A stretch of DNA of 64,000 nucleotides, from positions 1 to 64,000 of the IMG/VR virus record IMGVR_UViG_3300047172_000213, one strand, 5' to 3'. The position numbers were made by a program, and so were the translations under genes. The notes beneath the pieces were generated by a model. The model did not search any database. It saw only the letters and a list, made by a program, of their open reading frames with translations, and was not told where the DNA came from. Positions 1 through 64,000 of this stretch are shown here, piece after piece (the first letter of the stretch is position 1; each line of letters begins with the position of its first letter). The stretch comes from a virus.

Positions 1-94
1 TGAATGAGTGGCCGTTGGAGCTCTCGGCTTGGCAGCGCTCCAAGTCCGGCGGTGTCAGCGGCTTCGGCTTCTTGCCTTTTCTTGCCTTGGTCAT
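1..94 (-). CDS. Small hypothetical phage protein, 3' end outside window
   Basis: An ATG at 94-92 opens a frame that runs off the left edge (MTKARKGKKP..., then a segment reading TPPDLERCQAE). The start overlaps the stop of the upstream gene as ATGA, the usual coupling in this genome. The N-terminus is Lys-rich. The P-D-L-E-x-C-Q-A-E segment resembles a small phage protein I have met in large phages, but no function is known to me. Only 31 residues are visible. Confidence 0.55.
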   Translation of the reverse strand, partial: MTKARKGKKPKPLTPPDLERCQAESSNGHSF

Positions 95-282
95 TTCGTG
101 AACGCCTTTCGCCAATCCGCGGGGGCGAAGCCACCCTTCGTCAACCACTCGTCGAGCGCGTCGAAGGCGGCGGCTAGGTCGCTTGCAAGCTCGGCCTGCT
201 CGTCGTATGGCATCGCCCCATCGTCCTCGAGCAACTTGGCGGTAGCTTCCCGCGCTACGCGCAGAGCTTCATCAGGGTCCAT
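91..282 (-). CDS. Hypothetical protein, 63 aa, acidic
   Basis: A short acidic, mostly helical protein (MDPDEALRVAREATAKLLED...). The ATG at 282 has a strong ribosome binding site (AGAAGGAG) about 7 bases upstream, and the stop overlaps the next gene by ATGA. No domain is recognised. Translational coupling with the following Lys-rich protein suggests co-expression. Confidence 0.65.
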   Translation of the reverse strand: MDPDEALRVAREATAKLLEDDGAMPYDEQAELASDLAAAFDALDEWLTKGGFAPADWRKAFTK

Positions 283-370
283 CTACTGCTCCTTCTGGTG
301 GCAGATACTCCTGCCAGTTCTCTTATACCGCTCGAGCTAGCGGTTCTTCCGCCCCAGGGAGCAGCCTCGA

Positions 371-655
371 CTACTCGTCCTCTTCGTCGTGGGCGCAGTT
401 GTCGTCGTGCGGATGGCCGCGCATGTCGGCGCTGACGTGGATGCCTCCGTCGTCCAGCACCTTCACTGCGGCGGGGGTGCCGTCCTTCTTCAGCCGGGAA
501 GCCGGACGACGGTTGAGCACCTCCATCTGACGGCGCTGACGGCGGTTGCCGACCTTGAGGGCCGGGGTCTGGGCCTGCACCTGGGCGGTGACCCGCTCCC
601 GGTGGACGGCTCGCTCGATGTGGTTGTTGAGAGCCCTAGCTCGGTACGACTTCAT
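371..655 (-). CDS. Hypothetical protein, 94 aa, basic N-terminus and acidic His/Asp tail
   Basis: The first 60 residues are Arg-rich (RVTAQVQ..., NRRQRRQME), consistent with a nucleic-acid-facing surface. The last 15 are His/Asp/Glu-rich (GHPHDDNCAHDEEDE) and could bind metal. It lies 40 bases downstream of the 1,169-residue virion gene and on the same strand, so it is probably co-transcribed. I do not recognise the family. Confidence 0.55.
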   Translation of the reverse strand: MKSYRARALNNHIERAVHRERVTAQVQAQTPALKVGNRRQRRQMEVLNRRPASRLKKDGTPAAVKVLDDGGIHVSADMRGHPHDDNCAHDEEDE

Positions 656-694
656 GCACCCAGAACTACAACCGCGATGTAGCTATTGCAAGTA

Positions 695-3600
695 CTACTG
701 GTTGCCAGAACCAGTACTTCCAGTCGTCAGGCCGTAGTTCGAGGGCTCGCCTGCATCCGCCGGCGGGTCCACCTGCGGTCCCTGAATGACCTCGCTCACG
801 GCGTTCGCGCTGTATTCCAGGTCCGGGCTCGCCGTCTGCCCTGTCATCTGCGAGGTCTGCGTCTCGGCGCGGTTGACCTTGCGCACAGGCAGGTCGTTGG
901 TGGCGACGGCGCGCGTGGCAACCTGGAAGGCGCCCGCGTAGCTCGCCGTCTCGTTGGTCATGCCGAAGAAGGTGGCAAAGTCGCCACCCAGCAGCGTGTC
1001 GATGGCTGCATCCGCGCCCTTCTGGGTGTACGTCGCGATGAGGGTGTCGATGGCAGGCACGGGCTCGATGGTGAAGGTCTTGAGGATGCTCTGCAGCGCC
1101 TGGGTGGGGTCGTTCAGCTGCGCCTGGGCCTGCGCCGTGGTCAGGTACTGGTAGATGTCGTTGATGCCCTGCACTGCCGCCCCCACCTGCTCCGCCGTCG
1201 GGTTCGAGCCCACGAGAAGAGGGTTGATGAGCGCGTTGAGGTTCTGGAAGTACAAGGCCTGGTTCTCGGCGAGGTCGAGCCAGGTCTCGAGCGCCGCCTG
1301 CACCGTCGTGAAGTTGTTCAGGATGCCGTAGCGCAGACGAGCGAAGGGCACGGGCTGCGGCGTGAACTGCCAGCTGGCGTTATTCGGCGGGTAGGTCCCA
1401 GCCACGGGATCGGCATCCACCTGGATGACGTTGAGGCTCGTGATGACCTGCACGATCTCGTAGCTGAAGCTCGGCGTCGTGAAGTCCGTGGGGTAGTACT
1501 CGAGCAGGTCGCCCGCCTGTAGCCCGGCCGGAATGGAGGGCAGCAGAAACCACTGCGAGGTACCCAGCTGCGTCTTGGGGGAGCTCGAGAAGAAGGTCGG
1601 GGCAGCGTTGCCCCCGATGACCAGCTTGCTGCTAGTGGTCGTGCTCTTGGACGAGAGCGTGAGGTACATCCCGCCGATGCTGGCGGCCATCGTGATGGGA
1701 TTGGTGGTCGGACTGACTGGCGAGCGCACCATGGGCAGCGCCTGCTGAATGAGCACGTCGATGGCCGTCGCACCCTTGCCCGTCACGGTGTAGGTGCCGT
1801 TGTTCGGCCCACCCGTGATGGTCACGATCTGGTACTTCGCCGCGTTGACGGTGGGCCCGAACTCGGCGGTGATGAGGGTGCCGTTGGCCAGCGCCCCCGT
1901 AGTGGTGCACCCAATGGTGTCCCCCACCGCCACCGCATGGTCCGTCAGGGCCTGGCCGTTGATGGTGCTGATGATGTAGCCCAGCACCCCGTTGGGCCCC
2001 GAGCGCAGAGCCAGCGTGTCCCCCACCGAGATGCTGCCCGCCGTGGTGACGCTCGTGATGGTGAAGGTGAGCTCCATGCCCACGTAGCTGGTGCTGCCGA
2101 CGACCGCAGCCTCCATGAAGACCACGAGGTTCGGGTTGGTCACGTCCCCGTGCGCAGTAGCGATGGGACCGATGGGCGTTGTAACAACCGTGCCAGCCGT
2201 TACGAGGCCGGTCTTGCTGTTGATGTCGGCCGCCACGAGGTCGGGCGTCGTCTTGCTGCACGAGCTCGTAGCCCCCGCAGTCATGCCCAGCGTGGTCAGG
2301 CAGGCTGCGCTCACGGCATCGGGGCCCACCACGCTCAGCGTGGTCTCGGCAGGCACCTGCGTGGAGGCGTTGGTGCAGAGGAGCTTCACGCGCCTGCTCG
2401 CCGGCCCGATCTCCACAACCGCCCCCGTCTGCGCGAACGTGGTGCCTGCGACCGTGATGGAGCTCGCCGTGACCGCGGTGATGTAGAAGATGCCGTTGGA
2501 GGCCGGTCCGCCCACCGAGTTCACCCCGCTCATGACCTGCGCAGTGTCGGTGGTGAGCACGCCAAGGGCCAGCAGGTCGCTCGCCCCGGGTACCGTGAGC
2601 GTCCAGGTCTGGTTCACGCCCGCGGGGATGGCCATCGAGCTGTTGAAGCGCAGAGGGGAGTAGTACGCCTCCCCCTCCACGCCCGCGGGCGCAACCGCGG
2701 TGATGGCAGCAGCCACGGCATCCGCCGTTGTAGTGCCGCCTGCGCTGCCCGGGGTCGACTGGTGCAGGGTGAAGCCCAGAAGCGTGTTGGCCGTGCCATT
2801 GCCCACCAGAAGCGCAGCGCTCGTGCCCACTGCAGTCGTCGTAGCCACCAGATGCACGCCCACCTGGGAGAACACTACGGGGTTGGGCGCCACGTTGAAG
2901 ACGCCGTTGAGGGCCGCGATGAGCGCGGCGGCGTTGGCCAGAGCCGAGAGAGTGGCGCTGCCTACGGTCACCCCATTGGCCGTGAGCACGAAGGTCGTCC
3001 CGTTGAGGGTGCCACCACCGCCGTACAACCCCGCGGCTGTGATGTCGGTGGTGCCCGTGAGCACCGCAGCGGTGGCACCCGTAGTGATGGGCAGCGTGGC
3101 CGTGTACAGCGTGCCGTTGACCATGAACTTGAAGAGGTTGTTGTTCGGGATGGCCGCGCCACCGCCCAGAACAGGCGCCGTACCGTTGCCGAAGACGAAG
3201 CTCGAGTCACTGGCCTGCCCGTCAATCTCGGCGAGCGACGAGGCGTTGAGGATGATGTCCACGCCCGCCGCGCCATCCACGGCCAGGTTGAGGTCATCGC
3301 TCACGCCCGTGACGATGGAGTAGGAGCCGCCGAAGTCCGCGGTCACCGTGGCGGGCGTGGCTGCATGATTCACGTCCGAGTACGCAGAACCAAGCCCGAT
3401 GAGCGCGTAGAAGTCCGTCGGGCCCGAGAACACCCCGTAGGTGTCGATGACCGCCTGGGTGGCCAGAAGGTTGAGCACCACCGAGCGAACAGAAACCAGC
3501 CTCTCGGTGGGCGTCATCGCGGCCAGCGTAGTGGCGTCGTTACCCACGAGCTCACCCGCAGCGGACAGCACGCTCGAGATGACCACGCTCGGCAGGTTCA

Positions 3601-4204
3601 CGCTGTTGTAGTTCACGATGCCGTTGACCAGCGCGAGCACCGAAGCCACGAGCGCGGTGTGCGCAGTCTGCAGCTGGGTCATCAGCCCAGGGATGGCGGC
3701 CACGGCCTGCTGCGGGGTCTGCACGATGTTGCCGCCCTGCTTCACCGCCTGGCCTGGCCCGTTCAAGAACGTGGTGAGGTTGCTCTTGTACTGCTGGTAC
3801 GCCGGCGCGGTGGTCACGTTGGTGAATACACCGGCGCGAGCAGTAGCCGCGGTGCCCAGGTTCTGTAGCGCGCTCTGGATGTTGAAGAGCGGGCTCACAT
3901 CCGCCACGGGCTGTACCGAGCGGCTCATCACGCCCACCGCAGCAAGTAGCTGCTGGAAGATGGCATCCTCCGCAGTGATCTGGTCCTGCACACGACTCAT
4001 GCCGAGCTGCAGAACGTAGAAAGGGGAGCTTGGGTACAAGATGAAGATTCCAGCCGCTGCCTGCTGGATGTCGTCGAACGTTACATCTGTGCGACGAACA
4101 CCGAGGGTGTCATAAGGAAAGGAAATGGTGCTCTGCACCAGCTGGGTCACGACCGCATTGATCTCGTCGGTCGTGTAGTTCGAGTTGGGCACGGGCTGCG
4201 TCAT
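695..4204 (-). CDS. Large virion protein, 1,169 aa (fibre or baseplate type)
   Basis: The N-terminal 250 residues are helical and polar, with a D-D-I-Q-Q segment and phrases such as SSPFYVLQLGMSRVQDQ. The middle 600 residues are Gly/Ala/Thr/Ser/Val-rich beta repeats typical of phage fibre or baseplate proteins, and the C-terminal 250 residues return to helix. Around residues 400-500 a module ends in AxLLVGxGTANTLLGF; a similar ending (CTGGDAAPLLGLAT) is in the 14.3-15.3 kb gene, so the two share a building block. The ATG has GAGGG just upstream. No enzyme motif is seen. A structural role is inferred from composition and size; the exact position in the particle is unknown. Confidence 0.75.
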   Translation of the reverse strand: MTQPVPNSNYTTDEINAVVTQLVQSTISFPYDTLGVRRTDVTFDDIQQAAAGIFILYPSSPFYVLQLGMSRVQDQITAEDAIFQQLLAAVGVMSRSVQPVADVSPLFNIQSALQNLGTAATARAGVFTNVTTAPAYQQYKSNLTTFLNGPGQAVKQGGNIVQTPQQAVAAIPGLMTQLQTAHTALVASVLALVNGIVNYNSVNLPSVVISSVLSAAGELVGNDATTLAAMTPTERLVSVRSVVLNLLATQAVIDTYGVFSGPTDFYALIGLGSAYSDVNHAATPATVTADFGGSYSIVTGVSDDLNLAVDGAAGVDIILNASSLAEIDGQASDSSFVFGNGTAPVLGGGAAIPNNNLFKFMVNGTLYTATLPITTGATAAVLTGTTDITAAGLYGGGGTLNGTTFVLTANGVTVGSATLSALANAAALIAALNGVFNVAPNPVVFSQVGVHLVATTTAVGTSAALLVGNGTANTLLGFTLHQSTPGSAGGTTTADAVAAAITAVAPAGVEGEAYYSPLRFNSSMAIPAGVNQTWTLTVPGASDLLALGVLTTDTAQVMSGVNSVGGPASNGIFYITAVTASSITVAGTTFAQTGAVVEIGPASRRVKLLCTNASTQVPAETTLSVVGPDAVSAACLTTLGMTAGATSSCSKTTPDLVAADINSKTGLVTAGTVVTTPIGPIATAHGDVTNPNLVVFMEAAVVGSTSYVGMELTFTITSVTTAGSISVGDTLALRSGPNGVLGYIISTINGQALTDHAVAVGDTIGCTTTGALANGTLITAEFGPTVNAAKYQIVTITGGPNNGTYTVTGKGATAIDVLIQQALPMVRSPVSPTTNPITMAASIGGMYLTLSSKSTTTSSKLVIGGNAAPTFFSSSPKTQLGTSQWFLLPSIPAGLQAGDLLEYYPTDFTTPSFSYEIVQVITSLNVIQVDADPVAGTYPPNNASWQFTPQPVPFARLRYGILNNFTTVQAALETWLDLAENQALYFQNLNALINPLLVGSNPTAEQVGAAVQGINDIYQYLTTAQAQAQLNDPTQALQSILKTFTIEPVPAIDTLIATYTQKGADAAIDTLLGGDFATFFGMTNETASYAGAFQVATRAVATNDLPVRKVNRAETQTSQMTGQTASPDLEYSANAVSEVIQGPQVDPPADAGEPSNYGLTTGSTGSGNQ

Positions 4205-4384
4205 GCGCCCTCGAGTCTACTACCCCGGGAGCTAAAGAACAGAGCGCAGGCCGAAGCCCACGCCCCATTCTCGTTCAGGACCGACCCCTGGGCCGGTGCG
4301 GGATGATGGCGAGCATGCACCGCCGACCATCCGGCTTCACGTGGGGCCCTTAGGGGTGATAGGCAGGTTTCGGGTTGTAGACGC

Positions 4385-4663
4385 TCACTTGAGCGCGTCC
4401 TCGACCACGTTGTAGACGTCAGCGAAGGCCATCGGGCCGCCCATGACGAACCGCTGACGGTTCGCTGGGCTCATCATCTCGCGAATGTCCGTCAGAGCGA
4501 TCTGCCATCCGTGGGCGCAAGCCGCGCAATACCAGCTCGTGACGCCTGGCAGGTTCTTGTCGAGCGCGAGTGCGTGTGGCCAGACTCCCGGATCGCCCGC
4601 GAGGCCATTACACCGGCGCCCGCACTGCGCACAGGGCTGGTCGTGTCCGTCTGCGTTGCTCAT
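4385..4663 (-). CDS. Small protein with two Cys pairs, 92 aa
   Basis: The start is set at the ATG at 4663 because AAGGAAAGG stands 7-8 bases upstream; the longer frame to 4723 begins with Arg-rich filler. Two Cys pairs, CAQC near the N-terminus (followed by RRCNG) and CAAC near residue 50, suggest a zinc ribbon. The rest is helical. About 180 bases without a gene follow, up to the large virion gene. Function unknown. Confidence 0.65.
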   Translation of the reverse strand: MSNADGHDQPCAQCGRRCNGLAGDPGVWPHALALDKNLPGVTSWYCAACAHGWQIALTDIREMMSPANRQRFVMGGPMAFADVYNVVEDALK

Positions 4664-4753
4664 CTCGTCACCTTTCCTTCGCGTCCTTCGCCAACGGGCG
4701 CAGCGGAGGTGCGGCGTTCGCAACAGTACGCCGCGAACGCAGCGTCGTAGGCC

Positions 4754-4990
4754 TTATGCACCTGCCTTCGACCTCTTCTGCAGCTCGATGGTGATGTCGT
4801 CGAGGCTGCCCACGAGAGTGAAAATAACCAGGGGAGACTTCTTGTGGTGGGCCAGCCAGCGGATCTCGCCGATGATGCCCTTCAGGCGCTGGACGACGTA
4901 GCCCCCGACCTCAAAGGAGGCGGCTCCCCGGGTAGGTACAGGAGACCATCGTCGGTCGTCAGTACCTTGCTCGTGCCCGTCAGCCACCAC
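4754..4990 (-). CDS. Hypothetical frame lacking a clear start, about 78 aa
   Basis: The last 55 residues (GGYVVQRLKGIIGEIRWLAH then HHKKSPLVIFTLVG) read like real protein, but no ATG, GTG or TTG lies near the upstream stop. The end given is an in-frame GTG inside the preceding gene, which would mean a 109-base overlap. Because this frame is -1 to the upstream gene and that gene's last residues look like filler, the two may be one protein joined by a frameshift or separated by a sequence error. Confidence 0.35.
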   Translation of the reverse strand: MVADGHEQGTDDRRWSPVPTRGAASFEVGGYVVQRLKGIIGEIRWLAHHKKSPLVIFTLVGSLDDITIELQKRSKAGA

Positions 4991-5526
4991 AACTGGCTGG
5001 TCACCCTGTTCTTGTTGCGCTCGTTCAGCTCCTCCCCCATCGCCCTGCACACGTGCTTCTTCAGCTCCACCCGAGTCATAGGACCCAGGTTCTTCAGCAC
5101 GTTGAGGATGGTCTGGGTTCGGTTCGGACGTCCGTTCCGGCTCTGATGGGCCGGAGGGGCGGCAAAAGGGCCCGGCGGCCCCACCTCCTCGGGGGGCGCG
5201 CTGGAAGTGACCTCGTTGTTCGCCGTGGCCCTCAACGAGCTCACGGCGGGAGTGGGCGGTCCGCTCTCCTCGAGCTCCTCCACCGGGCCGCCACCGCACT
5301 TCTGCGCCGGAGGCGCATGAGTAGACACTGCCGCCCCTTGCGACAAGAAAGAGTAGGCAGGGGGCACGGGGGTAGCTTGTCGGATCTTGCGCACGACGTC
5401 GAGCAGCAGCTGGCAGGCCTGTTCGGGCTCGAGACGGGAGACCGCGCGCAGCACGTCTGCTTCGGTCTCCAGGTCAAAGACGAGAGAGTCGATGGTCTTC
5501 ACGAAGAGCAGTCTACCTCCTGTCAC
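4882..5526 (-). CDS. Winged-helix-like hypothetical protein, 214 aa
   Basis: Residues 1-50 are helical (VKTIDSLVFDLETEADVLRA). A Pro/Ala/Glu-rich linker covers about 55-125. A compact domain at 130-190 contains TQTILNVLKNLGPMTRVELK and RNKNRVTSQLWWLTGTSKVL, which fits a winged-helix DNA-binding fold. Residues after LLYLPG (GEPPPLRSGATSSSA) look like out-of-frame filler, and the -1 frame carries on with sensible protein. Possibly a DNA-binding accessory protein; inference only. Confidence 0.6.
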   Translation of the reverse strand: MTGGRLLFVKTIDSLVFDLETEADVLRAVSRLEPEQACQLLLDVVRKIRQATPVPPAYSFLSQGAAVSTHAPPAQKCGGGPVEELEESGPPTPAVSSLRATANNEVTSSAPPEEVGPPGPFAAPPAHQSRNGRPNRTQTILNVLKNLGPMTRVELKKHVCRAMGEELNERNKNRVTSQLWWLTGTSKVLTTDDGLLYLPGEPPPLRSGATSSSA

Positions 5527-5531
5527 ACTTC

Positions 5532-5720
5532 CTAGCTGCGCCTGTGCAGCACCTTGGCCGGGGCGTAGGCCGTGATGAACTCAGTGCCATCCTGTACGTC
5601 GGTGGACTGGTCGTCCTGGAGCATGATGCACTCCTTGGGCCTGCCGTCGGGCCAGCGCCCCACGATCTTCAAGACGATGATGCGGTACTCCTCACCACGA
5701 ATCGTGCGTGTCTTGCTCAT
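5532..5720 (-). CDS. Hypothetical protein, 62 aa, beta-rich
   Basis: A short protein with alternating hydrophobic residues (RTIRGEEYRIIVLKIVGRWP, then KECIMLQDD), suggesting a small beta barrel. It follows the next upstream gene by 9 bases and probably shares its transcript. No family recognised. Confidence 0.6.
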   Translation of the reverse strand: MSKTRTIRGEEYRIIVLKIVGRWPDGRPKECIMLQDDQSTDVQDGTEFITAYAPAKVLHRRS

Positions 5721-5729
5721 GGAGTAGTC

Positions 5730-6127
5730 CTAGCGGATGTACTGCTGGATGGCAGTCGTGCCGTGCAAGATGGCGCCTTCTGCAAGACCAACCCAGAAGT
5801 CAGGGTCGTTCTTGCTGTTGCGGGTCAACGCGAGCCACTGGACTTGGTACAGGCCTGCGCCTGCGAGCTGGATATGGAAACGCATGCGAGGCAGCTCCTC
5901 ATCGGTCCACATGTATGAGCCGAAGACAACAAGTCCCCTCTTTTCGAGATCGGTCCATTGTTCGCGCGTGACGTGCAGGTGCCGTAACTATGTGCGATAG
6001 TTTTGTTGTGCATCCTGCCCGAGGCGTCGTTGAAGTACCAGATGCCCGTGCCGGGCTCGCAGGTCGCGCAAGCGCGCAGCAGTAGCTCCTCGGGCTCAGT
6101 ACTCTCGCCCTGGGGGACTAGAGTCAC
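5730..6127 (-). CDS. Hypothetical protein split by an apparent -1 frameshift
   Basis: Two frames complement each other. The upstream frame from ATG 6127 gives convincing protein (ATCEPGTGIWYFNDASGRMH, NKTIAHSY) and then Cys/Ser-rich nonsense to 5825. The -1 frame becomes convincing at about 5984 (RHLHVTREQWTDLEKRGLVV) and runs through MWTDEELPRMRF to a stop at 5730. Joining them at 5984-5992 gives one protein of about 132 residues. The joined frame has no start of its own apart from ATG 5912, which would cut into the domain. No slippery heptamer is seen, so a base error or a real mutation is as likely as programmed shifting. Confidence 0.5.
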
Positions 6128-6130
6128 GTC

Positions 6131-6262
6131 TCAGCTCTTGTACTTCTTCGGCCAGAAGAGCCACACGGTCAGGCCAATGAAGACCAGGATGAGCAGCGTA
6201 AGAATCTGAGTAGCGGATAGAGCACTGGTGCTCGCGTCCGTAGGGTCGATGAACGGGTGCAT
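6131..6262 (-). CDS. Small single-span membrane protein, 43 aa
   Basis: ATG at 6262 opens a 43-residue frame: a polar N-terminus (MHPFIDPTDASTSAL), one membrane segment (ILTLLILVFIGLTVWLFW) and a basic tail (PKKYKS), so the C-terminus probably faces the cytoplasm. A GAGAG-type ribosome site lies just upstream. It sits 6 bases after another tiny membrane protein. Such pairs occur in phage lysis or superinfection functions, but nothing specific is shown. Confidence 0.6.
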   Translation of the reverse strand: MHPFIDPTDASTSALSATQILTLLILVFIGLTVWLFWPKKYKS

Positions 6263-6268
6263 GTTCTC

Positions 6269-6376
6269 TCAGGGGTTGATGTTACCGCGCTGCAAGCTAC
6301 GCCTTCTCTCGACCACGAGGCCCAGCGTAACCCACAGAACCTTGGCGATCAGAGCAAGAACGAGTGGGGTGTACAT
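6269..6376 (-). CDS. Small membrane protein, 35 aa
   Basis: ATG at 6376, preceded by AAGAGG, opens a 35-residue frame with a hydrophobic segment (YTPLVLALIAKVLWVTLGLV) and a basic end (ERRRSLQRG). It lies 20 bases after the stop of the upstream gene and 6 bases before a second small membrane protein. No family recognised; real coding is supported by the ribosome site, the hydrophobic pattern and the spacing. Confidence 0.5.
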   Translation of the reverse strand: MYTPLVLALIAKVLWVTLGLVVERRRSLQRGNINP

Positions 6377-6396
6377 GGCGTCCAGGCCTCTTGCAG

Positions 6397-6600
6397 CTAA
6401 AACATCTTCTCGATGTACTTGCGCCATGCCGCGGCTCTGCACCGCTGCTCAGCTTCCTCCAGCACGTCACTCAGTCGCTTGTTGGTCATGCTCTGCGCTA
6501 CGTAGTCGGCCAGGATGGCACCACTGAGCTGCACCTGCAGCAAGGCGGCCGCGCCAACCGCACGCTCGAGGGGCCGCCCAGGCGTAGCCGTACCAAACAT
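6397..6600 (-). CDS. Hypothetical protein, 67 aa, helical; possible frameshift partner upstream
   Basis: The frame is helical and charged (LSDVLEEAEQRCRAAAWRKY). The ATG at 6600 has no ribosome site. Upstream, in the frame shifted by one base, the sequence to about 6673 also reads like protein (YVSQQKEVITRFLLRATANL) and carries a strong AAGGAGG near 6640. The natural gene may therefore be longer and interrupted at about 6590-6600. Function unknown. Confidence 0.45.
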   Translation of the reverse strand: MFGTATPGRPLERAVGAAALLQVQLSGAILADYVAQSMTNKRLSDVLEEAEQRCRAAAWRKYIEKMF

Positions 6601-6732
6601 CCGCCAGATTCGCTGTCGCACGCAACAAGAATCGCGTGATGACCTCCTTCTGCTGTGATACGTACAAGAACAACGCGGCCGCCCACGGTGAGCGGTCTTG
6701 AAAGCCCGGCCCTGCGCCGAGAGGCCCACGAG

Positions 6733-7719
6733 ATGCACCTCGCAGACCACATCCAGCATCACGACCTGCGTTCCGACAACACGCTGCATGTCATCGGCGT
6801 GCTCGCCAACCCCGCCCGGTACCACTCTCGCTACCGCCTGGCACGTGAGTGGATGGAGCACATGAGCATGACCCCGAACGTGCAGCTCCACGTGGTGGAG
6901 AGCGCGTTCGGCGACCGCTACCACGAGGTGCTCGACGGCTGCGACAGCGTGCTCAAACTGAGGACCTCGTCCGAGATCTGGACGAAGGAGAACATGATCA
7001 ACCTCGGCGTGCGGCATCTGCTGCCCGTCAACTGGAAGTACGTCGCGTGGGTGGACATGGACATCCACTTCCGCGACTACAACTGGGCGCAAGAGACGAT
7101 GCAGATCTTGCAGCACTGGCCCGTCATCCAGCCCTGGATGCAGTGCGCAGACCTGGGCTTCCGGGGTGACATCCGCGACGTCAACCAGAGCTTCGCGTAC
7201 CTGCGCCACTACGGCAAGATCCCCGAGCACCACTCCAAACACCGGATGCACGACGGTTACCCGTACGGCAAGTTCACCTACGGCCACACCGGCTACGCCT
7301 GGGCGTGCACGCGCGCCTTCTTCGAAGCGGTGGGTGGGCTCATGGACTGGTGCATCCTCGGCAGCGCCGACCACCACATGGCCTGGGCCTGCGTGGGCAA
7401 GGTGGACGACACCATCAACGGCAACATGGGCCCGGCCTTCTTCCGCAAGGCCCACGAGTGGCAGGCCCGCGCGGTGCGCGCTTGCCACAAGCACGTGAGC
7501 TTCGCCAACGGTCGCATCGAGCACAACTTCCACGGGAGCAAGACCAAGCGCGGCTACCAGAGCCGCTGGAAGCTCCTCGTCGACCACAAGTACAACCCCG
7601 ACGCGGATCTCACGTACGACGCCCAGGGTATGATTCAACTCGTCGGGAAGCCGGACCTCGAGCAGGCCATCAAGCTCTACAACCGCAGCCGCAGCGAAGA
7701 CTCCATCGAAGACGGGTGA
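6733..7719 (+). CDS. Glycosyltransferase-like protein, 328 aa
   Basis: A GT-A-type fold is suggested by the NTLHVIGVLANPARYHSRY opening, a strand ending in the D-x-D signature (YVAWVDMDIHFRD, Asp 108 and 110), which in this family binds the metal and nucleotide-sugar phosphate, and an acceptor-side segment GYAWACTRAFFEAVGG followed by DHHMAWAC. The start ATG at 6733 is chosen for GAGAGG upstream; the frame extends 26 residues further without good context. It stands alone on the plus strand before a lysis-like cluster. A role in modifying phage DNA, capsid or host surface sugars is possible; the substrate cannot be read from the sequence. The long antisense frame here is a shadow. Confidence 0.7.
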   Translation: MHLADHIQHHDLRSDNTLHVIGVLANPARYHSRYRLAREWMEHMSMTPNVQLHVVESAFGDRYHEVLDGCDSVLKLRTSSEIWTKENMINLGVRHLLPVNWKYVAWVDMDIHFRDYNWAQETMQILQHWPVIQPWMQCADLGFRGDIRDVNQSFAYLRHYGKIPEHHSKHRMHDGYPYGKFTYGHTGYAWACTRAFFEAVGGLMDWCILGSADHHMAWACVGKVDDTINGNMGPAFFRKAHEWQARAVRACHKHVSFANGRIEHNFHGSKTKRGYQSRWKLLVDHKYNPDADLTYDAQGMIQLVGKPDLEQAIKLYNRSRSEDSIEDG

Positions 7720-7746
7720 CCGCCGGGGCTGGTACACCAGTCGGTC

Positions 7747-8172
7747 ATGGAAAACGACAAGAACGCCCAGCTACTAGAAGAACTGCGCGACGAGCTGCGT
7801 ATGCAGCGTCAGGCGCGAGAGCACCACGCGCGTCGTACGGTCCCCTGGTACGAGCGAGCCCCGTACAAGGAGATCATCGCGCACAGTGTCACGGCCTGTG
7901 TCGCCGTCACCATCGCGATGCTTGTCCATCAGTGCACGGGCGCACCCGTGACCATCGAGGCCCAGAGCGCGCCGCCTACTCCGCCTGCGGTCTCGACTAC
8001 TGCTACGCCCCAGGCAACGACGTTCGCGTTCGCAGAGCCAGAGGCCACGCCCTCGGCCAGCGTGGTTGCGACCGCACCGCCGCTGTCGACGCACACGGCC
8101 AAGTCGAAGAAGCCCCAGCCGATACCCCCTGCGCCAGCCATGGCCGCCCCCACCACTCAGGACAAGGAGTAG
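7747..8172 (+). CDS. Membrane-anchored protein with Pro/Ala-rich outer region, 141 aa
   Basis: A cytoplasmic N-terminus of about 40 charged residues (ELRDELRMQRQAREHHARR) leads to one membrane segment (IIAHSVTACVAVTIAMLVH) and then 75 residues rich in Ala, Pro and Thr. The layout, followed three bases later by a lipoprotein, resembles an inner/outer spanin pair, but no coiled coil is evident in the outer part. Lysis is an inference from layout only. Confidence 0.6.
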   Translation: MENDKNAQLLEELRDELRMQRQAREHHARRTVPWYERAPYKEIIAHSVTACVAVTIAMLVHQCTGAPVTIEAQSAPPTPPAVSTTATPQATTFAFAEPEATPSASVVATAPPLSTHTAKSKKPQPIPPAPAMAAPTTQDKE

Positions 8173-8175
8173 TTC

Positions 8176-8457
8176 ATGCGTTTCACCTTGCTCACGATCG
8201 TTCTTCTGCTGATGGCCTGCGGGGGCAGCACCTCGCTCGCCCCCATCGACCTGCGCGCGCAGACCAACCAGCAGAAGGCCGCCGAAGCCCAGATCTCACA
8301 CCTGCAGGGCGTGCCTGACGGCGGCTGCCTGTCTGCAGGAGACCTGGGGGCCATCGAAAGTCTCGCCGAGGCCATCTACTGCGGGGCCGGCGGTACTATC
8401 CAGCGCGCCGGACTGACCAGCACCGAGGACGCCGGAATCACATGCCCGTCACAGTAA
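8176..8457 (+). CDS. Lipoprotein, 93 aa
   Basis: A signal peptide (RFTLLTIVLLLMAC) ends in a good lipobox with Cys 15. The mature part has a Gln/Ala helix and two further Cys (GGCLS, YCGAGG), which could form a disulfide. The stop overlaps the next gene by 16 bases. Placed after a membrane-anchored protein, it could be an outer spanin; this is inference. Confidence 0.6.
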   Translation: MRFTLLTIVLLLMACGGSTSLAPIDLRAQTNQQKAAEAQISHLQGVPDGGCLSAGDLGAIESLAEAIYCGAGGTIQRAGLTSTEDAGITCPSQ

Positions 8458-8717
8458 CGAGCATAGACGACCTGACCACGAAGCTGGCCCTCACCGGGGT
8501 CGGGTGGGACAAGCCCCGGTGGGACCGCTTCGTGAACGACCTCACGCCCCAAGAGCAGGCACTGGAAGCCCAGATGTACGCCGACTCGGCGGTGGGTCCC
8601 ACCAAGAGCGCCTGGCAAGAAGCCATGAACATCCTGACAGTAGCTCTGGCCATCGCTGGCGCCGTGTCGGGCATCAGCGGGGCCATCAGCGCCGTGCAGG
8701 GCGTCATCAAGGGCTAG
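8442..8717 (+). CDS. Small protein with C-terminal membrane helix, 91 aa
   Basis: The first 60 residues are soluble and charged (TPQEQALEAQMYADSAVG); the last 30 are Ala/Gly/Ile-rich (ILTVALAIAGAVSGISGAIS) and could span a membrane. It overlaps the lipoprotein gene by 16 bases, ending the plus-strand cluster where it meets the minus-strand genes tail to tail. A holin-like or virion-entry role is possible but unproved. Confidence 0.55.
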   Translation: MPVTVTSIDDLTTKLALTGVGWDKPRWDRFVNDLTPQEQALEAQMYADSAVGPTKSAWQEAMNILTVALAIAGAVSGISGAISAVQGVIKG

Positions 8718-8908
8718 TCGCTCTTCGACGGACGCAGCTCTACTTCTCCCCGGAGGTGCTTGAGCGGATGGCGCTCGAGCACCTCGGGCTGCTTCTTCTG
8801 CGGACGTAGTCGGCCCGGCTGATGATGCTCTCCGACGACGTAGTCCCTGGCGCGCAGCGACTGCTGTAGCTCACGCGCGGTGGCGCGAACAACCTTGATC
8901 TTGGGCAT
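8714..8908 (-). CDS. Hypothetical basic protein, 64 aa
   Basis: Start at ATG 8908, supported by AAGGAGAAC six bases upstream; the longer frame to 8938 overlaps the helicase stop. The protein is strongly basic (ATARELQQSLRARDYVVGEH, RLRPQKKQPEVLERHPLKHL). It is co-transcribed with the upstream helicase. No family known. Confidence 0.6.
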   Translation of the reverse strand: MPKIKVVRATARELQQSLRARDYVVGEHHQPGRLRPQKKQPEVLERHPLKHLRGEVELRPSKSD

Positions 8909-8934
8909 GCTGTTCTCCTTCTTGCGAGCTGCAG

Positions 8935-10245
8935 TCACTGCAGCACGACCAAGTACTTGGACGCGCGTGTGATTGCTGTGTAAAGGGCTCTCTTCTTCGT
9001 GTCGAAGTCCATCGCCCTCGGCACGTCGTTGACGACGATCACGTGTTCGTAGCTTGAGCCTTGCGCCTTGTGAATCGTCATGGCGTAGCCGTAATCCATC
9101 AGCAGCCCGATGCTGTCCCAGTTATGCACGCGCCGACCGGTGAGCCGCAGGTAGTCATTGAAGTCCTTGATGGTGCCGGGCTGTCCGAACTGTGCTCGGC
9201 AGATGGGGCCCTCCACCTCGATCTCTTCGTCCTCGAAGAGGACCTTGCCGTAGTAGTTGTACTTCGTCTCGTAAGCGGGATCGAGGTGCGTGATGATGCC
9301 GCGCATTCCGTTGAAGATGTGACCTTCGACGTTCTTCAGCAGGATGACCTGGTCACCCACCAGTGGGCCAGAGAAGACCGTCTTACCCCAGCGTGCGGTT
9401 CGCGCCAGGTCGTTGAGCGCGATGCGCTCTCGGTTGGTGAATACTAGCAAGCCCACGTCGTCGTAGCGCAGGCCCTTGTGGCCGAAGAGCGAGAAGACCA
9501 CGTCGTGGAGCTGGTCGTAGGGAAGGACCTGCACTTCGTGGCCATCCGCGCAGAACCGGGGGATCTGTCCGGTACGACGCACGAGCGCGGACAGCGCCAG
9601 TATCGGGCTGTCCGCGGCCTGTCGGTGGATGGTCTCGAGCTTGTAGTCCGGGTTCTTCATCAGGTTGAAGTTGCCGGTGATGGGCGGCAGCTGCCCGTGG
9701 TCACCCACTGCCAGGATGGGAACGCCGTGGGCCTGCAGGTCGTCGAAGAGCGTCTTGTCGAGCATCGAGGCCTCGTCCACGACGATCAGGCTGTAGCTGT
9801 CGAGGTCGTAGCGCCGCTTCCACTCGACAAGAGCACCCGTCTTCGAGTCGGTGATCGGACGGTACAGGAGCGAGTGAAGAGTGCTGGTTTCATGCGCGAA
9901 GGCAACCACGCCAGCTTCAGCGAACTTCTTGCGAAGCACACTGGTCGCCTTGCCCGTGAGCGCGCAGAAGGCAACGCTCTCATCTCGGTAGTGGTGGGCC
10001 AGTACCGAGATGAGCGTGCTCTTGCCCACGCCAGCGTAGCCTCCGACCGTGAGCACGCCGCTGTCACCGCGGCGCTCGTACCAGCTGACGACGGCCTCGA
10101 ACACCTCGCGCTGCTCCTTGCTCAGCGTGTTCTCGGCCATCTGTCCGCCCATCTGACGCTCGATGTCCGCGAGCAGCTCTTCTTCCTTCTTCACGAGCTT
10201 GGGTACGCGCGTGAACTTGTACGGGCTGCCTTCCTTCTTCTCCAT
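8935..10245 (-). CDS. SF1 helicase, Dda/RecD type, 436 aa
   Basis: ATP-dependent 5'-3' DNA helicase of the RecD/Dda family, which in phages acts at replication forks. Motif I is GYAGVGKST (about residues 69-77), motif Ia includes ALTGKATSVLR, motif II is VVDEAS (155-160), motif III GDHGQLPP, motif V/VI lie in MTIHKAQGSSYEHV and TAITRASKYLVVL at the C-terminus. Length is that of T4 Dda (439 residues by known family size). It is followed closely by small unknown genes, consistent with an early replication operon. Confidence 0.9.
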   Translation of the reverse strand: MEKKEGSPYKFTRVPKLVKKEEELLADIERQMGGQMAENTLSKEQREVFEAVVSWYERRGDSGVLTVGGYAGVGKSTLISVLAHHYRDESVAFCALTGKATSVLRKKFAEAGVVAFAHETSTLHSLLYRPITDSKTGALVEWKRRYDLDSYSLIVVDEASMLDKTLFDDLQAHGVPILAVGDHGQLPPITGNFNLMKNPDYKLETIHRQAADSPILALSALVRRTGQIPRFCADGHEVQVLPYDQLHDVVFSLFGHKGLRYDDVGLLVFTNRERIALNDLARTARWGKTVFSGPLVGDQVILLKNVEGHIFNGMRGIITHLDPAYETKYNYYGKVLFEDEEIEVEGPICRAQFGQPGTIKDFNDYLRLTGRRVHNWDSIGLLMDYGYAMTIHKAQGSSYEHVIVVNDVPRAMDFDTKKRALYTAITRASKYLVVLQ

Positions 10246-10448
10246 CAGGCAGGCCTCCTGCTCTCCAGGAAGTACAAGGTTTCGGTCCGCAGCTCGAGGT
10301 CAATGTCCATCTCGCGATAGCGCAGAGGCATCGCGGCGACCCTGGCCACTAGCTGCACCGGCGGTATGCGGCCGACCGCGTAGACGTAGAAGCGCTCAAC
10401 TTCCAGTTGCTTTAGACCCAGCGGCGTTGTGCTTCTTCCGCTCCTCAT
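10245..10448 (-). CDS. Hypothetical protein, 67 aa
   Basis: The convincing part is LKQLEVERFYVYAVGRIPPV followed by MPLRYREMDIDLELRTETL. The only usable start is the ATG at 10448, giving a 53-base overlap with the upstream gene; overlaps of this size recur in the genome. The stop touches the helicase start. Function unknown. Confidence 0.5.
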   Translation of the reverse strand: MRSGRSTTPLGLKQLEVERFYVYAVGRIPPVQLVARVAAMPLRYREMDIDLELRTETLYFLESRRPA

Positions 10449-10749
10449 CTTCCTTCTTCCTCTCCTTGAGCTCCTCGACCATGTTTAGGTAGCGGGCGAC
10501 GGTGAGATCGTCGAACCGCGACATCTCCGACTCAGCCATCTCCACCTTGTCCGTGCTGCGGCCGTACCGCACGTTTACGAGTGAGGCCATGCCGCGCCGG
10601 TCGAGAAACGCGATGATGTTCTGCAGATGGGACGTCGTCATCTCCTCGATGAGCGTGCGCCGCTTGTCCTTGGACACCCAGAAGTACTCTTCCCCGTCGT
10701 ACTCTTCGCCGGGGTCCTGGTCGTTGAGAATCTCAGCCATCTCTCCCAT
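10396..10749 (-). CDS. Hypothetical protein, 117 aa, with phage motif EEMTTSHLQN
   Basis: The start is the ATG at 10749, overlapping the upstream stop as TGATG; the longer frame is filler. An acidic opening (DPGEEYDGEEYFWVSKDKRR) leads to EEMTTSHLQNIIAFLDRRG, a pattern (Met-x-x-x-His-Leu-x-Asn-x-I) that I know from small conserved phage proteins of unknown role. The C-terminus is a charged helix. Confidence 0.7.
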   Translation of the reverse strand: MGEMAEILNDQDPGEEYDGEEYFWVSKDKRRTLIEEMTTSHLQNIIAFLDRRGMASLVNVRYGRSTDKVEMAESEMSRFDDLTVARYLNMVEELKERKKEDEERKKHNAAGSKATGS

Positions 10750-11195
10750 CAGCTTTTCCCCAAAACGGGGCCTCCTGGCAGCAGCAGTCCGCGCAGCTGT
10801 TCGATGCGTTCGAACAGCTTCTCCATGAGGACCATGGTGGTCATCCCCTCGCCGCTCAGGGGCGACAGGTGGTCGTAGAGCTCCTCGAGCAGGCGACACC
10901 CGAACTCCAAGTCGCTCGCGTACGGCGGGAAGTTACCGGGCGAGTAGAGGTTGAGCGTCTTGCGCAGCTCGTCGTAGCTGTCGGTGAAGACACCGGTCTC
11001 TCCCTCCTTCACCGCCTTCCACGCTGCGTTAGCCACCCGCGATGCGATGCGGTAGCTACGCATCAAGCAGACGATGTTCTCACCGGCCTTCGCAGTTCCC
11101 TCGCGCATGATGTACGCGGCCACCTCGGCATCGGTCATCCGTTCCAGCAGCTGGATCTCGCTATCCGGCATGTATGTCTTCCTCTTCGCGCTCAT
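10749..11195 (-). CDS. Hypothetical helical protein, 148 aa
   Basis: Helical throughout, with segments such as MTDAEVAAYIMREGTAKAGE and FGCRLLEELYDHLSPLSGEG. The stop is shared with the next start (TGATG). A transcription terminator lies directly upstream of the start, so a promoter should sit in the 20-base gap before it or expression depends on readthrough. No family recognised. Confidence 0.65.
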   Translation of the reverse strand: MSAKRKTYMPDSEIQLLERMTDAEVAAYIMREGTAKAGENIVCLMRSYRIASRVANAAWKAVKEGETGVFTDSYDELRKTLNLYSPGNFPPYASDLEFGCRLLEELYDHLSPLSGEGMTTMVLMEKLFERIEQLRGLLLPGGPVLGKS

Positions 11196-11212
11196 GAGCC
11201 TTCAAGTTCAGC

Positions 11213-11238
11213 TAAAAGAAGGGCCGCGAGCGCCCTTC
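11213..11238 (-). terminator. Intrinsic terminator
   Basis: On the minus strand GAAGGGC and GCCCTTC form a 7-bp stem with a 7-base loop, followed by TTTT. It stands five bases after the stop of the 11.2-11.8 kb gene. Confidence 0.7.
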
Positions 11239-11242
11239 AGAA

Positions 11243-11776
11243 CTACCTCGTAGCAACCTCGAAACAGGACGTGTGCCACACTTCTCCGCGGCTCCACATC
11301 CCGTACCTCCCGTAGACGAGCTTCTCTGCGCAGCCCGGGCAGTACGCAGGCTCGAGCACCGTGATGAGCCGGGCATCGGAGTCAGGCGCCACCCGGCGGG
11401 TACCAGGCACCGTGGGTTGAGGCGGAGGGGCAGCGGGCTGCTCGACATCGACGTCCCAGGGCTCGGTACCAGCCGGATAGGTTGGCGGCCGCGGAGGCCG
11501 CGGCCTTTTGGCCTCCCGGACCCTTGCCTCTCTGGCACGACGGTGTGCTGCCTTCTCGACCATATCGGCCAGGAAGTCTTCGAACGACTTGGCCTTGGTC
11601 GGAGCCTCCTCTTCTTGCGACACCGTCTCGGCTTCTGGCGGAGGAGGGTCGATGAGCTCGTGCTTCTCTATGAGGCGGCACGCCTTCACGGCCATGCTGC
11701 GCGCCTCATTCACGTTCGCCGCCGGGTCGTTGACGAAGGCGATGAGCTTGAGCACCGTGGCGCGCGGGTTCTCCAT
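11243..11776 (-). CDS. DUF2786-like protein with C-terminal zinc finger, 177 aa
   Basis: The N-terminal 40 residues (VLKLIAFVNDPAANVNEARS, then KACRLIEKHELI) match the DUF2786 pattern of Lys-rich helix, N-x-x-E-A and K-H. A Pro/Ala-rich linker follows, and the C-terminus has CPGC and W-H-x-x-C-F, a possible four-ligand zinc site. DUF2786 proteins occur in many phages with unknown function. Terminated by the hairpin immediately downstream. Confidence 0.7.
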   Translation of the reverse strand: MENPRATVLKLIAFVNDPAANVNEARSMAVKACRLIEKHELIDPPPPEAETVSQEEEAPTKAKSFEDFLADMVEKAAHRRAREARVREAKRPRPPRPPTYPAGTEPWDVDVEQPAAPPPQPTVPGTRRVAPDSDARLITVLEPAYCPGCAEKLVYGRYGMWSRGEVWHTSCFEVATR

Positions 11777-11780
11777 CGAC

Positions 11781-12317
11781 CTACTGCAGCTGGAGCTGCA
11801 TCGTCTGCTTGAGGATCTCCGACAGAGCTCGCAGTGTCTCGGGGATGAGGCAGTCGCTGCCGGGCTTGTGTGTCTTTTCGTGCGCGTCCGCTTCCTTGAG
11901 GATCTCTTCGACCGCGGTCGCGAGCTCCGACGCGCTGAATCCCTGTATCAAGCTGCTGGCCTGCTTGCGCGCCTCGACCCGGAAGCCCTCGATGTCCGTG
12001 GCTTTGCCGGCGTATCTGAAGCGCGACACCAGCTCGTCGGTGCGCGGGCTCATCGCACTGGGCGCATGCTGCTGCGGCTGCGCCCCCAGGTTCTGCAAGA
12101 TCTCGACGATCGGGTTCTGCTGCGACTCGCTGAGCTGGCCGAGTAGCACCACGCCGTTCTTCTCGTCGCTGAGCTGCACGGCGTAGCCCGCCGCGTGCAT
12201 CTCGTTCATTGCATCCTCGATCTTCGCGGCGTAGGCCTTGATGTCCTTGGGCCGGGGGACACCGATGACGCGGTACTTCTTCTTGTGACCTGCGGGGGCG
12301 TTGTTCTTCTTGATCAT
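11781..12317 (-). CDS. Hypothetical protein, 178 aa
   Basis: Start set at ATG 12317 (MIKKNNAPAGHKKKYRVIG); the 56 residues upstream in frame are filler. A Lys-rich N-terminus is followed by an alpha/beta part (IKAYAAKIEDAMNEMHAAGY, AVQLSDEKNGVVLLGQL) and a helical second half. A nucleic-acid-associated role is possible from the basic start, but no family is recognised. Confidence 0.6.
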   Translation of the reverse strand: MIKKNNAPAGHKKKYRVIGVPRPKDIKAYAAKIEDAMNEMHAAGYAVQLSDEKNGVVLLGQLSESQQNPIVEILQNLGAQPQQHAPSAMSPRTDELVSRFRYAGKATDIEGFRVEARKQASSLIQGFSASELATAVEEILKEADAHEKTHKPGSDCLIPETLRALSEILKQTMQLQLQ

Positions 12318-12324
12318 GGTGCTC

Positions 12325-12669
12325 TCACTGGGGCGACTGCCCGTCCTGGGGTGGGAACCTAAAGTACTTCTTCGCAGCGGCAACGGACATGGGCTTGTTC
12401 GCCCACCGCCAGACGCGTTCGTAGGCGCTGTTGGCTGGGTCACTGAGCATGTGCGCGTCGAGCGTGATGCTCGCACCGCGCACATCCATGGGTCCCATGA
12501 TGATGCTGTAGATGAAGAGCAGGCCGTCCCTACAGGGAGCTGCGAAGGGCGGCGGTTCGGGGGTGAAGCGCCCGCCGCATCTTTCGGCGGCCGACTCGAA
12601 GAAGGTGCTGTCGATGTCGAGGAACTCGGCGTCGAGCCCCATGACGCGAACGTGGACCACAGTACTCAT
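12325..12669 (-). CDS. Hypothetical protein, 114 aa
   Basis: Start set at ATG 12669, 23 bases after a copy of the GGGATAAG promoter box on this strand. The protein begins with beta strands (STVVHVRVMGLDAEFLDIDS), has a Cys pair in the middle, and ends with a basic helix (AAKKYFRFPP). It and the following gene form the only minus-strand unit headed by this promoter type in the window. Function unknown. Confidence 0.6.
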   Translation of the reverse strand: MSTVVHVRVMGLDAEFLDIDSTFFESAAERCGGRFTPEPPPFAAPCRDGLLFIYSIIMGPMDVRGASITLDAHMLSDPANSAYERVWRWANKPMSVAAAKKYFRFPPQDGQSPQ

Positions 12670-12691
12670 GGGAAGGGTCTCCCTCGTACTT

Positions 12692-12699
12692 CTTATCCC
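12692..12699 (-). promoter_or_regulatory. Promoter box GGGATAAG (minus strand)
   Basis: GGGATAAG followed by AA stands 22 bases before the ATG at 12669, the distance seen at the plus-strand copies. The upstream CAA box is not present at the usual spacing (CTA instead), so this copy is weaker evidence. Confidence 0.5.
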
Positions 12700-12714
12700 A
12701 CCCACGCGCGGATT

Positions 12715-13428
12715 CTAGTAGCTTGGATCTTCGCTGTCGCTATCGCTGTACTCGACCAGCACCCCGGGTGTCGAGTAGACGTCGTCGCCAGCGTTGGCCG
12801 CGAACACGTCCCGTCGCCGGTACTCAGCAGGGCGACCCACGCTCATCACGTTGCGCGGCGTGAGCTTCTTGATGTGCCTACGCACGGTATCCGGGTCGAG
12901 GTCGAGACCCTCGCAGATGGCGACGAAGCTGGTGATGTACTTGCCGCCGCGCATACGCTGCTGCCAGTCGCTGGAACCAGGCACCTCAAGGAACAACCAG
13001 CGGTAGGCCTGGTCAGCCAGGACCTTCTGCACCATCCTCCGGCTGCCTTTATATAAAACCCAGTCGTAGGCAGCCCTGCGGATGATCTCGAGTAGCAGCG
13101 TCTTGCAGCCATTGATGGTCTGGAGGGCGAGCTCCTCGTCCTCGGGGTCGCTCACTTCAAAGCGCAGGTCCTCCTCCGGGTCCCAGGCCGAAGGGGGCTC
13201 CGGCGCAGGCGGAGGGGGCGCGGGGATGCGCAGCACGAGCAGCTTGCCCATCTTCGCGGGGGGCTGGCTTGGCTGCTTCTTGGGCAGCAGCTTCTCGGCA
13301 CGAGACAGGGCACCGCGCGCCTCCGCTACGAGCCTGGCAGGGGGTGCGGGGGGCGCCGGCGGGTTCGGTACCACAACGGGCGCACGCGCGATTCGGCACA
13401 AGGCCAGGTGGATGACGGGTGCCAGCAT
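12715..13428 (-). CDS. Helix-turn-helix-like hypothetical protein, 237 aa
   Basis: Start is ATG 13428, sharing a base with the upstream stop (TGATG). Residues 25-110 are Pro/Ala-rich with acidic stretches. Residues 120-215 form a compact domain: DWVLYKGSRRMVQKVLADQA, then CEGLDLDPDTVRRHIKKLTP, which looks like a DNA-binding helix-turn-helix. I have seen similar domains in phages and delta-proteobacterial genomes. A regulator or DNA-binding protein is the best guess. Confidence 0.65.
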   Translation of the reverse strand: MLAPVIHLALCRIARAPVVVPNPPAPPAPPARLVAEARGALSRAEKLLPKKQPSQPPAKMGKLLVLRIPAPPPPAPEPPSAWDPEEDLRFEVSDPEDEELALQTINGCKTLLLEIIRRAAYDWVLYKGSRRMVQKVLADQAYRWLFLEVPGSSDWQQRMRGGKYITSFVAICEGLDLDPDTVRRHIKKLTPRNVMSVGRPAEYRRRDVFAANAGDDVYSTPGVLVEYSDSDSEDPSY

Positions 13429-14312
13429 CACGGGTTGACCGTGACCGAGAGCACCCCGTTCGTAATCCCGGGGTCGGGTATGTGGATGATGCTCTGGTCG
13501 CAGCGCGTGATGGTGAGCGTCGCGGTGCCTGGCCCCATCGCCACCAGAACTAGGCCCGCGTTGTTGATGTTCCAGCTGAGGACGTTGGGGTCGCTCGAGA
13601 GGAAGCGAATCTGCCCACCGCCCAGGCCCAGGTCTTCCCCGTCGCTTGCGTAGACGGTGAGGCCCACGTTCAGCTGGGTGCCCGCCGTCATGGTGTAGGG
13701 GCCCGGCGGGTCGAGCTCGACCAGGCTCACGATGGGGAAGATGAGGTCCGCCAGGTTGACGTTGGGCGCGTCGGGCACCTTGATGTGCCGCACCACATCT
13801 TCTTCTCCCTGTATGGTCACGTCGAAGTGGCCGTTGCGGATCAGATTGAGCTGCATGTAGCCGGTGGCATCCGACCAGGCGACGACCCTCTCGGAGAGCA
13901 CGGCGTTGCCGTCGAGCCACACCGGGTCGAACTTCGCGATGAAGTGAGCCTCGACGTATGCCTGTGGGGCGCCCGTCACATCCCGGAAATAGCCGTAGGC
14001 TGTGCATAGCCTCGAGTCGAGGGGCACCGGTGGCATGAGTAGCTGGGCTGCGACCTGGAAGGTGTTGTTGGCAGGCGCCGGTTCCACGACGATGAGCTGC
14101 GGGTTCGTGAATCCGACCTGGAACTGGTACATCCGCAGCTGGTAGGTCGTGCTGTCTGGCAGGTCGAAGCTGGCCAGGCCGTTGTTGTTGGTAGTCGCCT
14201 GCGCGATGAAGGTAGTGCCGTCCGAGGACAGCACACGCACATTCACCCCGGACACCGGGTTCTGCTGCGGTGTGGTGTCGAGGACGTAGACGTCGACGGT
14301 TGCGATGGTCAC
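13428..14312 (-). CDS. Virion protein with carboxypeptidase-regulatory-like and Ig-like domains, 294 aa
   Basis: The first 90 residues (VSGVNVRVLSSDGTTFIAQA, TTNNNGLASFDLP) match the carboxypeptidase-regulatory-like beta sandwich. A second similar domain follows (GYFRDVTGAPQAYVEAHFIA). The C-terminal 90 residues resemble a bacterial Ig-like type 2 domain (GPGTATLTITRCDQS). Such stacks decorate phage capsids, necks or fibres. It overlaps the upstream fibre-like gene by ATGA. Confidence 0.75.
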   Translation of the reverse strand: MTIATVDVYVLDTTPQQNPVSGVNVRVLSSDGTTFIAQATTNNNGLASFDLPDSTTYQLRMYQFQVGFTNPQLIVVEPAPANNTFQVAAQLLMPPVPLDSRLCTAYGYFRDVTGAPQAYVEAHFIAKFDPVWLDGNAVLSERVVAWSDATGYMQLNLIRNGHFDVTIQGEEDVVRHIKVPDAPNVNLADLIFPIVSLVELDPPGPYTMTAGTQLNVGLTVYASDGEDLGLGGGQIRFLSSDPNVLSWNINNAGLVLVAMGPGTATLTITRCDQSIIHIPDPGITNGVLSVTVNP

Positions 14313-15328
14313 AGCGTTCTCCTCACCGCGTACGGGATGTTCGGGACAACGACCGTGAACAAATCGTTCTGGCCGTTGTCTGCCGACAGCAGGTTGATGG
14401 AGGGGACGGTGGTGTCCGTCGGCACCTGCACGTCACGCGCGAGCGGGGTGCCGCCGATCGACACCGTGACCAGGGCCCCGCGGGCCAGCAGCAGCTCGGC
14501 GTGTCCGTGCTGGTCAGTCAGCAGCCGCTGGGCGCTGCCCACGACCGCGGCGCCCTCGATGAGGGTGCCATTGAACTGGTTGTAGACCAGGACTTCCTGG
14601 TTCACGGCGGGGGCGCCCGTCACATCGACCAGACGCACGTAGCCGCGGCAGAGCGCTGTGGGGCTGAGGCCGGCGACCACTGCGCCTTGGAAGGGGTCGG
14701 AGTACTGGCTCACCGTGCGGGTGAAGCTGTTGAAGAAGCGCGCGCGGTAGTAGTACTCCGGCGAGCCATTGGCATCGACGAAGCCATACTGTTCCTGCCC
14801 GAGGATCAGCACGATGCGCGCGTCCAGTCCGAAGGCTACGGAATTGGGTTCCTGGGTCGCCAGACCGAGAAGCGGCGCCGCGTCCCCGCCCGTGCAGCGG
14901 AGAACGACCTTGGCACCGACTTCCACGGTCTGGACGACGAGGATGTCACTGTTGACGTACGCGGTGAGCAGGCCGTTGCTCTGCTCCTGGATCTGCGTGG
15001 CCGCTTCACCGAAGGTGAACGGGTTGTTGCCCGTGAAGGTCGTAGTGACCGGCGTCTGCTCGTTGATGAGCAACGTGAGGTCCGTGCCCTGAAGCGCCAC
15101 CGGTGGACCATCCTGCGAGGAAGCGGGTGGCGCGGGTGCGCCCGGCGGCAGGACTGCAGGGGACCAGGAGTCCCCGTGCAGCGGTTCGTACGGCCCCTCG
15201 GGCGTGCCACGGGAGCGCCAGACCTCGATGCGGTCGAAGAGCCCCTGCCAGGAGCGCCCGCTCACGAAGAAGTCGAGCTGGAAGCGCTCGCGAGTGGCCA
15301 CCGTGGGGGCCGTACGAAGGATGATCAT
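14309..15328 (-). CDS. Virion fibre/decoration-like protein, 339 aa
   Basis: N-terminal beta region, then a module at about 80-165 (AATQIQEQSNGLLTAYVNSD, ending GGDAAPLLGLAT) that also occurs in the 1,169-residue protein at 0.7-4.2 kb. Around 225-290 there is a carboxypeptidase-regulatory-like fold (GYVRLVDVTGAPAVNQEVLV) shared in type with the next gene. Probably an exposed virion component; exact site unknown. Confidence 0.7.
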   Translation of the reverse strand: MIILRTAPTVATRERFQLDFFVSGRSWQGLFDRIEVWRSRGTPEGPYEPLHGDSWSPAVLPPGAPAPPASSQDGPPVALQGTDLTLLINEQTPVTTTFTGNNPFTFGEAATQIQEQSNGLLTAYVNSDILVVQTVEVGAKVVLRCTGGDAAPLLGLATQEPNSVAFGLDARIVLILGQEQYGFVDANGSPEYYYRARFFNSFTRTVSQYSDPFQGAVVAGLSPTALCRGYVRLVDVTGAPAVNQEVLVYNQFNGTLIEGAAVVGSAQRLLTDQHGHAELLLARGALVTVSIGGTPLARDVQVPTDTTVPSINLLSADNGQNDLFTVVVPNIPYAVRRTL

Positions 15329-15330
15329 CG

Positions 15331-15660
15331 TCAGTTCTCGGGTTCTGCGAAGACCTGCGCAGGAGCTGGCGGGGCTACCGCAGTGGCGGGCACCTGCTGG
15401 GCGGGGCGGTTGATGGTGCCGTCCGCCTTGACGCTCGTGCGGTTGATGTCGACCCCGTACTTCGCGGACAGGGCCTGGCGCTCCTTCTCCATGTCCGCCT
15501 GCAGCGCCTTCATCTGCTCGACGATCACAGCCTTCTGGATGTCGAGCCCCTTCACCTGCAGCTCGAGGTTGACGAGCTTGAGGTAGATGACCTCGATGCG
15601 GAGGCGCTCTGCCTCCTCGAGCTGTGCGCCGAGCGCGGTGGCCTTCTCTTGTTCTGTCAT
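15331..15660 (-). CDS. Coiled-coil protein, 109 aa
   Basis: Residues 1-75 are a long amphipathic helix (LGAQLEEAERLRIEVIYLKL, IVEQMKALQADMEKERQAL) suited to a coiled coil; the tail is Pro/Ala-rich. The start ATG at 15660 is preferred because GGAG lies 7 bases upstream; ATG 15675 would overlap the upstream stop by four bases. It lies two bases before the fibre-like gene and may be an assembly or trimerisation partner. Confidence 0.6.
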   Translation of the reverse strand: MTEQEKATALGAQLEEAERLRIEVIYLKLVNLELQVKGLDIQKAVIVEQMKALQADMEKERQALSAKYGVDINRTSVKADGTINRPAQQVPATAVAPPAPAQVFAEPEN

Positions 15661-15671
15661 GAGCACTCCGT

Positions 15672-15887
15672 TCATCCTGTCAGGAAGTCGTTGATAGAGG
15701 AAACCACGAGGTCGGAAGCGGCGTCGACGCCCGTCTGAGCGAGGCGGTTCGAGCCGCTCCGGCCTTGCAGGATTGCCTGCAGTGTGGCGACCTGGTTGTT
15801 GAGCGTGTTCGTGCGACTGGTGGCCCAGGCCTTGGTGGCCGCGACCAGTGCGTTCAGTCGGGCGTTGCGAGCCGTAGTGTCCGCCAT
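15672..15887 (-). CDS. Hypothetical protein, 71 aa
   Basis: Start at ATG 15887; the longer frame overlaps the upstream gene as filler. Helical, Ala/Asn/Thr-rich (NARLNALVAATKAWATSRTN, TLNNQVATLQAILQG). Its position between a large unknown gene and fibre-like genes suggests a virion accessory role, without direct proof. Confidence 0.55.
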   Translation of the reverse strand: MADTTARNARLNALVAATKAWATSRTNTLNNQVATLQAILQGRSGSNRLAQTGVDAASDLVVSSINDFLTG

Positions 15888-15909
15888 GTGGCGGATTGTA
15901 CCTGCACTT

Positions 15910-17052
15910 CTAGGTGGCGACCAGAGCCGCCGCAAGTAGCTTGCCGGCCTCACGCTGCAGCTCGAGCCGACGGTCCGTATCGTCGGCCTTGGAGGCGAGC
16001 GCCGACAGCGCGCTCGAAGCCCAGTACCGATTGGGGGTGGGAGCGCCGTCCGGGGCGTAGGAGATGGGGGGCAGGTCGATGATGCTTTCCCCCTTCTTGT
16101 CGAGCACCTGCTGCAGCCAGTCCAGGTCCCCCTTACCGACCACATCCCGCAAGCGGGAGCGCAGCTGGGCCCAGGGGATGGCCTCCTCGTGCGCAGCGCG
16201 AATGGCCGTGAGAAGCCGGCCCACGGTCTTCTCGGCGAGGTACTCCTTCACGTGGTCGCGCACAGCCCCCTGCTGGGCCTCGACCTCCTTGCGCGCCGTG
16301 GCATCGGACATCTCGATGTCGGACTCTTCGATGACGGAGCCGATGTGGGCACGGCTCAAGCCCTCATCGAGGACCGCGGCCGTGCCGGTAGTCACGCGCC
16401 ACACCGTCTGCAGTACCTTCAGCTTGCCCGAGCCGAAGTCGCTGTTGCTCCACTCCACCCCAGTGCAGATGTACTCCCCGGGGAAGGCTTCGAAGACCGT
16501 CGGCAGCAGGCACTTCAGGGCGTTGCGCACCGGGGAGCTCGAGGCCTCGACGGGCCTAGCCCCCTCGATGACGCACTGGTCGATGAACGCCCTGAGCAGA
16601 GGAGCGCTCGCCAGATGGCGGTTGAAACGGCGGGAGAGAAACCCCCGCAGCTCGTTGCCCACGATGCGGTGGAGGAAGCGGGTGGGTTCACCGCCGCGCT
16701 CCACCCAGTCCGGGGACGAGAAGAGGGACTCGAGGTTGTAGGCCAGGAGGTCCTTCTTCCAGCTGTCCTTTCCGGCAAGCAGCAGGTCCACGTAGGACAT
16801 GGGCAGCTTCACCTTGGAGCAGAGCTGGTTGAGCGCGTGCCGGTGGATAGAACAAACCAGCTCACCGGCGTAGCGAATCTTCACCCCCGTGCTGTCGACG
16901 GGGAAGTCCATCGACTTGGGGGGCACCAGCTTGTCGACGATTACGGTCTTGGCCACGGTGTCGAGCAGCATCTGCTCCTGCTGCGCGCCGAGCGAGAACC
17001 GCCGCTCCATGCGATCGACAGCCTCGTTGTAGCGTTCCTTCGCGTCCTTCAT
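15910..17052 (-). CDS. DUF932-like phage/plasmid protein, 380 aa
   Basis: Start at ATG 17052, with GGGAGGAAC nine bases upstream. Mixed alpha/beta, with phrases such as SIHRHALNQLCSKVKLPMSY and LHRIVGNELRGFLSRRFNRH followed by APLLRAFIDQC, which fit the DUF932 phage/plasmid-like family known from mobile elements. The role of that family is unknown. It follows the sigma-factor operon and is probably expressed with it. Confidence 0.5.
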   Translation of the reverse strand: MKDAKERYNEAVDRMERRFSLGAQQEQMLLDTVAKTVIVDKLVPPKSMDFPVDSTGVKIRYAGELVCSIHRHALNQLCSKVKLPMSYVDLLLAGKDSWKKDLLAYNLESLFSSPDWVERGGEPTRFLHRIVGNELRGFLSRRFNRHLASAPLLRAFIDQCVIEGARPVEASSSPVRNALKCLLPTVFEAFPGEYICTGVEWSNSDFGSGKLKVLQTVWRVTTGTAAVLDEGLSRAHIGSVIEESDIEMSDATARKEVEAQQGAVRDHVKEYLAEKTVGRLLTAIRAAHEEAIPWAQLRSRLRDVVGKGDLDWLQQVLDKKGESIIDLPPISYAPDGAPTPNRYWASSALSALASKADDTDRRLELQREAGKLLAAALVAT

Positions 17053-17068
17053 CCGTTGTTCCTCCCTA

Positions 17069-17488
17069 CTAGGGGTGCAGCTGTTTCGACTGGAACCGAC
17101 CGGCGCCGTTGGGCCTACTGTTGAGCGCAGTAGCCTTGCATGCGGCATCGACCTGACTCATGGGCTTGAACGGATGCCAGCGACCCTTCCAGGTGTCGAA
17201 GACACCGTACTGCTTTTCCTGTTCCGGCATCGGTAGCGTGCGCCTGTAGCGCTTCGCGATATCGCCGCCGTCGCAGATGGACAGGACAAGCAACTGCTTG
17301 AAGGCACAGGCGTCTTCCTCGTGGGCGAAGAACGCGATGTAGCCGTCGTTGCCGTCGGAGACGGCCCACCAGCCCTCGGGCCAGACCGCCTGTGTGTCAG
17401 GCTCCGCCCCGTCGCGGTCCATCGGGCTGTCGATGGCGATCTCGTCAACGACCTCGGAGTAGTCCTTAGTCCTTGTCTTCTTCGGCAT
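17069..17488 (-). CDS. Hypothetical protein, 139 aa
   Basis: Start at ATG 17488, overlapping the sigma-factor gene by 23 bases. Acidic N-terminus, then a Trp-rich section (AVWPEGWWAVSDGNDGYIAF) and a basic C-terminus. No domain recognised. Coupled to the sigma gene, so possibly co-expressed. Confidence 0.55.
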   Translation of the reverse strand: MPKKTRTKDYSEVVDEIAIDSPMDRDGAEPDTQAVWPEGWWAVSDGNDGYIAFFAHEEDACAFKQLLVLSICDGGDIAKRYRRTLPMPEQEKQYGVFDTWKGRWHPFKPMSQVDAACKATALNSRPNGAGRFQSKQLHP

Positions 17489-18275
17489 TGAGGCCCATGT
17501 GCTTCTTGAGGGTGTCGCCCACGATGGTCTTCCACCGGGCGGAGTTCTGCTCGGTCGTACCCAGCTTCTTCGCAAGCTCACCGTTGTGGGTGATCTTCGG
17601 GTAACCGTTGGTGCCGAACACGTAGTTGAAGGTCGCGTGCAGGTGCGGCTTGTTCGGGAAGATCTCGGGCAGGATGTTCTGTGCCACCGCGATCTGCTGC
17701 TCCTCGAACTGCCGCCCAGTATGCTCGCCGCCGGAATAGTCGTAGTTCTCTCCGCCGGAGCGGCTCATGGGAACGTCGCGCTTGACCGCCTTGAGGACAG
17801 TGCTGATGCGCTTGGGGGTCTCGCCGAGGTGCTCGGACAGCTCGTTGACGGTGGGCTCTCTGCCGAGTTGTTCTCCGAGCTCCGACTGCGCGCGCTGCAG
17901 GGCGCCGATGAGCCCACTCTGTCCCTCGGGGATGTAGGCCACGTTCTGGTAGCGGTTGTTGTACCGCATGGCCTTCCGCAGGCGGTTCTCCACGTGGGTG
18001 TTGATGGCAGCCCCGCGATTCGGGTCATACACCTCGAGGGCATTGATGAGGTGCTTCTGCAGCTCCGCCTTGAACGCGCTCTCGGGCACGGTCTTGGCGC
18101 GGAACTGGCGCGCCTTCTGCGCTAGCACAGGCTCGTAGAGCTTGAGCAGCGGCTTGAGGTGTTCGGGCTTCTTGCCGTTGTCCATCCAGCGCTGCCAGAG
18201 ATCGAGCTCGTTCTTCTTGCGCTTGGCCTTCTCGGCTTCCTTGGACTGCTTGTAGTCCTCGAGCGGGTCGGACAT
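17466..18275 (-). CDS. Phage-encoded RNA polymerase sigma factor, 269 aa
   Basis: Residues 40-115 match sigma70 region 2: KLYEPVLAQKARQF, then NALEVYDPNRGAAINTHVEN and RLRKAMRYNNRYQNV, including the D-P-x-R-G-x-x-F/I-x-T pattern that lies at the core-binding and -10-reading helix. Residues 120-165 resemble region 3 (GREPTVNELSEHLGETPKRI). The end (NGELAKKLGTTEQNSARWKT) could be the region 4 helix-turn-helix. The protein would redirect host RNA polymerase to phage promoters; the repeated CAA-N16-GGGATAAG element in this window is the natural candidate target. The link is inference. Confidence 0.8.
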   Translation of the reverse strand: MSDPLEDYKQSKEAEKAKRKKNELDLWQRWMDNGKKPEHLKPLLKLYEPVLAQKARQFRAKTVPESAFKAELQKHLINALEVYDPNRGAAINTHVENRLRKAMRYNNRYQNVAYIPEGQSGLIGALQRAQSELGEQLGREPTVNELSEHLGETPKRISTVLKAVKRDVPMSRSGGENYDYSGGEHTGRQFEEQQIAVAQNILPEIFPNKPHLHATFNYVFGTNGYPKITHNGELAKKLGTTEQNSARWKTIVGDTLKKHMGLNAEEDKD

Positions 18276-18284
18276 AGATCACTC

Positions 18285-18473
18285 TCACGTATGGGGGTAG
18301 TAGCTGATGGTCTCGAACGCAGCCCACGCAACGACACGGCTGTAAGCCATGCGTCTCTCGGTGTCCTCGATGAGCTCACGTGCGTCGGCCCCCCGTGCGT
18401 AGCGACAGAAGGCCTCGATGCGCGGGTCTGCAGGCGCAGCGACGAGAAGCCGACTACCGGTGCCCGACCACAC
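18285..18473 (-). CDS. Hypothetical protein, 62 aa
   Basis: GTG start at 18473 overlapping the upstream stop by 20 bases. Helical and charged (RIEAFCRYARGADARELIED, TERRMAYSRVVAWAAFE). It precedes the sigma gene by about 10 bases. Function unknown. Confidence 0.5.
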   Translation of the reverse strand: MWSGTGSRLLVAAPADPRIEAFCRYARGADARELIEDTERRMAYSRVVAWAAFETISYYPHT

Positions 18474-18870
18474 GCATCACCTGGTCAGTGAGCGTAGGCT
18501 CGTCGACGCTCGCCGTCTTGTTCCGCTGCAGCAGGGGGGAGTGAGGGTTGCCCTCGCCAGCGTGCTCGAAAACCCGGCGCAGCAGGGCCTGCTCCGCCGG
18601 CGCCGTGGTCTTGCCTGCGTCGAGGATGCGGTCGAGCAGGTCGCCGCGGCCGTCCTGGGCCTCGCGGTGCACCGCCTCGCTGTAGACGTCAGGGTACCCG
18701 TCTTTGCCCTCGCGCGGCGTGTCCCCCCACTTCGCGTTGAGGGTGCCCGGGGCACGTCCCTCGGGGGGCATGCGCACGTGGGTGATGCCCTTCTGGGTCT
18801 CGTTTTCGTTGGTCTTGGGGGCGTCCGCAGCCTTGCCCAACATCGCCTGCTTCAGTGTGTCGACGCTCAT
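18454..18870 (-). CDS. Hypothetical protein, 138 aa
   Basis: Polar protein without clear domains (MSVDTLKQAMLGKAADAPKT, GDLLDRILDAGKTTAPAEQA). It belongs to the minus-strand run leading into the sigma-factor gene. No recognised family. Confidence 0.55.
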   Translation of the reverse strand: MSVDTLKQAMLGKAADAPKTNENETQKGITHVRMPPEGRAPGTLNAKWGDTPREGKDGYPDVYSEAVHREAQDGRGDLLDRILDAGKTTAPAEQALLRRVFEHAGEGNPHSPLLQRNKTASVDEPTLTDQVMRVVGHR

Positions 18871-18912
18871 GCCGGCATTGTACTCCTCAACGCGCCCTCA
18901 CGGTAAATGCGC

Positions 18913-19281
18913 TCATCCTCCGCGCAGCGCACGGCCGAATGCGCCGAGCGGTGCCCTGAACTGTTCGAGCTCGGACTCGACCTGCTTGCGCCTGTCCTGC
19001 TCCTGCGCCACCTGCCGCTCGAGGATGATGTTCCTCTCCTTGGCTGCCTTGAGCTCCGCACGCATGACGTCGATGACCTCGACGTGGAAGTCGGGCACCG
19101 TGTGGATGCGGAATCCCTCCTTGAACTTCTTCTCGACCTCCTGCCAGAGCTCATCGTCGTTGACTGCGCAGTCGAGACTGAGCTTCACGCGGTACTTTTC
19201 GTCGCCCTGCGACGCACCCAACGAAGAGTTCACCAGCCAGAACGTCACACCCGGTACTTGTTCTTCGTGCTCATCAGACAC
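18913..19281 (-). CDS. Hypothetical protein with C-terminal coiled coil, 122 aa
   Basis: The N-terminal half is beta-rich (GVTFWLVNSSLGASQGDEKY). Residues 70-110 form a charged helix (AELKAAKERNIILERQVAQE, QDRRKQVESELEQF) likely to coil. It overlaps the upstream gene by eight bases. Function unknown. Confidence 0.6.
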   Translation of the reverse strand: MSDEHEEQVPGVTFWLVNSSLGASQGDEKYRVKLSLDCAVNDDELWQEVEKKFKEGFRIHTVPDFHVEVIDVMRAELKAAKERNIILERQVAQEQDRRKQVESELEQFRAPLGAFGRALRGG

Positions 19282-19870
19282 CGGTCACCTCCACGAGTTG
19301 TTCTGCCGCCTGAACCATCTCGTCACCCGTCTTCTTCTGATCTACGAGCACCTCTACGAACAGGTGGCCTACTTCTGCCGCTGCGTCCGGGGTGTTCTTT
19401 TCGCAGAAGACCCTGGCCTCAGCGAGCAGATTGCGAAGGCTCTTGAGCGCGCTACGCCGCCTGTGTAGTGACTCCTGCCAGAACTTACCAAGCCCAAGAG
19501 TGTCAGGATCCTGGACCATCCTATGCTCGGCGATGTCGACGTTGACCGCCTCCTCGATGGCGAAGATGGCGCTGCTCATCGCTTGTAGCTGGCGCGAGTC
19601 GACGTTGCGTCGGTCAAGGATGCGACCGGCGCTGTTGGGCAGCTCGATCGATCCCAGCACATCGTCACACGTGAAGTAGCAGCACCACGACACACGCCGC
19701 AGCGTTGTCGCCGCCGACTGGTCACCAGCCGCACTCTTCTCTGCAGCTGCATGAACACGCTCGCGCAGATCTTGAGCTAGGTTACTTGAGTAGCGAAGAC
19801 GCAGCTTTGCCTCAAGCGCCGCGACGCAGCCGAATGCGACCGGGTCGTGGCGCTGCGAAGGTGCCTTCAT
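19274..19870 (-). CDS. Hypothetical helical protein, 198 aa
   Basis: ATG at 19870 has AGGAGATT upstream. The protein is all-helical (GCVAALEAKLRLRYSSNLAQ, SLKSLRNLLAEARVF...), with a paired Cys (WCCYFTCDD) near residue 65. It starts the minus-strand run towards the sigma factor, 87 bases from the divergent small membrane gene. No family recognised. Confidence 0.6.
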   Translation of the reverse strand: MKAPSQRHDPVAFGCVAALEAKLRLRYSSNLAQDLRERVHAAAEKSAAGDQSAATTLRRVSWCCYFTCDDVLGSIELPNSAGRILDRRNVDSRQLQAMSSAIFAIEEAVNVDIAEHRMVQDPDTLGLGKFWQESLHRRRSALKSLRNLLAEARVFCEKNTPDAAAEVGHLFVEVLVDQKKTGDEMVQAAEQLVEVTGV

Positions 19871-19957
19871 GGGAATCTCCTAGAGGAAGAACTCCTCCCA
19901 AGGTTCTTTTCCCTCTTTCATGCCGTTCTTTGGCGCGCTTGGTGTATAGCTCCGAGG

Positions 19958-20122
19958 ATGATCAACATCCTTCTCGCCCTGCTCATCTGCATCATCGGCG
20001 CGTTTCTCTACCTGGCCGCGTCGAACCCGAAGGTAGCCCAGCTCGGTCTCTGGGCCTTCGCCGTGGGCCTCTTCTGGACGCTAGCCGAGGTGCCACACCA
20101 CGTGACGCACCTGTTCGACTAG
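19958..20122 (+). CDS. Small two-span membrane protein, 54 aa
   Basis: ATG at 19958 after CCGAGG. Two hydrophobic segments (NILLALLICIIGAFLYLAAS and GLWAFAVGLFWTLAEV) are separated by NPKVAQL. Tiny proteins of this shape, with an N-P-K turn, are common in tailed phages; some groups speculate about holin-like roles, without proof. It is isolated on the plus strand between minus-strand genes. Confidence 0.6.
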   Translation: MINILLALLICIIGAFLYLAASNPKVAQLGLWAFAVGLFWTLAEVPHHVTHLFD

Positions 20123-21576
20123 AGCTTCAGGTCGGGCTGCACGTAGCCGCCGATGCCACTCTTCTGAGCGCCGGGGATCGCGGAGCCGAAGCGAGCCCCC
20201 CTCGGCTTCACCTGGTCAGCGATGGAAGGGCCCGGCGGCGGTGCCACCTTGGGCGCCCCGACGCTCTGCGTCTTGGACAGCTGGCCCGCGGGAGTGATGC
20301 CTGCCATGCCCTGCTTCTGGATGCCGCGGTCGAGGCGGGGGGAACGAAAGGGCGGGATGTCGCTGACCCCGTTGCGCGGGCCGGCCCCACCGAAGGTGCC
20401 CCCGTTCCATGACGACGCGGGTGAGACATCGGCCTGCTTACGCAGGTCCCGCACGTAGAAGGCCAGCTGCTCGGTAGTGATGGAGGACAGCTTGGCGGGC
20501 TTGAAGTCGTTGCTGTCGGTGGTCACACCGTCGGGCATCCCGGCCGCGGACTTGCCGCTGTTCTCTAGCGGTATGGACGCCCCAGAGGGGTTCTTGCTCA
20601 CGGGCATGCTGGTCTCGCCGCTGTTCTTCTGGATGCCGCGCTCGAGCTGAGGCTGACGCCAGCCCGGCAGGTCGCTGGCCATCATGAAGTTACCGCGTGT
20701 GGGCGCACTGGCCGCGGCCTTGGCCATCTCGCGCTCCTTCTTCTTCTTGCGGTCCATGTGGGAAGTCAGCTTGTCGATGCCCGCGCCCGCGCCCACGATG
20801 GCCAACGGTATACCGGCGCCGACGGCGGCCACGCGCACAGGCCGTGGCAGCTTCTTCAGCCGGCCCACCTGCGCCTTCACGAAGTCATGCGTGCGACTGG
20901 TCTTCTTCTTGTCGCGCAAGAACTTGATGCGGTCGGCGTTCTCGCGCATCTCCTTGCTGACGTTCTCGCCCTGACCAGCACGACGGTCGAAGCTCGCGTG
21001 CTGCACAGCGCGGCGTTTGAGCTCCGCGTGCTCTTCGCGGCTGAGCGCAGCCACCTTGTCGAGCAGGTCGAGCAACATCGCGTCCATGCCTGCCTTCACG
21101 AGATCTCCGCCGCTGGGTCCGACCATGGGGGTCACCGCTCCACTGTTCTTCTGAATGCCTCGCCGCAGCTGCGGCATGCGAAACGGGGGCAGGTCACTCG
21201 CTCCGCTGCGGATGTCCGGGTTCATGGGGCCCGAGAACTCGTTGATGGCGAAGCCGAGCTTCGGCAGCGGTGAGAGGTAGTCTAGCCCCTTCTCGAGACC
21301 TCGTTTGGCCGCCATGGCCACGAGGCTGGCACCGGGGAGTAGAACGGGCACAGCAAGGGCGGCCTCGGGATGGTCGAGCAGAAACCCCGCGGGCTTGCGC
21401 AGCACGCCTGGCAGGGCCGGCAGCTTGTCCTTGAGCGGGGCCAGGAGGTTGTTGCCCTTGTGCTGGATGCCCGCGAGCTGCGCCGGCGACGCCTTCGGCA
21501 GAACCCAGCGAGGCGTGCCAGGGATGTCCTGCCGTGCGATGCGCGCGATCTGTCCGAGCAGAGCGACCTTGTCCAT
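20119..21576 (-). CDS. Putative internal virion protein with three SDLPxxR repeats, 485 aa
   Basis: ATG 21576 shares a base with the upstream stop. A hydrophobic stretch at about 70-90 (AALAVPVLLPGASLVAMAAK) and a Gly/Ala stretch at 250-270 suggest membrane-active parts. A 20-residue motif (SDLPPFRMPQLRRGIQKN...) occurs at about 128, 302 and 406. LLDLLDKVAALS near 170 resembles the DELEKI segment of neighbouring genes. No enzyme motif. An injected or internal head protein is my best guess from context. Confidence 0.6.
   Translation of the reverse strand: MDKVALLGQIARIARQDIPGTPRWVLPKASPAQLAGIQHKGNNLLAPLKDKLPALPGVLRKPAGFLLDHPEAALAVPVLLPGASLVAMAAKRGLEKGLDYLSPLPKLGFAINEFSGPMNPDIRSGASDLPPFRMPQLRRGIQKNSGAVTPMVGPSGGDLVKAGMDAMLLDLLDKVAALSREEHAELKRRAVQHASFDRRAGQGENVSKEMRENADRIKFLRDKKKTSRTHDFVKAQVGRLKKLPRPVRVAAVGAGIPLAIVGAGAGIDKLTSHMDRKKKKEREMAKAAASAPTRGNFMMASDLPGWRQPQLERGIQKNSGETSMPVSKNPSGASIPLENSGKSAAGMPDGVTTDSNDFKPAKLSSITTEQLAFYVRDLRKQADVSPASSWNGGTFGGAGPRNGVSDIPPFRSPRLDRGIQKQGMAGITPAGQLSKTQSVGAPKVAPPPGPSIADQVKPRGARFGSAIPGAQKSGIGGYVQPDLKL
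20308..21198 (-). repeat. Three dispersed copies of a 20-residue coding repeat
   Basis: Copies at 21139-21198, 20617-20676 and 20308-20364 encode SDLPPFRMPQLRRGIQ, SDLPGWRQPQLERGIQ and SDIPPFRSPRLDRGIQ, each followed by K-N/Q-S/G. The conserved core is S-D-[LI]-P-x-[FW]-R-x-P-[QR]-L-x-R-G-I-Q-K. Spacing is about 174 and 104 residues. Confidence 0.85.
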
Positions 21577-22211
21577 CACCAGTTCTTTCCGCTGCGGTCC
21601 TTGGGAGGCGCGTCTTTCTTCTCAGCAGGAGCGGTCGGCTTGCTCCAACTCCCTTCGACCTTGTCCTCGAGCACCGAGAGCTGACGACGCATGCGCGGGA
21701 GCTTGGCCGCGTCGCGCTCGGCCAGCTCTGCGCGCTGGTTGTCGAGCTCATTGAGGGCGATGAGACGCTTGTGCTTGTCGAGGTAGCCAGTGCCGATGCC
21801 GCCCAGCGCCCCTGCCGCCATGTTCGCGGCAAAGTGGGGTATCTGCTTCTTCGAGTTCGGCCCGTACATCATCTGCATTGTAGGAAGCACGGGAACGCCC
21901 TTGGCAGCCATGTTCTGCATCGAGGTGAGCTGCGTCGGCTGCTTCTTGCCAGAGAGGTGCTTGCTCTGCTCCTTGCGGTAGTTGCCAAGCAGCGCCGCCG
22001 GTGCCACCACTTGGGCAGGCATGTGCAGCGCGTCCTGGGCGGCGATGGACGTGAGCGTCTTGCCCGAGCCCAAGCCATGGATGGCAACAAGACCGGGCTG
22101 ATCGTCCTGCTGCAGACGGTCGACGACCCGCTGCTGGTGAGGCAGCAGGGGTGTCTTGATGTCGGCGATCTTCTCGAGCTCGTCGACGAAAGCCTGCAGT
22201 AAAGCGCTCAT
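21576..22211 (-). CDS. Truncated SF2-helicase-like protein with N-terminal DELEKI segment, 211 aa
   Basis: Residues 3-16 are ALLQAFVDELEKIA. Residues 22-90 match the start of an SF2 helicase: LLPHQQRVVDRLQQ (Q-motif-like), GLVAIHGLGSGKTLTSIAAQ (Walker A, residues 46-52) and QVVAPAALLGNYRKE (motif Ia). The DExH box and later motifs are missing; instead there is a Gly/Ala stretch and a charged helix (LARRQL..., RMRRQLSVLEDKVEG). It cannot be a complete helicase. Either a relic reused as a virion protein or an ATP-binding fragment. Start ATG 22211 overlaps the upstream stop. Confidence 0.7.
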   Translation of the reverse strand: MSALLQAFVDELEKIADIKTPLLPHQQRVVDRLQQDDQPGLVAIHGLGSGKTLTSIAAQDALHMPAQVVAPAALLGNYRKEQSKHLSGKKQPTQLTSMQNMAAKGVPVLPTMQMMYGPNSKKQIPHFAANMAAGALGGIGTGYLDKHKRLIALNELDNQRAELAERDAAKLPRMRRQLSVLEDKVEGSWSKPTAPAEKKDAPPKDRSGKNW

Positions 22212-22843
22212 GCGATGCCTACCGCGTTCTTGCGGAGCATCGTAACACGTGCGGCCCGCCAATCCGCAGGCGCCTTCGCCGCAGATGCAACCGCCGGAGC
22301 TGCCTTGCCGAAGCGACTCGCAGCCTCGACCGCGGAGTGCGGGAAGAGCTCGGGGGTGCCGGGGATGGGCGTGGTGAGCGCCTTCTTCGCGCTCTGTGCG
22401 ATGTCACCCAGTACGCCGGCCTCCTTCATCTCCTCGAGCTCGCTGACGAAGCCGGCCATGCCGTACTTCCCGAGCGCGGGGGCGTGCGAGAGCATCCCAG
22501 GCACCATGAAGGAACCGTCGCGCTTGAAGAGACCCGCGAGCCACTCGTCGTTCGTCTGAGCGTGCGCAGGGCGACCGTCGAGGCCGAAGTCGATGCGCAT
22601 GCCCGCGGTCTTGTTCTCCATCTTCCTGCTCTTCAGGTGGCCTGGGTTGGAGGCTTTCACATCGTCCTTGGGGGTGTCGAACTTCGCCTTCGCAACGCGC
22701 TTGCCCTCGGCGGTGCCGTAGCCCTTGGGGCCCTTGCCCAGGGCGTGCATCTGCTGCGTAGCGATGGCGAACGCCTCGTTCTTGGGCATCGCCGGGTTCT
22801 TCGCGAGGATGTGCTCGGCCCGGTTGTGCATCCACTCAGGCAT
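22208..22843 (-). CDS. Putative virion-associated protein, 211 aa
   Basis: The first 70 residues (MPEWMHNRAEHILAKNPAMP, EAFAIATQQMHALGKGPKGY, GTAEGKRVAKAKF) form a pattern I know from large phages and related elements, with no known function. Residues 128-142 (GMAGFVSELEEMKEAG) are a variant of the F-x-x-E-L-E segment shared by the neighbours. The C-terminus is Ala-rich helix. Probably a minor virion component. Confidence 0.65.
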   Translation of the reverse strand: MPEWMHNRAEHILAKNPAMPKNEAFAIATQQMHALGKGPKGYGTAEGKRVAKAKFDTPKDDVKASNPGHLKSRKMENKTAGMRIDFGLDGRPAHAQTNDEWLAGLFKRDGSFMVPGMLSHAPALGKYGMAGFVSELEEMKEAGVLGDIAQSAKKALTTPIPGTPELFPHSAVEAASRFGKAAPAVASAAKAPADWRAARVTMLRKNAVGIA

Positions 22844-22855
22844 GACCTGCTCCCC

Positions 22856-23215
22856 CTACGGCGTCTTCGCCGCTGCCGCCTTGGCGTCTTCGAGGGCAGC
22901 CTCGAGGATGCGCACGTCCTGCTCGAGCTTGTCGAGCCGTAGCGTGAGCTGGATGATGGCGCTCGTAGCCTTGCTCACGTCCGCGCCCTGCGCGGCGATC
23001 TGCAGGTGCAGACCGCGCACGTCATGCACGAGCAGGTCGACCAGGGTGGTCAGCCTGTTGAGCGGGTCCAGCACCCGCTTCTCGTGCTCCTGCAGCATGT
23101 TCTTGACCAGGGAAGCGAAGAAGCGGGCCTTGTCCACATCGTGGTCTGGCTCCGGCAGGAAGTCTTGCGGGGGCGGTGGCATGGTCGGAATCTCGACGGT
23201 CGGGTCATCCGGCAT
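22856..23215 (-). CDS. Coiled-coil protein, 119 aa
   Basis: Start set at ATG 23215. A Pro-rich N-terminus is followed by about 80 residues of heptad-like helix (FFASLVKNMLQEHEKRVLDP, IIQLTLRLDKLEQDVRILEA). Lies within the block of putative internal virion proteins and may be a scaffold or trimer partner. Confidence 0.6.
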   Translation of the reverse strand: MPDDPTVEIPTMPPPPQDFLPEPDHDVDKARFFASLVKNMLQEHEKRVLDPLNRLTTLVDLLVHDVRGLHLQIAAQGADVSKATSAIIQLTLRLDKLEQDVRILEAALEDAKAAAAKTP

Positions 23216-23837
23216 AGACAGTCCCTCGGTGTGGAGCAATCGTGGCCGCGTGCTGCGTGGCCGCAGTGATGTTGGGACTGACGTGAAGCGTCCTGCCGAA
23301 GTCGCCGCTGCCGATAACGGGAGCGCGACCAGCCTTGGGTATGAGGGGCATCTTCTTCAGCGCCCCTGCCATGGCCGAGGGGGGAGGAATGGCGAACGTA
23401 CCCATCGCCCCGATCTTGAGCCGGCCGATGGTGGCAATCTTGCCACCGCTCTCGAAGGGAGGCGCGTGGGTTGCCGGGGCGGGATTCGAGGCGTACTCGC
23501 CGACATGCTCCTGCTGCATGTACTTGCGCAGGCGTCCGACCTCCGCGTGCTGGTCGAGCCCTCTGCGCACCAAGGGGACGGCCCCCATGCCGATAGCCCC
23601 TGACGCGGCCGCGCCGAGAGCGCCGCGCGCGGTCGGCAGCCTGCCGTGTTCGATGGAGTGACTGACGGCCTTGCCGAGGACACCAGCGCCGGCGCCGAGG
23701 ACACCGTAGCGAGCAACCTGTCCAGCCGTGGGCCTCTCCTTCTCGAGAGACTCGAGCCGGTCGACAGCACGTGACGCCTCCTCGTGGGAAACGAAACCGA
23801 GCTTCACCAGCTCGTCCAGCGTACTGAGAAAGTTCAC
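23205..23837 (-). CDS. Putative internal virion protein, 210 aa
   Basis: The N-terminus MNFLSTLDELVKLGFVSHEE is a variant of the DELEKI segment. Residues 40-95 are Gly/Ala-rich with basic residues (RYGVLGAGAGVLGKAVSHSI), possibly membrane-interacting. The remainder is Pro/Ala-rich and basic. It overlaps both neighbours by a few bases. Function unknown. Confidence 0.6.
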   Translation of the reverse strand: MNFLSTLDELVKLGFVSHEEASRAVDRLESLEKERPTAGQVARYGVLGAGAGVLGKAVSHSIEHGRLPTARGALGAAASGAIGMGAVPLVRRGLDQHAEVGRLRKYMQQEHVGEYASNPAPATHAPPFESGGKIATIGRLKIGAMGTFAIPPPSAMAGALKKMPLIPKAGRAPVIGSGDFGRTLHVSPNITAATQHAATIAPHRGTVYAG

Positions 23838-24028
23838 GGCGCAATCCTGTGCTTCAAGAGCTCGGCTGTCGGAGACCCGGCAAGGATGCCGAGGCCCGCG
23901 AGCTCGGACAAGGGTTTGGCCACGTGCGGAAGCACAGTGCGCTTCTCCACGCCGTCTTTGCTGTAGTCACCCGCGAGTGCCGCGCGCGCGTGGGCCTGCG
24001 CCTCGTCGACGCTGGGGGCTGCTAGCAC
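23834..24028 (-). CDS. Small protein with repeated L-x-G-L-G-[IV]-L-A segment, 64 aa
   Basis: GTG start at 24028. The end reads SELAGLGILAGSPTAELLKH. Upstream of the GTG, in frame, is AELTGLGVLAAPS, a second copy of the same segment, so the gene may start further upstream with a rare codon or be the tail of a larger repeat protein. The stop overlaps the next gene by four bases. Belongs to the putative internal virion block. Confidence 0.45.
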   Translation of the reverse strand: MLAAPSVDEAQAHARAALAGDYSKDGVEKRTVLPHVAKPLSELAGLGILAGSPTAELLKHRIAP

Positions 24029-24072
24029 TCCGAGACCAGTGAGTTCTGCCGCGTGCGCACCGGCAGAACTCG

Positions 24073-25146
24073 TCAGCCTTTTCCCAGGCTGCCCAGCATC
24101 CCCGCCGTCTTGGTACGGTCGAAGCCAAGCTGCGCCACGAGCTCCTCGCTGAACGCGGCGATGCTAGCTTCCTTAGGCGACGACTTGGGCACGCTCTTGC
24201 CAATGCGACCCATGAGACCCGGCGTGCCGCCCTGCTCGTGCGAAGACGGCGTCAGGGCGCCGCCCCATGGATTCCAGGCATTGTGGCCCTGCTCGTGCTT
24301 TTTGGCCGCATACTCGAGGTGCCTGGCGTGCAGATCTTGCCGCCCGCCGTACTGTCCGAAAAGCCCATCGGGCGAAGGAATGGGACTACCCATGTTGAAG
24401 CGCAAGATTCCACCGGCAGTCGAGGGATTCTTGCCTTCCTCGTCGATGTGACCCAGGCCCTTGTACTTCTGCTGCAGCGCGGCCAGCTCCGCCGCCTGAC
24501 GCGCCATGAGGTGGTACGCCTCAGCGTCGTGCTTGTGACCCTCCTCGGTAACAGCGAAGGCCTTCTTCTCCGCCTTGTAGGCCTTCTCGCGCTCAGTCGG
24601 TGTGAGGAAGCCCCCAAGCGGGTTCCAGGCGTTGTGCCCTTGCTCGTGCTTCTTGGCCGCGTAGTTGAACTCCCTCTCGCTCAGCATGTCTGCGAAGCCA
24701 GAGAGATGCCCTGTACCCTTGAGGGTAGGCGTAGGAATCACGCTGGACAGAAGACCTCTGACTTCCAGACCCGTGGACAACGCGCGGTGTTTCGGCCGCT
24801 CTTGAGCGTACTCGTCACGTGCCTCCCTGCGCTTGCCGTACATGTCGCGCTGCGCTCCGTAAGCCTTGGCGTCGAACTTGTGCCCGGCGTCGGTGACAGC
24901 GAAGGCATCCTTCTCCAGCGAGATCTGCTCGAGCTCATCGAGGAAGGCAGCCTTCAGCAGCTCGAGGGACGCGCCCTTGAGCAGCCCGCCCATCACGTTG
25001 GGCGTGCCCTTGGTAGCGAGGTGCTGCTTCATGCCGCCGAAGAGCGCCTCCCCTGCTTCGCTGAGGGGCTTGGCCACGGTCTTGGCTGCCGCCGGCAGGG
25101 GAGGGGGAAGGCCGGCGAGCTTGTCGTTGGTAGCTGCGGTGTTCAT
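24073..25146 (-). CDS. Internally duplicated virion-associated protein, 357 aa
   Basis: Residues 61-76 (LELLKAAFLDELEQIS) and 327-340 (IAAFSEELVAQLG) are two copies of the neighbourhood's acidic segment. Between them a unit of about 110 residues occurs twice: KDAFAVTDAGHKFDAKAY / KKAFAVTEEGHKHDAEAY, ending NYAAKKHEQGHNAWNPLGG / EYAAKKHEQGHNAWNPWGG. HEQGH fits H-E-x-x-H, but the flanking Lys residues do not fit the stricter zincin pattern. No catalytic claim is made. Confidence 0.65.
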   Translation of the reverse strand: MNTAATNDKLAGLPPPLPAAAKTVAKPLSEAGEALFGGMKQHLATKGTPNVMGGLLKGASLELLKAAFLDELEQISLEKDAFAVTDAGHKFDAKAYGAQRDMYGKRREARDEYAQERPKHRALSTGLEVRGLLSSVIPTPTLKGTGHLSGFADMLSEREFNYAAKKHEQGHNAWNPLGGFLTPTEREKAYKAEKKAFAVTEEGHKHDAEAYHLMARQAAELAALQQKYKGLGHIDEEGKNPSTAGGILRFNMGSPIPSPDGLFGQYGGRQDLHARHLEYAAKKHEQGHNAWNPWGGALTPSSHEQGGTPGLMGRIGKSVPKSSPKEASIAAFSEELVAQLGFDRTKTAGMLGSLGKG

Positions 25147-25156
25147 CGAGCACTCC

Positions 25157-25783
25157 TCACGAATGTTCTGCGGCGATGTTGCTGGCCCCGATGTCGCTCG
25201 AGTGCTGGGCCAGACCAGTCACTGTCGTAGCGTTGTTTCGCTGATCGTACGCGTCGACCTTGTTGATGTCGTCCGTGCGCGTGGGTGTGTCACCCCGCTT
25301 GGGACGCTTGGCCCCGGGGTCGGTCGTGATGGCGACCGGGCGCAGGCGCGTGGCCGGCTGCTCGATGCGTCCGTTGGGCTCACCGACGTCCATATTCGCC
25401 TGGGTGGGCCCGTCACCGGGCTGCCGGGGCTTACTGTTGCCCGCGCGCATGTCCTCACCCGAGGTGAAGGGCTGGGTAGTATCGGTCAAGCGGTAGCCGG
25501 TCTTCTCCTGCTCCGGGATGTTCGCCCCGCGAGTAGGCACCTCGACTTGGCACTTCGGGGGCTTAGCCGCACCCGGGTCATCGACGCTGTCACCCCGCAC
25601 GTCCTGGGGGTTGCCCTGCGAGTCGGCCTTCTTGAACAGCGTGCCCTTCTTGTCCTTTTCGAGCAGGGTGCTGACGCTGATGGGCCGTCGACCGACGCGT
25701 CCCTTCGACACGTGCATGCGCCCGTGAGCTGCCGAGATCTTCTCGAGCTCGTCAGCGAAAGCTATCAGGGCCGCGGCGTGCAT
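25157..25783 (-). CDS. Putative virion-associated protein with N-terminal DELEKI segment, 208 aa
   Basis: The N-terminus MHAAALIAFADELEKISAAH carries the clearest copy of the shared segment. The rest is polar and disordered-looking (KDKKGTLFKKADSQGNPQDV, RPVAITTDPGAKRPKRGDTP). A second ATG nine bases upstream (25792) is equally possible. The start lies back to back with a plus-strand promoter, leaving about 25 bases between the two transcription units. Confidence 0.6.
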   Translation of the reverse strand: MHAAALIAFADELEKISAAHGRMHVSKGRVGRRPISVSTLLEKDKKGTLFKKADSQGNPQDVRGDSVDDPGAAKPPKCQVEVPTRGANIPEQEKTGYRLTDTTQPFTSGEDMRAGNSKPRQPGDGPTQANMDVGEPNGRIEQPATRLRPVAITTDPGAKRPKRGDTPTRTDDINKVDAYDQRNNATTVTGLAQHSSDIGASNIAAEHS

Positions 25784-25808
25784 GGGCACCATCAGAGTGT
25801 ACCAGGGC

Positions 25809-25835
25809 CAACTTCTGCAGGGAATCCGGGATAAG
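25809..25835 (+). promoter_or_regulatory. CAA-N16-GGGATAAG promoter
   Basis: CAA at 25809 and GGGATAAG at 25828-25835, followed by AG; 18 bases to the ATG at 25854. Confidence 0.75.
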
Positions 25836-25853
25836 AGCGGTGGAGGACTCACC

Positions 25854-26159
25854 ATGCCGAAAAAGCCAACCAAGAAGACGTGTGCGCAGTGCGACAAGAC
25901 CGAGCACGAGCTGTGGGACTACTTCACGGTGCCAGGCAGTTGCCAACGACTCTACTACTGCAGCGACGACTGCATGCGCCTGCTGCACAACCGCTTGTTC
26001 CAGACGGAGGAACGGCGCACAGACGGCGGACTGCCGGTGGTCAAGATGACGCCCGAGGAGTTCAACAAGCTCCCGCGGCATCAACGCCAGTTCAGCGTAC
26101 CGACAGGCGGACCCGCTTCTTTCAGCACCCTGTCGATAGACCACAAGGCATGCAGGTAA
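25854..26159 (+). CDS. Zinc-finger-like protein, 101 aa
   Basis: Start ATG 25854 after TGGAGGA. Lys-rich N-terminus, then CAQC and YYCSDDC, giving four Cys spaced as in a small zinc-binding (MYND- or TRASH-like) unit: C-x2-C-x19-C-x3-C. Unit of one gene between its own promoter and an intrinsic terminator. Function unknown; a protein- or nucleic-acid-binding regulator is possible. Confidence 0.7.
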   Translation: MPKKPTKKTCAQCDKTEHELWDYFTVPGSCQRLYYCSDDCMRLLHNRLFQTEERRTDGGLPVVKMTPEEFNKLPRHQRQFSVPTGGPASFSTLSIDHKACR

Positions 26160-26160
26160 G

Positions 26161-26192
26161 AAAAGGGCGGCACCCGTTGCCGCCCTTTTCTT
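26161..26192 (+). terminator. Intrinsic terminator
   Basis: GGGCGGC (26165) pairs with GCCGCCC (26179), 7-base loop, then TTTTCTT; an A-run before the stem makes it potentially bidirectional. Confidence 0.85.
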
Positions 26193-26291
26193 AGCCCCCG
26201 CTTGACACCAGGCTCGTCGACTCTTACCAGTGGGGCATGAACTCGTCGCTATAGTGCAGTTCCGGTCGAGGTCAGCCCTCTCTACCACTAC

Positions 26292-26576
26292 GTGGTCATC
26301 AGGGCTGACTTCCCGAAGGGTGCGAACATCGTGCACGCAGCCGGGGAATCGAGCCCCGGCAACCTCCCTCGAGGCACCTATGCCGTGTGCCTGGTCGTGC
26401 CCGGGGAGAAGGAGCTCTGGGAGCTCGAGCAGCGCCTGCGCAAGGCCGGGCTGCGGTTCGTGAGCATCGTCGAAAGCGACGCCCCTTACACGGGGCAGCT
26501 GATGGCGCTGGGCTTCGCGCCCGCCGGGAAGGAGGTGTTGCGACTGTACTTGTCGCCGCTGCCCCTGTACCGGTAA
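26292..26576 (+). CDS. Peptidyl-tRNA hydrolase 2-like protein, 94 aa
   Basis: The sequence follows the PTH2 fold: first strand VIRADFPKG, helix with HAAGESSPGNLP, second strand GTYAVCLVVP, helix ELWELEQRLRKAGLRF, third strand VSIVESDAPYTGQLMALGFA, and the end LYLSPLPLY. PTH2 enzymes release peptidyl or aminoacyl groups from tRNA. In-frame codons upstream encode PLYHY, which belongs to the family's start, but there is no ATG there, only the GTG at 26292; the true start may be non-canonical. It lies 6 bases before a tRNA-like gene, which strengthens a tRNA-related role. Confidence 0.7.
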   Translation: MVIRADFPKGANIVHAAGESSPGNLPRGTYAVCLVVPGEKELWELEQRLRKAGLRFVSIVESDAPYTGQLMALGFAPAGKEVLRLYLSPLPLYR

Positions 26577-26582
26577 AACAAC

Positions 26583-26665
26583 GGCGTCGTAGCTCAGAAG
26601 AAAGAGCGCCCGATGTTGCTTGCAGCGGAGGGAGGTCGGTGGTTCAAGTCCATCCGACGCCACCA
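26583..26665 (+). tRNA. tRNA-like gene 1, anticodon uncertain (GCT by simple folding)
   Basis: GGCGTCG pairs with CGACGCC (7 bp), followed by A and an encoded CCA. GCTC/GAGC forms the D stem, but the D loop (AGAAGAAA) lacks the usual GG. The T arm is intact (GGTGG, TTCAAGT, CCATC). The anticodon region is about 7 bases longer than standard; the best stem is CGATG/CAGCG with one mismatch around TTGCTTG. Either an unusual tRNA or a decaying one. Confidence 0.6.
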
Positions 26666-26666
26666 T

Positions 26667-26741
26667 GCGCCCTTAGCTCAGTTGGTAGAGCAGCCCGGGT
26701 ATAGACCGGGTCGGCCGAAGGTTCGAGTCCTTCAGGGCGCG
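26667..26741 (+). tRNA. tRNA-like gene 2, anticodon ATA by simple folding
   Basis: Acceptor GCGCCCT/AGGGCGC is perfect; D arm GCTC/GAGC with loop AGTTGGTA, T arm GAAGG/CCTTC with loop TTCGAGT. The anticodon stem CCCGG/CCGGG (extendable by a G-T pair to 6 bp) closes the loop GTATAGA, so the triplet after T is ATA. The segment between D and T stems is two bases longer than usual. CCA is not encoded. Isotype not certain. Confidence 0.8.
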
Positions 26742-26930
26742 CTACTCTTTCACCCGCACATGCGTGGCCGATGAGCTGCGCGATAGCCGCATGACGCGCT
26801 CGCGCTGACCGAAAGGCGACGCGTCCAGCACGGTCACGTTCTTGCCGTTGCGGTAGGTGGCGACGTCCCTCAGCTCGAGATGCAGACGCACCACGAAGTG
26901 CTGGGCGTTGTACTCGTTGTCGAAGGACAA
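26742..26930 (-). CDS. Hypothetical protein with uncertain start, about 62 aa
   Basis: Convincing protein (SFDNEYNAQHFVVRLHLELR, DVATYRNGKNVTVLDASPFG) ends at 26742. The TTG at 26930 is the only start downstream of the preceding gene's stop, but the frame stays sensible up to that stop (VEYNTRVPQTYFL). It is +1 to the upstream 1,009-residue frame, so it may be that protein's real C-terminus reached by a frameshift, or be separated by a base error. Confidence 0.4.
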   Translation of the reverse strand: MSFDNEYNAQHFVVRLHLELRDVATYRNGKNVTVLDASPFGQRERVMRLSRSSSATHVRVKE

Positions 26931-26961
26931 GAAGTAGGTCTGGGGGACGCGGGTATTGTAC

Positions 26962-29900
26962 TCAACCGAGGATGGCCCTGGCGAACTGCAACGCCGAGAC
27001 GTACTCCTGCACAGCCCGCTGCTTCCTGCCCCGAGTGTCGCCCTTCTGTGCCACGTTCGAACCGCGCTTGATGCCCACGATGTTCTCGATGTTGGCGGGC
27101 ACCAGGCCGAAGATGTTGTTGTAGGGGCCGAACGCACGAGAGTGGAACCCCTCGATGCCCTGAATGACATCCTGCCCCGTGGGGTCGAGCGTGAGGTCGC
27201 TCGTGCCGAACATGTCGATCATCGTGGCGATGGGGCGCCAGGTGTAGCTCGAGATGAAGCCATCGATGCTCTGGTTGGTCTGCCGCACGTGCGAGTAGAG
27301 CTGCACCAAGAAGGCGACCGCGTCCTGGATGCTTGAGCCCTGGTCTAGCGCGAGAAGGCCGGCGGCCCAACCCGCGGGGTCGTCTGCGTCCAACGCCTTC
27401 TGCGCCTGGGCGAGGGCTTGCGCGGCCTGGGCGTAAGCCGCGCCGATGGAAGAGTCGCCTTCACTGACGAGCTGCTGGTCGGTGATGGAGCCCGTGTTGA
27501 AGAACTGTTGGTAGACCTGCCCTATGAGGGAGGGGTGCCAGCAGTCGCCGTACCAACCCGGGCGGATGTACTCCTCCGCGGGCAGGTCCACGGTCACCCG
27601 GCTGTACCGAGGCACGCTCTCGGTCACCTTGTACGCGCGGAAGAGAACGGGCAGGTCGCCACCGAGGAAGGCCACGAGGGGCTGACCGTAGACGCTGGCG
27701 TTCTGGGTCACGCCGATGGTCACGCTGATGCTCGGCGTGTTGGTGCCAGCGGTCGTGGGGCCCTGGTAGAGCGGCAGGTTCTGACCCCTGTAGGCCTGGC
27801 TCACGTCCTGCACCGCGGTGATGACGCCCAGGTTGGGACCGAGCGCGTTGACCTGTGGGGGGTCGACGCAGGCCACAACGCTCATGCGCGTAGCGTCTGC
27901 GCCTGAGCGCTGTTGAACCGTCTGGTCAGGGCGAATGACGCCCAGGTACTCGACCTTCTCTTCGGGCTGCCGCGCGTAGGAGCAGTTGAGCGTGGTCGAG
28001 CCGCTGTTCTGGTCGACGTTGTGTGTGAGCTCGGTGAGGTTGGCCAGGAAGTGGGTGCCCAGCAGCTGGTTCATGTCCGTGGTTACCACGCCACCGGCCT
28101 GCTGAATCAACTGCTGGCGAAGCGCGAGTGTCTCAGCGTTGACGTACTTGTCGATGATGAGCGCAGGGAATCCCGCTGCTAGGTACGGGTTGAACTTCCC
28201 GCTCACCTGCATCTGTCTCGCTGCGAAGCGGTACTTGAAGTAGAGGAAGTTGCAGCTGCGCTGGGCCAGGCCGATCTTCGGGGTCTTGCCGCCGGGAGTG
28301 GTGCCCGAGCGCGCAGCGAAGATGTTGAGCTCTCCCATCTTCTCGAAGACTGGCAGGATGCCGGTGAACAGCTCGTGGCCGAGGAGGCCGTTGGCCAGCA
28401 TGTCCTGCAGCTCACGGCCGCCGGTCTTCAACGTGAAGCCCTTGGGGGCGAAGTAGAACTGGTCGAAGAGCTCGTCCTCGCCGAAGAACTCGTCGTTCGT
28501 CTTGAGCAGCAGCCGTGTGGGCTCCGCCAGAAACGACCGGGCGTAGGTCATCGAGTGGTAGTTCTCGGGGAACAGAACGTTGCACCGAGGCGGGGCGCTG
28601 AACCACACATCGGGTCGGAAGATCTGGGAGTTGAGCCGCGCCGGCACTGCAGTCTTGCCGTTGGTGGTCACCTCGAAGTTCGCGGCGTTCTGTAGCTGCG
28701 CGGAAGCTGCGCTGAGCGCGGAGTTGACGCTGCTCACGATGCGAGAGTTGGACCCGGGCTGCCACTGCTTGACCAGCCCCTGCGCCGTACCGAGTGACTT
28801 CAGGGCACTCGCGTAGTAGCTGCGAGCGCCTGCCACCGTGGGCGAGGAGATCTGGCTGAGCGTAGTGGCGCACGTCTGACGCATTGTAGCGATGGTGTTG
28901 CGCACCGACGACTGCGCGTCCCCCGCGCTGCTGTTGGGGTCAGCGGGCGAGGACAGCGTGGTCATCACAGAGGAGATCGACTGAATGAGCACGTCCGCGT
29001 TGACCGCAATGAACGCGTTGTTCGGGTCCTTGCGTACGCTGTTGCGGACCGAGCCCGAGGGGTTGTTGCCGCTAGCCGGAGAGTAGTACGGGCAGGGTTG
29101 GGCATAGGTCTCGTGGAAGATCATCGACATCAGCGCGTTGATGGCCTGACGGATGGAGACCTGCTGCCCGAGGTTGCCCAGCGTGCGCCCGAAAAGCGAG
29201 TCGTAGCCACCGCCGATGAGACGACTCGCTGTCGGGTCGTTCTCGTAGGCGGTGATCATCTGGGTGATGTGCAGGCGTAGCTCGGCCAGGGAGAAGAAGA
29301 TGTTCTCGCCGCCGATGTTCTTGCCGTAGTAGTAGCTGCCGCCGATAGCTTCGCAGAGATGAACGATGCCTCCCAGTAGTCCTTTCAGCTTGGGGTACTG
29401 GATGCTGGGCGTTTGGATGATGCGCAGGATGGCGCTGCCCTCATCCTCGAGGAAGTCGGTGAACAAGTTGGTAGAGCCACCGGAGAAGATGGCCTTCACC
29501 CCGGGGCCGAACAGGTCGGTGTTGTTCCACTGGTAGGCGTAGTCCCAGTAGTTGCTCCAGTCGAGGCACTGCAGCACGAGCGAGCGGTTGTTCTGGTTCT
29601 TGGTCCACTGAAAGCCCACCACCTCGCCGCCGAAGAGCAGCTTGTAATTGGCGTTCTGGATGTCCTGGTCGTCGCCGACGGAGCTCGACTGCGAGAAGGA
29701 CGAGGGCGCGGGTGTGTTCTGGGCTTCGTAGTCGGTGGGGCTCCGGTTGGTCGTGGTGTTAGGGGCGCTTGTCGAGCTCGCGAAGGGTGACGACGCCGCG
29801 TAGAAGTCCAGGAAGAACAGGTGAACGAGCGAGCGGGGGAAGAGGCGGGTGCCCTCGGGCAGGGGAGGGATCTGGATGGAGCAAGACGCCGGGGAGTTCG

Positions 29901-29991
29901 GCGCCACCTGCACCTGCGCTGCGATGACTGGCACCTCCACCCCCTCAATGAAGAGGCGAAGGCGTAGCCGCTGTCCGTAGCCGCCGGCCAT
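26962..29991 (-). CDS. Large tail/baseplate protein, 1,009 aa (hub-like)
   Basis: The N-terminal 60 residues (LRLFIEGVEVPVIAAQVQVA, SCSIQIPPLPEGTRLFPRSL) resemble the first beta barrel of phage baseplate hub proteins. Residues 115-170 continue with FGGEVVGFQWTKNQNNRSLV. The rest is a mix of helical and beta parts, with Ser/Asn/Gln-rich linkers. Located two genes downstream of the tape measure in the order usual for myoviruses. Hub assignment is an inference from order and N-terminal pattern; no lysozyme domain is visible. Confidence 0.65.
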   Translation of the reverse strand: MAGGYGQRLRLRLFIEGVEVPVIAAQVQVAPNSPASCSIQIPPLPEGTRLFPRSLVHLFFLDFYAASSPFASSTSAPNTTTNRSPTDYEAQNTPAPSSFSQSSSVGDDQDIQNANYKLLFGGEVVGFQWTKNQNNRSLVLQCLDWSNYWDYAYQWNNTDLFGPGVKAIFSGGSTNLFTDFLEDEGSAILRIIQTPSIQYPKLKGLLGGIVHLCEAIGGSYYYGKNIGGENIFFSLAELRLHITQMITAYENDPTASRLIGGGYDSLFGRTLGNLGQQVSIRQAINALMSMIFHETYAQPCPYYSPASGNNPSGSVRNSVRKDPNNAFIAVNADVLIQSISSVMTTLSSPADPNSSAGDAQSSVRNTIATMRQTCATTLSQISSPTVAGARSYYASALKSLGTAQGLVKQWQPGSNSRIVSSVNSALSAASAQLQNAANFEVTTNGKTAVPARLNSQIFRPDVWFSAPPRCNVLFPENYHSMTYARSFLAEPTRLLLKTNDEFFGEDELFDQFYFAPKGFTLKTGGRELQDMLANGLLGHELFTGILPVFEKMGELNIFAARSGTTPGGKTPKIGLAQRSCNFLYFKYRFAARQMQVSGKFNPYLAAGFPALIIDKYVNAETLALRQQLIQQAGGVVTTDMNQLLGTHFLANLTELTHNVDQNSGSTTLNCSYARQPEEKVEYLGVIRPDQTVQQRSGADATRMSVVACVDPPQVNALGPNLGVITAVQDVSQAYRGQNLPLYQGPTTAGTNTPSISVTIGVTQNASVYGQPLVAFLGGDLPVLFRAYKVTESVPRYSRVTVDLPAEEYIRPGWYGDCWHPSLIGQVYQQFFNTGSITDQQLVSEGDSSIGAAYAQAAQALAQAQKALDADDPAGWAAGLLALDQGSSIQDAVAFLVQLYSHVRQTNQSIDGFISSYTWRPIATMIDMFGTSDLTLDPTGQDVIQGIEGFHSRAFGPYNNIFGLVPANIENIVGIKRGSNVAQKGDTRGRKQRAVQEYVSALQFARAILG

Positions 29992-29993
29992 GG

Positions 29994-31793
29994 CTAGATG
30001 AACATCCCGGTGGTGTTCACGTCGCTCTGGTTGCCGTCGGGCCCGATGAAGAAGTCGATCTCCGTCGAGCTCTCCGTCGTCAGGGTGCCGTTGGCAATCC
30101 AGCTCGAGAACAGGCTGGGGGAGCCGCCGACACTGACCGACGCGCCGACCGCGGACATGCCGTAGCCGTAGCCATTGCCCGAGAGGAAGCCGTTGCCCGT
30201 AGCGTAGGACTGCCCACCCGAGAACTGGTTCAGTGTGCCAGGGCCATTCGGTCCGATGCCGCCGCCGATGCCATAGGGGATGCCGCCACCGATGCCCGTG
30301 CCCTGAGAGACGCCCCCGTAGATGGGCACGCCATTGCCGTAGACCCCCTCGTTGTACGCAGCGTTTGAGCTGAGGTTCGCGGCGTAAAGACCGGCCGCCA
30401 CGTTGGGAGGCTGGATGATGAGGCTTGCGCTCGTGTACGAGGTGAACCCGCCGGTGAAGCCTAGTCCCCCGTTGATGCCCCCGTTGTACTCGCTACCGAA
30501 GCCACTACCAGAGTAGGCCCCGAAGCTCGCGTACGAACCGCCACCGATACCGATGCCAAAGCCCGTGCTCGTAGAGAAGGTCGGCAGAAGACCGAGGTTG
30601 CCGTAGTCATTGTAGCCGTAGGGCGAGACCCCGTAGCGTCGCGCAGAGGAAGTGAGCGCGTAGGGCAGGTCGTAGGCGTCGGGGTAGGACGGGTCGTACT
30701 CCTCATCGTAGTAGGTCTGCGCCGGGTCGTTGGTCGGCAGATCCACTGGCGTGGGCGAGGCGCCCGTCCACTCGTCCTGGTTGTCCTGAATGAGACCGCG
30801 GGTAGGCAGCGTGCGAAAGTTGTTGTCCTGCGTGCCCTGCGCCGAAGAAGCATCGCTCAAGTACTGGTCCACGTAGGGGGTGCCGGTGTACCGGACACCC
30901 GCGCGCAGCGCAGCGCTCAGACTTGCCCCGCCACCGAACCCAGCTCCAGCGCCCACACCAGCGACGGCGCCTACCCCTATGCCCGCGCCGGCGCCGAGAC
31001 TCGCTCCGAGGGCGACACCGGCAGACACCCCGATCCCCCCCTGCTGGTAGGCCCCCAGATACGCGCTGTTCAACCCGGACTCGTAGATGTCCACGTAGTT
31101 CTCGGGCTCCGTAGGAGGACCGACCTGGAACTGATCGGACGTGGTCAGCGTGGCGTCGGCAGGCATGTTGACGTACGTGGGGTACCTCGGGTCCGCGGCG
31201 TCGCCGACGATGGTCACGTTGGAGTAGTTGGTGAGATACAGGCGGAACTGCAGCATCACCATGAGCGGCGTATCGGAAGTCTTGCGCGCCTGCGCGCTGA
31301 GCATGTACCCCTCGACGATGTTGTCGTCGTAGAAGAGGTAGGTGCGCGCGCCGAGCTCCACGCTGCGCGTGCCGCGCAGGTACATGTTGTAGTTCTGCCA
31401 CCACTCCGCGTACCAGTTGAAGTCGTTGGAATCGACGAGCACCGCGGTCACGTCAAGAAAGCGCGGGCTCTCGCCGAAGAAGTAGATGTAGGGCTCGCCG
31501 AAGGTCTCGACGATCTGATGCTTCTCCATGCGCGCTTCCTGCACCGACTGCAGGATGAAGTTGGCGTACTGCGTGTTCGTCCCGCTCTTAGTGCCCGAGT
31601 CCACCATGGCGATGGGCTGGCCGTCGGACTGAACCACCTTGAGGATTGCGTACGTGTCGTCCTTGATCTCTAGCCCGCGCAGTGGGCGGCGCACGCTGTC
31701 CGAGCCAGCACGCCTTCGCTGCTGCTTTGCACGGGAGGCAGCGTTGAAGGTGTCGGTGAACGAATCGGTAGTGAGCTCGACGAACACAGCCAT
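29994..31793 (-). CDS. Virion/tail protein with Gly/Tyr-rich C-terminal half, 599 aa
   Basis: Start at ATG 31793. Residues 1-210 are a beta-rich domain (YAILKVVQSDGQPIAMVDSG, FFGESPRFLDVTAVLVDSND, YAEWWQNYNMYLRGTRSVEL) typical of small tail-completion or baseplate proteins. From about 260 onward the sequence is Gly/Ala/Ser/Tyr/Asn-rich (VGAVAGVGAGAGFGGGASLS; YGIGGGIGPNGPG), probably flexible. Three bases separate it from the hub-like gene. Confidence 0.65.
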   Translation of the reverse strand: MAVFVELTTDSFTDTFNAASRAKQQRRRAGSDSVRRPLRGLEIKDDTYAILKVVQSDGQPIAMVDSGTKSGTNTQYANFILQSVQEARMEKHQIVETFGEPYIYFFGESPRFLDVTAVLVDSNDFNWYAEWWQNYNMYLRGTRSVELGARTYLFYDDNIVEGYMLSAQARKTSDTPLMVMLQFRLYLTNYSNVTIVGDAADPRYPTYVNMPADATLTTSDQFQVGPPTEPENYVDIYESGLNSAYLGAYQQGGIGVSAGVALGASLGAGAGIGVGAVAGVGAGAGFGGGASLSAALRAGVRYTGTPYVDQYLSDASSAQGTQDNNFRTLPTRGLIQDNQDEWTGASPTPVDLPTNDPAQTYYDEEYDPSYPDAYDLPYALTSSARRYGVSPYGYNDYGNLGLLPTFSTSTGFGIGIGGGSYASFGAYSGSGFGSEYNGGINGGLGFTGGFTSYTSASLIIQPPNVAAGLYAANLSSNAAYNEGVYGNGVPIYGGVSQGTGIGGGIPYGIGGGIGPNGPGTLNQFSGGQSYATGNGFLSGNGYGYGMSAVGASVSVGGSPSLFSSWIANGTLTTESSTEIDFFIGPDGNQSDVNTTGMFI

Positions 31794-31803
31794 CGCACAC
31801 TCC

Positions 31804-32073
31804 TCAGATGACGACGTTCGACTTAATGAGGAAGTCGCGCACGTTGCGCGGCGGAACGACGCCAGAGTAGGGCTCCCCCTGCTGAAGAGCAAAGGCTTCC
31901 GCCTTGACCATCACCAGGTAGGGGTCCTCGACGGAGATCTTGTCGCGCAGCTTCATGGTGTAGAGCCGCCCGAACTTGCGGATGACGACGGACACCTCTT
32001 GCCGACAGGGTTCGCAGCCCGGCGGCACACTGAAGGGGAGAGCGCCTTCTACGAAGAGCAGCGACTTGGCCAT
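31804..32073 (-). CDS. Small tail-associated protein, 89 aa
   Basis: ATG at 32073 shares a base with the tape-measure stop (TAATG). A beta-rich start (MAKSLLFVEGALPFSVPPGC) with C-E-P-C, and a middle strand pair (SVVIRKFGRLYTMKLRDKIS). Its place directly after the tape measure suggests a tail-tip or hub adaptor. No domain identified. Confidence 0.65.
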   Translation of the reverse strand: MAKSLLFVEGALPFSVPPGCEPCRQEVSVVIRKFGRLYTMKLRDKISVEDPYLVMVKAEAFALQQGEPYSGVVPPRNVRDFLIKSNVVI

Positions 32074-35000
32074 TACTTCTCCGCGTCCTTTGGCTCAAGC
32101 TTGGCGATCTGATCGGCGGTCACGCCCGACGAGGTGGCGATGAGCTTGAGCAGCTCATTGGTCTTGTCCGTGTTCTTCTTGATGGCGGCCTGCAGCGGGT
32201 TGTCCGACTCCTGCTGCGCCTCGTCCTTCTTCTTTCGCGCGTCGGTAACTTCCTTCGAAGACATGACACCGGCGAGCTCCTGAGCCGCCTTGCCCTTGTC
32301 CTTCTGACCGAGCGCGCCCTGCAGCGCGGCCGCAACGCTCTTGCCACCCTCGGTCGTGATGTCCACGCCCATCGCCTGCAGCATCTTCGCAGCGTTGTCG
32401 GAGTCGCTGCCCTTGAGGTCTCCTGCTTTGAGCCCAGTGCCCAGCATACCCGCAACGGTTGCCGTGCGTCCCTTGCCCCGTCTCTCCCCTCGCTCAAGGC
32501 TAGACTGCAGCGAGGCCTCGTAGCTCGCCTCACCACCGACCGCGCCGCCCAACGTGGCCGAGACCTGCCTCTTCTGTTCGACGGTCAATCCTGCGAGTAG
32601 TGCTGCGTTGGCGTCGACGGTCGACATGCTGACCGCGCGCCCCTCCGCCTGTGCCCTCTCTGCGGAGACCATGGCCGCGGCGTACTCCGCCGTCTTGCCG
32701 CCAGCTTTCGTCAGAGTCTCCCAGGTGGTGTGACTGAGCCTGCCGGTCTTGGCGTCCATCACGCCCGTCATCTTCAGCGACTCGACGTTCTTGCCCGAGG
32801 CTACCATCGCGCGGCGTTGAGCTTCTTCGCGATCTTTCGCCTGACGGGAGTCGAGTGCGGCGGCGGCGCCTCCTAGCGTCTTCTTGATACCTTCGATCGT
32901 GACCCCTGGCCCCAGCGTGTCGCGATTGTGCTCGAGCCACCTCTGCTGGTCTTCCTCGGTCGCGTTCGGGTGGTCGCGCATGAAGTTGAGGTAGTCCTGC
33001 CCGGCGAGAAGGTTTCGCTTGACCTCGAGGTCACCTGTTGCGGGCTTGCCCACCTGCGCATCAATCTCTTTCCGCAACTGGGCCGCGGTGCCCGCAGCGA
33101 TCTCCTTGTTCTGGCTGAACAGACCGGTCACCGCGTCGCGGAACTTCTCGCTCTTGGCATACTCGCCCGCTTCCCTCTCGCGGTCGGTGGCGCCCAGTGC
33201 TTGCTCGGTCGCGCCCGTGGTCTCGACCCCGCCGAGTGCTTTCGCCCAGCCCCGCAGCTTGCCCTGCCAGCTATCCTTCGAGAACCCCTTGATGCCGAGC
33301 GCGTTGGCGAACGCCTTGCTCTCGGCATCCGTGGAGAGATACCCAGGCTGGCCCTGCTTGGCGAGCAGCGCAGCCATTCCGCCCTCTCCCAGACCTGACA
33401 TGCTTCCGAGTTGAGCGGCCGCGCCCACGCCCTGCGCGCGCTCGTAGTTTCCGATGAGCGCGGCCTTCGCAGTCGGGCTCTTCGCTCCATCAAGCTGCAC
33501 TAGCATGGCCTTGGCAGCTATGACGTTAGGGTCGTTCGGGTTGTTGCCATCGGCCTGGCGGCGAATGAGCGCCTCGATCTGAGCCTGCCTCTCGTCGCCA
33601 CGGCCTGTGATACTGCCCATCGAGTACGCACGGGATAGGAAGTCGCCCCCCTTGGCAGCGCCAACAGCCGCCTCATCGAAGCCCGTCGCCGCGGCCGCTT
33701 GCTGGGCCTGGGCCTGAAGCAGCTTCGCCTGGATCTGCTGGCTATTCATCCCCTTGATGTTGTACCCGAGGTCACGCAGCTTGCTGGCCCCCGACTGTCC
33801 CCCGAAGAGGTAGCCCATGTTCAGCTTGCCGTCGGAGAAGGCGCTGCCGTAGTCGGACCCGCGCCCGAGCGCGGCAGCCAGGTCTTCTTTCCCCGCGCCG
33901 CCGCGTGATGTCGCCCTCGAGGTGAAGTCCGTGCGCAGACCCCGGTTACCGATGCCAAACGCGCGAGCAGCTGCCTCATGGCCGAGCGTGCCACCGCGCA
34001 TCATCTGCTGGTAGTTCTGGTCTATGTCCTTCGAGTAGGTCTGGACGTAGGTGCCGAACAGCTTGTTGAAGAAGCGGTCCACCATGTCCGAGCCCTGGTT
34101 GAAGACGTCCTGACCAACCTTCTGCAGCGCGTTGTTGATCTGCTCCTTGGCCTGGTTGAAGCGCTGCTGCACACCTTGGATGCCCTGCCCCTTGCGGGCC
34201 TGCGCTACGCCCTGGAAGTAGCGGTCCGACTGCTCGTCCGACTGCTGCTGGCGCAAGATCTGGGGCATGTTCTGCGCCATCTTGATGGCCTGGTCCACCT
34301 CGTCGCGCCCCATCCCGAGCTGGCGCTGCGCGAAGAGCATGGAGCGGTCGTCCATGTTGTTGATGTCGACGCCCTTGGACTGCGCCCACTCCATCATCTG
34401 CAGGCCTGGCAGAAAGCCGCCGAGACGCTCCAGAGCAGCGCCCCGCAGCCGCCCCTCGTTGCGAATGAAGTTGGCTCGGCCGACCTTGCCGAGGTGCGCC
34501 TGGTCCTGCTTCATCGTCTCGCTGATGCCCATGCCCCCCTCGAGCAGCTGGTTCACGGCGGACTCGTCGAGCGTGCCGTCCTTGCCGGCGATGGAGGCGA
34601 GCAACCGGCGACCACGGCCGCTCTGTAGGAACTTCGCAGAGCTACCCATGGCGCTGGCAGCGTAGGCCTGCCGCCCCTCAGCCCCGGTCAGACCAGTCAC
34701 GTTGTAGATGTCCTCCTCCGAGAGGATGCCCATCTGCTGCGCAGTACCAATCTGGCCGATGGTCCTCACCCCAGCCATCGCCCCCTGCCGTCCGAGCCCT
34801 CCTATGGAACGGGAAATCTGGGAGCCGATGCTGGCTGCCCCGGTCACCTCGCTCATGGCCAGCCCACCAGAGACAGACGCCCCGCGAGCGGCCGCGGTGA
34901 ACCCCTGCATGCGCGGCATCCCAAAGACGCCCGAGCTCTTGCCCGCCTGGGCGAACTCCATCGCACCCTCAAGCGTGGTCCCCAGGTCGGTGGCCATCGT

Positions 35001-35642
35001 CTTGAGGGTGGTGACCATCTCCTTGAAGCGGGCGCTGAACTCCTTGACGTCGCGCACCCCCTGCGCGAAGCCCATCTGCCCCATCTTGCCCGCGAGCGTG
35101 GAGAGCTCCTTGAAGGAGGCCATCTCTCCACCGGGACCAACCTGGTCGCTCATGTCGCGGATCATCGAGCCGATGGAGCTCATGTCCCCGCGCTGAAACC
35201 CAGAGCCGCCGTACTGGTTTCGGAAGTTGAAGCTGCCACGCAGCTGGGCGTTGAGCTCCTGCTGCTGACTGGCCCCCTGCATCATCTGCCCGCCTGCGTA
35301 GTTGACCGCGGCGCCGGCGGCCATGAGGGGGAGCGCCACTGCACCGCCCACCGCCATCGCTCCACCGAACCCGGCACCACCAGCGAAGGCGCCCATCCCC
35401 GCACGCAGTCCGAGGGACATGGGGTCGAGCCCTGCCAGGCCGATGGCCCCCGCGGCGAGGGGGACGCCGACGCTGCTGGCCATGTTCATCGCCCCGGACA
35501 TCGCCCGGTCGCCGCCCTGCCCCGAGTACCCACCTCCGTAGACGTTGCCCTGCCCGACCATCGAGCTGTAGGCCATGTTGTTCATGGCCATGCTCTGGTA
35601 CGAGCCGTTCAGCTGAGCGATCTCGGAGGACGAGATGGGCAT
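32073..35642 (-). CDS. Tape-measure-like protein, 1,189 aa
   Basis: A long, mostly helical, Ala/Gln/Gly/Met-rich protein. Gly/Ala hydrophobic stretches at 50-110 (GVPLAAGAIGLAGLDPMSLG, GAMAVGGAVALPLMAAGAAV) are the kind that contact the membrane at infection; the centre is helical repeats (MGQMGFAQGVRDVKEFSARF) and the C-terminus is charged coil. It sits upstream of hub-like genes. By the usual 0.15 nm per residue rule the tail would be near 180 nm. Identification rests on size, composition and order. Confidence 0.7.
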   Translation of the reverse strand: MPISSSEIAQLNGSYQSMAMNNMAYSSMVGQGNVYGGGYSGQGGDRAMSGAMNMASSVGVPLAAGAIGLAGLDPMSLGLRAGMGAFAGGAGFGGAMAVGGAVALPLMAAGAAVNYAGGQMMQGASQQQELNAQLRGSFNFRNQYGGSGFQRGDMSSIGSMIRDMSDQVGPGGEMASFKELSTLAGKMGQMGFAQGVRDVKEFSARFKEMVTTLKTMATDLGTTLEGAMEFAQAGKSSGVFGMPRMQGFTAAARGASVSGGLAMSEVTGAASIGSQISRSIGGLGRQGAMAGVRTIGQIGTAQQMGILSEEDIYNVTGLTGAEGRQAYAASAMGSSAKFLQSGRGRRLLASIAGKDGTLDESAVNQLLEGGMGISETMKQDQAHLGKVGRANFIRNEGRLRGAALERLGGFLPGLQMMEWAQSKGVDINNMDDRSMLFAQRQLGMGRDEVDQAIKMAQNMPQILRQQQSDEQSDRYFQGVAQARKGQGIQGVQQRFNQAKEQINNALQKVGQDVFNQGSDMVDRFFNKLFGTYVQTYSKDIDQNYQQMMRGGTLGHEAAARAFGIGNRGLRTDFTSRATSRGGAGKEDLAAALGRGSDYGSAFSDGKLNMGYLFGGQSGASKLRDLGYNIKGMNSQQIQAKLLQAQAQQAAAATGFDEAAVGAAKGGDFLSRAYSMGSITGRGDERQAQIEALIRRQADGNNPNDPNVIAAKAMLVQLDGAKSPTAKAALIGNYERAQGVGAAAQLGSMSGLGEGGMAALLAKQGQPGYLSTDAESKAFANALGIKGFSKDSWQGKLRGWAKALGGVETTGATEQALGATDREREAGEYAKSEKFRDAVTGLFSQNKEIAAGTAAQLRKEIDAQVGKPATGDLEVKRNLLAGQDYLNFMRDHPNATEEDQQRWLEHNRDTLGPGVTIEGIKKTLGGAAAALDSRQAKDREEAQRRAMVASGKNVESLKMTGVMDAKTGRLSHTTWETLTKAGGKTAEYAAAMVSAERAQAEGRAVSMSTVDANAALLAGLTVEQKRQVSATLGGAVGGEASYEASLQSSLERGERRGKGRTATVAGMLGTGLKAGDLKGSDSDNAAKMLQAMGVDITTEGGKSVAAALQGALGQKDKGKAAQELAGVMSSKEVTDARKKKDEAQQESDNPLQAAIKKNTDKTNELLKLIATSSGVTADQIAKLEPKDAEK

Positions 35643-35672
35643 GTGGCGCCCTCACTCTATCACGCGGCTTGG

Positions 35673-35700
35673 CAAGAAACAGATGCCTCCGCGGGATAAG
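35673..35700 (+). promoter_or_regulatory. CAA-N17-GGGATAAG promoter
   Basis: CAA at 35673, GGGATAAG at 35693-35700, followed by AA; spacing one base longer than at the other copies. Nineteen bases to the ATG at 35720, with AGAGGAGG between. It points away from the tape-measure gene. Confidence 0.75.
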
Positions 35701-35719
35701 AAAACAGAGGAGGTAATTC

Positions 35720-36112
35720 ATGTCCAAGGTGAAGGTTCTTGTAGTCGACGACAGCGACCAGGTTCGTCGAGCGTACGAGCGCATGCTGAAGAAGGAGTAC
35801 GACTACCGCATCGAGAGCGACGGGCTCGAGGCTCTGCAGATTGTGCGCGGGAAGGTGTTCGTGCCGGACATCATCGTGTCCGACTACGACATGGGCGTCG
35901 GGTTCATGACGGGGGCTCAGCTCTGTGCGCAGCTGCGCGCGGAAAGCAACCGGGTACCCTTCATCCTCGCCTCCGGCAACTTGGAGGTGGAGACCTTGGC
36001 GAGGGAGTGCGGCGCCAGCTACGGGCTGCTCAAGCCGATCATGCCCTTCCAACTGGACCAGCTGGTCAAACGCCTGGTGCCAGCCGCGCAACCACCCTGC
36101 CTGGTCGAGTAG
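35720..36112 (+). CDS. Orphan response-regulator receiver protein, 130 aa (CheY-like)
   Basis: A complete receiver domain without an output domain: acidic pair Asp 10/11 (VKVLVVDDSDQVRRAYERML), phosphoacceptor Asp 55 (IIVSDYDMG), Ser 85 (ILASGN) in the Thr/Ser position and Lys 105 (YGLLKPI). Single receivers act by binding partners after phosphorylation. No histidine kinase is in the window, so the phage protein would draw on host kinases. Strong promoter and ribosome site upstream, terminator downstream. Confidence 0.85.
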   Translation: MSKVKVLVVDDSDQVRRAYERMLKKEYDYRIESDGLEALQIVRGKVFVPDIIVSDYDMGVGFMTGAQLCAQLRAESNRVPFILASGNLEVETLARECGASYGLLKPIMPFQLDQLVKRLVPAAQPPCLVE

Positions 36113-36117
36113 TTCAA

Positions 36118-36147
36118 CGGGGTCCCTTCGGGGGCCCCGCAACTCTT
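36118..36147 (+). terminator. Hairpin terminator with UUCG loop
   Basis: CGGGGTCCC and GGGGCCCCG form a 9-bp stem (one G-T pair) around TTCG, followed by CAACTCTT. The tail overlaps the CAA box of the next promoter. Confidence 0.7.
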
Positions 36148-36166
36148 AGCTCTTCCGCGGCATAAG
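36140..36166 (+). promoter_or_regulatory. CAA-N16-GGCATAAG promoter
   Basis: CAA at 36140, GGCATAAG at 36159-36166 (C in place of the third G); 20 bases to the ATG at 36187. Confidence 0.7.
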
Positions 36167-36186
36167 TAGGAAGAGGAGGAACTTCA

Positions 36187-36804
36187 ATGAACACCATAAA
36201 GGCGCTGTCGGTTGTACTTCTGTCTCTCAGCATCGGCTGCGGTACTGGTAGTGACGCTGGTACTGCCGGTGGAAGTAGTGGTAGTAGCGGTGGGCAGTGC
36301 TGCACATCCGGCTCGAGCGGCGGCGGCACAAGTACACAGGGACCCGCCGGACCCCAGGGTCCTGCTGGTCCGCAAGGCGCACCTGGTCTGCAGGGTCCCA
36401 TCGGCGAGACAGGTGCCACCGGACCTGCCGGACCTCAGGGTCCTGCCGGCCCGACCGGTGCGCAGGGGCCCGCGGGTGCTACCGGCCCGACTGGACCTGT
36501 TGGCGCGCAGGGGCCTGCTGGTCCGCAGGGGCCTGCGGGAACCATCGCCAGCACGAGCGAGTACGTTGTGTCGGCAGGTGTACAGACGACAGGCGGGAGC
36601 GCTGCCGCCATAGCCTCGTGCAAGAGCCCCAAAGATCTGCTCCTGGGGGGCACCTGCACGTCCAGCTACACGGGCTTCTACGTGCAGCCGGAGATCGTGC
36701 TGGGTAATGGCACCACATCGGTGTCGTCCTGGCAGTGCAGCGCGCAGAGTGGTGTCAGCCCAGAGCCGTCCGTGTATGCCGTCGCGCTCTGTCTGACCCC
36801 ATGA
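36187..36804 (+). CDS. Collagen-like lipoprotein, 205 aa
   Basis: A signal peptide ([17 protein letters not shown]) ends at a lipobox-like site with Cys 18. After a Gly/Ser linker there are 22 uninterrupted Gly-x-y triplets ([18 protein letters not shown]...), enough for a collagen triple helix, then a globular C-terminal domain of about 85 residues with four Cys ([20 protein letters not shown]). Collagen-like repeats are known in phage fibres, but a lipid-anchored form points to the host envelope. A surface role such as receptor blocking is inference. Confidence 0.75.
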
Positions 36805-36807
36805 AGC

Positions 36808-36846
36808 AGAAGAACAGCGGCCCCTCACGGGGTCACCTGTTCTTCT
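36808..36846 (+). terminator. Strong hairpin terminator
   Basis: AGAAGAACAG pairs with CTGTTCTTCT (10 bp), with CCCC/GGGG inside around TCAC. It begins three bases after the stop. Confidence 0.75.
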
Positions 36847-36857
36847 AGCCCACTATG

Positions 36858-36884
36858 CAACTCCTCCCCCGCTTCAGGGATAAG
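36858..36884 (+). promoter_or_regulatory. CAA-N16-GGGATAAG promoter
   Basis: CAA at 36858, GGGATAAG at 36877-36884, then AG; 21 bases to the ATG at 36906. Confidence 0.8.
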
Positions 36885-36905
36885 AGACACGAGGAGGCAT
36901 CGTTC

Positions 36906-37166
36906 ATGTTTCTCACACTCATCGTGCGTGCGGCCGTGGGCCTTGTCATGGCCATGGAAACTCCGGTCGAGATGGCCTGCGCGTCGCTCGCCCTGTGGGC
37001 TGGCGAGATCCGCGAGGAGAAGAAGGCCGTGGTGACGCTCAAGATCTACGTCACCGAGCGGGAGCTGGCCCAGATCGAGAAGTACCCGGACGTCGTCATC
37101 GCGTACCGGCAGGCCCAGCTGATAGAGGCTGCCGAGCTCGCGTACCAGCAGAAGCACCCCACCTGA
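36906..37166 (+). CDS. Hypothetical protein with hydrophobic N-terminus, 86 aa
   Basis: Start ATG 36906 after GAGGAGG. The first 35 residues are hydrophobic (FLTLIVRAAVGLVMAMETPV), the rest a charged helix (REEKKAVVTLKIYVTERELA, QIEKYPDVVIAYRQAQLIEA). A small hairpin (CCACCTG/CAGGTGG) spans its stop codon. No family recognised. Confidence 0.6.
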   Translation: MFLTLIVRAAVGLVMAMETPVEMACASLALWAGEIREEKKAVVTLKIYVTERELAQIEKYPDVVIAYRQAQLIEAAELAYQQKHPT

Positions 37167-37195
37167 ACTCAGGTGGTCAGAAGGAGGCACTAGAG

Positions 37196-37768
37196 ATGGA
37201 GGATGACAGAGAGAGGCTGAAGGCGCCGCTCAAGGCAGAGCAGCGCCGCAAGCTGGAGGAGCTCGGCCTTGTAGTTGTAGGGGCCGTGCAAAACCAGAGC
37301 AATAAGAGGGATAAGAGAAGTGAGGCGGTACTTCCGCCTGGAACAACTAAGAAGGAGGACCAAGTCATCATGCCCACCACCCAAAGTCACACCGAGTCGG
37401 CTACCACTGCTTCGCCCGAGACCGTTTCAGATCTCGAGCGCCGCATGGAGAAGCTGCAGACGGATATCAAGGAGGCAACGTTCCACACCGCCTCGGATGT
37501 GAACGCGCTTCTCGGCCACGCCAGGCTGACCTACGAGGAGACGACTCGTCTCCGCGAGAGCATGGGCCGCACCAGCGAGGATGTGCTCGCGTTCCGCAAG
37601 GAGTTCGCCAAGGCGAACAGCACCAAGGCGCACATCGTCCGCGGCGCAGCCATCGCCGGTGGCGTCGTCGTCGGCGGCACCCTCAGCGCTCTGCTGGGGC
37701 GGCTCATCTGGCGCAAGCCGGCCAAGGCGCTGATGCCCGATGCGGCGCAGCCCATCGCGGCGGCGTGA
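37196..37768 (+). CDS. Membrane-anchored hypothetical protein with a nested promoter and start, 190 or 132 aa
   Basis: ATG 37196 has AGAAGGAGG upstream and opens a charged helix (DDRERLKAPLKAEQRRKLEE). In the same frame, ATG 37370 has GAAGGAGGACC and its own promoter at 37289-37315, so a shorter 132-residue product is likely. That form has a helical domain (DLERRMEKLQTDIKEATFHT) and a C-terminal membrane segment (IVRGAAIAGGVVVGGTLSAL). Either the long form is real or a stop between two genes has been lost. Confidence 0.55.
   Translation: MEDDRERLKAPLKAEQRRKLEELGLVVVGAVQNQSNKRDKRSEAVLPPGTTKKEDQVIMPTTQSHTESATTASPETVSDLERRMEKLQTDIKEATFHTASDVNALLGHARLTYEETTRLRESMGRTSEDVLAFRKEFAKANSTKAHIVRGAAIAGGVVVGGTLSALLGRLIWRKPAKALMPDAAQPIAAA
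37289..37315 (+). promoter_or_regulatory. CAA-N16-GGGATAAG promoter inside a reading frame
   Basis: CAA at 37289, GGGATAAG at 37308-37315, then AG. The leader to ATG 37370 is about 54 bases and holds a small hairpin (AGGCGG/CCGCCT). Confidence 0.7.
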
Positions 37769-37780
37769 AGAAGTAGGTGA

Positions 37781-37830
37781 GTCAGCCTCCGGGCTGACAG
37801 AGAGGGCCGCCCTTCGGGGCGGCGCTCTTC
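37781..37830 (+). terminator. Double hairpin terminator
   Basis: First stem GTCAGCC/GGCTGAC (37781-37798), second CCGCCC-TTCG-GGGCGG (37807-37822) extended by AGAG/CTCT, then CTTC. Confidence 0.75.
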
Positions 37831-37846
37831 ACCTAGCCTTCACCTG

Positions 37847-37873
37847 CAATAACAAGGACTTCGGGGGGATAAG
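37847..37873 (+). promoter_or_regulatory. CAA-N16-GGGATAAG promoter without a close gene
   Basis: CAA at 37847, GGGATAAG at 37866-37873, then AA. The next coding start is 240 bases away, beyond a strong terminator. Confidence 0.75.
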
Positions 37874-37995
37874 AAGTACGAAGGTGTGCCTCCCCTTCAG
37901 TCGTGGCTCGTCGCCGTTGCCTTCTTGCGGCGATGGGTTGCGCACCGGCCCGCCCCTCCCTGCTGACACAGGGAGGGGCGGGAGCGGCCTTTTCT
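37874..37995 (+). ncRNA. Candidate small RNA between promoter and terminator
   Basis: About 120 bases lie between the promoter ending at 37873 and the terminator ending at 37995. The only frame inside is a weak one from GTG 37884 (26 residues, ending inside the terminator stem) with no good ribosome site. A stable RNA is the simpler reading; no family is recognised. This candidate, the flanking hairpins and the leader to 38114 fill the 345-base gene-free stretch 37769-38113. Confidence 0.35.
37947..37995 (+). terminator. Very strong intrinsic terminator
   Basis: A 14-bp stem (37949-37962 with 37969-37982, CCCGCCCCTCCCTG/CAGGGAGGGGCGGG), 6-base loop, then AGCGGCC and TTTTCTT. GGCC before and after the stem can add further pairs. 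Confidence 0.85.
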
Positions 37996-38113
37996 TAGCC
38001 CTACGCCCGTGTGGGTTCGCGGGGAAGTACAACAGCCTTCTCCTACTTGACACGTTGTTTTTCCTTGCGGGGGACCCAGGGTGTACGTACAACAAGGGTG
38101 AAAGGAGGACGCC

Positions 38114-38392
38114 GTGACCCTGAACGACACCGAGATGTTCGAGACCGCAAACGAGGCGGTCCTCTTCTGCCACTCGTACCTCCTGGAGAAGGGCGAAGCT
38201 GCCGCCGCCGTCTACCTCGAGGGACTCGACTGCATCAGCGACTTGCGCGGTGCCCGCATTGCTTACAACAGGCTCGTGGCAGCCGAGCAGCGCACGGTCA
38301 GCCAGGCCGTGCGGTATGCGGTGACCTCTGCCCTGCGTGCGGTAGAGCGCACGCTCGACGCCAGCGCGCCGCGTCTACACGCCGTCGCCTGA
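38114..38392 (+). CDS. Hypothetical helical protein, 92 aa
   Basis: GTG start at 38114 with AAAGGAGGAC seven bases upstream. All-helical (AVLFCHSYLLEKGEAAAAVY, AYNRLVAAEQRTVSQAVRYA). The nearest promoter upstream is separated by a terminator; a perfect TTGACA at about 38049 has no convincing partner box. No family recognised. Confidence 0.6.
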   Translation: MTLNDTEMFETANEAVLFCHSYLLEKGEAAAAVYLEGLDCISDLRGARIAYNRLVAAEQRTVSQAVRYAVTSALRAVERTLDASAPRLHAVA

Positions 38393-38394
38393 AG

Positions 38395-38421
38395 CAAACG
38401 CAGCTCCTAGTGCGGGATAAG
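38395..38421 (+). promoter_or_regulatory. CAA-N16-GGGATAAG promoter
   Basis: CAA at 38395, three bases after the preceding stop, GGGATAAG at 38414-38421, then AG. The 43-base leader holds overlapping hairpins (AGAAGC/GCTTCT and CGAGAGC/GCTCTCG). Confidence 0.8.
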
Positions 38422-38464
38422 AGAAGCGAGAGCTTCTCGATGCTCTCGTACTAGGAGGCACTGC

Positions 38465-39067
38465 ATGTACTGCTTTCAGGTTACGGAACGTGTGAATGTA
38501 GGACTGCCCATCCTGTGGGACGACGAAGGACCGTCCCTCGAACAGCCGGAAGGCTGGCCTGGGCAGCTGAAGCTGGACGCCCCGCTAGCAGAGGGGATCG
38601 TCTGGGCGTCCGAGTTCGGGGTCACGCGCCTTTGGCAGACCAGCTTGGACGTGGGTGTGAACTACTTGCTGTTCAAGAAGCCCAGCAAGACCAACGAGCG
38701 CATCGCTCTCGTTCACATCGCCACGGCCGCAGGGGTAGGCGGCAAGGTCTACCTCACGGCGAATGCGTATGAAGAAGTGATGCAGCACAAGGTGACGAGG
38801 GAGTACAGGCCGTTCCCCGGCGCCGGCGTGACCCCCCTCTGCAAGCCGGAGGTCGTGGCGGCAGCAAACGCCGGGGTCGACGCGCTCAACATGCTGGTGA
38901 TGATGCACCCGGGGGCGAGCTTCCGCATCCGCCGCAACGGCAAGCTAGAAGGGGCGAGCCCTCAGCTGTTCGTGCAGTGGAACGGCTCCGCGCTCGAGCA
39001 CACCCTGCCCAGGCGCTACCGCTACGAGGAGCGCGCGACCACGGGCTTCTTGTCGGCCGAGGCGTGA
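38465..39067 (+). CDS. Hypothetical protein, 200 aa
   Basis: Start ATG 38465 after TAGGAGG. Alpha/beta protein (GIVWASEFGVTRLWQTSLDV, NERIALVHIATAAGVGGKVY, LNMLVMMHPGASFRIRRNGK). The leader hairpins suggest control at the RNA level. A strong terminator follows. The last 46 bases overlap a minus-strand gene. No family recognised. Confidence 0.6.
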   Translation: MYCFQVTERVNVGLPILWDDEGPSLEQPEGWPGQLKLDAPLAEGIVWASEFGVTRLWQTSLDVGVNYLLFKKPSKTNERIALVHIATAAGVGGKVYLTANAYEEVMQHKVTREYRPFPGAGVTPLCKPEVVAAANAGVDALNMLVMMHPGASFRIRRNGKLEGASPQLFVQWNGSALEHTLPRRYRYEERATTGFLSAEA

Positions 39068-39372
39068 GTTGGTGCGTGCGGAGCAGGCTTGCTGGCCTGC
39101 TCCGCAGGCTCCTTTTTCTTATCCTTCGGCGCGGCCGCGCGGTCGGGCGACACGCCCTCGATCTTCTTACCCGCCTGGTCGAGCAGCGCGCGGATGCTGC
39201 GCATGCACGGCCCACAGAGGTCCTCGAACTCCACGGTGCGCGCAGCGCCCTCCGTCACCACCAGCTTGGCAGTGAACTGCGGCGTGACTTCCTTGACCGC
39301 GGCGTCGAACTCCCGCGTCTCCGTGCGCTCGCACCGCGAGCACTGAACCTCAACCACCTGTCGTCGTGCCAT
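39022..39372 (-). CDS. Small protein with two Cys pairs, 116 aa
   Basis: CSRC near the N-terminus and CGPC at about residue 54 (FEDLCGPCMRSIRALLDQAG) form a zinc-ribbon-like arrangement. The C-terminus is Lys/Ala/Pro-rich. It overlaps the plus-strand gene end by 46 bases and the upstream gene by 23. Function unknown. Confidence 0.6.
   Translation of the reverse strand: MARRQVVEVQCSRCERTETREFDAAVKEVTPQFTAKLVVTEGAARTVEFEDLCGPCMRSIRALLDQAGKKIEGVSPDRAAAPKDKKKEPAEQASKPAPHAPTHASADKKPVVARSS
39078..39120 (+). terminator. Strong intrinsic terminator
   Basis: GCGGAGCAGGC pairs with GCCTGCTCCGC (11 bp, 6-base loop), then a short spacer and TTTTTCTT. It lies within the 3' part of the convergent minus-strand gene. 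Confidence 0.85.
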
Positions 39373-39553
39373 CAGATGCTCCTCTCGTCTTGCGCCACAA
39401 GTAAGTCTTCAAGATCGCGCGCTCGCCCTTGGTGAGCGGGTCGTTCCCGAGACCGCTGAACCAGGCCTCGAAGGCCTGGATGTCCTCGTCCACTGCAGCC
39501 TCCAGCGCTTCGGGACGCTCGAGTTCTTCTACTGCTACCACAACACGCGGCAT
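39350..39553 (-). CDS. Hypothetical acidic protein, 67 aa
   Basis: Start at ATG 39553 (MPRVVVAVEELERPEALEAA), preceded by GGAGTTGCC. The start lies just upstream of, and divergent from, the plus-strand promoter at 39556. Helical with conserved-looking Trp residues (FEAWFSGLG, YLWRKTRG). Function unknown. Confidence 0.55.
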   Translation of the reverse strand: MPRVVVAVEELERPEALEAAVDEDIQAFEAWFSGLGNDPLTKGERAILKTYLWRKTRGASDGTTTGG

Positions 39554-39555
39554 GG

Positions 39556-39582
39556 CAACTCCTCCATCGTTTCGGGGATAAG
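39556..39582 (+). promoter_or_regulatory. CAA-N16-GGGATAAG promoter
   Basis: CAA at 39556, GGGATAAG at 39575-39582, then GG; 17 bases to the ATG at 39600. Confidence 0.8.
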
Positions 39583-39599
39583 GGTAATGAGGCATCCAC

Positions 39600-39854
39600 A
39601 TGTTCAAGAGCATCTACAACATCTTCGAAAAGCTAGTATCCGAGAAAGACCACCTGACCCGGCAGTGCCAGGAACTGCTCGACATGCGAGAGCTGGCCGC
39701 ATCCGAGCAGGCGCACCCGCTGACGATCCGGGCCATCGACTTCGAGATCGAGTACGTCAAGAGCAGCCTCGAGGAGCTCGAGCTCCTGTGCCGGACCACC
39801 TGCGTGAGCCGGGGCCGGCACATCGTGACCGAGGTTAGGGGAGGGCAGTGCTGA
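39600..39854 (+). CDS. Hypothetical helical protein, 84 aa
   Basis: ATG 39600 after ATGAGGC. Two long helices (YNIFEKLVSEKDHLTRQCQE, RAIDFEIEYVKSSLEELELL) give a likely helical hairpin. Translationally coupled to the next gene by TGATG. Function unknown. Confidence 0.6.
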   Translation: MFKSIYNIFEKLVSEKDHLTRQCQELLDMRELAASEQAHPLTIRAIDFEIEYVKSSLEELELLCRTTCVSRGRHIVTEVRGGQC

Positions 39855-40039
39855 TGACCGTTCGAGAGTGGAACGTCGAGGGGCTGGAGATCATCGTCTT
39901 CAGGGGCGACGGGCGCGGATACGTGTGGGTCGGCGGCAAGAGCAAAGGCGGCGGTGACGTCATCCTTGCGAGCGGCCGTGCCCAGCTGGACAAGGTCATC
40001 GAGGTCCTACAGAAAGCCCGCGAGCACCTGCGGGGTTGA
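39854..40039 (+). CDS. Hypothetical beta-rich protein, 61 aa
   Basis: ATG 39854 shares a base with the preceding stop. Strands (LEIIVFRGDGRGYVWVGGKS) followed by one helix (GRAQLDKVIEVLQKAREHLR). Ends at a strong terminator. Function unknown. Confidence 0.6.
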   Translation: MTVREWNVEGLEIIVFRGDGRGYVWVGGKSKGGGDVILASGRAQLDKVIEVLQKAREHLRG

Positions 40040-40045
40040 AGTATC

Positions 40046-40080
40046 GCGCTGCGCCCTTCGGGGCGCGGCGCTATTCTTAG
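40046..40080 (+). terminator. Hairpin terminator with UUCG loop
   Basis: An 11-bp stem (GCGCTGCGCCC/GGGCGCGGCGC, one T-G pair) around TTCG, followed by TATTCTTAG. Confidence 0.8.
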
Positions 40081-40086
40081 CCCCCG

Positions 40087-40533
40087 ATGCAGACCATCCG
40101 CAGGGCCACCGAAGAAGACGCCCAACGCATGCTCGCGCTCGAGCAAGTCTTTCCGAACTCGATGACCGATACGATGCTGCTGCGCGAGCTCGAGGTCGGG
40201 GTCGGCTACGTGCTGCTCGACGACGAGGCGGACGCGGTGCGCGTGGTGGGCTACGCCCTGGTGCGTCAGGACAAGGACCTGCTCGACCTCACGCGCTTGG
40301 CCATCGAGCCGGGGTTGCATGGCCGCGGCTACGGCCGCTTCCTGCTGTCCTTCATCTGCGCCTCTGCAGACGCCGAGGGACGCGCGCTCATACTTACGGT
40401 GCTCAAGGACAACCACCGCGCCATCCTCCTCTACCTGCGTGCGGGCTTCAGGGTCGTCGGGCACTACGTTAGGGAGCACGCTTGGGCAATGCGCCGAGAC
40501 GTGCCGGGCGCGGCCCATCCAACGCGCTGCTGA
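40087..40533 (+). CDS. GNAT-family N-acetyltransferase, 148 aa
   Basis: An acetyl-CoA-dependent acyltransferase fold: opening MQTIRRATEEDAQRMLALEQ, strand 4 LDLTRLAIEPGLHGRGYGRF with the R/Q-x-x-G-x-G/A CoA-binding loop (HGRGYG), and motif B ILTVLKDNHRAILLYLRAGF. It resembles RimI-type enzymes, which acetylate protein N-termini, but the substrate cannot be told. The ATG follows the terminator by 6 bases, so it is read by readthrough or an unseen promoter. Confidence 0.8.
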   Translation: MQTIRRATEEDAQRMLALEQVFPNSMTDTMLLRELEVGVGYVLLDDEADAVRVVGYALVRQDKDLLDLTRLAIEPGLHGRGYGRFLLSFICASADAEGRALILTVLKDNHRAILLYLRAGFRVVGHYVREHAWAMRRDVPGAAHPTRC

Positions 40534-40702
40534 CGTAGTTCGCACCGCACCCGACGCACTGCATCACGACCTTGCCACCGGGCAGGCGCTTGATGCCGCA
40601 GATGTTGTGGCACTTCATGCAGCGCTGCTGGCCCATGCCACCGGCGGGCTGCTTGCGGATGACGTTGCCGCGGGTGTCCTTCACGCTGCGGATGATCTTC
40701 AC
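40469..40702 (-). CDS. Zinc-ribbon protein, 77 aa
   Basis: CMKC and CVGC separated by 17 residues (QRCMKCHNICGIKRLPGGKV, VMQCVGCGANYVSS) form a classic zinc ribbon. The basic N-terminus and C-terminus suggest nucleic-acid contact. It ends inside the convergent acetyltransferase gene. Confidence 0.65.
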   Translation of the reverse strand: MKIIRSVKDTRGNVIRKQPAGGMGQQRCMKCHNICGIKRLPGGKVVMQCVGCGANYVSSALDGPRPARLGALPKRAP

Positions 40703-41124
40703 TGGTCTCCTCCGAACTCGATGGGCTTGTCCTCGTCCACAGTCGCGAGGATGGGAACGGGACTCTCCGAGGCCTGCTTCTCGGCCGCCGCCAGCTCCTC
40801 GATGTACGCCTTGAGGTAGGCGTTCCAGTCGATGTTGCCGCCCGCGAACGGCAAGCTTCGCAGCTCCGTCACCCCGCAGTTGATGAGGCGGACGTGCCCG
40901 TTGAGGACGTCTCCCACCACCGTGCGCAGCACCGCGTTCTGGGCCTCCAGCATCTGGATACCGTCGGAGAAGACTTTCGTGTTGGTGTTGAAGGCGTCCT
41001 CGAGCTGCTTGACACGATCTTGCAGCCCCTGAATGACGAGACGAACGTTAGGTCCCTGCTGTTGGCGGGGCCCCGTCGGGCTCGGGCTGGCGCTTCTTCT
41101 TTTTCTTCGGCTTTCCGTTGCCAT
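40699..41124 (-). CDS. Hypothetical coiled-coil protein, 141 aa
   Basis: A basic start (ATESRRKRRSASPSPTGPRQ) followed by a coiled helix (NVRLVIQGLQDRVKQLEDAF, GIQMLEAQNAVLRTVVGDVL) and an acidic C-terminus. Overlaps the zinc-ribbon gene by four bases and the upstream gene by 77. Function unknown. Confidence 0.6.
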   Translation of the reverse strand: MATESRRKRRSASPSPTGPRQQQGPNVRLVIQGLQDRVKQLEDAFNTNTKVFSDGIQMLEAQNAVLRTVVGDVLNGHVRLINCGVTELRSLPFAGGNIDWNAYLKAYIEELAAAEKQASESPVPILATVDEDKPIEFGGDQ

Positions 41125-41422
41125 CGGTGCTCTGGACTCCTTCTGGGCACGACCACGGGGGCAGGTCCTCGGGGTTCTTGGACGCCTTGATCATCTTCGA
41201 GCGCAGCTCGTTCTCGTACAGGGAGAGCTCCTCGAACACCTCGTAGACGTAGTCGGACTCGACCTGGCTCTCGCTCATCGGCAAGTTCTCGCAGATGATG
41301 GGCTTGTAGTTGGCCGACGGTACGTCCGACTTCATGTGGTGCTCGGACAGCAGGCGCTGAAGAGCCACGACGACGGCGTGTTTGCTTGCGAACCGCTTGA
41401 AGGCGCTCATGACGTTGTCCAC
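41048..41422 (-). CDS. Hypothetical protein, 124 aa
   Basis: Helical N-terminal 90 residues (MSAFKRFASKHAVVVALQRL, YVYEVFEELSLYENELRSKM) and a Lys/Pro tail. ATG 41410 is an alternative start. The tail overlaps the next gene by 77 bases, one of several long overlaps in this genome. Function unknown. Confidence 0.6.
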   Translation of the reverse strand: MDNVMSAFKRFASKHAVVVALQRLLSEHHMKSDVPSANYKPIICENLPMSESQVESDYVYEVFEELSLYENELRSKMIKASKNPEDLPPWSCPEGVQSTDGNGKPKKKKKRQPEPDGAPPTAGT

Positions 41423-41437
41423 GCAGTGTACACGATC

Positions 41438-42097
41438 TCAGGCAGATAGCAGGGCCTTGAAGCGCCCTAGCAGGTCTGCCCCCGAGGCGGTGTCCTTGAT
41501 GATGTTCTTCAGGCGGTAGACGTAGACGTCCCGCTTGGTGCGCGCTGCGTTGAGCTTCTCGCCCCCGAGCTGCCGGCCCTGTTCGATCTCCGCGGCCTTT
41601 CGGATGTCGGCCTTGGGCAGCTTCACGTAGATGTCCGCGTTGTGCCCGAGGCGCACGAAGTACTTGTAGATGAGGCGGGCCCAGTCGTTGGTGGTCAGCC
41701 GCGCGAAGACTTCGCCGTGCACCTGGCTGCCCTTCCAAACGCGCTGGCAGTCTGGGCAGACCAGGTGGCCATAGCCCTGCGAGGCGTCTGGGATGATGCC
41801 GCGGCACTCACCCATCTTCAGCTCGCGCGCCGGGCACTCGTAGATCTTGCAGTCGCCCCCTCCGTGCAGCTTCGCTCCACTCTCCCAGAGCGACAGCGCC
41901 CCGGCGTAGGGAACGCGGCCGCTGCGACGGCTGGAGAAGAGCAGCTCGATCTTGTACTTGGCCACCTGCTGCTGGGCGAGGAGCTTGTCCAGCGCCTGCA
42001 TGCGCTTCTTCAGCGTGTCGAGCTCCTCCTCCGTCAGCTGCGGGGCTGCGTCGATGGAGTTGTCCTGCCCCCACTTCACCTCACCGATGTTCGGCAT
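41438..42097 (-). CDS. Hypothetical protein with Cys cluster, 219 aa
   Basis: Start ATG 42097 shares a base with the upstream stop. Helical start (LTEEELDTLKKRMQALDKLL), a central Cys-rich part (GGGDCKIYECPARELKMGEC, HLVCPDCQRVW) that could bind one or two zinc ions, and a helical end (IYVKLPKADIRKAAEIEQGR). No family recognised. Confidence 0.65.
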   Translation of the reverse strand: MPNIGEVKWGQDNSIDAAPQLTEEELDTLKKRMQALDKLLAQQQVAKYKIELLFSSRRSGRVPYAGALSLWESGAKLHGGGDCKIYECPARELKMGECRGIIPDASQGYGHLVCPDCQRVWKGSQVHGEVFARLTTNDWARLIYKYFVRLGHNADIYVKLPKADIRKAAEIEQGRQLGGEKLNAARTKRDVYVYRLKNIIKDTASGADLLGRFKALLSA

Positions 42098-42564
42098 CAG
42101 CCACCCCTCATCTTGTTCTGCACGGCCATGGGACCGACGGGTACCATGCCCGCAGGACCAGCGCCGCGCTTGCCGCCGGCGGTGTCGTTGCGGGAGTTGC
42201 CCAGCAAGGGAATCTCCATGACCTCCGCCCTCGACTGCGGCGAGCTCTCGATGATGCTGATGACGTCGGCGTAGTGCTGGGCGATGTCCTCGCCTTGCAG
42301 CAGGATGCGCCAGGCGAAGACCATCTTGTCGGTCTCCTTCTTGATGAAGTACGACTTCGAGAGGTCGACCTTCCAGGGGCGCGACTCCATCGCCTTGAGC
42401 AGGCGCCACTTCACGATCTTCCAGTTGCCCTCGTTCGAACCGAGGCGGTCGCCCGGGATGCGCCCGAGGATGCGCAGCTGGTTGGGTGACTCGGCCTGCG
42501 AGACAACCTCGAAGCCGACCTTCTTGCGCAGAGCAAGGAACAGCTTGTCAGCCGGCGTCGACAT
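42097..42564 (-). CDS. Hypothetical protein, 155 aa
   Basis: Start ATG 42564 overlaps the upstream gene by 17 bases. Alpha/beta, basic (GNWKIVKWRLLKAMESRPWK, VDLSKSYFIKKETDKMVFAW). Gly/Pro-rich tail. Part of a chain of overlapping genes. Function unknown. Confidence 0.6.
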   Translation of the reverse strand: MSTPADKLFLALRKKVGFEVVSQAESPNQLRILGRIPGDRLGSNEGNWKIVKWRLLKAMESRPWKVDLSKSYFIKKETDKMVFAWRILLQGEDIAQHYADVISIIESSPQSRAEVMEIPLLGNSRNDTAGGKRGAGPAGMVPVGPMAVQNKMRGG

Positions 42565-43033
42565 GGGGCTCCGTGAGCGACGGGACGCAGACCATGAAGG
42601 CCTTCGTCGTGCCGAAGAACAGCTCGCGCACGTCACTGAAGAAGACGTGCACGCCGTCGTGCACCAAGTACGTCCTGCCGTTGGTCATCATGGTTGCGAT
42701 GGACTCCGACTTCCAGGCGATGACGAACCCGCCCAGCGGAGTGCGCCCGTAGGTGACCTCGAAGTCGGTCGACTGGTCTCCTTCCTCGACATGCAGCAGC
42801 CCGGTGGTCGCAGTCTCGGCGTACTGGCGTACCACCTCGAGGTCGGTCTCACGCACCAGGGCATACTGCTCGCTCTCGAGCGCCTCGGCGACGATGCGCG
42901 CGGCCACCTCGAGGTCCAGCGGTTCACCGACTGTCGCCTCGCGATCGATGACGGCGCTGATGCGCTTCATCTCTGCGAGCTGCGCGGGGGAGATGATGCC
43001 GGCCCTAAGGACTGCTTCGGTGATGGGGTTCAT
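42548..43033 (-). CDS. Hypothetical protein, 161 aa
   Basis: ATG 43033 follows the previous stop by two bases; a GTG six bases earlier is an alternative. First half helical and acidic (LEVAARIVAEALESEQYALV), second half beta (FEVTYGRTPLGGFVIAWKSE). Function unknown. Confidence 0.6.
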   Translation of the reverse strand: MNPITEAVLRAGIISPAQLAEMKRISAVIDREATVGEPLDLEVAARIVAEALESEQYALVRETDLEVVRQYAETATTGLLHVEEGDQSTDFEVTYGRTPLGGFVIAWKSESIATMMTNGRTYLVHDGVHVFFSDVRELFFGTTKAFMVCVPSLTEPHVDAG

Positions 43034-43035
43034 GC

Positions 43036-43572
43036 TCACACCTGCGGTATGACGAGCTTGTAGCTCTTCTGGGTGTCTACCAGCGCAGCAGCCCTAGTGT
43101 ATGCCGCGCAGAGAACAATGACGTGGTCTTCTAGCTGCCGGTCGATGACGAAGGGCACGCCGTAGAGCTCCTCGTGTGTCGACGGGTCGATGGTGGTGGT
43201 GCTCTCGTACCAGCGCCAGAACTGGGTGTTGGCACCGGCGACAATGGCCACTGGAAAGAGATGGTCGGCTGCAGCACTGTCGAAGAGCTGACCAACAGCC
43301 ACCGCGGCGTTGGGGTCCGGGTCCCCGAGCTCCACGACCCGGCTGTTGCGGATGACCGCGTAGGGCTGCAGCGTAGCGAAGTCGATCTCGAGGGGCTTGA
43401 GCGGGTCGCCCTCGCGCATGAAGTGCCGGTACTCGACCTTGCCACGCGCGTCGATGTGGATGCTCTGCACACGGGGCAGCTTCAGGATGTCCTCGATGGC
43501 CTTGAGGAAGCCACGTACCCCGACGTTCTTGGGGATCTCGACCGTCCCGGTGACCTCTTCGTACTCCGCCAC
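43036..43572 (-). CDS. Hypothetical protein, 178 aa
   Basis: GTG start at 43572 overlapping the upstream stop (TAGTG). Beta-rich (VQSIHIDARGKVEYRHFMRE, PLEIDFATLQPYAVIRNSRV), ending with helix and strand. Possibly a structural component of the tail assembly, by position only. Confidence 0.6.
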   Translation of the reverse strand: MAEYEEVTGTVEIPKNVGVRGFLKAIEDILKLPRVQSIHIDARGKVEYRHFMREGDPLKPLEIDFATLQPYAVIRNSRVVELGDPDPNAAVAVGQLFDSAAADHLFPVAIVAGANTQFWRWYESTTTIDPSTHEELYGVPFVIDRQLEDHVIVLCAAYTRAAALVDTQKSYKLVIPQV

Positions 43573-43751
43573 TAGACCTGCTCCACTTCGCCGTCCGGCC
43601 GGCGCTGCCGCTCCACCTTGTCCGCTTCGACCGCCTGCTGCAAGAAGGTGATGACCATCGCCGACACGGTGGTGTGTCGACGGCGTGCAACCTTCTCCAC
43701 CTCGGTCTTGAGTCCCGAGGCGACCCGCACCTGAAGACGACTCTCCTTCAT
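43572..43751 (-). CDS. Ribbon-helix-helix-like protein, 59 aa
   Basis: ATG 43751 opens a 59-residue frame: strand ESRLQVRVASGL, helix KTEVEKVARRR, turn HTTVS, helix AMVITFLQQAVEADKVE. This is the Arc/CopG/MetJ layout, which binds DNA as a dimer through the N-terminal strand. It overlaps both neighbours by one to four bases. It may autoregulate this gene run or act on the host; target unknown. Confidence 0.65.
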   Translation of the reverse strand: MKESRLQVRVASGLKTEVEKVARRRHTTVSAMVITFLQQAVEADKVERQRRPDGEVEQV

Positions 43752-43999
43752 CCCTGAACGAACTTCAGCGCGTCGAGGTAGTCACGCAGACCCTCGAGAG
43801 GAAAGCGCTTGAGGATGAACTCGACCACCTTGTCGTGGGCGAAGTCGAGGACTTCCTCGGTCATGGGCTTGCCCACGAGCTCGGGGGCGAGCTCCTTCTC
43901 GAGCTCGATCTTCATCTTGCTGTTGAGCCCGATGAAGGTCGGCAGCCACATGAAGTTGAGCTCGAGCTTGCCCGGCTCCGTACTAACGACAGCTCTCAC
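43748..43999 (-). CDS. Hypothetical protein, 83 aa
   Basis: Coupled to both neighbours by four-base overlaps. A beta start (KLELNFMWLPTFIGLNSKMK) leads to helices (TEEVLDFAHDKVVEFILKRF). Located between the co-chaperonin and the ribbon-helix-helix gene. Function unknown. Confidence 0.6.
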   Translation of the reverse strand: MRAVVSTEPGKLELNFMWLPTFIGLNSKMKIELEKELAPELVGKPMTEEVLDFAHDKVVEFILKRFPLEGLRDYLDALKFVQG

Positions 44000-44331
44000 G
44001 CTCCCTCCTTGGGCAGGACGTACAGTACGTCCATCGCACGAATCATCCCGGTGTCGTCCTCGAGCTGCTTCAGCAGCGCCTTGCCCTGCTGATGCTCGAG
44101 GTGCTCGCGGAAGAAGGCGACCCGGTCGCCAACCTCAATCCCCACAGGCTCCACGATCTCCCGTTCCAGCGTGTCGGACCAGCGGCGGTTGCCCGGACCG
44201 ACGCGCAGGACCTTGCCGACACGCTGCCGCTCGACCTGGGTTGTGCCCTCGAGGATGATGCCCCCAGGAGACGTCTTCGGCAGCGGCTCCAGCTGCAGTA
44301 CCAGCCAGTCGCGAAGAGGACGGACGCGCAT
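43996..44331 (-). CDS. GroES-like co-chaperonin, 111 aa
   Basis: The Cpn10 barrel is clear: VRPLRDWLVLQLEPLPKTSP, the mobile-loop region GGIILEGTTQVERQRVGKVL, then GIEVGDRVAFFREHLEH and the end IRAMDVLYVL. Co-chaperonins cap the GroEL chamber; phage T4 gp31 is the known precedent, needed to fold the large capsid protein. No groEL is in the window, so the protein would work with the host chaperonin. Hydrophobic mobile-loop residues (I-I-L) are preserved. Confidence 0.85.
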   Translation of the reverse strand: MRVRPLRDWLVLQLEPLPKTSPGGIILEGTTQVERQRVGKVLRVGPGNRRWSDTLEREIVEPVGIEVGDRVAFFREHLEHQQGKALLKQLEDDTGMIRAMDVLYVLPKEGA

Positions 44332-44332
44332 G

Positions 44333-44683
44333 TCAGCTCCCGGCCAAGACGTCGACGGCGTCTTCCTTCGGGATGCTGGCGGTGTTCTCCCCAGCCAGAC
44401 GCTCCTCGAGGTTCTTCACGAGCTTCGAGTCGGGCGCGATGGCGCGCAGCGTGGCCGCGTAGTTCGCACCGTTGGGGGCGCGGTACCAGCGATTGCCGAT
44501 GCGGTGCATCAGCTCCGGGGGCTGAAGGCGCCCGTCGGTGTCGTAGAACTGGACCGCGTAGGTCTCGGCGAGCACGAAGTTCGCCACCGACAGCGGCGAC
44601 CCCGTATCGGCCACAGGTGCACGCTGCCCCGCAGGGATACTCACACCAACCGGCCTGCCACGCCCAGCATTGCCTTCAAACAT
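44333..44683 (-). CDS. Hypothetical protein, 116 aa
   Basis: Start ATG 44683 overlapping the upstream stop by eight bases. Gly/Arg-rich start, then mixed alpha/beta (FVLAETYAVQFYDTDGRLQP, MHRIGNRWYRAPNGANYAAT). Function unknown. Confidence 0.55.
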   Translation of the reverse strand: MFEGNAGRGRPVGVSIPAGQRAPVADTGSPLSVANFVLAETYAVQFYDTDGRLQPPELMHRIGNRWYRAPNGANYAATLRAIAPDSKLVKNLEERLAGENTASIPKEDAVDVLAGS

Positions 44684-45425
44684 GGACCGTCTCCTTCTCC
44701 GCCACGTAGGCGTCGTACTGCTTCTTGAGGGAATCTCGACTGACCCACGGCCTGCCCTCATTCCAGGCACGCGGGAAGTAGAACCTGTCTAGTGTCGTCT
44801 TCTCGAGCAGATACTCGACGTCGATGTAGCCCCAGCCGCCCTGGCAGGTCACCGCCAGGCGCGCGTGGCACTTCTTCGGGCAGACGAAGATCGTCTTGAA
44901 GACCTCGCCCGCACGCTCGGGATCTGCCAGCAGACCGGGCGACGTGTACATCCCCCAGAAGCCGCAGCCAGGGCACTCGAGTTCATGACCACGTACCTTG
45001 AAGTAGACGACGTCGCCGAACGCATCGGCCAGCGAATTGTGCCCAGCGACGATGACGGGCTGCTGAGTACTTGGAGCACGCTCCTCGCGGGCGTGTGCAA
45101 CGACGGCAGAGGGGCTGGAGCTCGGGTGGTCGAACGATTGGACGGCCGCGACCGGGTCAGTGCGGAACATCTCCACCGTCTTGGCGTCGAGCTTGAAGGG
45201 ACTGAGGCCCTCGCGGTCGGTGCGCTGCAAGAAGATGTCGACCTCCTGCTCCGGTGGCCAGATGGTGAGCACGGCCGCCAGGCGCTTGAGCATCTCGCTG
45301 AACTCGATAGCTTCGAAAGGCAAGCTCTCCTGCGTGATGAGCCCGTTTTCTTCACTCATGATGCGTCCGCTCGACAGCATCGTACCGTCGACACGCCTGT
45401 ACTCGAGAGTCACCTTGATCGTCAT
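44676..45425 (-). CDS. Zinc-binding hypothetical protein, 249 aa
   Basis: Start ATG 45425 overlaps the upstream gene by ATGA. N-terminal beta/alpha region (MTIKVTLEYRRVDGTMLSSG). At about 155-205, CPGC and CPKKC (ELECPGCGFWGMYTSPG; FVCPKKCHARLAV) look like a two-knuckle zinc site. The C-terminus is aromatic. Likely an assembly factor or regulator; unrecognised. Confidence 0.6.
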   Translation of the reverse strand: MTIKVTLEYRRVDGTMLSSGRIMSEENGLITQESLPFEAIEFSEMLKRLAAVLTIWPPEQEVDIFLQRTDREGLSPFKLDAKTVEMFRTDPVAAVQSFDHPSSSPSAVVAHAREERAPSTQQPVIVAGHNSLADAFGDVVYFKVRGHELECPGCGFWGMYTSPGLLADPERAGEVFKTIFVCPKKCHARLAVTCQGGWGYIDVEYLLEKTTLDRFYFPRAWNEGRPWVSRDSLKKQYDAYVAEKETVHV

Positions 45426-45919
45426 GGGTTGGTCTCCGACAGAGTCTTCTGGGTGTAGGAGACGGGCTTGGTGATTCGGTAGATGCACGCGCCCTCGGCG
45501 CCGGCACCGAAGTGCACCCTGGTCCCGTCCCAGAGCTCGAGCGCGTCGATGAGGGTGCGCTCCTGCCCGGTCACGTTCTTGCCGATGACGCGGCGCACGG
45601 GCATGCCCAGCAGTAGCTCCTGCACCGTCTCGAGCGAGCAGCGCTGCTCGTCAGGAAAGCCCAAGCCGTTGAGGGCAGCGAAGGCCTCTTGCGGCGTAGC
45701 CTCCTGCAGGGTCATCGCCTGCAACACCTTCTGGTCCACCGTGCTCTCGTGAAACCCCAGAGCGTTCTTGCCGCAGCGCGGGCACGGGTAGTGGTCGGGC
45801 CAGAACGAGCTCGCTTTGCCCACCAGCTGGTCGAGCTCCTGCGCGCTGCGCATGTTCGACACGTTGACCGGCATGACCCGGATGGCGAACTCGCAGGGGA
45901 TGCAGATGATGACGATCAT
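45422..45919 (-). CDS. Zinc-knuckle hypothetical protein, 165 aa
   Basis: A hydrophobic opening (MIVIICIPCEFAIRVMPVNV) with C-I-P-C, then YPCPRCGKNALGF, a half zinc ribbon; the rest is alpha/beta (ALNGLGFPDEQRCSLETVQE). Coupled both sides by four-base overlaps. Function unknown. Confidence 0.6.
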   Translation of the reverse strand: MIVIICIPCEFAIRVMPVNVSNMRSAQELDQLVGKASSFWPDHYPCPRCGKNALGFHESTVDQKVLQAMTLQEATPQEAFAALNGLGFPDEQRCSLETVQELLLGMPVRRVIGKNVTGQERTLIDALELWDGTRVHFGAGAEGACIYRITKPVSYTQKTLSETNP

Positions 45920-46572
45920 ATCGAGCCCACACCGTCCTCGTCGCGGTCACGCCCGCCTACCAGATCTTCTGGGTTGGCTCCTGCGTTGGACACAACGGGG
46001 TAGCCGTGGTCGTTCCTGGGCACCGTGCGCGAGGGCACGATGACCTTCCCGTTAGGCAGACGCTGCACGTTCGAGCGCCTCTTGAGTTTGTTGTTCTGCG
46101 CCGGCGGCGCGTCGACCATCACAGCAGGGCTGCCCGTGTCCTCGCTGTCCGTGCCCACCATGGCCGCGGCCACGTTCCTCTCCTCGACAGTAGCGGGAAC
46201 CGGACCAGGGGGCGCGTCAGGAGAGTCCTGCCCGCCAAAGAGGTACACCGTCTCCCCGTCTCTGGCTGGAAGCAGGTCGTCCTTGGGCGCAGCAAGGGTG
46301 AAGCCGCCGCCGGGCGGCTCGGTGTAGTCGTCGCCCTCAGGACTCGGCTCGTGGGGGCGCTCTTCAGAGCGCGATACAGCGGGCGCACGCATCACCGGCT
46401 TGGGCGTGCCCTTGTTCTTCACCTGCAGCTCTACTACCGCCGTCGCCGTATCGTCGTCGATGGCTGCACGTACGAGACGCCCGTTAGGCAGGCGCACGCT
46501 GAGGTAGGTCAGCGTCACGCCCTGCTCGAAGTCCATCTCCTGGGAGATGCCGGTGATGGTGCAGTCGATCAT
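45916..46572 (-). CDS. Hypothetical protein with disordered C-terminal half, 218 aa
   Basis: Start ATG 46572 overlapping the upstream stop by four bases. Residues 1-60 form a beta domain (TITGISQEMDFEQGVTLTYL, VRLPNGRLVRAAIDDDTATA) that recurs near the end as VQRLPNGKVIVPSR. The remainder is Pro/Asp/Glu-rich and probably unfolded. Function unknown. Confidence 0.6.
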   Translation of the reverse strand: MIDCTITGISQEMDFEQGVTLTYLSVRLPNGRLVRAAIDDDTATAVVELQVKNKGTPKPVMRAPAVSRSEERPHEPSPEGDDYTEPPGGGFTLAAPKDDLLPARDGETVYLFGGQDSPDAPPGPVPATVEERNVAAAMVGTDSEDTGSPAVMVDAPPAQNNKLKRRSNVQRLPNGKVIVPSRTVPRNDHGYPVVSNAGANPEDLVGGRDRDEDGVGSI

Positions 46573-46889
46573 CGGCTGCTTCCAGTGGGTGACGGAGGCG
46601 CCGGCTGATTGGCACGCGCGGCGTCTGCCGACTTGACCTTGAGGTGCTTGAGCAGCTCGATGCCCTGCGACGCGAGCACGACCAGGTGCTTGCCGGTGCG
46701 GTGCACGTTGAGCAGCACCAGGCAGTGCGCCAGCTGGGTGTCGCGAAGCTCCGGGTCGGCCTGCGGCGGGGATGGCAGGTACGCCATGCAGTCGGCCCCG
46801 CACGGGCGGCGGCTGTCGAGAAAGCAGACCAGTCCCGTGTCCTCCTTGAGCTGAGGCTGCAGGACGGTGTTAGGCAGAGGGCTGTTCAC
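46569..46889 (-). CDS. Hypothetical protein, 106 aa
   Basis: Alpha/beta core (AHCLVLLNVHRTGKHLVVLA, QGIELLKHLKVKSADAARAN) with Cys residues near the start (LVCFLDSRRPCGADC). Four-base overlap with the next gene. Function unknown. Confidence 0.55.
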   Translation of the reverse strand: MNSPLPNTVLQPQLKEDTGLVCFLDSRRPCGADCMAYLPSPPQADPELRDTQLAHCLVLLNVHRTGKHLVVLASQGIELLKHLKVKSADAARANQPAPPSPTGSSR

Positions 46890-47298
46890 CGCGAGCCTCC
46901 TTCTCGATGTCCGAGCGCGTCCTGGCGATGCTCTCGGCGATGGCCTTAGCGATGCCCGCGATGTAGCGCGCGAGCGTCTTCTGCACGTTGGCCAGGTTCT
47001 TGGGGGTAGGCTCCTCGAGGAAGCCCCACTTGATGAGCATCAGCCCGACTTCCTTGGCGAACGCCATGGACAGGAGCTTGCGGATCTCGAGGAAGAACTG
47101 TCGGAAGACCATCTCCGGGTCCCCCATGCCGTGCGTGAAGTGGAAGGCAGCAAGGTCCTCGACCTTGCCCTTCCAGCTGCACACATTGCAGCTGGCGTCT
47201 CCGCCTGCGAGCGCCGACGCGGTGACGTCAGCGCTCCCGCAGGCGGAGCAGAAGAGAGCCTTGGCGTCCGGCCTTGTGCCGTCGTTGGCCGCGATCAT
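46870..47298 (-). CDS. Zinc-ribbon protein, 142 aa
   Basis: CSAC and CNVC (ALFCSACGSADVTAS, ASCNVCSWKGKVEDL) form a zinc ribbon in the first 45 residues; the rest is helical (FFLEIRKLLSMAFAKEVGLM, ARYIAGIAKAIAESIARTRS). Such ribbon-plus-helix proteins occur in tail-assembly clusters and in transcription factors; which applies here is unclear. Confidence 0.6.
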   Translation of the reverse strand: MIAANDGTRPDAKALFCSACGSADVTASALAGGDASCNVCSWKGKVEDLAAFHFTHGMGDPEMVFRQFFLEIRKLLSMAFAKEVGLMLIKWGFLEEPTPKNLANVQKTLARYIAGIAKAIAESIARTRSDIEKEARGEQPSA

Positions 47299-47639
47299 AC
47301 GGGGATGACCTTTCCGAGCTTGGAGTAGAGCTTGTTCGTCTCTTCGCGCGACCTGGGCTTCGGTGCCTCGGAGCGCTCGACCACCTTGGTCTTCATGCGA
47401 CTACGCATCTTGGTCTCCTGCCAGAGCGGGCGAATGCCCATGCCGCCCTTCTTCACTTCGGACAACAGCAGCTTCATGTGCTCGTTCTGGTCTCTCTTCT
47501 TCTGCGTCTCGAGCCAGGGGAACGCGACCTTCATGTAGTCCTCGAAGACCTCCTTGCCCTTCTCCCTTGCGATGATTGTCTGCGCGAGCGCACGAAGCCG
47601 GGCGTGCTCGATTTGTTCCTTCTTGAGCACGTACAGCAT
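47295..47639 (-). CDS. Hypothetical basic protein, 114 aa
   Basis: Start ATG 47639. Lys/Arg-rich helices (KKEQIEHARLRALAQTIIAR, GKEVFEDYMKVAFPWLETQK). It begins 51 bases after an intrinsic terminator. The four-base overlap with the following zinc-ribbon gene indicates coupling. Confidence 0.6.
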   Translation of the reverse strand: MLYVLKKEQIEHARLRALAQTIIAREKGKEVFEDYMKVAFPWLETQKKRDQNEHMKLLLSEVKKGGMGIRPLWQETKMRSRMKTKVVERSEAPKPRSREETNKLYSKLGKVIPV

Positions 47640-47689
47640 GAGGATAGACTCCCGAAGAGACCCCCTTTGGGGCGGCTCGCGCAGGGACG

Positions 47690-47707
47690 AAAAGAGCAAG
47701 GTTGCTC
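47690..47707 (-). terminator. Intrinsic terminator
   Basis: Minus strand GAGCAA/TTGCTC stem (6 bp, 2-base loop extended by neighbours) followed by TTTTCG. A larger arch of GAGACCCCC and GGGGGTCTCT (about 47656-47735) surrounds it. Confidence 0.6.
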
Positions 47708-47728
47708 TCGCCCAGCCCTCGGGGGTCT

Positions 47729-48979
47729 CTAGCCAAAACTGATCTTCTCCGCGACGAAGAGCTTGCGCACACGCACGTCGAACCAGAAGTAGTTGACGCC
47801 GATGGAGGCAAGCATGTGGAAGGGGTACTGGGAGACCTTCTCGAACTTCACCCAGAAGGCCTCCTCGTTGAACTTACCGTCCTTGTCCTGGTGCGACGGC
47901 ATCGGGTTGCCGTTGATGGCGCGAAGCCCGATAGTGACGGCCATGAGCGAGAACTTGTCGAGCAGGTAGCGCTCGCTCACCTCGACGCCCTTGGACTCGA
48001 GCATGATGAGCTGCTTGATGGCCAGGTCCTCGCCGCCGGTCATCGACTGGAACTCGGGCTCGAACTTGCCGGGGATGACGGGCACACGCTGGGTCACGAA
48101 CCCCTTCATGATGAGGTCCGTGATGTCGAGAGGCGTGCAGCGCTTCTCGATGATGTCGCGCTGCTCCTCGTTGTTGATGATGTCCTTCATCATCATCTCG
48201 CGGAAGGTGTTGAAGTCGAAGTCGTCGAGCTTCTTCACCGCGTCCACGATGTTCTTCTGGCTCGCCTGCGGGTCGGACTGAGGTCCGTCGGAGGGTGCGT
48301 TGCCCAGACGTCCAGCCGCCCCTGCGACACCACCCGCTGCTTCACGCTCGATGCGCGAATCCTCGCTCTCGGCGCTGGCGCGCACGCCCTGCAGATCTTG
48401 GATGGCCTTGAGACCCTCCACCGTCTCCGGCTTCAGCCCCTTGTTCGGACGGCCCAGCGCCTGCGGAGCTATGCGCTGACCGTTGCGGATGACGCCGTAC
48501 TTACGTGCAAGCTCGGGCTGCGAGCTCGCGTACATCGCACCCTGTCCCTCGCGGAAGTCGGGGTCCTTGCGTGCCTCCTCCGGCAGGATGTCGATGGGCA
48601 GGAGGCCCACGGAGGGTCCGGGACGTACCGTGTTGCTGGGCAGGGTCGCGGAGGGCGGCGCGGGCTCCTGGAACAGGCTCCCGCGTGGCGCAGGCTGTGG
48701 AGCACGGGGCGGCCCCTCGGCGGCAGCACGGTGCATGTTGGCGTTGTCCGACATGGTCAGGCCCGACTCCGAGGGCGAGTCGAGACGAGGGATGGGCGGA
48801 GTCGGCCCGCCCGCTACGGGAGTGTTGTACTTCGGTGCACGGCGAGCGGCAGCTGCGGCTGCGTACCGCATGGCTGCGGGGTCGGTCACGCCAGGTGCCA
48901 CACGCGGGGGACCGAAGCTCGCGGTGTTCTCCTGCGTGGGAGGGCCCTTCACGGGCAGGTCGGGGTAGCGCTTGGCCAT
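47729..48979 (-). CDS. Virion or tail-assembly protein, 416 aa
   Basis: Start ATG 48979 with AAGGAGACC. Residues 1-230 are Pro/Ala/Ser/Asn-rich and look unfolded. The C-terminal 190 residues are a compact helical domain (DFNTFREMMMKDIINNEEQR, EDLAIKQLIMLESKGVEVSE, LDKFSLMAVTIGLRAINGNP). The order (large gene before the tail run, closed by a terminator) suits a tail-assembly or baseplate component. No catalytic motif. Confidence 0.6.
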   Translation of the reverse strand: MAKRYPDLPVKGPPTQENTASFGPPRVAPGVTDPAAMRYAAAAAARRAPKYNTPVAGGPTPPIPRLDSPSESGLTMSDNANMHRAAAEGPPRAPQPAPRGSLFQEPAPPSATLPSNTVRPGPSVGLLPIDILPEEARKDPDFREGQGAMYASSQPELARKYGVIRNGQRIAPQALGRPNKGLKPETVEGLKAIQDLQGVRASAESEDSRIEREAAGGVAGAAGRLGNAPSDGPQSDPQASQKNIVDAVKKLDDFDFNTFREMMMKDIINNEEQRDIIEKRCTPLDITDLIMKGFVTQRVPVIPGKFEPEFQSMTGGEDLAIKQLIMLESKGVEVSERYLLDKFSLMAVTIGLRAINGNPMPSHQDKDGKFNEEAFWVKFEKVSQYPFHMLASIGVNYFWFDVRVRKLFVAEKISFG

Positions 48980-49035
48980 GGTCTCCTTAGGTGGAGTACA
49001 ACGTGATGCCACGCTGCCCTCCGTTGAGTAGCTAG

Positions 49036-49066
49036 AAAAAAGGCGCCCGTCAACATGACGAGCGCC
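49036..49066 (-). terminator. Intrinsic terminator
   Basis: Minus strand GGCGC..GTC/GAC..GCGCC stem around ATGTT, directly followed by TTTTTT. Seven bases after the stop of the 49.1 kb gene. Confidence 0.85.
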
Positions 49067-49072
49067 TGGGGT

Positions 49073-49537
49073 CTACTTCTGCATGTCCTGGACGAGTACG
49101 GTCAGTACATCGATGGATGTCAGCTTCATCGTCTCCACGGACACGTCGGTCGCGAGGATGACGTTCTTGAGCCTCGGCGGCGGGTCGTGCATCGCCGCCA
49201 GCTCGCCAGCCAGGTAGATGAACGGGCCGCGCGCAAGGACGTTCTCGCGCAGGCGGAAGAAGGCGTTGGGCAGGAAGAGGTCCTTGATGAGTCTTCCCTG
49301 CAGTACCAGTACTGCATCGGCGGGAGCCAGAACGAGCTCAGAGATGCGGATGCGCGTGTAGGTGATGCAGTCGACGCGTCTCTTGTAGTCGATGGTGATG
49401 TTGCGGCACCAGCCACGTGCGCCTGAAAAGCCGCTGCAGAGCAGCTCTACTCGGTTGGAATCTTGGTCCAGCCCTTCGGCCCCACCGGCGGGGGCGGGTC
49501 CGGGACCTTCACGACCTTCATCTTGCAGCGCTTGCAT
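49073..49537 (-). CDS. Hypothetical beta-rich protein, up to 154 aa, start uncertain
   Basis: The convincing part is from about 49420 (ITIDYKRRVDCITYTRIRIS, ADAVLVLQGRLIKDLFLPNA, FIYLAGELAAMHDPPPRLKN). The ATG at 49537 would overlap the upstream gene by 91 bases; no other start lies near the upstream stop at 49447. The last gene before a strong terminator. Function unknown. Confidence 0.5.
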   Translation of the reverse strand: MQALQDEGREGPGPAPAGGAEGLDQDSNRVELLCSGFSGARGWCRNITIDYKRRVDCITYTRIRISELVLAPADAVLVLQGRLIKDLFLPNAFFRLRENVLARGPFIYLAGELAAMHDPPPRLKNVILATDVSVETMKLTSIDVLTVLVQDMQK

Positions 49538-49701
49538 ACGGGGCACCTTCCCAAGAAGGGGTGGGTAGCGTCTTCAGGGATGATCATCCCAGGCGTCCAG
49601 CCAGCGCTCATCGCCTGCTCGACGATCTGCTTGCCGTTGCACCCCGGATGGGTGCACTCCAGTCGGTACTCCACGAAGAGCGGACTGTGTAGCTTGGGCA
49701 T
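49447..49701 (-). CDS. Zinc-binding hypothetical protein, 84 aa
   Basis: ATG 49701. Four Cys in two knuckles: ECTHPGC (with His) near residue 17-20 and CPVCKRC near 57-62, a likely zinc ribbon. It lies within a nest of long overlaps: the first 128 bases are shared with the lytic enzyme upstream, the last 91 with the next gene. Function unknown. Confidence 0.55.
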   Translation of the reverse strand: MPKLHSPLFVEYRLECTHPGCNGKQIVEQAMSAGWTPGMIIPEDATHPFLGRCPVCKRCKMKVVKVPDPPPPVGPKGWTKIPTE

Positions 49702-50122
49702 GGTACGCGTGAACCGCCTCTCGGACCGCCTCGAAGTACGAGGGGCTGCCTGGATTGTACGCCCGTAGCCAGCCGAGGTCTTGGCAATCGGTGCGGCAGC
49801 TGGCGCGGAAGTGCGCGAGCACCTCGCCCATGCGACGGATGTTTCGGTGAGGGTCGAGCAGCGGGACAATCGAGCCGCGCCTGCAGGGCACATTGATCTG
49901 CCCGAGACCCACCGAGCAGCTGCCGTCGTGTTCGTGGCGGATCTCGAGAGGAGACCAGCGTGTCTCGCGGTGAATGATGGCCTGAAAGATCCAGGGGTCA
50001 AGGTGCCTGGCTTCAGCCTCTTCTGCCACCCACCTAGCGTACGTCCGAGCGGTCTGGTGTTCCAACGACGACCGTGTCCCCAGGATGGCCGTGTACAGGG
50101 CGAGCACGAGACTTGGTAGCAT
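49574..50122 (-). CDS. Lytic transglycosylase/lysozyme-like protein, 182 aa
   Basis: A murein-cleaving enzyme of the SLT/goose-lysozyme superfamily. Start set at ATG 50122, giving a hydrophobic N-terminus (LPSLVLALYTAILG) that could be a signal or a signal-anchor. Catalytic Glu 53 stands in AIIHRETRWSPLEI; the substrate loop is SVGLGQINVP (72-77), and a later NPGSPSYFEAVREAVHAY completes the fold. It could be the endolysin or a tail lysin. The last 43 residues overlap another gene and look less like protein. Confidence 0.8.
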   Translation of the reverse strand: MLPSLVLALYTAILGTRSSLEHQTARTYARWVAEEAEARHLDPWIFQAIIHRETRWSPLEIRHEHDGSCSVGLGQINVPCRRGSIVPLLDPHRNIRRMGEVLAHFRASCRTDCQDLGWLRAYNPGSPSYFEAVREAVHAYHAQATQSALRGVPTGVHPSGVQRQADRRAGDERWLDAWDDHP

Positions 50123-50399
50123 CCGCGACCTCCGAGAGCTTGACGACTTGTTGTAGAACCTCCCGCTTGGTGAGCTCACGCCCGGCCTCTGCAGGACCGA
50201 GGACGACCTTGCCCTCGATGAGGCCGATGCGAAGAGCTTCGTCGGACATGGTGAGCAGTGCCTTGAGCTCGTCCTGGATGCGCGCGCGCAGCCGGGAAGC
50301 CACGAGGTGGCACGTCTCGCAGACGTAGACCCCGAGAAAGACCTGCGCCTTCTCGGGGTCTACGGGTTGCCGGCAGTTCATGCAGGGGAGACCGGCCAC
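50034..50399 (-). CDS. Zinc-finger-like hypothetical protein, 121 aa
   Basis: CMNC and CETC (LPCMNCRQPVDPEKAQ, YVCETCHLVASRLRARI) form a zinc ribbon in the first 35 residues, followed by a helical domain (LTKREVLQQVVKLSEVADAT). The last 88 bases overlap the transglycosylase gene. Function unknown. Confidence 0.6.
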   Translation of the reverse strand: MAGLPCMNCRQPVDPEKAQVFLGVYVCETCHLVASRLRARIQDELKALLTMSDEALRIGLIEGKVVLGPAEAGRELTKREVLQQVVKLSEVADATKSRARPVHGHPGDTVVVGTPDRSDVR

Positions 50400-50620
50400 T
50401 TCACCTCTCCGTCGTAAACGACTGACTTCACGATGCGCGCGTCCATAGTAAGCACCGCGGCGCTAACGTTGACCAGTACGAGCTTTCCCGTCTTGTCCCA
50501 GCCCGAGAGCCTGATGAGGTTCTCGAGGGTACCTCGTGGCATGTCCGGGAAGACGTACTTCGCACCGAGGTGCGTCGTGACGACAACCTCGACGAGGTCA
50601 GTTTCCGCTGTCGACGCCAT
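50378..50620 (-). CDS. Hypothetical protein, 80 aa
   Basis: Beta-rich (DLVEVVVTTHLGAKYVFPDM, GKLVLVNVSAAVLTMDARIV) with a central helix (TLENLIRLSGW). Overlaps both neighbours by about 20 bases. Function unknown. Confidence 0.6.
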   Translation of the reverse strand: MASTAETDLVEVVVTTHLGAKYVFPDMPRGTLENLIRLSGWDKTGKLVLVNVSAAVLTMDARIVKSVVYDGEVKWPVSPA

Positions 50621-51137
50621 CGTCCGTCCCCGTACGCTGTGGCAGGACGCGGATGGTCGCCGGGGACTTGCGCGTGGCGCGCTTCTGGTTCTCCGTCAGG
50701 CTGTCGGCCACCGCCTTGAGCAGCGCCTCTTGCTCGAAGCCTGCAGCGTCGGCTGCGACCTTCGCGTTGAGGTCGGAGAAGCGAGAACGCACAGCGAAGA
50801 TGAACTGGTCCATCATCGCGTCGGCGACGTGTGCGTGCGCGGTGCAGAAGACCGGGGGCAGCATCATGTCGACACGGCGCGAGTAGCGCGGGGGCGCCGC
50901 GAAGTAGTTGCGCAGCCAGTCCCACGCACCGCGGCCGCGCTCGAGCACGGGTGCAGGGTACTTGGCGATCTCCCCGCAGACGCACTTGGGCTGGGCATCG
51001 AACTCCGCCCGTGCAATCTCCTCGGCCACCGCGGCTTCCACCTTCGACGGGCGACGCCCCGAGCGCAGAGCCTTGATGAGAACGAAGGCGACGCAGGCGA
51101 TGAGGAAGATCAACCCGTAGCTTTGCCAGTAATCCAT
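50598..51137 (-). CDS. Membrane-anchored conserved phage protein, 179 aa
   Basis: An N-terminal membrane segment (GLIFLIACVAFVLIKAL) is followed by a cytoplasmic domain with C-V-C and C-T-A-H (PPVFCTAHAHVADAMMDQFI), then LNAKVAADAAGFEQEALL and DSLTENQKRATRK. I recall this combination from large phages; no function is known. Cys and His could bind metal. Confidence 0.65.
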   Translation of the reverse strand: MDYWQSYGLIFLIACVAFVLIKALRSGRRPSKVEAAVAEEIARAEFDAQPKCVCGEIAKYPAPVLERGRGAWDWLRNYFAAPPRYSRRVDMMLPPVFCTAHAHVADAMMDQFIFAVRSRFSDLNAKVAADAAGFEQEALLKAVADSLTENQKRATRKSPATIRVLPQRTGTDDGVDSGN

Positions 51138-51499
51138 GATGCGAGCTCCTGTCTTGAGTCTGCGGGATCGTGGGATAGTAGAACCTTCCGGTCCCTACGC
51201 AAGTGTTCTTCTGCCTCTATCTTGTCCATAAGGACGCGAAGGCTTCGCAGGTGTTGTTCTAGCTCGTCCCGCAAGTACCCGGTGTCGGGGGTGATGCTGT
51301 CGAGGGCGAGCTGCGCGAAGTTCTCCGCGCGGCGCAGCTGTAGCAGCACGTAGAACTGCTTGTCGTCGTGAAGCTGCTGAATGCAGCGAAAGAAGTCGAG
51401 GTCCACCTCGTTGCGGCGGCAGATCTCTTCGAACGAGCAGCTCAGGAAGTGGGCGAGCTTCAAGAGCTTCTCCGCCTGCTCGAGCTGGGACAACGTCAT
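51110..51499 (-). CDS. Hypothetical helical protein, 129 aa
   Basis: Start ATG 51499, coupled by ATGA. Helical (LSQLEQAEKLLKLAHFLSCS, RRNEVDLDFFRCIQQLHDDK, DELEQHLRSLRVLMDKIEAE). Overlaps the membrane-protein gene by 28 bases. Function unknown. Confidence 0.6.
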   Translation of the reverse strand: MTLSQLEQAEKLLKLAHFLSCSFEEICRRNEVDLDFFRCIQQLHDDKQFYVLLQLRRAENFAQLALDSITPDTGYLRDELEQHLRSLRVLMDKIEAEEHLRRDRKVLLSHDPADSRQELASWITGKATG

Positions 51500-51891
51500 G
51501 GCGCGAAGTACTCCGCGACGGGGGTCCACCCGAGTAGCGCGGCCGGGTCGGGGGTGACCAAGATGTTCACCGCCTTGGGCGCGCGCTGCGAGACCACCTG
51601 CAGCACGTCGGCCTGGCATATGGGGCGAGAAACGAACTGCAGGAAGTAGCGCATCTCGGGGGGCCAGGTCTTCGGGAAGTTGGTGCCGGGCAGCAGGGGC
51701 TGCGCCGGGTCCTGCCACTGAATCCACAGGCTCGAGCGGGTGATGCCGTTGGCCTGCTCGATCTGCTGCAAGAAGGCGTTGAGCGCGAACGCCATCTCCT
51801 GGTTCATGCGCCCATCGAGTCCGCGCGTACCACGCTGGGCGAACGCGATGAGGGCTTCATACTGTTCTTGGGTCAGAGTGAAAGTCGCCAT
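51496..51891 (-). CDS. Hypothetical protein, 131 aa
   Basis: Helical first half (LTQEQYEALIAFAQRGTRGL, NQEMAFALNAFLQQIEQANG), then Pro/Trp-rich strands. Coupled downstream by ATGA. Follows the dNMP kinase by 12 bases. Function unknown. Confidence 0.6.
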   Translation of the reverse strand: MATFTLTQEQYEALIAFAQRGTRGLDGRMNQEMAFALNAFLQQIEQANGITRSSLWIQWQDPAQPLLPGTNFPKTWPPEMRYFLQFVSRPICQADVLQVVSQRAPKAVNILVTPDPAALLGWTPVAEYFAP

Positions 51892-51903
51892 GGCAGAAGA
51901 CTA

Positions 51904-52680
51904 CTACTTCTTGCCGATGAGGCGCAGCTGCTCCTGCTGCAGCTGGAAGGCCTCGTGCACCTTGTCCCCTGTCAGCCGCTCCAGGTCCTCGAGCGTGCCG
52001 TGGTTGAAAAGAAAGGTCGAGAACAGCGCCGGGTCGATCTCGTTCTGTTCTGTTTCACTCTGGTGCGCCCCGGCCTCTCCCATGAGACCAGCGCCAGAAC
52101 GCTCGAGGCGCCAGACGTAACCGCCAGCCGCGCGAATGGCCAACACCTCGTTCCTGAAGCGTACGTCCGAGATGACGACACCCAGGGGCAGGCGGTCCAC
52201 TTCCGGGATGCCCACGTAGGTCAAGGTCTCGTCGTAGCAGAGCCCCGTCTGCGGGGTGTACCGGAAGACCCGTTCGCCACGGCTGTAATCCTTGCGCAGC
52301 AGCTGGTTGGCCGTGCGCATGGCGTACTCGACCCAGATGTCCGGGTAGCAGCGCCTGCCCACCTCGGTGCCCATGATCTGCAGAGCCTGGCGCGGCGTGA
52401 GCCAGCCGCTGCGTGCGTAACCAGCAGCGACCTCCGGCGTCGTGTTCTTGTGCTCTTCGTAGGCCTTGGCGTAGCCCTCGCTGATGAAATACCGCAGGTC
52501 CGGCTGGTTGCGCAGCTCACTCGGCCCCCAAAGCTGGCGGTCGGTGAAGGCGAACCAGTCCTTGGCCGCGCGCTTGATGGGGTCCGCGAGCGCGACTTTC
52601 ACGAAGCCGTGGTCGCGTACGAGAAAGTCGGCGACGGTGTCCTTGCCGCTACCGGCCTGTCCGCAGAGCCCGATGATCAT
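51904..52680 (-). CDS. Deoxynucleoside monophosphate kinase-like protein, 258 aa
   Basis: P-loop kinase: Walker A IGLCGQAGSGKDTVADFL (residues 7-15), then KVALADPIKRAAKDWFAF, LQIMGTEVGRRCYPDIWVEY and the DVRFRNEVLAIRAAGGYVWR segment that in T4 gp1-type kinases carries the LID/Arg residues. It would phosphorylate dNMPs to dNDPs for phage DNA synthesis. It lies next to the dCMP deaminase, forming a nucleotide-supply unit. Confidence 0.85.
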   Translation of the reverse strand: MIIGLCGQAGSGKDTVADFLVRDHGFVKVALADPIKRAAKDWFAFTDRQLWGPSELRNQPDLRYFISEGYAKAYEEHKNTTPEVAAGYARSGWLTPRQALQIMGTEVGRRCYPDIWVEYAMRTANQLLRKDYSRGERVFRYTPQTGLCYDETLTYVGIPEVDRLPLGVVISDVRFRNEVLAIRAAGGYVWRLERSGAGLMGEAGAHQSETEQNEIDPALFSTFLFNHGTLEDLERLTGDKVHEAFQLQQEQLRLIGKK

Positions 52681-52961
52681 TCCCGGACCCTCCTCTGGAA
52701 CAAGTGCCAGACGTTCGGTCCAGTGAAGAACGTGCCCATGTGCCCGAGGTAGGTGTACCGCTCCTCGCGCTGCTCCTGGCCGGTGGCGTACACCTCGAAG
52801 TCGTAGGACACCATCGGCGCCGTGGTGTCGACGCTGGCCCAGATGAACGCGTCCTGCCCCTGAAACGCGACGTGCAGGAAGTCAGAGCGCGCGGGCATCA
52901 TAACGCGCACGTCGGTGGCGTCCTCCGGCATCTCCAGCTTGTACTTGTGGACGGTCATCAT
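52677..52961 (-). CDS. DUF7352-like protein, 94 aa
   Basis: The pattern of a small conserved phage family is visible: HKYKLEMPEDATDVRVMMPA, LHVAFQGQDAFIWASVDTTA, FEVYATGQEQ and YLGHMGTFFTGPNVWHLFQR. These proteins have no known role. Coupled to both neighbours by four-base overlaps. Confidence 0.75.
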   Translation of the reverse strand: MMTVHKYKLEMPEDATDVRVMMPARSDFLHVAFQGQDAFIWASVDTTAPMVSYDFEVYATGQEQREERYTYLGHMGTFFTGPNVWHLFQRRVRE

Positions 52962-53242
52962 AGGCCGTCCCAGATCTTATTCAGGTTGATGAGCTCATTG
53001 AGCCCGAACGGGGCTTCGCGCGTGAAGCGCTGACGTCGGACGCCGTCGGGCCACTCGACGTAGTCCGTCCAGGAGTCCTCCTTGCGGGAGTCCTGCTGGA
53101 GCGGCCGCGTGAACGACTTCCTGTGCGTCAGCGAGTAGTAGACGACGTCGATGTCACCGTTACGGTTGTGCGTCTCGACCGTGAACAACAGCAAGTACAT
53201 CCCGCCCTTGTAGTGGACGTAGTGCTCCATCTCGCGTCCCAT
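52958..53242 (-). CDS. DUF1653-like protein, 94 aa
   Basis: Start ATG 53242 shares a base with the upstream stop. The DUF1653 pattern is recognisable: HYVHYKGGMYLLLFTVETHN, VVYYSLTHRKSFTRPLQQ..., RFTREAPFG. Function of the family is unknown; it often appears near phage nucleotide genes. Confidence 0.7.
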   Translation of the reverse strand: MGREMEHYVHYKGGMYLLLFTVETHNRNGDIDVVYYSLTHRKSFTRPLQQDSRKEDSWTDYVEWPDGVRRQRFTREAPFGLNELINLNKIWDGL

Positions 53243-53760
53243 CAGTGTCCTCCTGGCAGCCCGCAGTGCTGGCACGGCGTGACCTTGTAGCGCCGCGAGC
53301 CTGGGGTGAACTGCTCCCACTCAATGCTAGCCCTCGTAAACAGGACGAGGGCAGACCGGTCACGGTAGTCGATGTCGTAGTAGACCTTCACCACACCACC
53401 CAGATTGATGAGCCGCTTGGCGCACATCACGCAGGGCAGGTGCGTGCAGAACACGATCTTCGGCGTGGCGCGCGGCACGTCGCAGTTGATGGCTGCGTTC
53501 TCCTCGGCGTGCAGGCAGCCGCAGTTGCCGACAGCCTCAGCGCCATGGCGGTCGCAGTCGTTCTTGTCGCCCGAGGCACCGCCGTTGTAGCCAACGGCCA
53601 CGATCTTCCTGAAGTCCGGGCTGGAGATGACGCAGCCCACGCGCATCGCTGCACCCGCAGAGTTCTTGCGGGCGCACGTCGAGCGCTCGCTCATCTTGTG
53701 GGCGAGCTCCATGTAGATGTCCAGGAACGACGGGCGCTCCTTCTTTTGCTCTTCCATCAC
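53242..53760 (-). CDS. dCMP deaminase-like protein, 172 aa
   Basis: Zinc-dependent deoxycytidylate deaminase. The metal-binding site is H84-A-E86-E (CLHAEENAAINCDVP) with Cys 110 and Cys 113 (THLPCVMCAKRLIN). The regulatory-type N-terminus CARKNSAGAAMRVGCVISSP and VGYNGGASG fit the ComE/dCMP family. It would produce dUMP for thymidylate synthesis. Paired with the dNMP kinase two genes on. Extra Cys pair at the end (PCQHCG). Confidence 0.9.
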   Translation of the reverse strand: MMEEQKKERPSFLDIYMELAHKMSERSTCARKNSAGAAMRVGCVISSPDFRKIVAVGYNGGASGDKNDCDRHGAEAVGNCGCLHAEENAAINCDVPRATPKIVFCTHLPCVMCAKRLINLGGVVKVYYDIDYRDRSALVLFTRASIEWEQFTPGSRRYKVTPCQHCGLPGGH

Positions 53761-54062
53761 ACGCCTCTTGCGTTGAGGACGTCTCGCATCAGCTCCTTGG
53801 CGTAGTCACAAGCCTTTCGCTGGATGCGCCACCCGTGCTGATGCCCCGAGTACGACAAGCCGAAGACTTCTCGGCGTGTGTACGTCTTGTCGAAGTACTT
53901 CTTCTGCCCGTCCTTGAGCGTCCACTCGACGCGGACGGTAAACTCGCCATCGGGTTGCGCGGTGAACGTGACGTCCGTGGCGTAGGTCGCCCGACGGATG
54001 CGGTCTGTCCAGCCCCGCAGGTTGTTACGAAGACCCTGGAGAAGAACGGTTCCGCGGTCCAT
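53757..54062 (-). CDS. Hypothetical protein, 101 aa
   Basis: Beta-rich core (ATDVTFTAQPDGEFTVRVEW, TLKDGQKKYFDKTYTRREVF) with helical ends. Coupled to the dCMP deaminase by a four-base overlap; the first gene of this operon, back to back with a plus-strand gene 10 bases away. Function unknown. Confidence 0.6.
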   Translation of the reverse strand: MDRGTVLLQGLRNNLRGWTDRIRRATYATDVTFTAQPDGEFTVRVEWTLKDGQKKYFDKTYTRREVFGLSYSGHQHGWRIQRKACDYAKELMRDVLNARGV

Positions 54063-54072
54063 ACTGCCTCCC

Positions 54073-54525
54073 GTGCAAGGCCGAGACTACTACCGCTCCG
54101 AGCGGTTCATCCACGACGACCTCGCGCGCTCGGCCTCGGCACTGGTCGAGCAGGTGCGCAAGGACTGGCGCAAGGACCGCAAGGTCGAGAGCATGGCCTT
54201 TTCCTGGCCGGCGCGCACCATCAAGGCCGACGGCGGGGGCAAGATCAACCACTTCGTAGTCATGGCCATCCCGCAAGACATGGACGAGGCGGGAAGACTC
54301 GAAGCGTTGAAGCGCATGGTCGCGCGCACCGAGGCCTACGCCATCGCGCTGACCGAGCGTCGGGGCGATGAGCTCAGGGTTCTGTTCGAGTCGCACCATG
54401 GCGCTCGAGCGTGGGTGATTCCGCTCAAGCGCCATGGAGACCTACTCGTTCCTGGCCCCACCCAGGTGCGAGACAACATGGAGTGCCTGGGGCTACTGTG
54501 GAGCCCGCACCAGGGGCAGAGCTAG
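54073..54525 (+). CDS. Hypothetical protein, 150 aa
   Basis: GTG at 54073 is the best start (QGRDYYRSERFIHDDLARSA), though the ribosome site is weak. Alpha/beta protein (NHFVVMAIPQDMDEAGRLEA, AYAIALTERRGDELRVLFES). It ends four bases into the convergent H1-like gene. No family recognised. Confidence 0.55.
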   Translation: MQGRDYYRSERFIHDDLARSASALVEQVRKDWRKDRKVESMAFSWPARTIKADGGGKINHFVVMAIPQDMDEAGRLEALKRMVARTEAYAIALTERRGDELRVLFESHHGARAWVIPLKRHGDLLVPGPTQVRDNMECLGLLWSPHQGQS

Positions 54526-55433
54526 GACGCCGACGGCTGTCCGGGGATCGGCAGGCCCGCAGCACGCGCAGCCTTGACCAGGCGCTCGTGCTGGGCGAGC
54601 TCCTCGGGGGTCAGCTCCACCGGGGCGTCGTTCACTTCGTTGGTTTGGATGCGCGGGGGTACCACGGGGAATGTCGCGCCGAGCGCTGTCGCCACCGGGA
54701 TGCGGGGGGCGATGCCAGGCGAAGCGATGACCTCGCGGGGGGTGAGCGCCGGGGAGGGCTCGGGCTCCGCACTAGATTCGGACGTGGGCTCCGAAGCCGC
54801 GGCCGCGGCAGTCTTCGACGCCGACGACGGCGTGCGCAACACGCGGGCCACCGTAGCCGGCTTGGGGTCGCTCGTGGTACTAACCGCAGCCAGTTCCTCC
54901 GCGGTGTTCTTCGCGAACGAGGCGTGCGCCAGCTCGTAGGTGCGCTGCTCGAGAGCGTTGAGCTTGCGGCCGCTGAGGGCAGCGATGACCAGGCCCGTCG
55001 AGTTCTGACGCACCGTGGTGGCATCGTCGCGCAGCAGCGAGGGGGCCACCGCGATGACCGGCTCACGCACGACCTTCGCGAAGGTGGGGCGGGAAGCGGG
55101 CGCAGGAGGCGGGGTGCTCTTCTTCGCCGCGGGCTGCTTTGCCGGCTTGGCGGGCTTCGCGACCGTCTCGGTCTTGGGAGCCTTGGCAGCCGCCTTCGTC
55201 GCCGCGACCTTGGGCTTCTTCGCGGCTGCGGTCTTGGCCGGCTTGGGGGTCTTGCCCTTGGAGGCGGCGCCTTCCTTGGCGAAGTGCTTGTTGGCCAATT
55301 CGTGCGCGTGCTCGCGGTCGGACGTCGTCCAGTCGGTCTTGCCGATGGAACGCCGCGCCCCCGTGAGGCCAGCGTACTTGCCGTCCTTCAGGTTCTGGGC
55401 GAAGCGTTCGACGGTGAGCTTCTCGTAGTGCAT
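54522..55433 (-). CDS. Histone-H1-like Lys/Ala/Pro-rich protein, 303 aa
   Basis: Residues 1-50 form a small folded domain (YEKLTVERFAQNLKDGKYAG, LTGARRSIGKTDW). Residues 55-110 are a Lys/Ala/Pro-rich H1-like tail (KPAKTAAAKKPKVAATKAAA). A second folded unit near 145-175 (STGLVIAALSGRKLNALEQR) resembles the first in pattern. The C-terminal 100 residues are Ala/Pro/Ser-rich. DNA binding or compaction is likely; similar proteins are called histone-like. Confidence 0.65.
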   Translation of the reverse strand: MHYEKLTVERFAQNLKDGKYAGLTGARRSIGKTDWTTSDREHAHELANKHFAKEGAASKGKTPKPAKTAAAKKPKVAATKAAAKAPKTETVAKPAKPAKQPAAKKSTPPPAPASRPTFAKVVREPVIAVAPSLLRDDATTVRQNSTGLVIAALSGRKLNALEQRTYELAHASFAKNTAEELAAVSTTSDPKPATVARVLRTPSSASKTAAAAASEPTSESSAEPEPSPALTPREVIASPGIAPRIPVATALGATFPVVPPRIQTNEVNDAPVELTPEELAQHERLVKAARAAGLPIPGQPSAS

Positions 55434-55554
55434 CTGGGATCTCCTTGATGGGACAGCTCGACACGAGCGTGCCCGTGCTCCGCGATGGAGCTAGTGCCTG
55501 TCCTCGGGACAGGGCGTCGTGGAAGTAGAAGAAGTACTACCAGTGCGCAGGAAG

Positions 55555-55722
55555 TCAACTGGTCACTTTGCTCGGCCGGGTCGCGAGCAGCAGAACGACC
55601 AGCGCGCTCGTGATTAGGCGCAGGTGCACACGCTCAGGTCCATGTCCGGCCACGCATGAAGCCAGCCACACGAAGGGGGACGCCAGAATCAGGCCGGCGC
55701 GGGCCTCGAAAAGCAAGTGCAT
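55555..55722 (-). CDS. Small two-span membrane protein, 55 aa
   Basis: ATG 55722 follows GGAGGATAG. Two hydrophobic segments (AGLILASPFVWLASCVAG and ITSALVVLLLATRP) are separated by a basic loop (HGPERVHLR). No similar family known. It is the only gene between the H1-like gene and the plus-strand peptidase. Confidence 0.55.
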   Translation of the reverse strand: MHLLFEARAGLILASPFVWLASCVAGHGPERVHLRLITSALVVLLLATRPSKVTS

Positions 55723-55778
55723 GTCTATCCTCCGCCGCTCTTGTTCCGCGCTAGGTCAAGTACTTTGCTGCTCAACGC

Positions 55779-55786
55779 GGCATAAG
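55779..55786 (+). promoter_or_regulatory. Promoter box GGCATAAG
   Basis: GGCATAAG followed by AA, 77 bases before the ATG at 55863. The CAA box is not at the usual distance (GTA there), so only the downstream box matches. Confidence 0.45.
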
Positions 55787-55862
55787 AAAGTCGAAGCGTC
55801 GTTCCTCGCTGCGAACTGCTCTTGTACAATCCCCTGCCGAACCCTCACGACAGGTGGAAACC

Positions 55863-56879
55863 ATGAAAAGAGTCTTCGCTCCGCACCTCGGCCGCGACGT
55901 CGTCATCGGGGCCTGCAAGATGCCCGACCGGCACGCTCCGAGGCTGTACCTCGGCGATTACGTCGACCTCTCGACGCTACCGCCCTCGCCCGAGAGCTGC
56001 GACTACAGCGCCCCGGCGATGCCCGTAATCACCAACCTCGAGGGCAACGACGCCTACGGCGACTGCGTCGAAGCCGAGGACGCGCACTTCATCGCCGTCA
56101 TGACCGGCAACACCGGCAGTCTCTTCTCCTACACCCCCGCGATGACGCTCGCCGCGTACACCGCGCTCACCGGCTTCAACCCCAACATACCGTCCACCGA
56201 CCAAGGCACCGACCCAACCGTGGACATGAACTACTACGTCCAGAACCCGTACGCCGACGGCACCAAGCTGCTCGGCTGGGCTTCGGTCGATGCGACCAAC
56301 AAGGCGCTGGTGCAGTTCGCCATCAGCACCTTCGGCAACCTGAAGCTCTGGGTGTCACTGCCCGACGCCTGGACCAACCCCTTCCCGAGCAGCAGCGGCT
56401 TCGTCTGGGATGTGGCCTCGCCCGACTCGAACAACGGCCACTGCATCGGCAGCTGCGCCTACAACTCCACCCTGGTGTCCATCGTGGGCGCCAACTCCCA
56501 GGGCGTGCAGGTCATGACCTGGGGCCTCATCGGTACCGTCACCTGGGCTGCTTTCGCCGCCCTCTTCGTTCCCGCCGCCGGCGGCGGAGCTGCGGTGCGC
56601 ATCACCCCCGACTGGTGGAACAAGTCCACGGGCAAGGCACCGAACGGCTTCGCGGCGAGTGACCTCGCCTCGGACTTCAACAAGTACTTCGGAGGCAGCG
56701 TCGCCATCCCGGCGCCCCCCATCCCCCCGCCCTCGCCGAGCCCGGCGCCCTCGGGACCTCCGTCGCTGGCTGCGGCGCAGGCCGCCGTCACCAAGGCCCT
56801 GTCAGCACAGCTGCCGCTCATCCAGCGCTCGAAGGCCATCAGCACCGCGGCGAGCGCCCTCGCCCCGCTGTGGCCGTGA
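55863..56879 (+). CDS. Papain-like cysteine peptidase fold protein, 338 aa
   Basis: The candidate catalytic Cys 68 is in GNDAYGDCVEAEDAHFIAVM, the His 193 in NNGHCIGSCAYN, and a Thr-Trp-Gly segment (VMTWGLIGTVTWAAF, about 218-231) follows as in C1-like proteins of phages and phage-like elements. In that group Cys and His belong to a papain-type fold; activity is not proven. The C-terminus (280-338) is a Pro-rich linker and a short Ala-rich helix. It is expressed from its own promoter; it might process a virion protein or act on the host. Confidence 0.65.
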   Translation: MKRVFAPHLGRDVVIGACKMPDRHAPRLYLGDYVDLSTLPPSPESCDYSAPAMPVITNLEGNDAYGDCVEAEDAHFIAVMTGNTGSLFSYTPAMTLAAYTALTGFNPNIPSTDQGTDPTVDMNYYVQNPYADGTKLLGWASVDATNKALVQFAISTFGNLKLWVSLPDAWTNPFPSSSGFVWDVASPDSNNGHCIGSCAYNSTLVSIVGANSQGVQVMTWGLIGTVTWAAFAALFVPAAGGGAAVRITPDWWNKSTGKAPNGFAASDLASDFNKYFGGSVAIPAPPIPPPSPSPAPSGPPSLAAAQAAVTKALSAQLPLIQRSKAISTAASALAPLWP

Positions 56880-57136
56880 AGCACGCACTGGTCCTCGGGC
56901 TGCTCCTCGGAGCGGCCTGCAAAACGAACACCCCTCCGACGCCCAGCGCGCACGCGCAGGTGGTGTACCAGGCTCTGGTGGATGCTGGGTGCATCGCGCA
57001 GAGCGACTCCGGCGCATCTGATGTGGCCCTCGAGGAGGCGAGCGACGCTGCCCCCGAGTGGTTCACGTGCATGTGGAACGGCGGCAGCGTGGCTGATTGC
57101 GGCGCGCCCTGCAGTGCCACCTCGACCAAGAAGTAA
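56876..57136 (+). CDS. Lipoprotein, 86 aa
   Basis: GTG 56876 overlaps the preceding stop (GTGA). Signal peptide KHALVLGLLLGAAC with lipobox-like Cys 15, then a mature domain with three or four Cys (VDAGCIAQSDSG, FTCMWNGGS, CGAPC). Co-transcribed with the peptidase-like gene and followed by a terminator. Secreted or envelope role; unknown. Confidence 0.6.
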   Translation: MKHALVLGLLLGAACKTNTPPTPSAHAQVVYQALVDAGCIAQSDSGASDVALEEASDAAPEWFTCMWNGGSVADCGAPCSATSTKK

Positions 57137-57152
57137 TCCCCGTAGTGCTCAC

Positions 57153-57190
57153 GAAGGCCGGGTCCTGCAGCAGCGGGGCCCGGCCTTCTT
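57153..57190 (+). terminator. Intrinsic terminator
   Basis: GAAGGCCGGG pairs with CCCGGCCTTC (10 bp, 16-base loop), then TTC. Confidence 0.75.
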
Positions 57191-57204
57191 CATTGGAGGA
57201 CAAC

Positions 57205-57444
57205 ATGGCAAAGAGAACGGTCTACATCTGCGACGGCAAGGACTGCGGCGCGGTCCTGGTAAACGCCGAGGATGGCTTCATCACCATGGGCACTATCAAG
57301 ACCACGGCGCTCGATGGTGAGCCGAAGGTCCTGGTGACCTCCGCGCCCGTTGCTTTGGAGGGAGCCGTGCCCGCGCCCCCTGGTGAAGCCGCGCTCTGCA
57401 AGGAGTGCATGGCCAAGGCCCTGGGCTTCCCCTTCACACCATGA
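57205..57444 (+). CDS. Hypothetical protein with Cys pairs, 79 aa
   Basis: ATG 57205 after TTGGAGGAC. C-D-G-K-D-C near the start and C-K-E-C near the end (YICDGKDCGAVLV, ALCKECMAKALGF) form a zinc-ribbon-like pair. The stop overlaps the next gene by ATGA. Function unknown. Confidence 0.65.
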   Translation: MAKRTVYICDGKDCGAVLVNAEDGFITMGTIKTTALDGEPKVLVTSAPVALEGAVPAPPGEAALCKECMAKALGFPFTP

Positions 57445-58331
57445 ACTACGAACGGGCCCTAGCCACGCTGAACCACGCGCGTACGGGCAGGCAGCTGCCC
57501 CGGAAGAAGCTGATGAACGCGACGTGGCTGCACACAGTCCTCCAGCACGACAGTAGTGACCAGTGCGTCAGCCTGTCGCTTTTCGACAAGCACATCCTGA
57601 TGTGGAAGCCGAACGGCAACATCGTCCTCACGAGCGCGGGCTACCCGACGTGGTCTACCAAGGACCGCTTCGCACGGTACCTGCCCTGGGGCTTCCGTGT
57701 CTGGCAAGAAAGGCCGTTCTGGTACGTCTCCACGCCCTCGGGTACGCGGCCCTTCTTCGACGGGATGGAGCTGCGCCCCGATGGCAGCGTGGTGCAGCTA
57801 TCTGGCGCGCTCAATGCCGTTGACGCTCGCACGCTCGGAGACGACGTCTACCAGTACGCGCAGTTCTACGCGGCTCGATTGGTCAACGGTGTCAGCGCAA
57901 GGGACGTGGAGAACACTTGCAGTGGATGTGTCGCCGTGAACCTCCTGCCAGATCTCGCTGAGGTGCACAAATACGGACAGTTTCAGCAGCACTTGCTCAA
58001 GCACATGCAGCAGGAGACCACACCACCGAACCTGATCCTCGCCGCGGTCGATAAGGTGCCGGTCTTCGCCCGCGTCTTCCGCGCCCGCACCCACGGAGAG
58101 TCCTCTCGTTCTTTTCTGCGCCAGGTCATCGACGCCAGCTGGCACGAGAACCAGAAGGCCTGGCGCAAGCCAACCACGAAGAAGGCTCTGGTCGAGCAGA
58201 CCGGGCTCTTGATGACCCGAGAGAACCTGCCCCGGCTGGACATCATCCCGCGAAAGTACATCGTGAGCCTGCGGATGCTGGTCGAGGACTTTCTCCTCGA
58301 GTCGTTCCAGTTCATGTGGGTGTCGGAGTAA
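57441..58331 (+). CDS. Hypothetical protein, 296 aa
   Basis: ATG 57441, coupled by ATGA. First half is beta-rich with many aromatics (CVSLSLFDKHILMWKPNGNI, PWGFRVWQERPFWYVSTPSG), second half helical and basic (QQHLLKHMQQETTPPNLILA, KYIVSLRMLVEDFLLESFQF). I do not recognise a family. Shares a transcript with the small Cys-pair gene. Confidence 0.65.
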   Translation: MNYERALATLNHARTGRQLPRKKLMNATWLHTVLQHDSSDQCVSLSLFDKHILMWKPNGNIVLTSAGYPTWSTKDRFARYLPWGFRVWQERPFWYVSTPSGTRPFFDGMELRPDGSVVQLSGALNAVDARTLGDDVYQYAQFYAARLVNGVSARDVENTCSGCVAVNLLPDLAEVHKYGQFQQHLLKHMQQETTPPNLILAAVDKVPVFARVFRARTHGESSRSFLRQVIDASWHENQKAWRKPTTKKALVEQTGLLMTRENLPRLDIIPRKYIVSLRMLVEDFLLESFQFMWVSE

Positions 58332-58382
58332 GCGAACGGGCGCGTGACGACAAGCCGACCCTGAGATAGTACTAAGAGAAGG

Positions 58383-58793
58383 ATGAACAAGCGCAGGCCA
58401 CTATCCGCGCGCCTCGTCAACGTCGACGTCGAAGGCGATGCAGTCACGCTGCTGGAGTCGCTGCTCATTCTGATGCGCGTGCAGGCGAAGAAGCTCGACA
58501 AGGTCCCGGCCACCCGTGATGAGGTGGTCGGGGCCATCATCGCCTCCTATTGCTTTAGCCATCAGTCTGACATCATGGAGGCCCTCACCGATGAAGCGCA
58601 GCGCCAGGCCTTCGACATCGCCATTCGACGCCACATCGTCCGCTCCCAACTTCCTAGGTCCCATCACGCCGCCCCTCGCAGACCAGACCCCCGCCTTCCC
58701 GAAGTTTCCGACGGTGGACCAGCTGCTGGCGCACCAGGAGGGGACAGCTCCGCACCCGCTGCTGCAGCTGACCGCGACGCCGCCGCCAAGTAG
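58383..58793 (+). CDS. Hypothetical protein, 136 aa
   Basis: ATG 58383 follows AGAGAAGG. Convincing up to about residue 88 (DAVTLLESLLILMRVQAKKL, MEALTDEAQRQAFDIAIRRH); the remaining 48 residues (Pro/Ala/Gly-rich) look out of frame. The +1 frame carries on with good protein, so the two may be one gene interrupted near 58645-58650. Confidence 0.5.
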   Translation: MNKRRPLSARLVNVDVEGDAVTLLESLLILMRVQAKKLDKVPATRDEVVGAIIASYCFSHQSDIMEALTDEAQRQAFDIAIRRHIVRSQLPRSHHAAPRRPDPRLPEVSDGGPAAGAPGGDSSAPAAAADRDAAAK

Positions 58794-59136
58794 GCCCTCG
58801 TCCCTGTTCCAGGGGCTGCTGGGCGGCCAGCTCGACGTGCTGGTGCAGGACGCCGCAGACCACCCCGAGCGCTACGACGACGCCACGCGCTCGGCACTGG
58901 CCGCTCTGGGCGCAGGCAACCGCGAGCTCACCCCGGCCGACCACAAGCTGCTCGACAACGCCACGATGGACTACGCCGCCTTTCGCCCCCCGAAGGCCCC
59001 GCCCCGGGCGCCAGACGCGCCGAAGCCGCCGCCAAGAAGACCAAGGCTTCTCGACGACGGCGACATGCCCGATGGGCGCGAGCCGCAGGTGGAGACACCA
59101 GGAGGCGTGATGAGCGCCTACTGGTGGCTCAGCTGA
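58591..59136 (+). CDS. Hypothetical protein, 181 aa, overlapping the previous gene
   Basis: ATG 58591 has GGAGG nine bases upstream. Good protein from about residue 20 (FPKFPTVDQLLAHQEGTAPH, SALAALGAGNRELTPADHKL), ending in a Pro-rich tail. With this start it overlaps the previous gene by 203 bases; alternatively it is the natural C-terminus of that gene after a +1 shift. Confidence 0.5.
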   Translation: MKRSARPSTSPFDATSSAPNFLGPITPPLADQTPAFPKFPTVDQLLAHQEGTAPHPLLQLTATPPPSRPSSLFQGLLGGQLDVLVQDAADHPERYDDATRSALAALGAGNRELTPADHKLLDNATMDYAAFRPPKAPPRAPDAPKPPPRRPRLLDDGDMPDGREPQVETPGGVMSAYWWLS

Positions 59137-59140
59137 GCGG

Positions 59141-59821
59141 CTAGAGGCCGATGCCTTCGTACTGGATCGCGTACTTGTGGGTCCCGTTGGGCGCAGCCGC
59201 GGGGGTGTACGTGCGGTTGACCGTGTCGATGGAACCGGTCGACGGCGACAGCGCGGCACCATCGACGATCTCCCTCTCCGGCAGCAGCGGCGAGGTCTGG
59301 CCAGCGCGCAGCTTGGGGCCGTACGACAGCCCGATCTTCACACCGGTGCCGACTTCCACGGTGCCCGCAGTGCCGGTGCCGCCGAGGAACTCGATGGAGA
59401 CGACCTTGCTCCAGCCCTTCACGCCCGTGCCGGAACCCGAGGTGAGTGCGACGGTCTCGGTCTGCTGGTTGCCACCGGCGTCATACCCGACGATGACCGC
59501 CGAGGTCGGGCAGTTCGACGTGGTGCCGCCGCCGGTCACCACGAGGTTGCGCGCGGCAAGGGTGAAGGCCGTGTTGAGCACGGTGCCCGCGACCGCGGTG
59601 TAGGTCACCGTACCGTTGGTGCTCGCAGTGGACGCCAGGACCGCGGCGGCAGAAGCAGCCGGCGGCGCATCCCACTCCTCGATGAAGATGGCCTTCAGCC
59701 CAGCGAGGGAAGCCTCGAGAGACGTAGCCAGCTCCTGCACTTCTGCCGCCAGGCCGCCCGGCCCAACGAGCAGATGATGCTTCAGAGTCATGTACTTGCT
59801 GAAGATGCCTGAACCCTGCAT
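59141..59821 (-). CDS. Virion structural protein, 226 aa
   Basis: The first 50 residues are helical; the rest is a beta domain rich in Thr/Gly/Val (TYTAVAGTVLNTAFTLAARN, VALTSGSGTGVKGWSKVVSI), similar in style to phage head-decoration or neck proteins. The C-terminus (THKYAIQYEGIGL) is conserved-looking. It closes the structural run that starts at the sheath. Confidence 0.65.
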   Translation of the reverse strand: MQGSGIFSKYMTLKHHLLVGPGGLAAEVQELATSLEASLAGLKAIFIEEWDAPPAASAAAVLASTASTNGTVTYTAVAGTVLNTAFTLAARNLVVTGGGTTSNCPTSAVIVGYDAGGNQQTETVALTSGSGTGVKGWSKVVSIEFLGGTGTAGTVEVGTGVKIGLSYGPKLRAGQTSPLLPEREIVDGAALSPSTGSIDTVNRTYTPAAAPNGTHKYAIQYEGIGL

Positions 59822-59845
59822 GACATATCTCCTCTTACCCTGGGA

Positions 59846-60484
59846 TCAACCCAGGGGTGTGCCGACTTGTGGCTGGCCATACTGGTTGACGCCGTAAGGC
59901 AACTGGTAACCCATGCCTCGAACCTGACCGCCGTAGACGGCCGGACCCTGTGGTGTGCGGGCGAGCTCGCGCGTGCCCGCGTTGATGGCCTTGCTGCCGA
60001 GGTACGCTGCGCCGAGACCTGCCGCACCAACGGCCAGGTTCGTCTTCAACCCGAAGCGCCCCAGCATCTTGCCGGAGGCCTTCGGCTCGGCCGCCCCGAG
60101 CCCCTTGAGCGCACCGACCGCCTTGGTGCCCAGGGCCTTAGCCGAAGCGACGAAGTCCCCGATGCCAGCCTCCTTGATGGCCATGTCGGCGCCCGCGCCG
60201 GCGGCCACGGACGCCAGGCGGGTCATCTCGGCTCCCGAAGCCTCCCCCTTGAGGGGGGCGGTAGCCTGGCGCATCTTCGCGAGCTCGAGCTCGCGCACGG
60301 CTTCGTAGAACGCGTCGTTGTCCTGCAGCTGCTTGCGCAGCGCGTGCTCGTTGCTATCCGCCATCCCCAGGTTGAGCAGCCCCACCGTCAGCTGCGCAAG
60401 CAGAGACCCGCCGTCGGCCGTCTTCGACAGGAAGACGTCCTCGGTGGAGTAGTGCTTCATCAGCAGGGGGACGGGGGTGTTCAT
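59846..60484 (-). CDS. Putative virion protein with Gly/Ala-rich core, 212 aa
   Basis: Residues 1-70 are helical (LLAQLTVGLLNLGMADSNEH, RKQLQDNDAFYEAVRELELA); 100-170 are Ala/Gly-rich with hydrophobic runs (NLAVGAAGLGAAYLGSKAIN), and the end is Gly/Tyr/Gln-rich. The composition resembles the internal virion proteins at 20-25 kb. Role inferred from position only. Confidence 0.55.
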   Translation of the reverse strand: MNTPVPLLMKHYSTEDVFLSKTADGGSLLAQLTVGLLNLGMADSNEHALRKQLQDNDAFYEAVRELELAKMRQATAPLKGEASGAEMTRLASVAAGAGADMAIKEAGIGDFVASAKALGTKAVGALKGLGAAEPKASGKMLGRFGLKTNLAVGAAGLGAAYLGSKAINAGTRELARTPQGPAVYGGQVRGMGYQLPYGVNQYGQPQVGTPLG

Positions 60485-60681
60485 CTGGGAAACGGTGTTC
60501 TCTTTCGTACCAGAGAAAGGGCGAAATCAGAAGCGCGCTTGGTTGTTTCAACCTGCACGCGGCGCAGAGACTGGATGGCCTCCTGCACGGCCGGGTCGAC
60601 GATGCCAGGGTTGGTGGGCTCGTCCTCGACGAGGTCTTCGTCCTCGGCAGCGGTCGGAGGAACAACGGCGGGCGGCGTCAC
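60481..60681 (-). CDS. Hypothetical protein, 66 aa
   Basis: GTG 60681 overlaps the upstream stop (GTGA) and has GAAGGG upstream; a longer frame to 60729 is possible. Pro/Glu/Asp-rich start (AAEDEDLVEDEPTNPGIVDP), then a basic helix. Function unknown. Confidence 0.5.
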   Translation of the reverse strand: MTPPAVVPPTAAEDEDLVEDEPTNPGIVDPAVQEAIQSLRRVQVETTKRASDFALSLVRKRTPFPR

Positions 60682-61157
60682 TTGAGCATCCCTTCGAGAC
60701 GCCCCAGTGTTCTTGCCATCTCTTTCCATTGGTCCTCCTGCGCCTTGGTGAAGGTCGTGAACACGTCGTTACGGACGTAGCGTCCGCCGCGTTCCTTGAG
60801 CTTCTCGATGTCCATCCGCAGCTGACGCAGATCCCCGTGCAGCGCCTCGAGCGGGTCGGGGCGGCTGGCGCGGTCCTCCTTGAGGGCCTCCGCGAGGTCG
60901 CGCTGATGCTTGATCTCCGACTCGAAGGCCGACTTGAGCCCGTTGAACTCGAGCCTCCAGCCGCCGGCCAGCGATTCGTAGTGGCCCTTGATGTCGCTCA
61001 CGGCCGCACGCAGCTTCGGCAGCTCGGTCAGCACGCGCTTGAGCGACTCCTCGGTCTCCTTGAGCCGCTGCTTGAAGCGGAAGAAGGCTCCGAGGAAAGA
61101 AGCGCCACCCGTTACCAGAGCTGTCACTCCACTCTGAATGATCTCTTGCGTCTCCAA
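60678..61157 (-). CDS. Membrane-anchored coiled-coil protein, 159 aa
   Basis: One N-terminal hydrophobic segment (GVTALVTGGASFLGAFFRF) followed by long charged helices (KETEESLKRVLTELPKLRAA, SEIKHQRDLAEALKEDRASR). Could act in lysis control or particle assembly; nothing specific. Between structural genes. Confidence 0.6.
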   Translation of the reverse strand: METQEIIQSGVTALVTGGASFLGAFFRFKQRLKETEESLKRVLTELPKLRAAVSDIKGHYESLAGGWRLEFNGLKSAFESEIKHQRDLAEALKEDRASRPDPLEALHGDLRQLRMDIEKLKERGGRYVRNDVFTTFTKAQEDQWKEMARTLGRLEGMLK

Positions 61158-61175
61158 GGCTCCTCCCGCCGGACA

Positions 61176-61565
61176 TCATCCGAGCACCCGAACACGCAGC
61201 TGACAGGACGTGGTGTACTCGATGCTGCACGAGGTGACACCCTCCGCCGGCGTCGGGTTGAACCACACGAGTAGCCCGCCAGGGGAGATCTCGAGCGCCT
61301 GGTTGCCCCCGTTGATGGTGACGAGAACCGGCGCTGCACCCGTCTGGCCCGGGGCGTAGCTGATGAGCAGCCCGATGGCGCCCGGGGCGATGATGGTGCC
61401 GAACGACACGGACTCGGTGCCCAACCCAGATAGGTTGAGCAGCGAGTCCTGCAGCTGAACGTACTGCCCCGTGAAGTTGTACGGGATCGGGTCAGCCGGC
61501 AGCGACTGGTCGGCCGTGAGCGACAGAGCTCCCGCGAACGATACGGGCTGAGGTGTGGCCGACAT
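61176..61565 (-). CDS. Virion structural protein, 129 aa
   Basis: Beta-sandwich-like (PYNFTGQYVQLQDSLLNLSG, PGAIGLLISYAPGQTGAAPV, PGGLLVWFNPTPAEG). Small beta proteins directly after the tube gene are often decoration or tail-completion proteins. Eleven bases from the tube-like gene. Confidence 0.65.
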   Translation of the reverse strand: MSATPQPVSFAGALSLTADQSLPADPIPYNFTGQYVQLQDSLLNLSGLGTESVSFGTIIAPGAIGLLISYAPGQTGAAPVLVTINGGNQALEISPGGLLVWFNPTPAEGVTSCSIEYTTSCQLRVRVLG

Positions 61566-61575
61566 CGGTCACCTC

Positions 61576-62334
61576 TCAGGACCCAGGGATGTTGGGGAAC
61601 GTCGCGTTGGCCCCACCCGCGTTGGACGAGGTGGTGTTGTCGATGAGGGTGAGGGCCGCGACGGCGACGGGCACCGCGCGCTCGAACTGCACCGCCGTCG
61701 ACTCCTGAATGAGCACGCCTTGCGCGTCGGTCGACCAGGAGTGGTTGGGCAGGTAGCAGGCCTCGAAGTACACCGCGGCGAGCGTGTCCAGGTTGATGTC
61801 CCGGATGTACATCAGGATGCCGATGGGCTGCGCGAACAGGTCCGACGCCAGGTTGACGTAGATGTTCTCGTAGCCCGGCGGGATGATGACGTCGTGCGGG
61901 TTGGACATCGACGCCGCGCCCGCGTTCGGGAACATCGCGGGCACGATGGTCGGAGGGATGAGGTCCTGGTAGTAGGCGTACAGGATGCGCAGCAGAGACG
62001 CACCGTGGTAGTACACGCGGCCCAGGCCCATCTGGCCGACCGTGCGTCCCGCGATGAAGTAGCTGCGCTCCGAGCCGATCTCGAAGATGCGAGAGAACTG
62101 CCTCGTGTGGGAGAGGTTGAAGTTCTGGACGATGCCGATGGGGTAGACGACCTGGTTGGCCGCCTGACCGTTGCCGGACACCGCGCCAGCGATGGCCGCT
62201 GCACCGCCGATGTTCGCCAGACGCGGGGGGCCCGCCGCCAGCATCGTGAAGCCCGCGTTCGCGTAGCGCCCGTCGACCAGCCCGGCCTGGACGTAGTTCG
62301 AATACGGCGCCCAGTCTGAGAAATTGCCAGCCAT
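61576..62334 (-). CDS. Tail-tube-like virion protein, 252 aa
   Basis: Gene order (sheath, one small gene, this) and the strand pattern VVYPIGIVQNFNLSHTRQFS, RIFEIGSERSYFIAGRTVGQ, GLGRVYYHGASLLRILYAYY fit a tail tube or tube-like protein of large myoviruses, where a similar E-I-G-S-x-R-S-Y-F sequence is seen. The C-terminus is beta-rich. Tube identity is a reasoned guess. Confidence 0.7.
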   Translation of the reverse strand: MAGNFSDWAPYSNYVQAGLVDGRYANAGFTMLAAGPPRLANIGGAAAIAGAVSGNGQAANQVVYPIGIVQNFNLSHTRQFSRIFEIGSERSYFIAGRTVGQMGLGRVYYHGASLLRILYAYYQDLIPPTIVPAMFPNAGAASMSNPHDVIIPPGYENIYVNLASDLFAQPIGILMYIRDINLDTLAAVYFEACYLPNHSWSTDAQGVLIQESTAVQFERAVPVAVAALTLIDNTTSSNAGGANATFPNIPGS

Positions 62335-62338
62335 CGTC

Positions 62339-62563
62339 TTACTCCCTCACCTTGGAAGAGTAGCTTCCGCCGAGGTCTTCGTACACGTTCAGGGTCTTGT
62401 TGGCGCTGATGGTCGCTGCGACGCGAAGAAGCTCGGGGTCAGCGCTGGCCATCTTCGCCAGCAAGATCGCGTCGAGCGCGGAAACGCGCGGCGGGCCGAA
62501 CCGCTCCTCGAGAGCGGCACGGCCGACGATGTCAGCTGCCAAGGAGCGGAGGTCGGCGGTCAT
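62339..62563 (-). CDS. Small hypothetical protein, 74 aa
   Basis: ATG 62563 overlaps the HNH gene end by 32 bases. Helical (RSLAADIVGRAALEERFGPP, ALDAILLAKMASADPELLRV). It lies four bases before the tube-like gene and probably belongs to the tail unit. Confidence 0.6.
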   Translation of the reverse strand: MTADLRSLAADIVGRAALEERFGPPRVSALDAILLAKMASADPELLRVAATISANKTLNVYEDLGGSYSSKVRE

Positions 62564-63278
62564 CAGGCAGTGCCTCCCGCATGCGACGACGATACTCCAA
62601 GAGCAGCGCACGCACATCCACGGGCAACTTTTGCTGCAACAGAACCTGCAGCGCGGTCGCAGGGTCGAACTCGTGCCCAGGCGGATGCGCCTCGCTGCCG
62701 TTCTTGGCGCGCCCGTCGAGCAGCTCCAAGTTCTCCCAGCAGTTGTTGCCCCTGACGCCGTCCTTGTGGTGAACGATCTCCCACTCCTCGAGGAAGCGCC
62801 CAAGCGAGAGTTCCATCACAAGACGATGCTCCAAGATGGAACCATCCTGTCGTGCATGCGGGTGTCCTGGTGGCGCTTGCACGAGGACGTAGCCATCGCG
62901 CCCCACCCAGCGTTCCTTCTTGCGCGGTCGCTTGAAAGGAACAGGGTCCCGCAGCTTGCTCCCCTGCGCATCGATTAGCCCAGCGCGACGCTTCTGTGCG
63001 TGCGACGCGCACATGCCCTTGCTGCGAGCAGGTGCCGGGCACTCCGGCAGTAGACATGCTGTGAAGGACCCGGGAGCAAGCTGCTTGTAGCTGCGTACAC
63101 GCAGCAGTGGGCGCAGCTCCGCACCGGTCTCCCAATCCAGGCGACCACGACGCGCAGCCCTGTAGTGCGTGGAACAGAAGCCCTTGCTTCCGCCCTCTAT
63201 TGTCGCACTGCATCCAATCACCTTGCACGGGGGCCACGGTCCTTCTCGTTTCGGTCGTCCTGGGTGTCGCGTGTTCAT
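62532..63278 (-). CDS. HNH endonuclease, homing type, 248 aa
   Basis: The N-terminal 105 residues hold two Cys/His knuckles (CKVIGCSATIEGGSKGFCST with H; ACLLPECPAPARSKGMCASH). The nuclease core follows: LEHRLVMELSLGRFLEEWEI, VHHKDGVRGNNCWENLELLD, the HNH_3-type H-H-K-D-G-x-x-x-N-x-x-x-N-L-E-L. Such free-standing nucleases spread by cutting DNA lacking them; it sits between sheath and tube, a common insertion site. Confidence 0.85.
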   Translation of the reverse strand: MNTRHPGRPKREGPWPPCKVIGCSATIEGGSKGFCSTHYRAARRGRLDWETGAELRPLLRVRSYKQLAPGSFTACLLPECPAPARSKGMCASHAQKRRAGLIDAQGSKLRDPVPFKRPRKKERWVGRDGYVLVQAPPGHPHARQDGSILEHRLVMELSLGRFLEEWEIVHHKDGVRGNNCWENLELLDGRAKNGSEAHPPGHEFDPATALQVLLQQKLPVDVRALLLEYRRRMREALPDDRRPPLLGS

Positions 63279-63310
63279 CGGGGAGAGTACCTCCCCAGTT
63301 ACCTATGACA

Positions 63311-64000
63311 CTAGATCGTGAGGGTCAAGCGAATGTAGTTGCAGGGGTAGGGCACGTCGAGCGTGACGTCGACGAGGACGGTGTCAGGCTCCGCGGTGTC
63401 CTGCACCAGGTTGTTCAGGTTGGCGCCGATGATGACGCCGGAGTCCGTGAGGAATCCGAGCAGACCCTGGATGACATGGCCCAGGGAGTCGAGGAAGCCC
63501 TGGGTGATGTTGAAGCGCCCGATGTAGTTCTTGAGGCCCTGCCTCATGAACTTCGCCACGAAGTCGACGACCTTCGTGATCGAGTCGGTGCGCGTCTCGA
63601 TGGACGTCATGTCCGTCGTCAGCGCCATGCGGCTGATGAGCGGAGCACCCGGGGTGTCCTGGACGATGATGTAGTTGCCGCCCGCAGCCATCACGTTGTA
63701 CTGGCTGTTGCTGAAGCCCTTCACCGTTCCGTTGACGCCGGTGAAGCCGGTCATCGGGAAGTTGGTGAAGGACTGCTGCGGGGGCTGCTGAGCGATCATC
63801 CCCACGATGGCTGCGTTCAGGTAGAACGCGTCGATGAGCTCCTGGTTGCCGTTGATGGTGGCCGAACAAGTATCGGGGAACGTCGTCCACACGCGGCGGT
63901 CGGCGTAGCCCTGTGCGGTCTGCTGAACGGCGAGCGCGATGGCGTTGAGGTCCGGCGTCACGCCGTCGCTCAGCACCAGCTCTGCTCCGCGGATGCGGAT
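63311..64000 (-). CDS. Tail sheath protein, C-terminal part (5' end outside window)
   Basis: The frame runs through the right edge (codons continue before MLSDGVTPDL). The visible 230 residues match the C-terminal sheath domain: ELIDAFYLNAAIVGMIAQQP, PQQSFTNFPMTGF, NYIIVQDTPGAPLISRMALT, TDMTSIETRTDSITKVVDFV and the final VDVTLDVPYPCNYIRLTLTI. Contractile sheath proteins insert this end into the tail tube array, so the virus has a contractile tail. Confidence 0.9.
   Translation of the reverse strand: MRIRGAELVLSDGVTPDLNAIALAVQQTAQGYADRRVWTTFPDTCSATINGNQELIDAFYLNAAIVGMIAQQPPQQSFTNFPMTGFTGVNGTVKGFSNSQYNVMAAGGNYIIVQDTPGAPLISRMALTTDMTSIETRTDSITKVVDFVAKFMRQGLKNYIGRFNITQGFLDSLGHVIQGLLGFLTDSGVIIGANLNNLVQDTAEPDTVLVDVTLDVPYPCNYIRLTLTI

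Follow-up and report, generated by a model that had tools for sequence, protein, structure and literature searches.

The phage record IMGVR_UViG_3300047172_000213 contains a recurrent upstream element that is almost certainly a promoter, judging by its distribution and geometry, and that probably represents a sigma-70-family-type phage promoter class, read by a phage sigma factor on a phage polymerase and driving early or middle genes. The window analysed here comprises positions 1 to 64,000 of this 171,415-bp record, 6.5% of which is noncoding. The box GGSATAAG occurs ten times in the 64-kb window against 1.25 expected, a count reached in 0 of 100 shuffles. A first-pass annotation had listed these ten boxes, with a CAA exactly 19 bases 5' of the first G at seven of them and 20 bases upstream at the site starting at 35673, and all of these positions were confirmed; the boxes at 12692 (minus strand) and 55779, described as lacking a good CAA, indeed feature CTA and GTA at -19.

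Six nucleotides after the box, at +13/+14 relative to it, a pyrimidine-purine (YR) step is present in 130 of 142 sites; in 101 of the 142, AA is located exactly at -18 in the same numbering. This YR step is a third part of the element that was absent from the first-pass description. If it is taken as +1, the box spans -14 to -7 and the AA occupies -32/-31, which is a -35/-10/+1 promoter geometry. The -35 element then has a consensus of about GCAAA with the AA at -32/-31 (GTA, GAA and AAA variants are also present), the extended -10 element is GGNATAAG at -14 to -7, in which NATAAG (-12 to -7) forms the core, and the initiator is T/C followed by G/A at -1/+1. The canonical sigma70 promoter consists of TTGACA at -35 and TATAAT at -10, which differs from the CAA(A) and GGNATAAG consensus found here, with its G at -7. 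The earlier label of a non-sigma70 promoter was therefore apt for the sequence, but not for the geometry, which follows the sigma-70 family, of which the phage itself encodes a member.

On the plus strand, the candidate promoter at 25809..25842 (CAA at 25809, GGGATAAG at 25828-25835) has its predicted +1 at 25842 in a TG step, and an ORF starts at 25854. At 35673..35707, GGGATAAG at 35693-35700 and a predicted +1 at 35707 precede a response-regulator-like gene (35720-36112, plus strand), whereas the promoter at 36140..36173 (CAA at 36140, GGCATAAG at 36159-36166, predicted +1 at 36173) precedes an ORF at 36187-36804; these are the 2 of 11 window promoters that feature AG instead of a YR step. 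Three further plus-strand promoters with GGGATAAG follow the same layout: 36858..36891 (CAA at 36858, box at 36877-36884, predicted +1 at 36891; ORF 36906-37166), 38395..38428 (CAA at 38395, box at 38414-38421, predicted +1 at 38428; ORF 38465-39067) and 39556..39589 (CAA at 39556, box at 39575-39582, predicted +1 at 39589; ORF 39600-39854). A related-locus scan with the window protein 38465-39067 as query found no relatives, and orthologs of this ORF in G002, G019 and G028 also have the box upstream. The promoter at 37289..37322 (CAA at 37289, GGGATAAG at 37308-37315, predicted +1 at 37322) has a 48-nt leader before the ATG of an ORF that ends at 37768. Weaker -35 elements are found at 55760..55793 on the plus strand (GTA; GGCATAAG at 55779-55786, predicted +1 at 55793, ORF 55863-56879) and at 12685..12718 on the minus strand (CTA; GGGATAAG at 12692-12699, predicted +1 at 12685, ORF 12325-12669). 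One minus-strand site, 315..348, is additional to the original list and features GGTATAAG with its first G at 329, AAG at -19, a predicted +1 at 315 and an ORF at 91-282.

The plus-strand promoter at 37847..37880 (CAA at 37847, GGGATAAG at 37866-37873, predicted +1 at 37880) has no coding start downstream and would instead drive a predicted 118-nt noncoding RNA (37880..37997, plus strand; fold z-score -6.1), whose first stem starts at the predicted +1 and whose final stem is a terminator. A positional counterpart lies behind the box at 10340 in the relative G002. A DNA search of region 37800-38100 against named phages gave no match, and Rfam analysis of the window identified two tRNAs and nothing else. 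The reported coding start 17-22 bases 3' of the box applies to most sites, with longer leaders at 37308, 38414 and 55779 and none at 37866, while the reported terminators could be read from the sequence as terminator-like hairpins preceding 36159, 36877 and 37866. The apparent genic position of boxes 25828, 37308 and 37866 reflects over-long starts from a simple gene caller or a spurious ORF.

A scan of the whole record against chance, as proposed with the original observation, identified 19 GGSATAAG sites compared with 1 for the reversed pattern. These comprise 11 plus- and 8 minus-strand sites, so the element is not limited to plus-strand units as first described. Boxes of the form GG[GCT]ATAAG are noncoding in 18 of 22 cases (P=2e-18), and the three-part pattern AA-N16-GG[GCT]ATAAG-N5-YR occurs 11 times in this phage against 0.00 in simulated genomes. 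The same element, or a close variant of it, is present in the nearly complete relatives and in two isolates, Salmonella phage Arash and Vibrio phage D69. The box was enriched in noncoding sequence in each of the 11 genomes examined, with P values between 2e-6 and 2e-18, and the relative G008 has 30 copies of the three-part pattern versus 0.08 simulated. In Arash, GGTATAAG is noncoding in 24 of 31 cases with YR in 21 of 22, and D69 uses GTTATAAG as its box, with YR in 16 of 16; the -35 element of both isolates has a weak or displaced AA, and both contain a second motif, TAAAATA. Distant relatives feature T as the third box base, and the -12 base switches by clade between G/C and T. When upstream k-mers were ranked without guidance, the box or segments of it came out first or nearly first in most relatives. 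Unguided EM recovered a clear box in G008 only, with weak results in other genomes, and, with the width set to 12 bases, its output in GC-rich genomes consisted mostly of motifs rich in purines or in T; the analysis therefore relied on k-mer enrichment and positional profiles. Together, the fixed spacing, noncoding enrichment, conservation across the lineage and an initiator placed 6 nt beyond the box, inside the 5-9-base interval anticipated for a transcript 5' end, strongly support the two-box promoter that the first-pass annotation proposed. The orientation of the box nearly always matches the downstream gene, and boxes are found upstream of orthologs of genes 140, 146 and 167, whereas in 78 of 78 cases the 900 nt preceding six polymerase, terminase and large core genes contained no box.

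A 269-aa sigma-70-family protein with regions 2, 3 and 4 (17466..18275, minus strand) probably confers specificity for the element. Region 3 matches PF04539 (Sigma70_r3; E 1.2e-10, 41.8 bits against a cut-off of 25.3) and was detected in 11 of 11 orthologs. Region 2, which recognises the -10 element, is covered by a profile that aligns regions 2-4 with primary and structurally solved sigma factors (best E 6e-22); with PF04542 alone, this region was detected in only three of the 11 orthologs, at a best E of 0.051, and a direct Sigma70_r2 search of this genome gave no match. The helix-turn-helix of region 4, for -35 recognition, has a PF04545 match with E no greater than 1 in 7 of 11 orthologs (best 3.8e-6), with no match to this family in the window protein itself. 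The gene was reached via weak matches in relatives and iterated profiles. An AlphaFold model (pLDDT 88.9) includes C-terminal helices and resembles sigma factors in initiation complexes (Foldseek E about 1e-7), where the TM scores of 0.3-0.5 and high rmsd probably reflect differing domain placement. Its true orthologs are VPHD69_0011 in D69 and gp10 in Arash; the annotated D69 sigma factor VPHD69_0246 and Arash gp196 gave no match when used as queries against this genome. Several relatives have additional sigma-like proteins, as do Arash and D69, and the assignment of this sigma factor to the promoter is therefore one of parsimony.

The record also encodes a fused beta-beta' RNA polymerase of 2,146 aa in one open frame (93260-99700 of the record). 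Rpb2 and Rpb1 domains (PF00562, PF00623 and PF04998) are present in this single protein, the polymerase matches Pfam Rpb2_6 at 7e-63, and its alignment contains the NADFDGD motif ('fnadfdgd'). The beta' part can be aligned with cellular beta' through the clamp-helix region, which has diverged from the cellular consensus. A search of the genome for a T7-type RNAP gave no match, and the control search gave no match anywhere either. The polymerase is also present on 28 of 33 sigma-bearing contigs, and the remaining five records (53-137 kb) are probably partial. Conversely, the sigma gene was identified in 13 of the 14 RNAP-bearing IMG/VR records of at least 150 kb found by search, the sole exception being G002, where the record terminates within the gene block of the sigma factor.

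In the scheme that best fits these data, the element would be a phage-specific -35/-10/initiator promoter of sigma-70-family type, read by the 17466-18275 sigma factor on the fused polymerase. It may drive early or middle genes, namely small accessory genes, the replication operon, thyX and small RNAs, with structural and polymerase genes outside its control; this timing is based on gene order and tentative gene functions. A search for a second motif serving the structural units of this phage found none. The location of the sigma gene in a presumed structural module and of the polymerase near the terminase, together with the lack of boxes at polymerase, terminase and core genes, suggests that, as the least certain step of the scheme, both proteins may be late products that are packaged in the virion and start the next infection. 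We only tentatively propose the full model, in which a self-contained transcription machine of polymerase, sigma factor and promoter code is made late and packaged, early transcription is independent of host RNAP, and promoter and sigma factor co-evolve at the -12 base (G/C versus T). In G007, one box lies directly before the sigma gene itself, which is a poor fit to purely late sigma synthesis there.

Alternatively, the phage sigma factor might recruit the host core RNAP, as in phiEco32 or T4, with the phage polymerase serving other promoters; such recruitment is the usual role of phage sigma factors (PMC7598289, PMC7824862). The diverged clamp-helix region would accord with this, as would the TAAAATA motif of Arash and D69, which another enzyme or sigma factor could use, but we consider this arrangement unlikely, as the co-occurrence of sigma and polymerase across the lineage and the persistence of the box in genomes ranging from 45 to 64% GC, Salmonella and Vibrio phages among them, better fit a phage-internal pair. 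There is far less reason to invoke a host alternative sigma factor, such as one resembling sigma28. The sigma28 (FliA) promoter consensus is TAAA-N15-GCCGATAA, and the first-pass annotation was right to note a resemblance, since CAA(A), like TAAA in sigma28 promoters, stands at an equivalent distance from GATAA. This does not extend to membership: the GCC of the sigma28 -10 box is replaced by GGN, position -7, directly after GATAA, is occupied by G, the base at -12 changes with phage clade and the phage has its own sigma factor.

Pairing between spacer and Shine-Dalgarno (SD) sequence is possible at 36877, 36159 and 38414, so the box could be half of an SD-hiding hairpin (e.g. CTCCTCC...GGGATAAG...GAGGAGG) that controls translation. 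Permutation placed 7 of 300 values at or above that observed in this genome, but distant genomes showed no excess (289/300 in G008, 171/300 in G020 and 185/300 in G030), and a conserved SD-sequestering hairpin was rejected. Translational control is also highly improbable given that the box precedes noncoding RNAs and that a hairpin leaves the fixed -35 AA and the initiator unexplained; if the predicted +1 is right, its 5' half would not be transcribed. Recurrence in intergenic regions is not in itself proof of a promoter, and the sites might instead bind a repressor or a protein of DNA replication or packaging, yet this is the least plausible explanation for an asymmetric element that is nearly always oriented with the downstream gene, has -35/-10/+1 spacing and whose predicted +1 coincides with the 5' end of a structured RNA.

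Several known systems resemble the proposed set of promoter, phage sigma factor and phage polymerase in part. In phiEco32 (consensus TAATGTATA) and phage 7-11, phage-encoded sigma factors direct host RNAP (PMC4331800); a phage-specific -10-like element likewise precedes many phage genes, but the motif differs and the core enzyme is that of the host, rather than a complete phage-encoded beta-beta' fusion. The phiKZ and AR9 RNAPs (non-virion and virion) share beta/beta' homology and phage-specific promoters with this system, but are split over several proteins, with no sigma factor found in that group, and their late promoters, with TATG in phiKZ and template-strand uracil in AR9, feature no -35/-10 pair (PMC7598289, PMC7824862). 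The single 2,146-aa frame and the accompanying sigma factor place this phage outside this jumbo phage RNAP group (group 1). The beta and beta' subunits of crAss-like phages also form a single polypeptide, but one so divergent that cellular beta/beta' profiles miss it (PMC7481178), unlike the Rpb2_6-matching polymerase described here. A further parallel is with the multi-subunit-RNAP-encoding Caudovirales (mReC; Weinheimer and Aylward 2020, PMC7481178), environmental tailed phages with full-length beta and beta' homologs. This lineage is probably mReC or a neighbour. The capsid (PF07068) and terminase (PF03237) families serve as mReC criteria, and the sole PHROG terminase match in this phage is phrog_675. 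The main text of that study does not feature the words 'sigma' or 'promoter', and crAssphage is the one case for which it refers to fused subunits.

Overviews recognise two kinds of large phage, one with its own multisubunit RNAP but lacking a sigma factor, the other with sigma factors but lacking an RNAP (PMC7598289, PMC7824862), and the pairing of both in this lineage is absent from published surveys of large phages. With both genes, a readable promoter code and the isolates Arash and D69, co-evolution of polymerase, sigma factor and promoter outside cells becomes testable, and the combination of a compact single-chain polymerase and a dedicated sigma factor could prove useful as an orthogonal transcription tool. 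Across a large family of uncultured phages, in which dozens of genes are preceded by the element, its simple sequence offers a means of locating transcription units and small RNAs.

The first-pass annotation had described GGSATAAG sites, many of them preceded by CAA, and both observations were reproduced: ten exact sites occur in the window versus 1.25 expected from dinucleotide shuffles, and CAA lies exactly 19 bases 5' of the box at all seven sites named for this spacing. The whole-genome scan it had proposed was run on the full 171,415-bp virus record (G000), whose first 64 kb form the window and which was read whole, and returned 19 GGSATAAG sites (11 plus strand, 8 minus strand) versus one match to the reversed pattern. 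With GGTATAAG counted in, there are 22 copies of this box (GG[G/C/T]ATAAG, numbered by its first G), and 18/22 are noncoding (P = 2.2e-18) in a genome whose noncoding share is only 6.5%. Simple gene calls with over-long starts or a spurious ORF at first placed boxes 25828, 37308 and 37866 within genes.

Positional profiles were constructed from 142 noncoding box sites in 14 genomes, which gave the box consensus GGNATAAG. Relative to the box, AA is found at -18/-17 in 101/142 sites (distant offsets mostly 1 to 12) and a pyrimidine-purine (YR) step at +13/+14 in 130/142 (other offsets mostly 20-45). With the purine of this step as +1, the box spans -14 to -7 and AA falls at -32/-31, where sigma-70-family promoters have their -10 and -35 elements, respectively. 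The pattern AA-N16-GG[GCT]ATAAG-N5-YR occurs 11 times in G000 and 30 times in the related IMG/VR phage G008, versus 0.00 and 0.08 in the respective simulated genomes. Among isolates, the YR step is present at 21/22 GGTATAAG sites of Salmonella phage Arash and 16/16 GTTATAAG sites of Vibrio phage D69; in both isolates the AA of the -35 element is weaker or displaced, and the strict three-part pattern has only four occurrences in Arash. Judged on its sequence, the element is almost certainly a promoter.

The box at 37866 has no gene downstream. Base pairing of a predicted 118-nt RNA (window 37880-37997; fold z-score -6.1) begins at the predicted +1 of this box (37880); the RNA has a terminator at its end and a positional counterpart in the related record G002. 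Such RNAs, together with the initiator and the -35 element, do not fit an alternative in which the element forms a hairpin that sequesters the Shine-Dalgarno (SD) sequence. Complementarity between spacer and SD was seen at several sites of the window (35674-38465), and permuted partners gave 7 of 300 in G000, a slight excess, but distant genomes feature no excess over permuted partners and this explanation was rejected. Boxes without a nearby coding start were also observed in G021 (111621, 182465 and 186810) and G024 (41177, 154202 and 150298), followed by apparent noncoding RNAs, some with terminator ends and some similar in appearance between the two phages. Noncoding DNA of several genomes read shows a modest enrichment of T-runs with AGC directly after them (TTTAGC, TTCTTAGC); these often lie directly 5' of a box and are a possible terminator signature.

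When upstream-region 7-mers were ranked genome by genome without a prior motif, GGGATAA, GGATAAG, GGCATAA, GCATAAG or ATAAGAG came top or near top in G000, G021, G022, G024, G028, G009 and G018; in G002 and G007 box k-mers stood out less, and this ranking did not show them in the partial records G019 and G010. GGTATAAG or its parts ranked top in the distant phages G008, G020 and G030 (RNAP identity 40-44%). The ranking therefore indicates that the box is kept while its third base differs by clade. Variants with a variable -12 base were observed as GCTATAAG and ATATAAG k-mers upstream of G020 genes, and as GGAATAAG with CAA upstream at G019 27827, 28034 and 28348. No description of the motif was found in the largely open-access literature searched.

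The Sigma70_r2 profile has no match in G000. Weak matches of ~255 aa in relatives, followed by an iterated profile search, led to window gene 17466-18275 (minus strand) and its orthologs. Its protein matches Pfam Sigma70_r3 above cut-off, a match found in 11/11 members of the family alignment. Against solved structures, a profile of 44 homologs retrieved sigma factors only among the matches listed (best E 6e-22) and aligned with them through regions 2, 3 and 4, while Foldseek with the AlphaFold model (pLDDT 88.9) retrieved sigma factors in initiation complexes at modest TM-scores. In the isolates, the orthologs are gp10 of Arash (E 6e-52), which carries a sigma-factor annotation, and VPHD69_0011 of D69 (E 1.8e-47), annotated as hypothetical. 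This gene product is likely to be the sigma factor that reads the box; both the -10 sequence and the clade-specific base change make a host sigma28-like factor a less likely reader. In the sigma alignment, phages with G or C at -12 carry N/R, T/R, H/R or similar where primary sigma factors have the two region-2.4 tryptophans, and the three distant IMG/VR phages with T at -12 include aromatics at these positions (W/Q, R/Y, Y/A). As the register was aligned by eye in a small sample, a link between these residues and the -12 base would be a lead only.

G000 also encodes a 2,146-aa protein (93260-99700, minus strand) with Rpb2 and Rpb1 domains in a single chain, which by this domain content is a fused beta-beta' RNA polymerase. 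Used as a query, it yielded 63 related viral loci and the named relatives, of which 13 relatives were read, the majority near whole. The polymerase is present in 28/33 sigma-bearing contigs, mostly as one ~2,000-codon open frame, and the other five are probably partial records of 53-137 kb. Conversely, among the IMG/VR records searched that carry the RNAP and measure at least 150 kb, 13/14 encode the sigma factor, and the exception, G002, stops inside the sigma gene block. The clamp helices of beta' are the binding place of sigma region 2; the beta' part of the phage polymerase aligns with cellular beta' across a region that, in our interpretation of the alignment, would include these helices, with the cellular NNEKRMLQESVDAL stretch replaced. 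The phage sigma is thus probably paired with the phage polymerase, co-occurrence being correlation and not proof. The main alternative is that it works with the host RNAP. According to a review of jumbo-phage RNAPs, sigma factors are usual in jumbo phages that lack an RNAP, and gp226, the protein used by the AR9 enzyme, has no sequence similarity to sigma (PMC7598289). The paper on the multi-subunit-RNAP-encoding Caudovirales lineage (mReC), which describes RNAP-encoding tailed phages from the environment, mentions neither sigma nor promoters in its main text (PMC7481178).

Compared with the fused chain of the IMG/VR phages (G000 93260-99700), the polymerase is split in D69 (OZ195729 143288-150339) and Arash (OQ632216 130093-141261), where beta and N-terminal beta' form one protein and C-terminal beta' a second, with other genes between. 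In the RNAP genes of G043 (122935-125019), G048 (54419-56548) and loci L045-L048, L058 and L060-L062, either an insertion interrupts the Rpb2_6 domain or the matches are unusually long, which may reflect inteins or introns.

Downstream of the box lie small accessory genes, thyX (167), the replication operon (genes 140 and 146) and small RNAs. In the 900 nt upstream of RNAP (129), terminase (124) and the four large core genes 46, 104, 171 and 174, orthologs included, it occurred in 0/78 cases. This suggests early or middle promoters, with the functions of several of these genes presumed only. The sigma and polymerase genes lie among the genes without a box and could therefore be made late and packaged, and we offer their presence in the virion as a hypothesis; in G007, one box lies directly 5' of the sigma gene. 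Arash (OQ632216) and D69 (OZ195729), represented by loci L253-L260, feature a second intergenic motif, TAAAATA, mostly on the strand opposite to GGTATAAG/GTTATAAG sites, and encode a second, different sigma factor (gp196 and VPHD69_0246, respectively), making a two-sigma, two-promoter programme an attractive hypothesis for these isolates. Within the window, a response-regulator receiver-like protein (35720-36112) is encoded directly behind one promoter, collagen-like Gly-Pro-rich repeats follow a lipoprotein-like start at 36187-36804, and the unit behind the 25828 promoter is followed by two tRNA genes (26583-26741).
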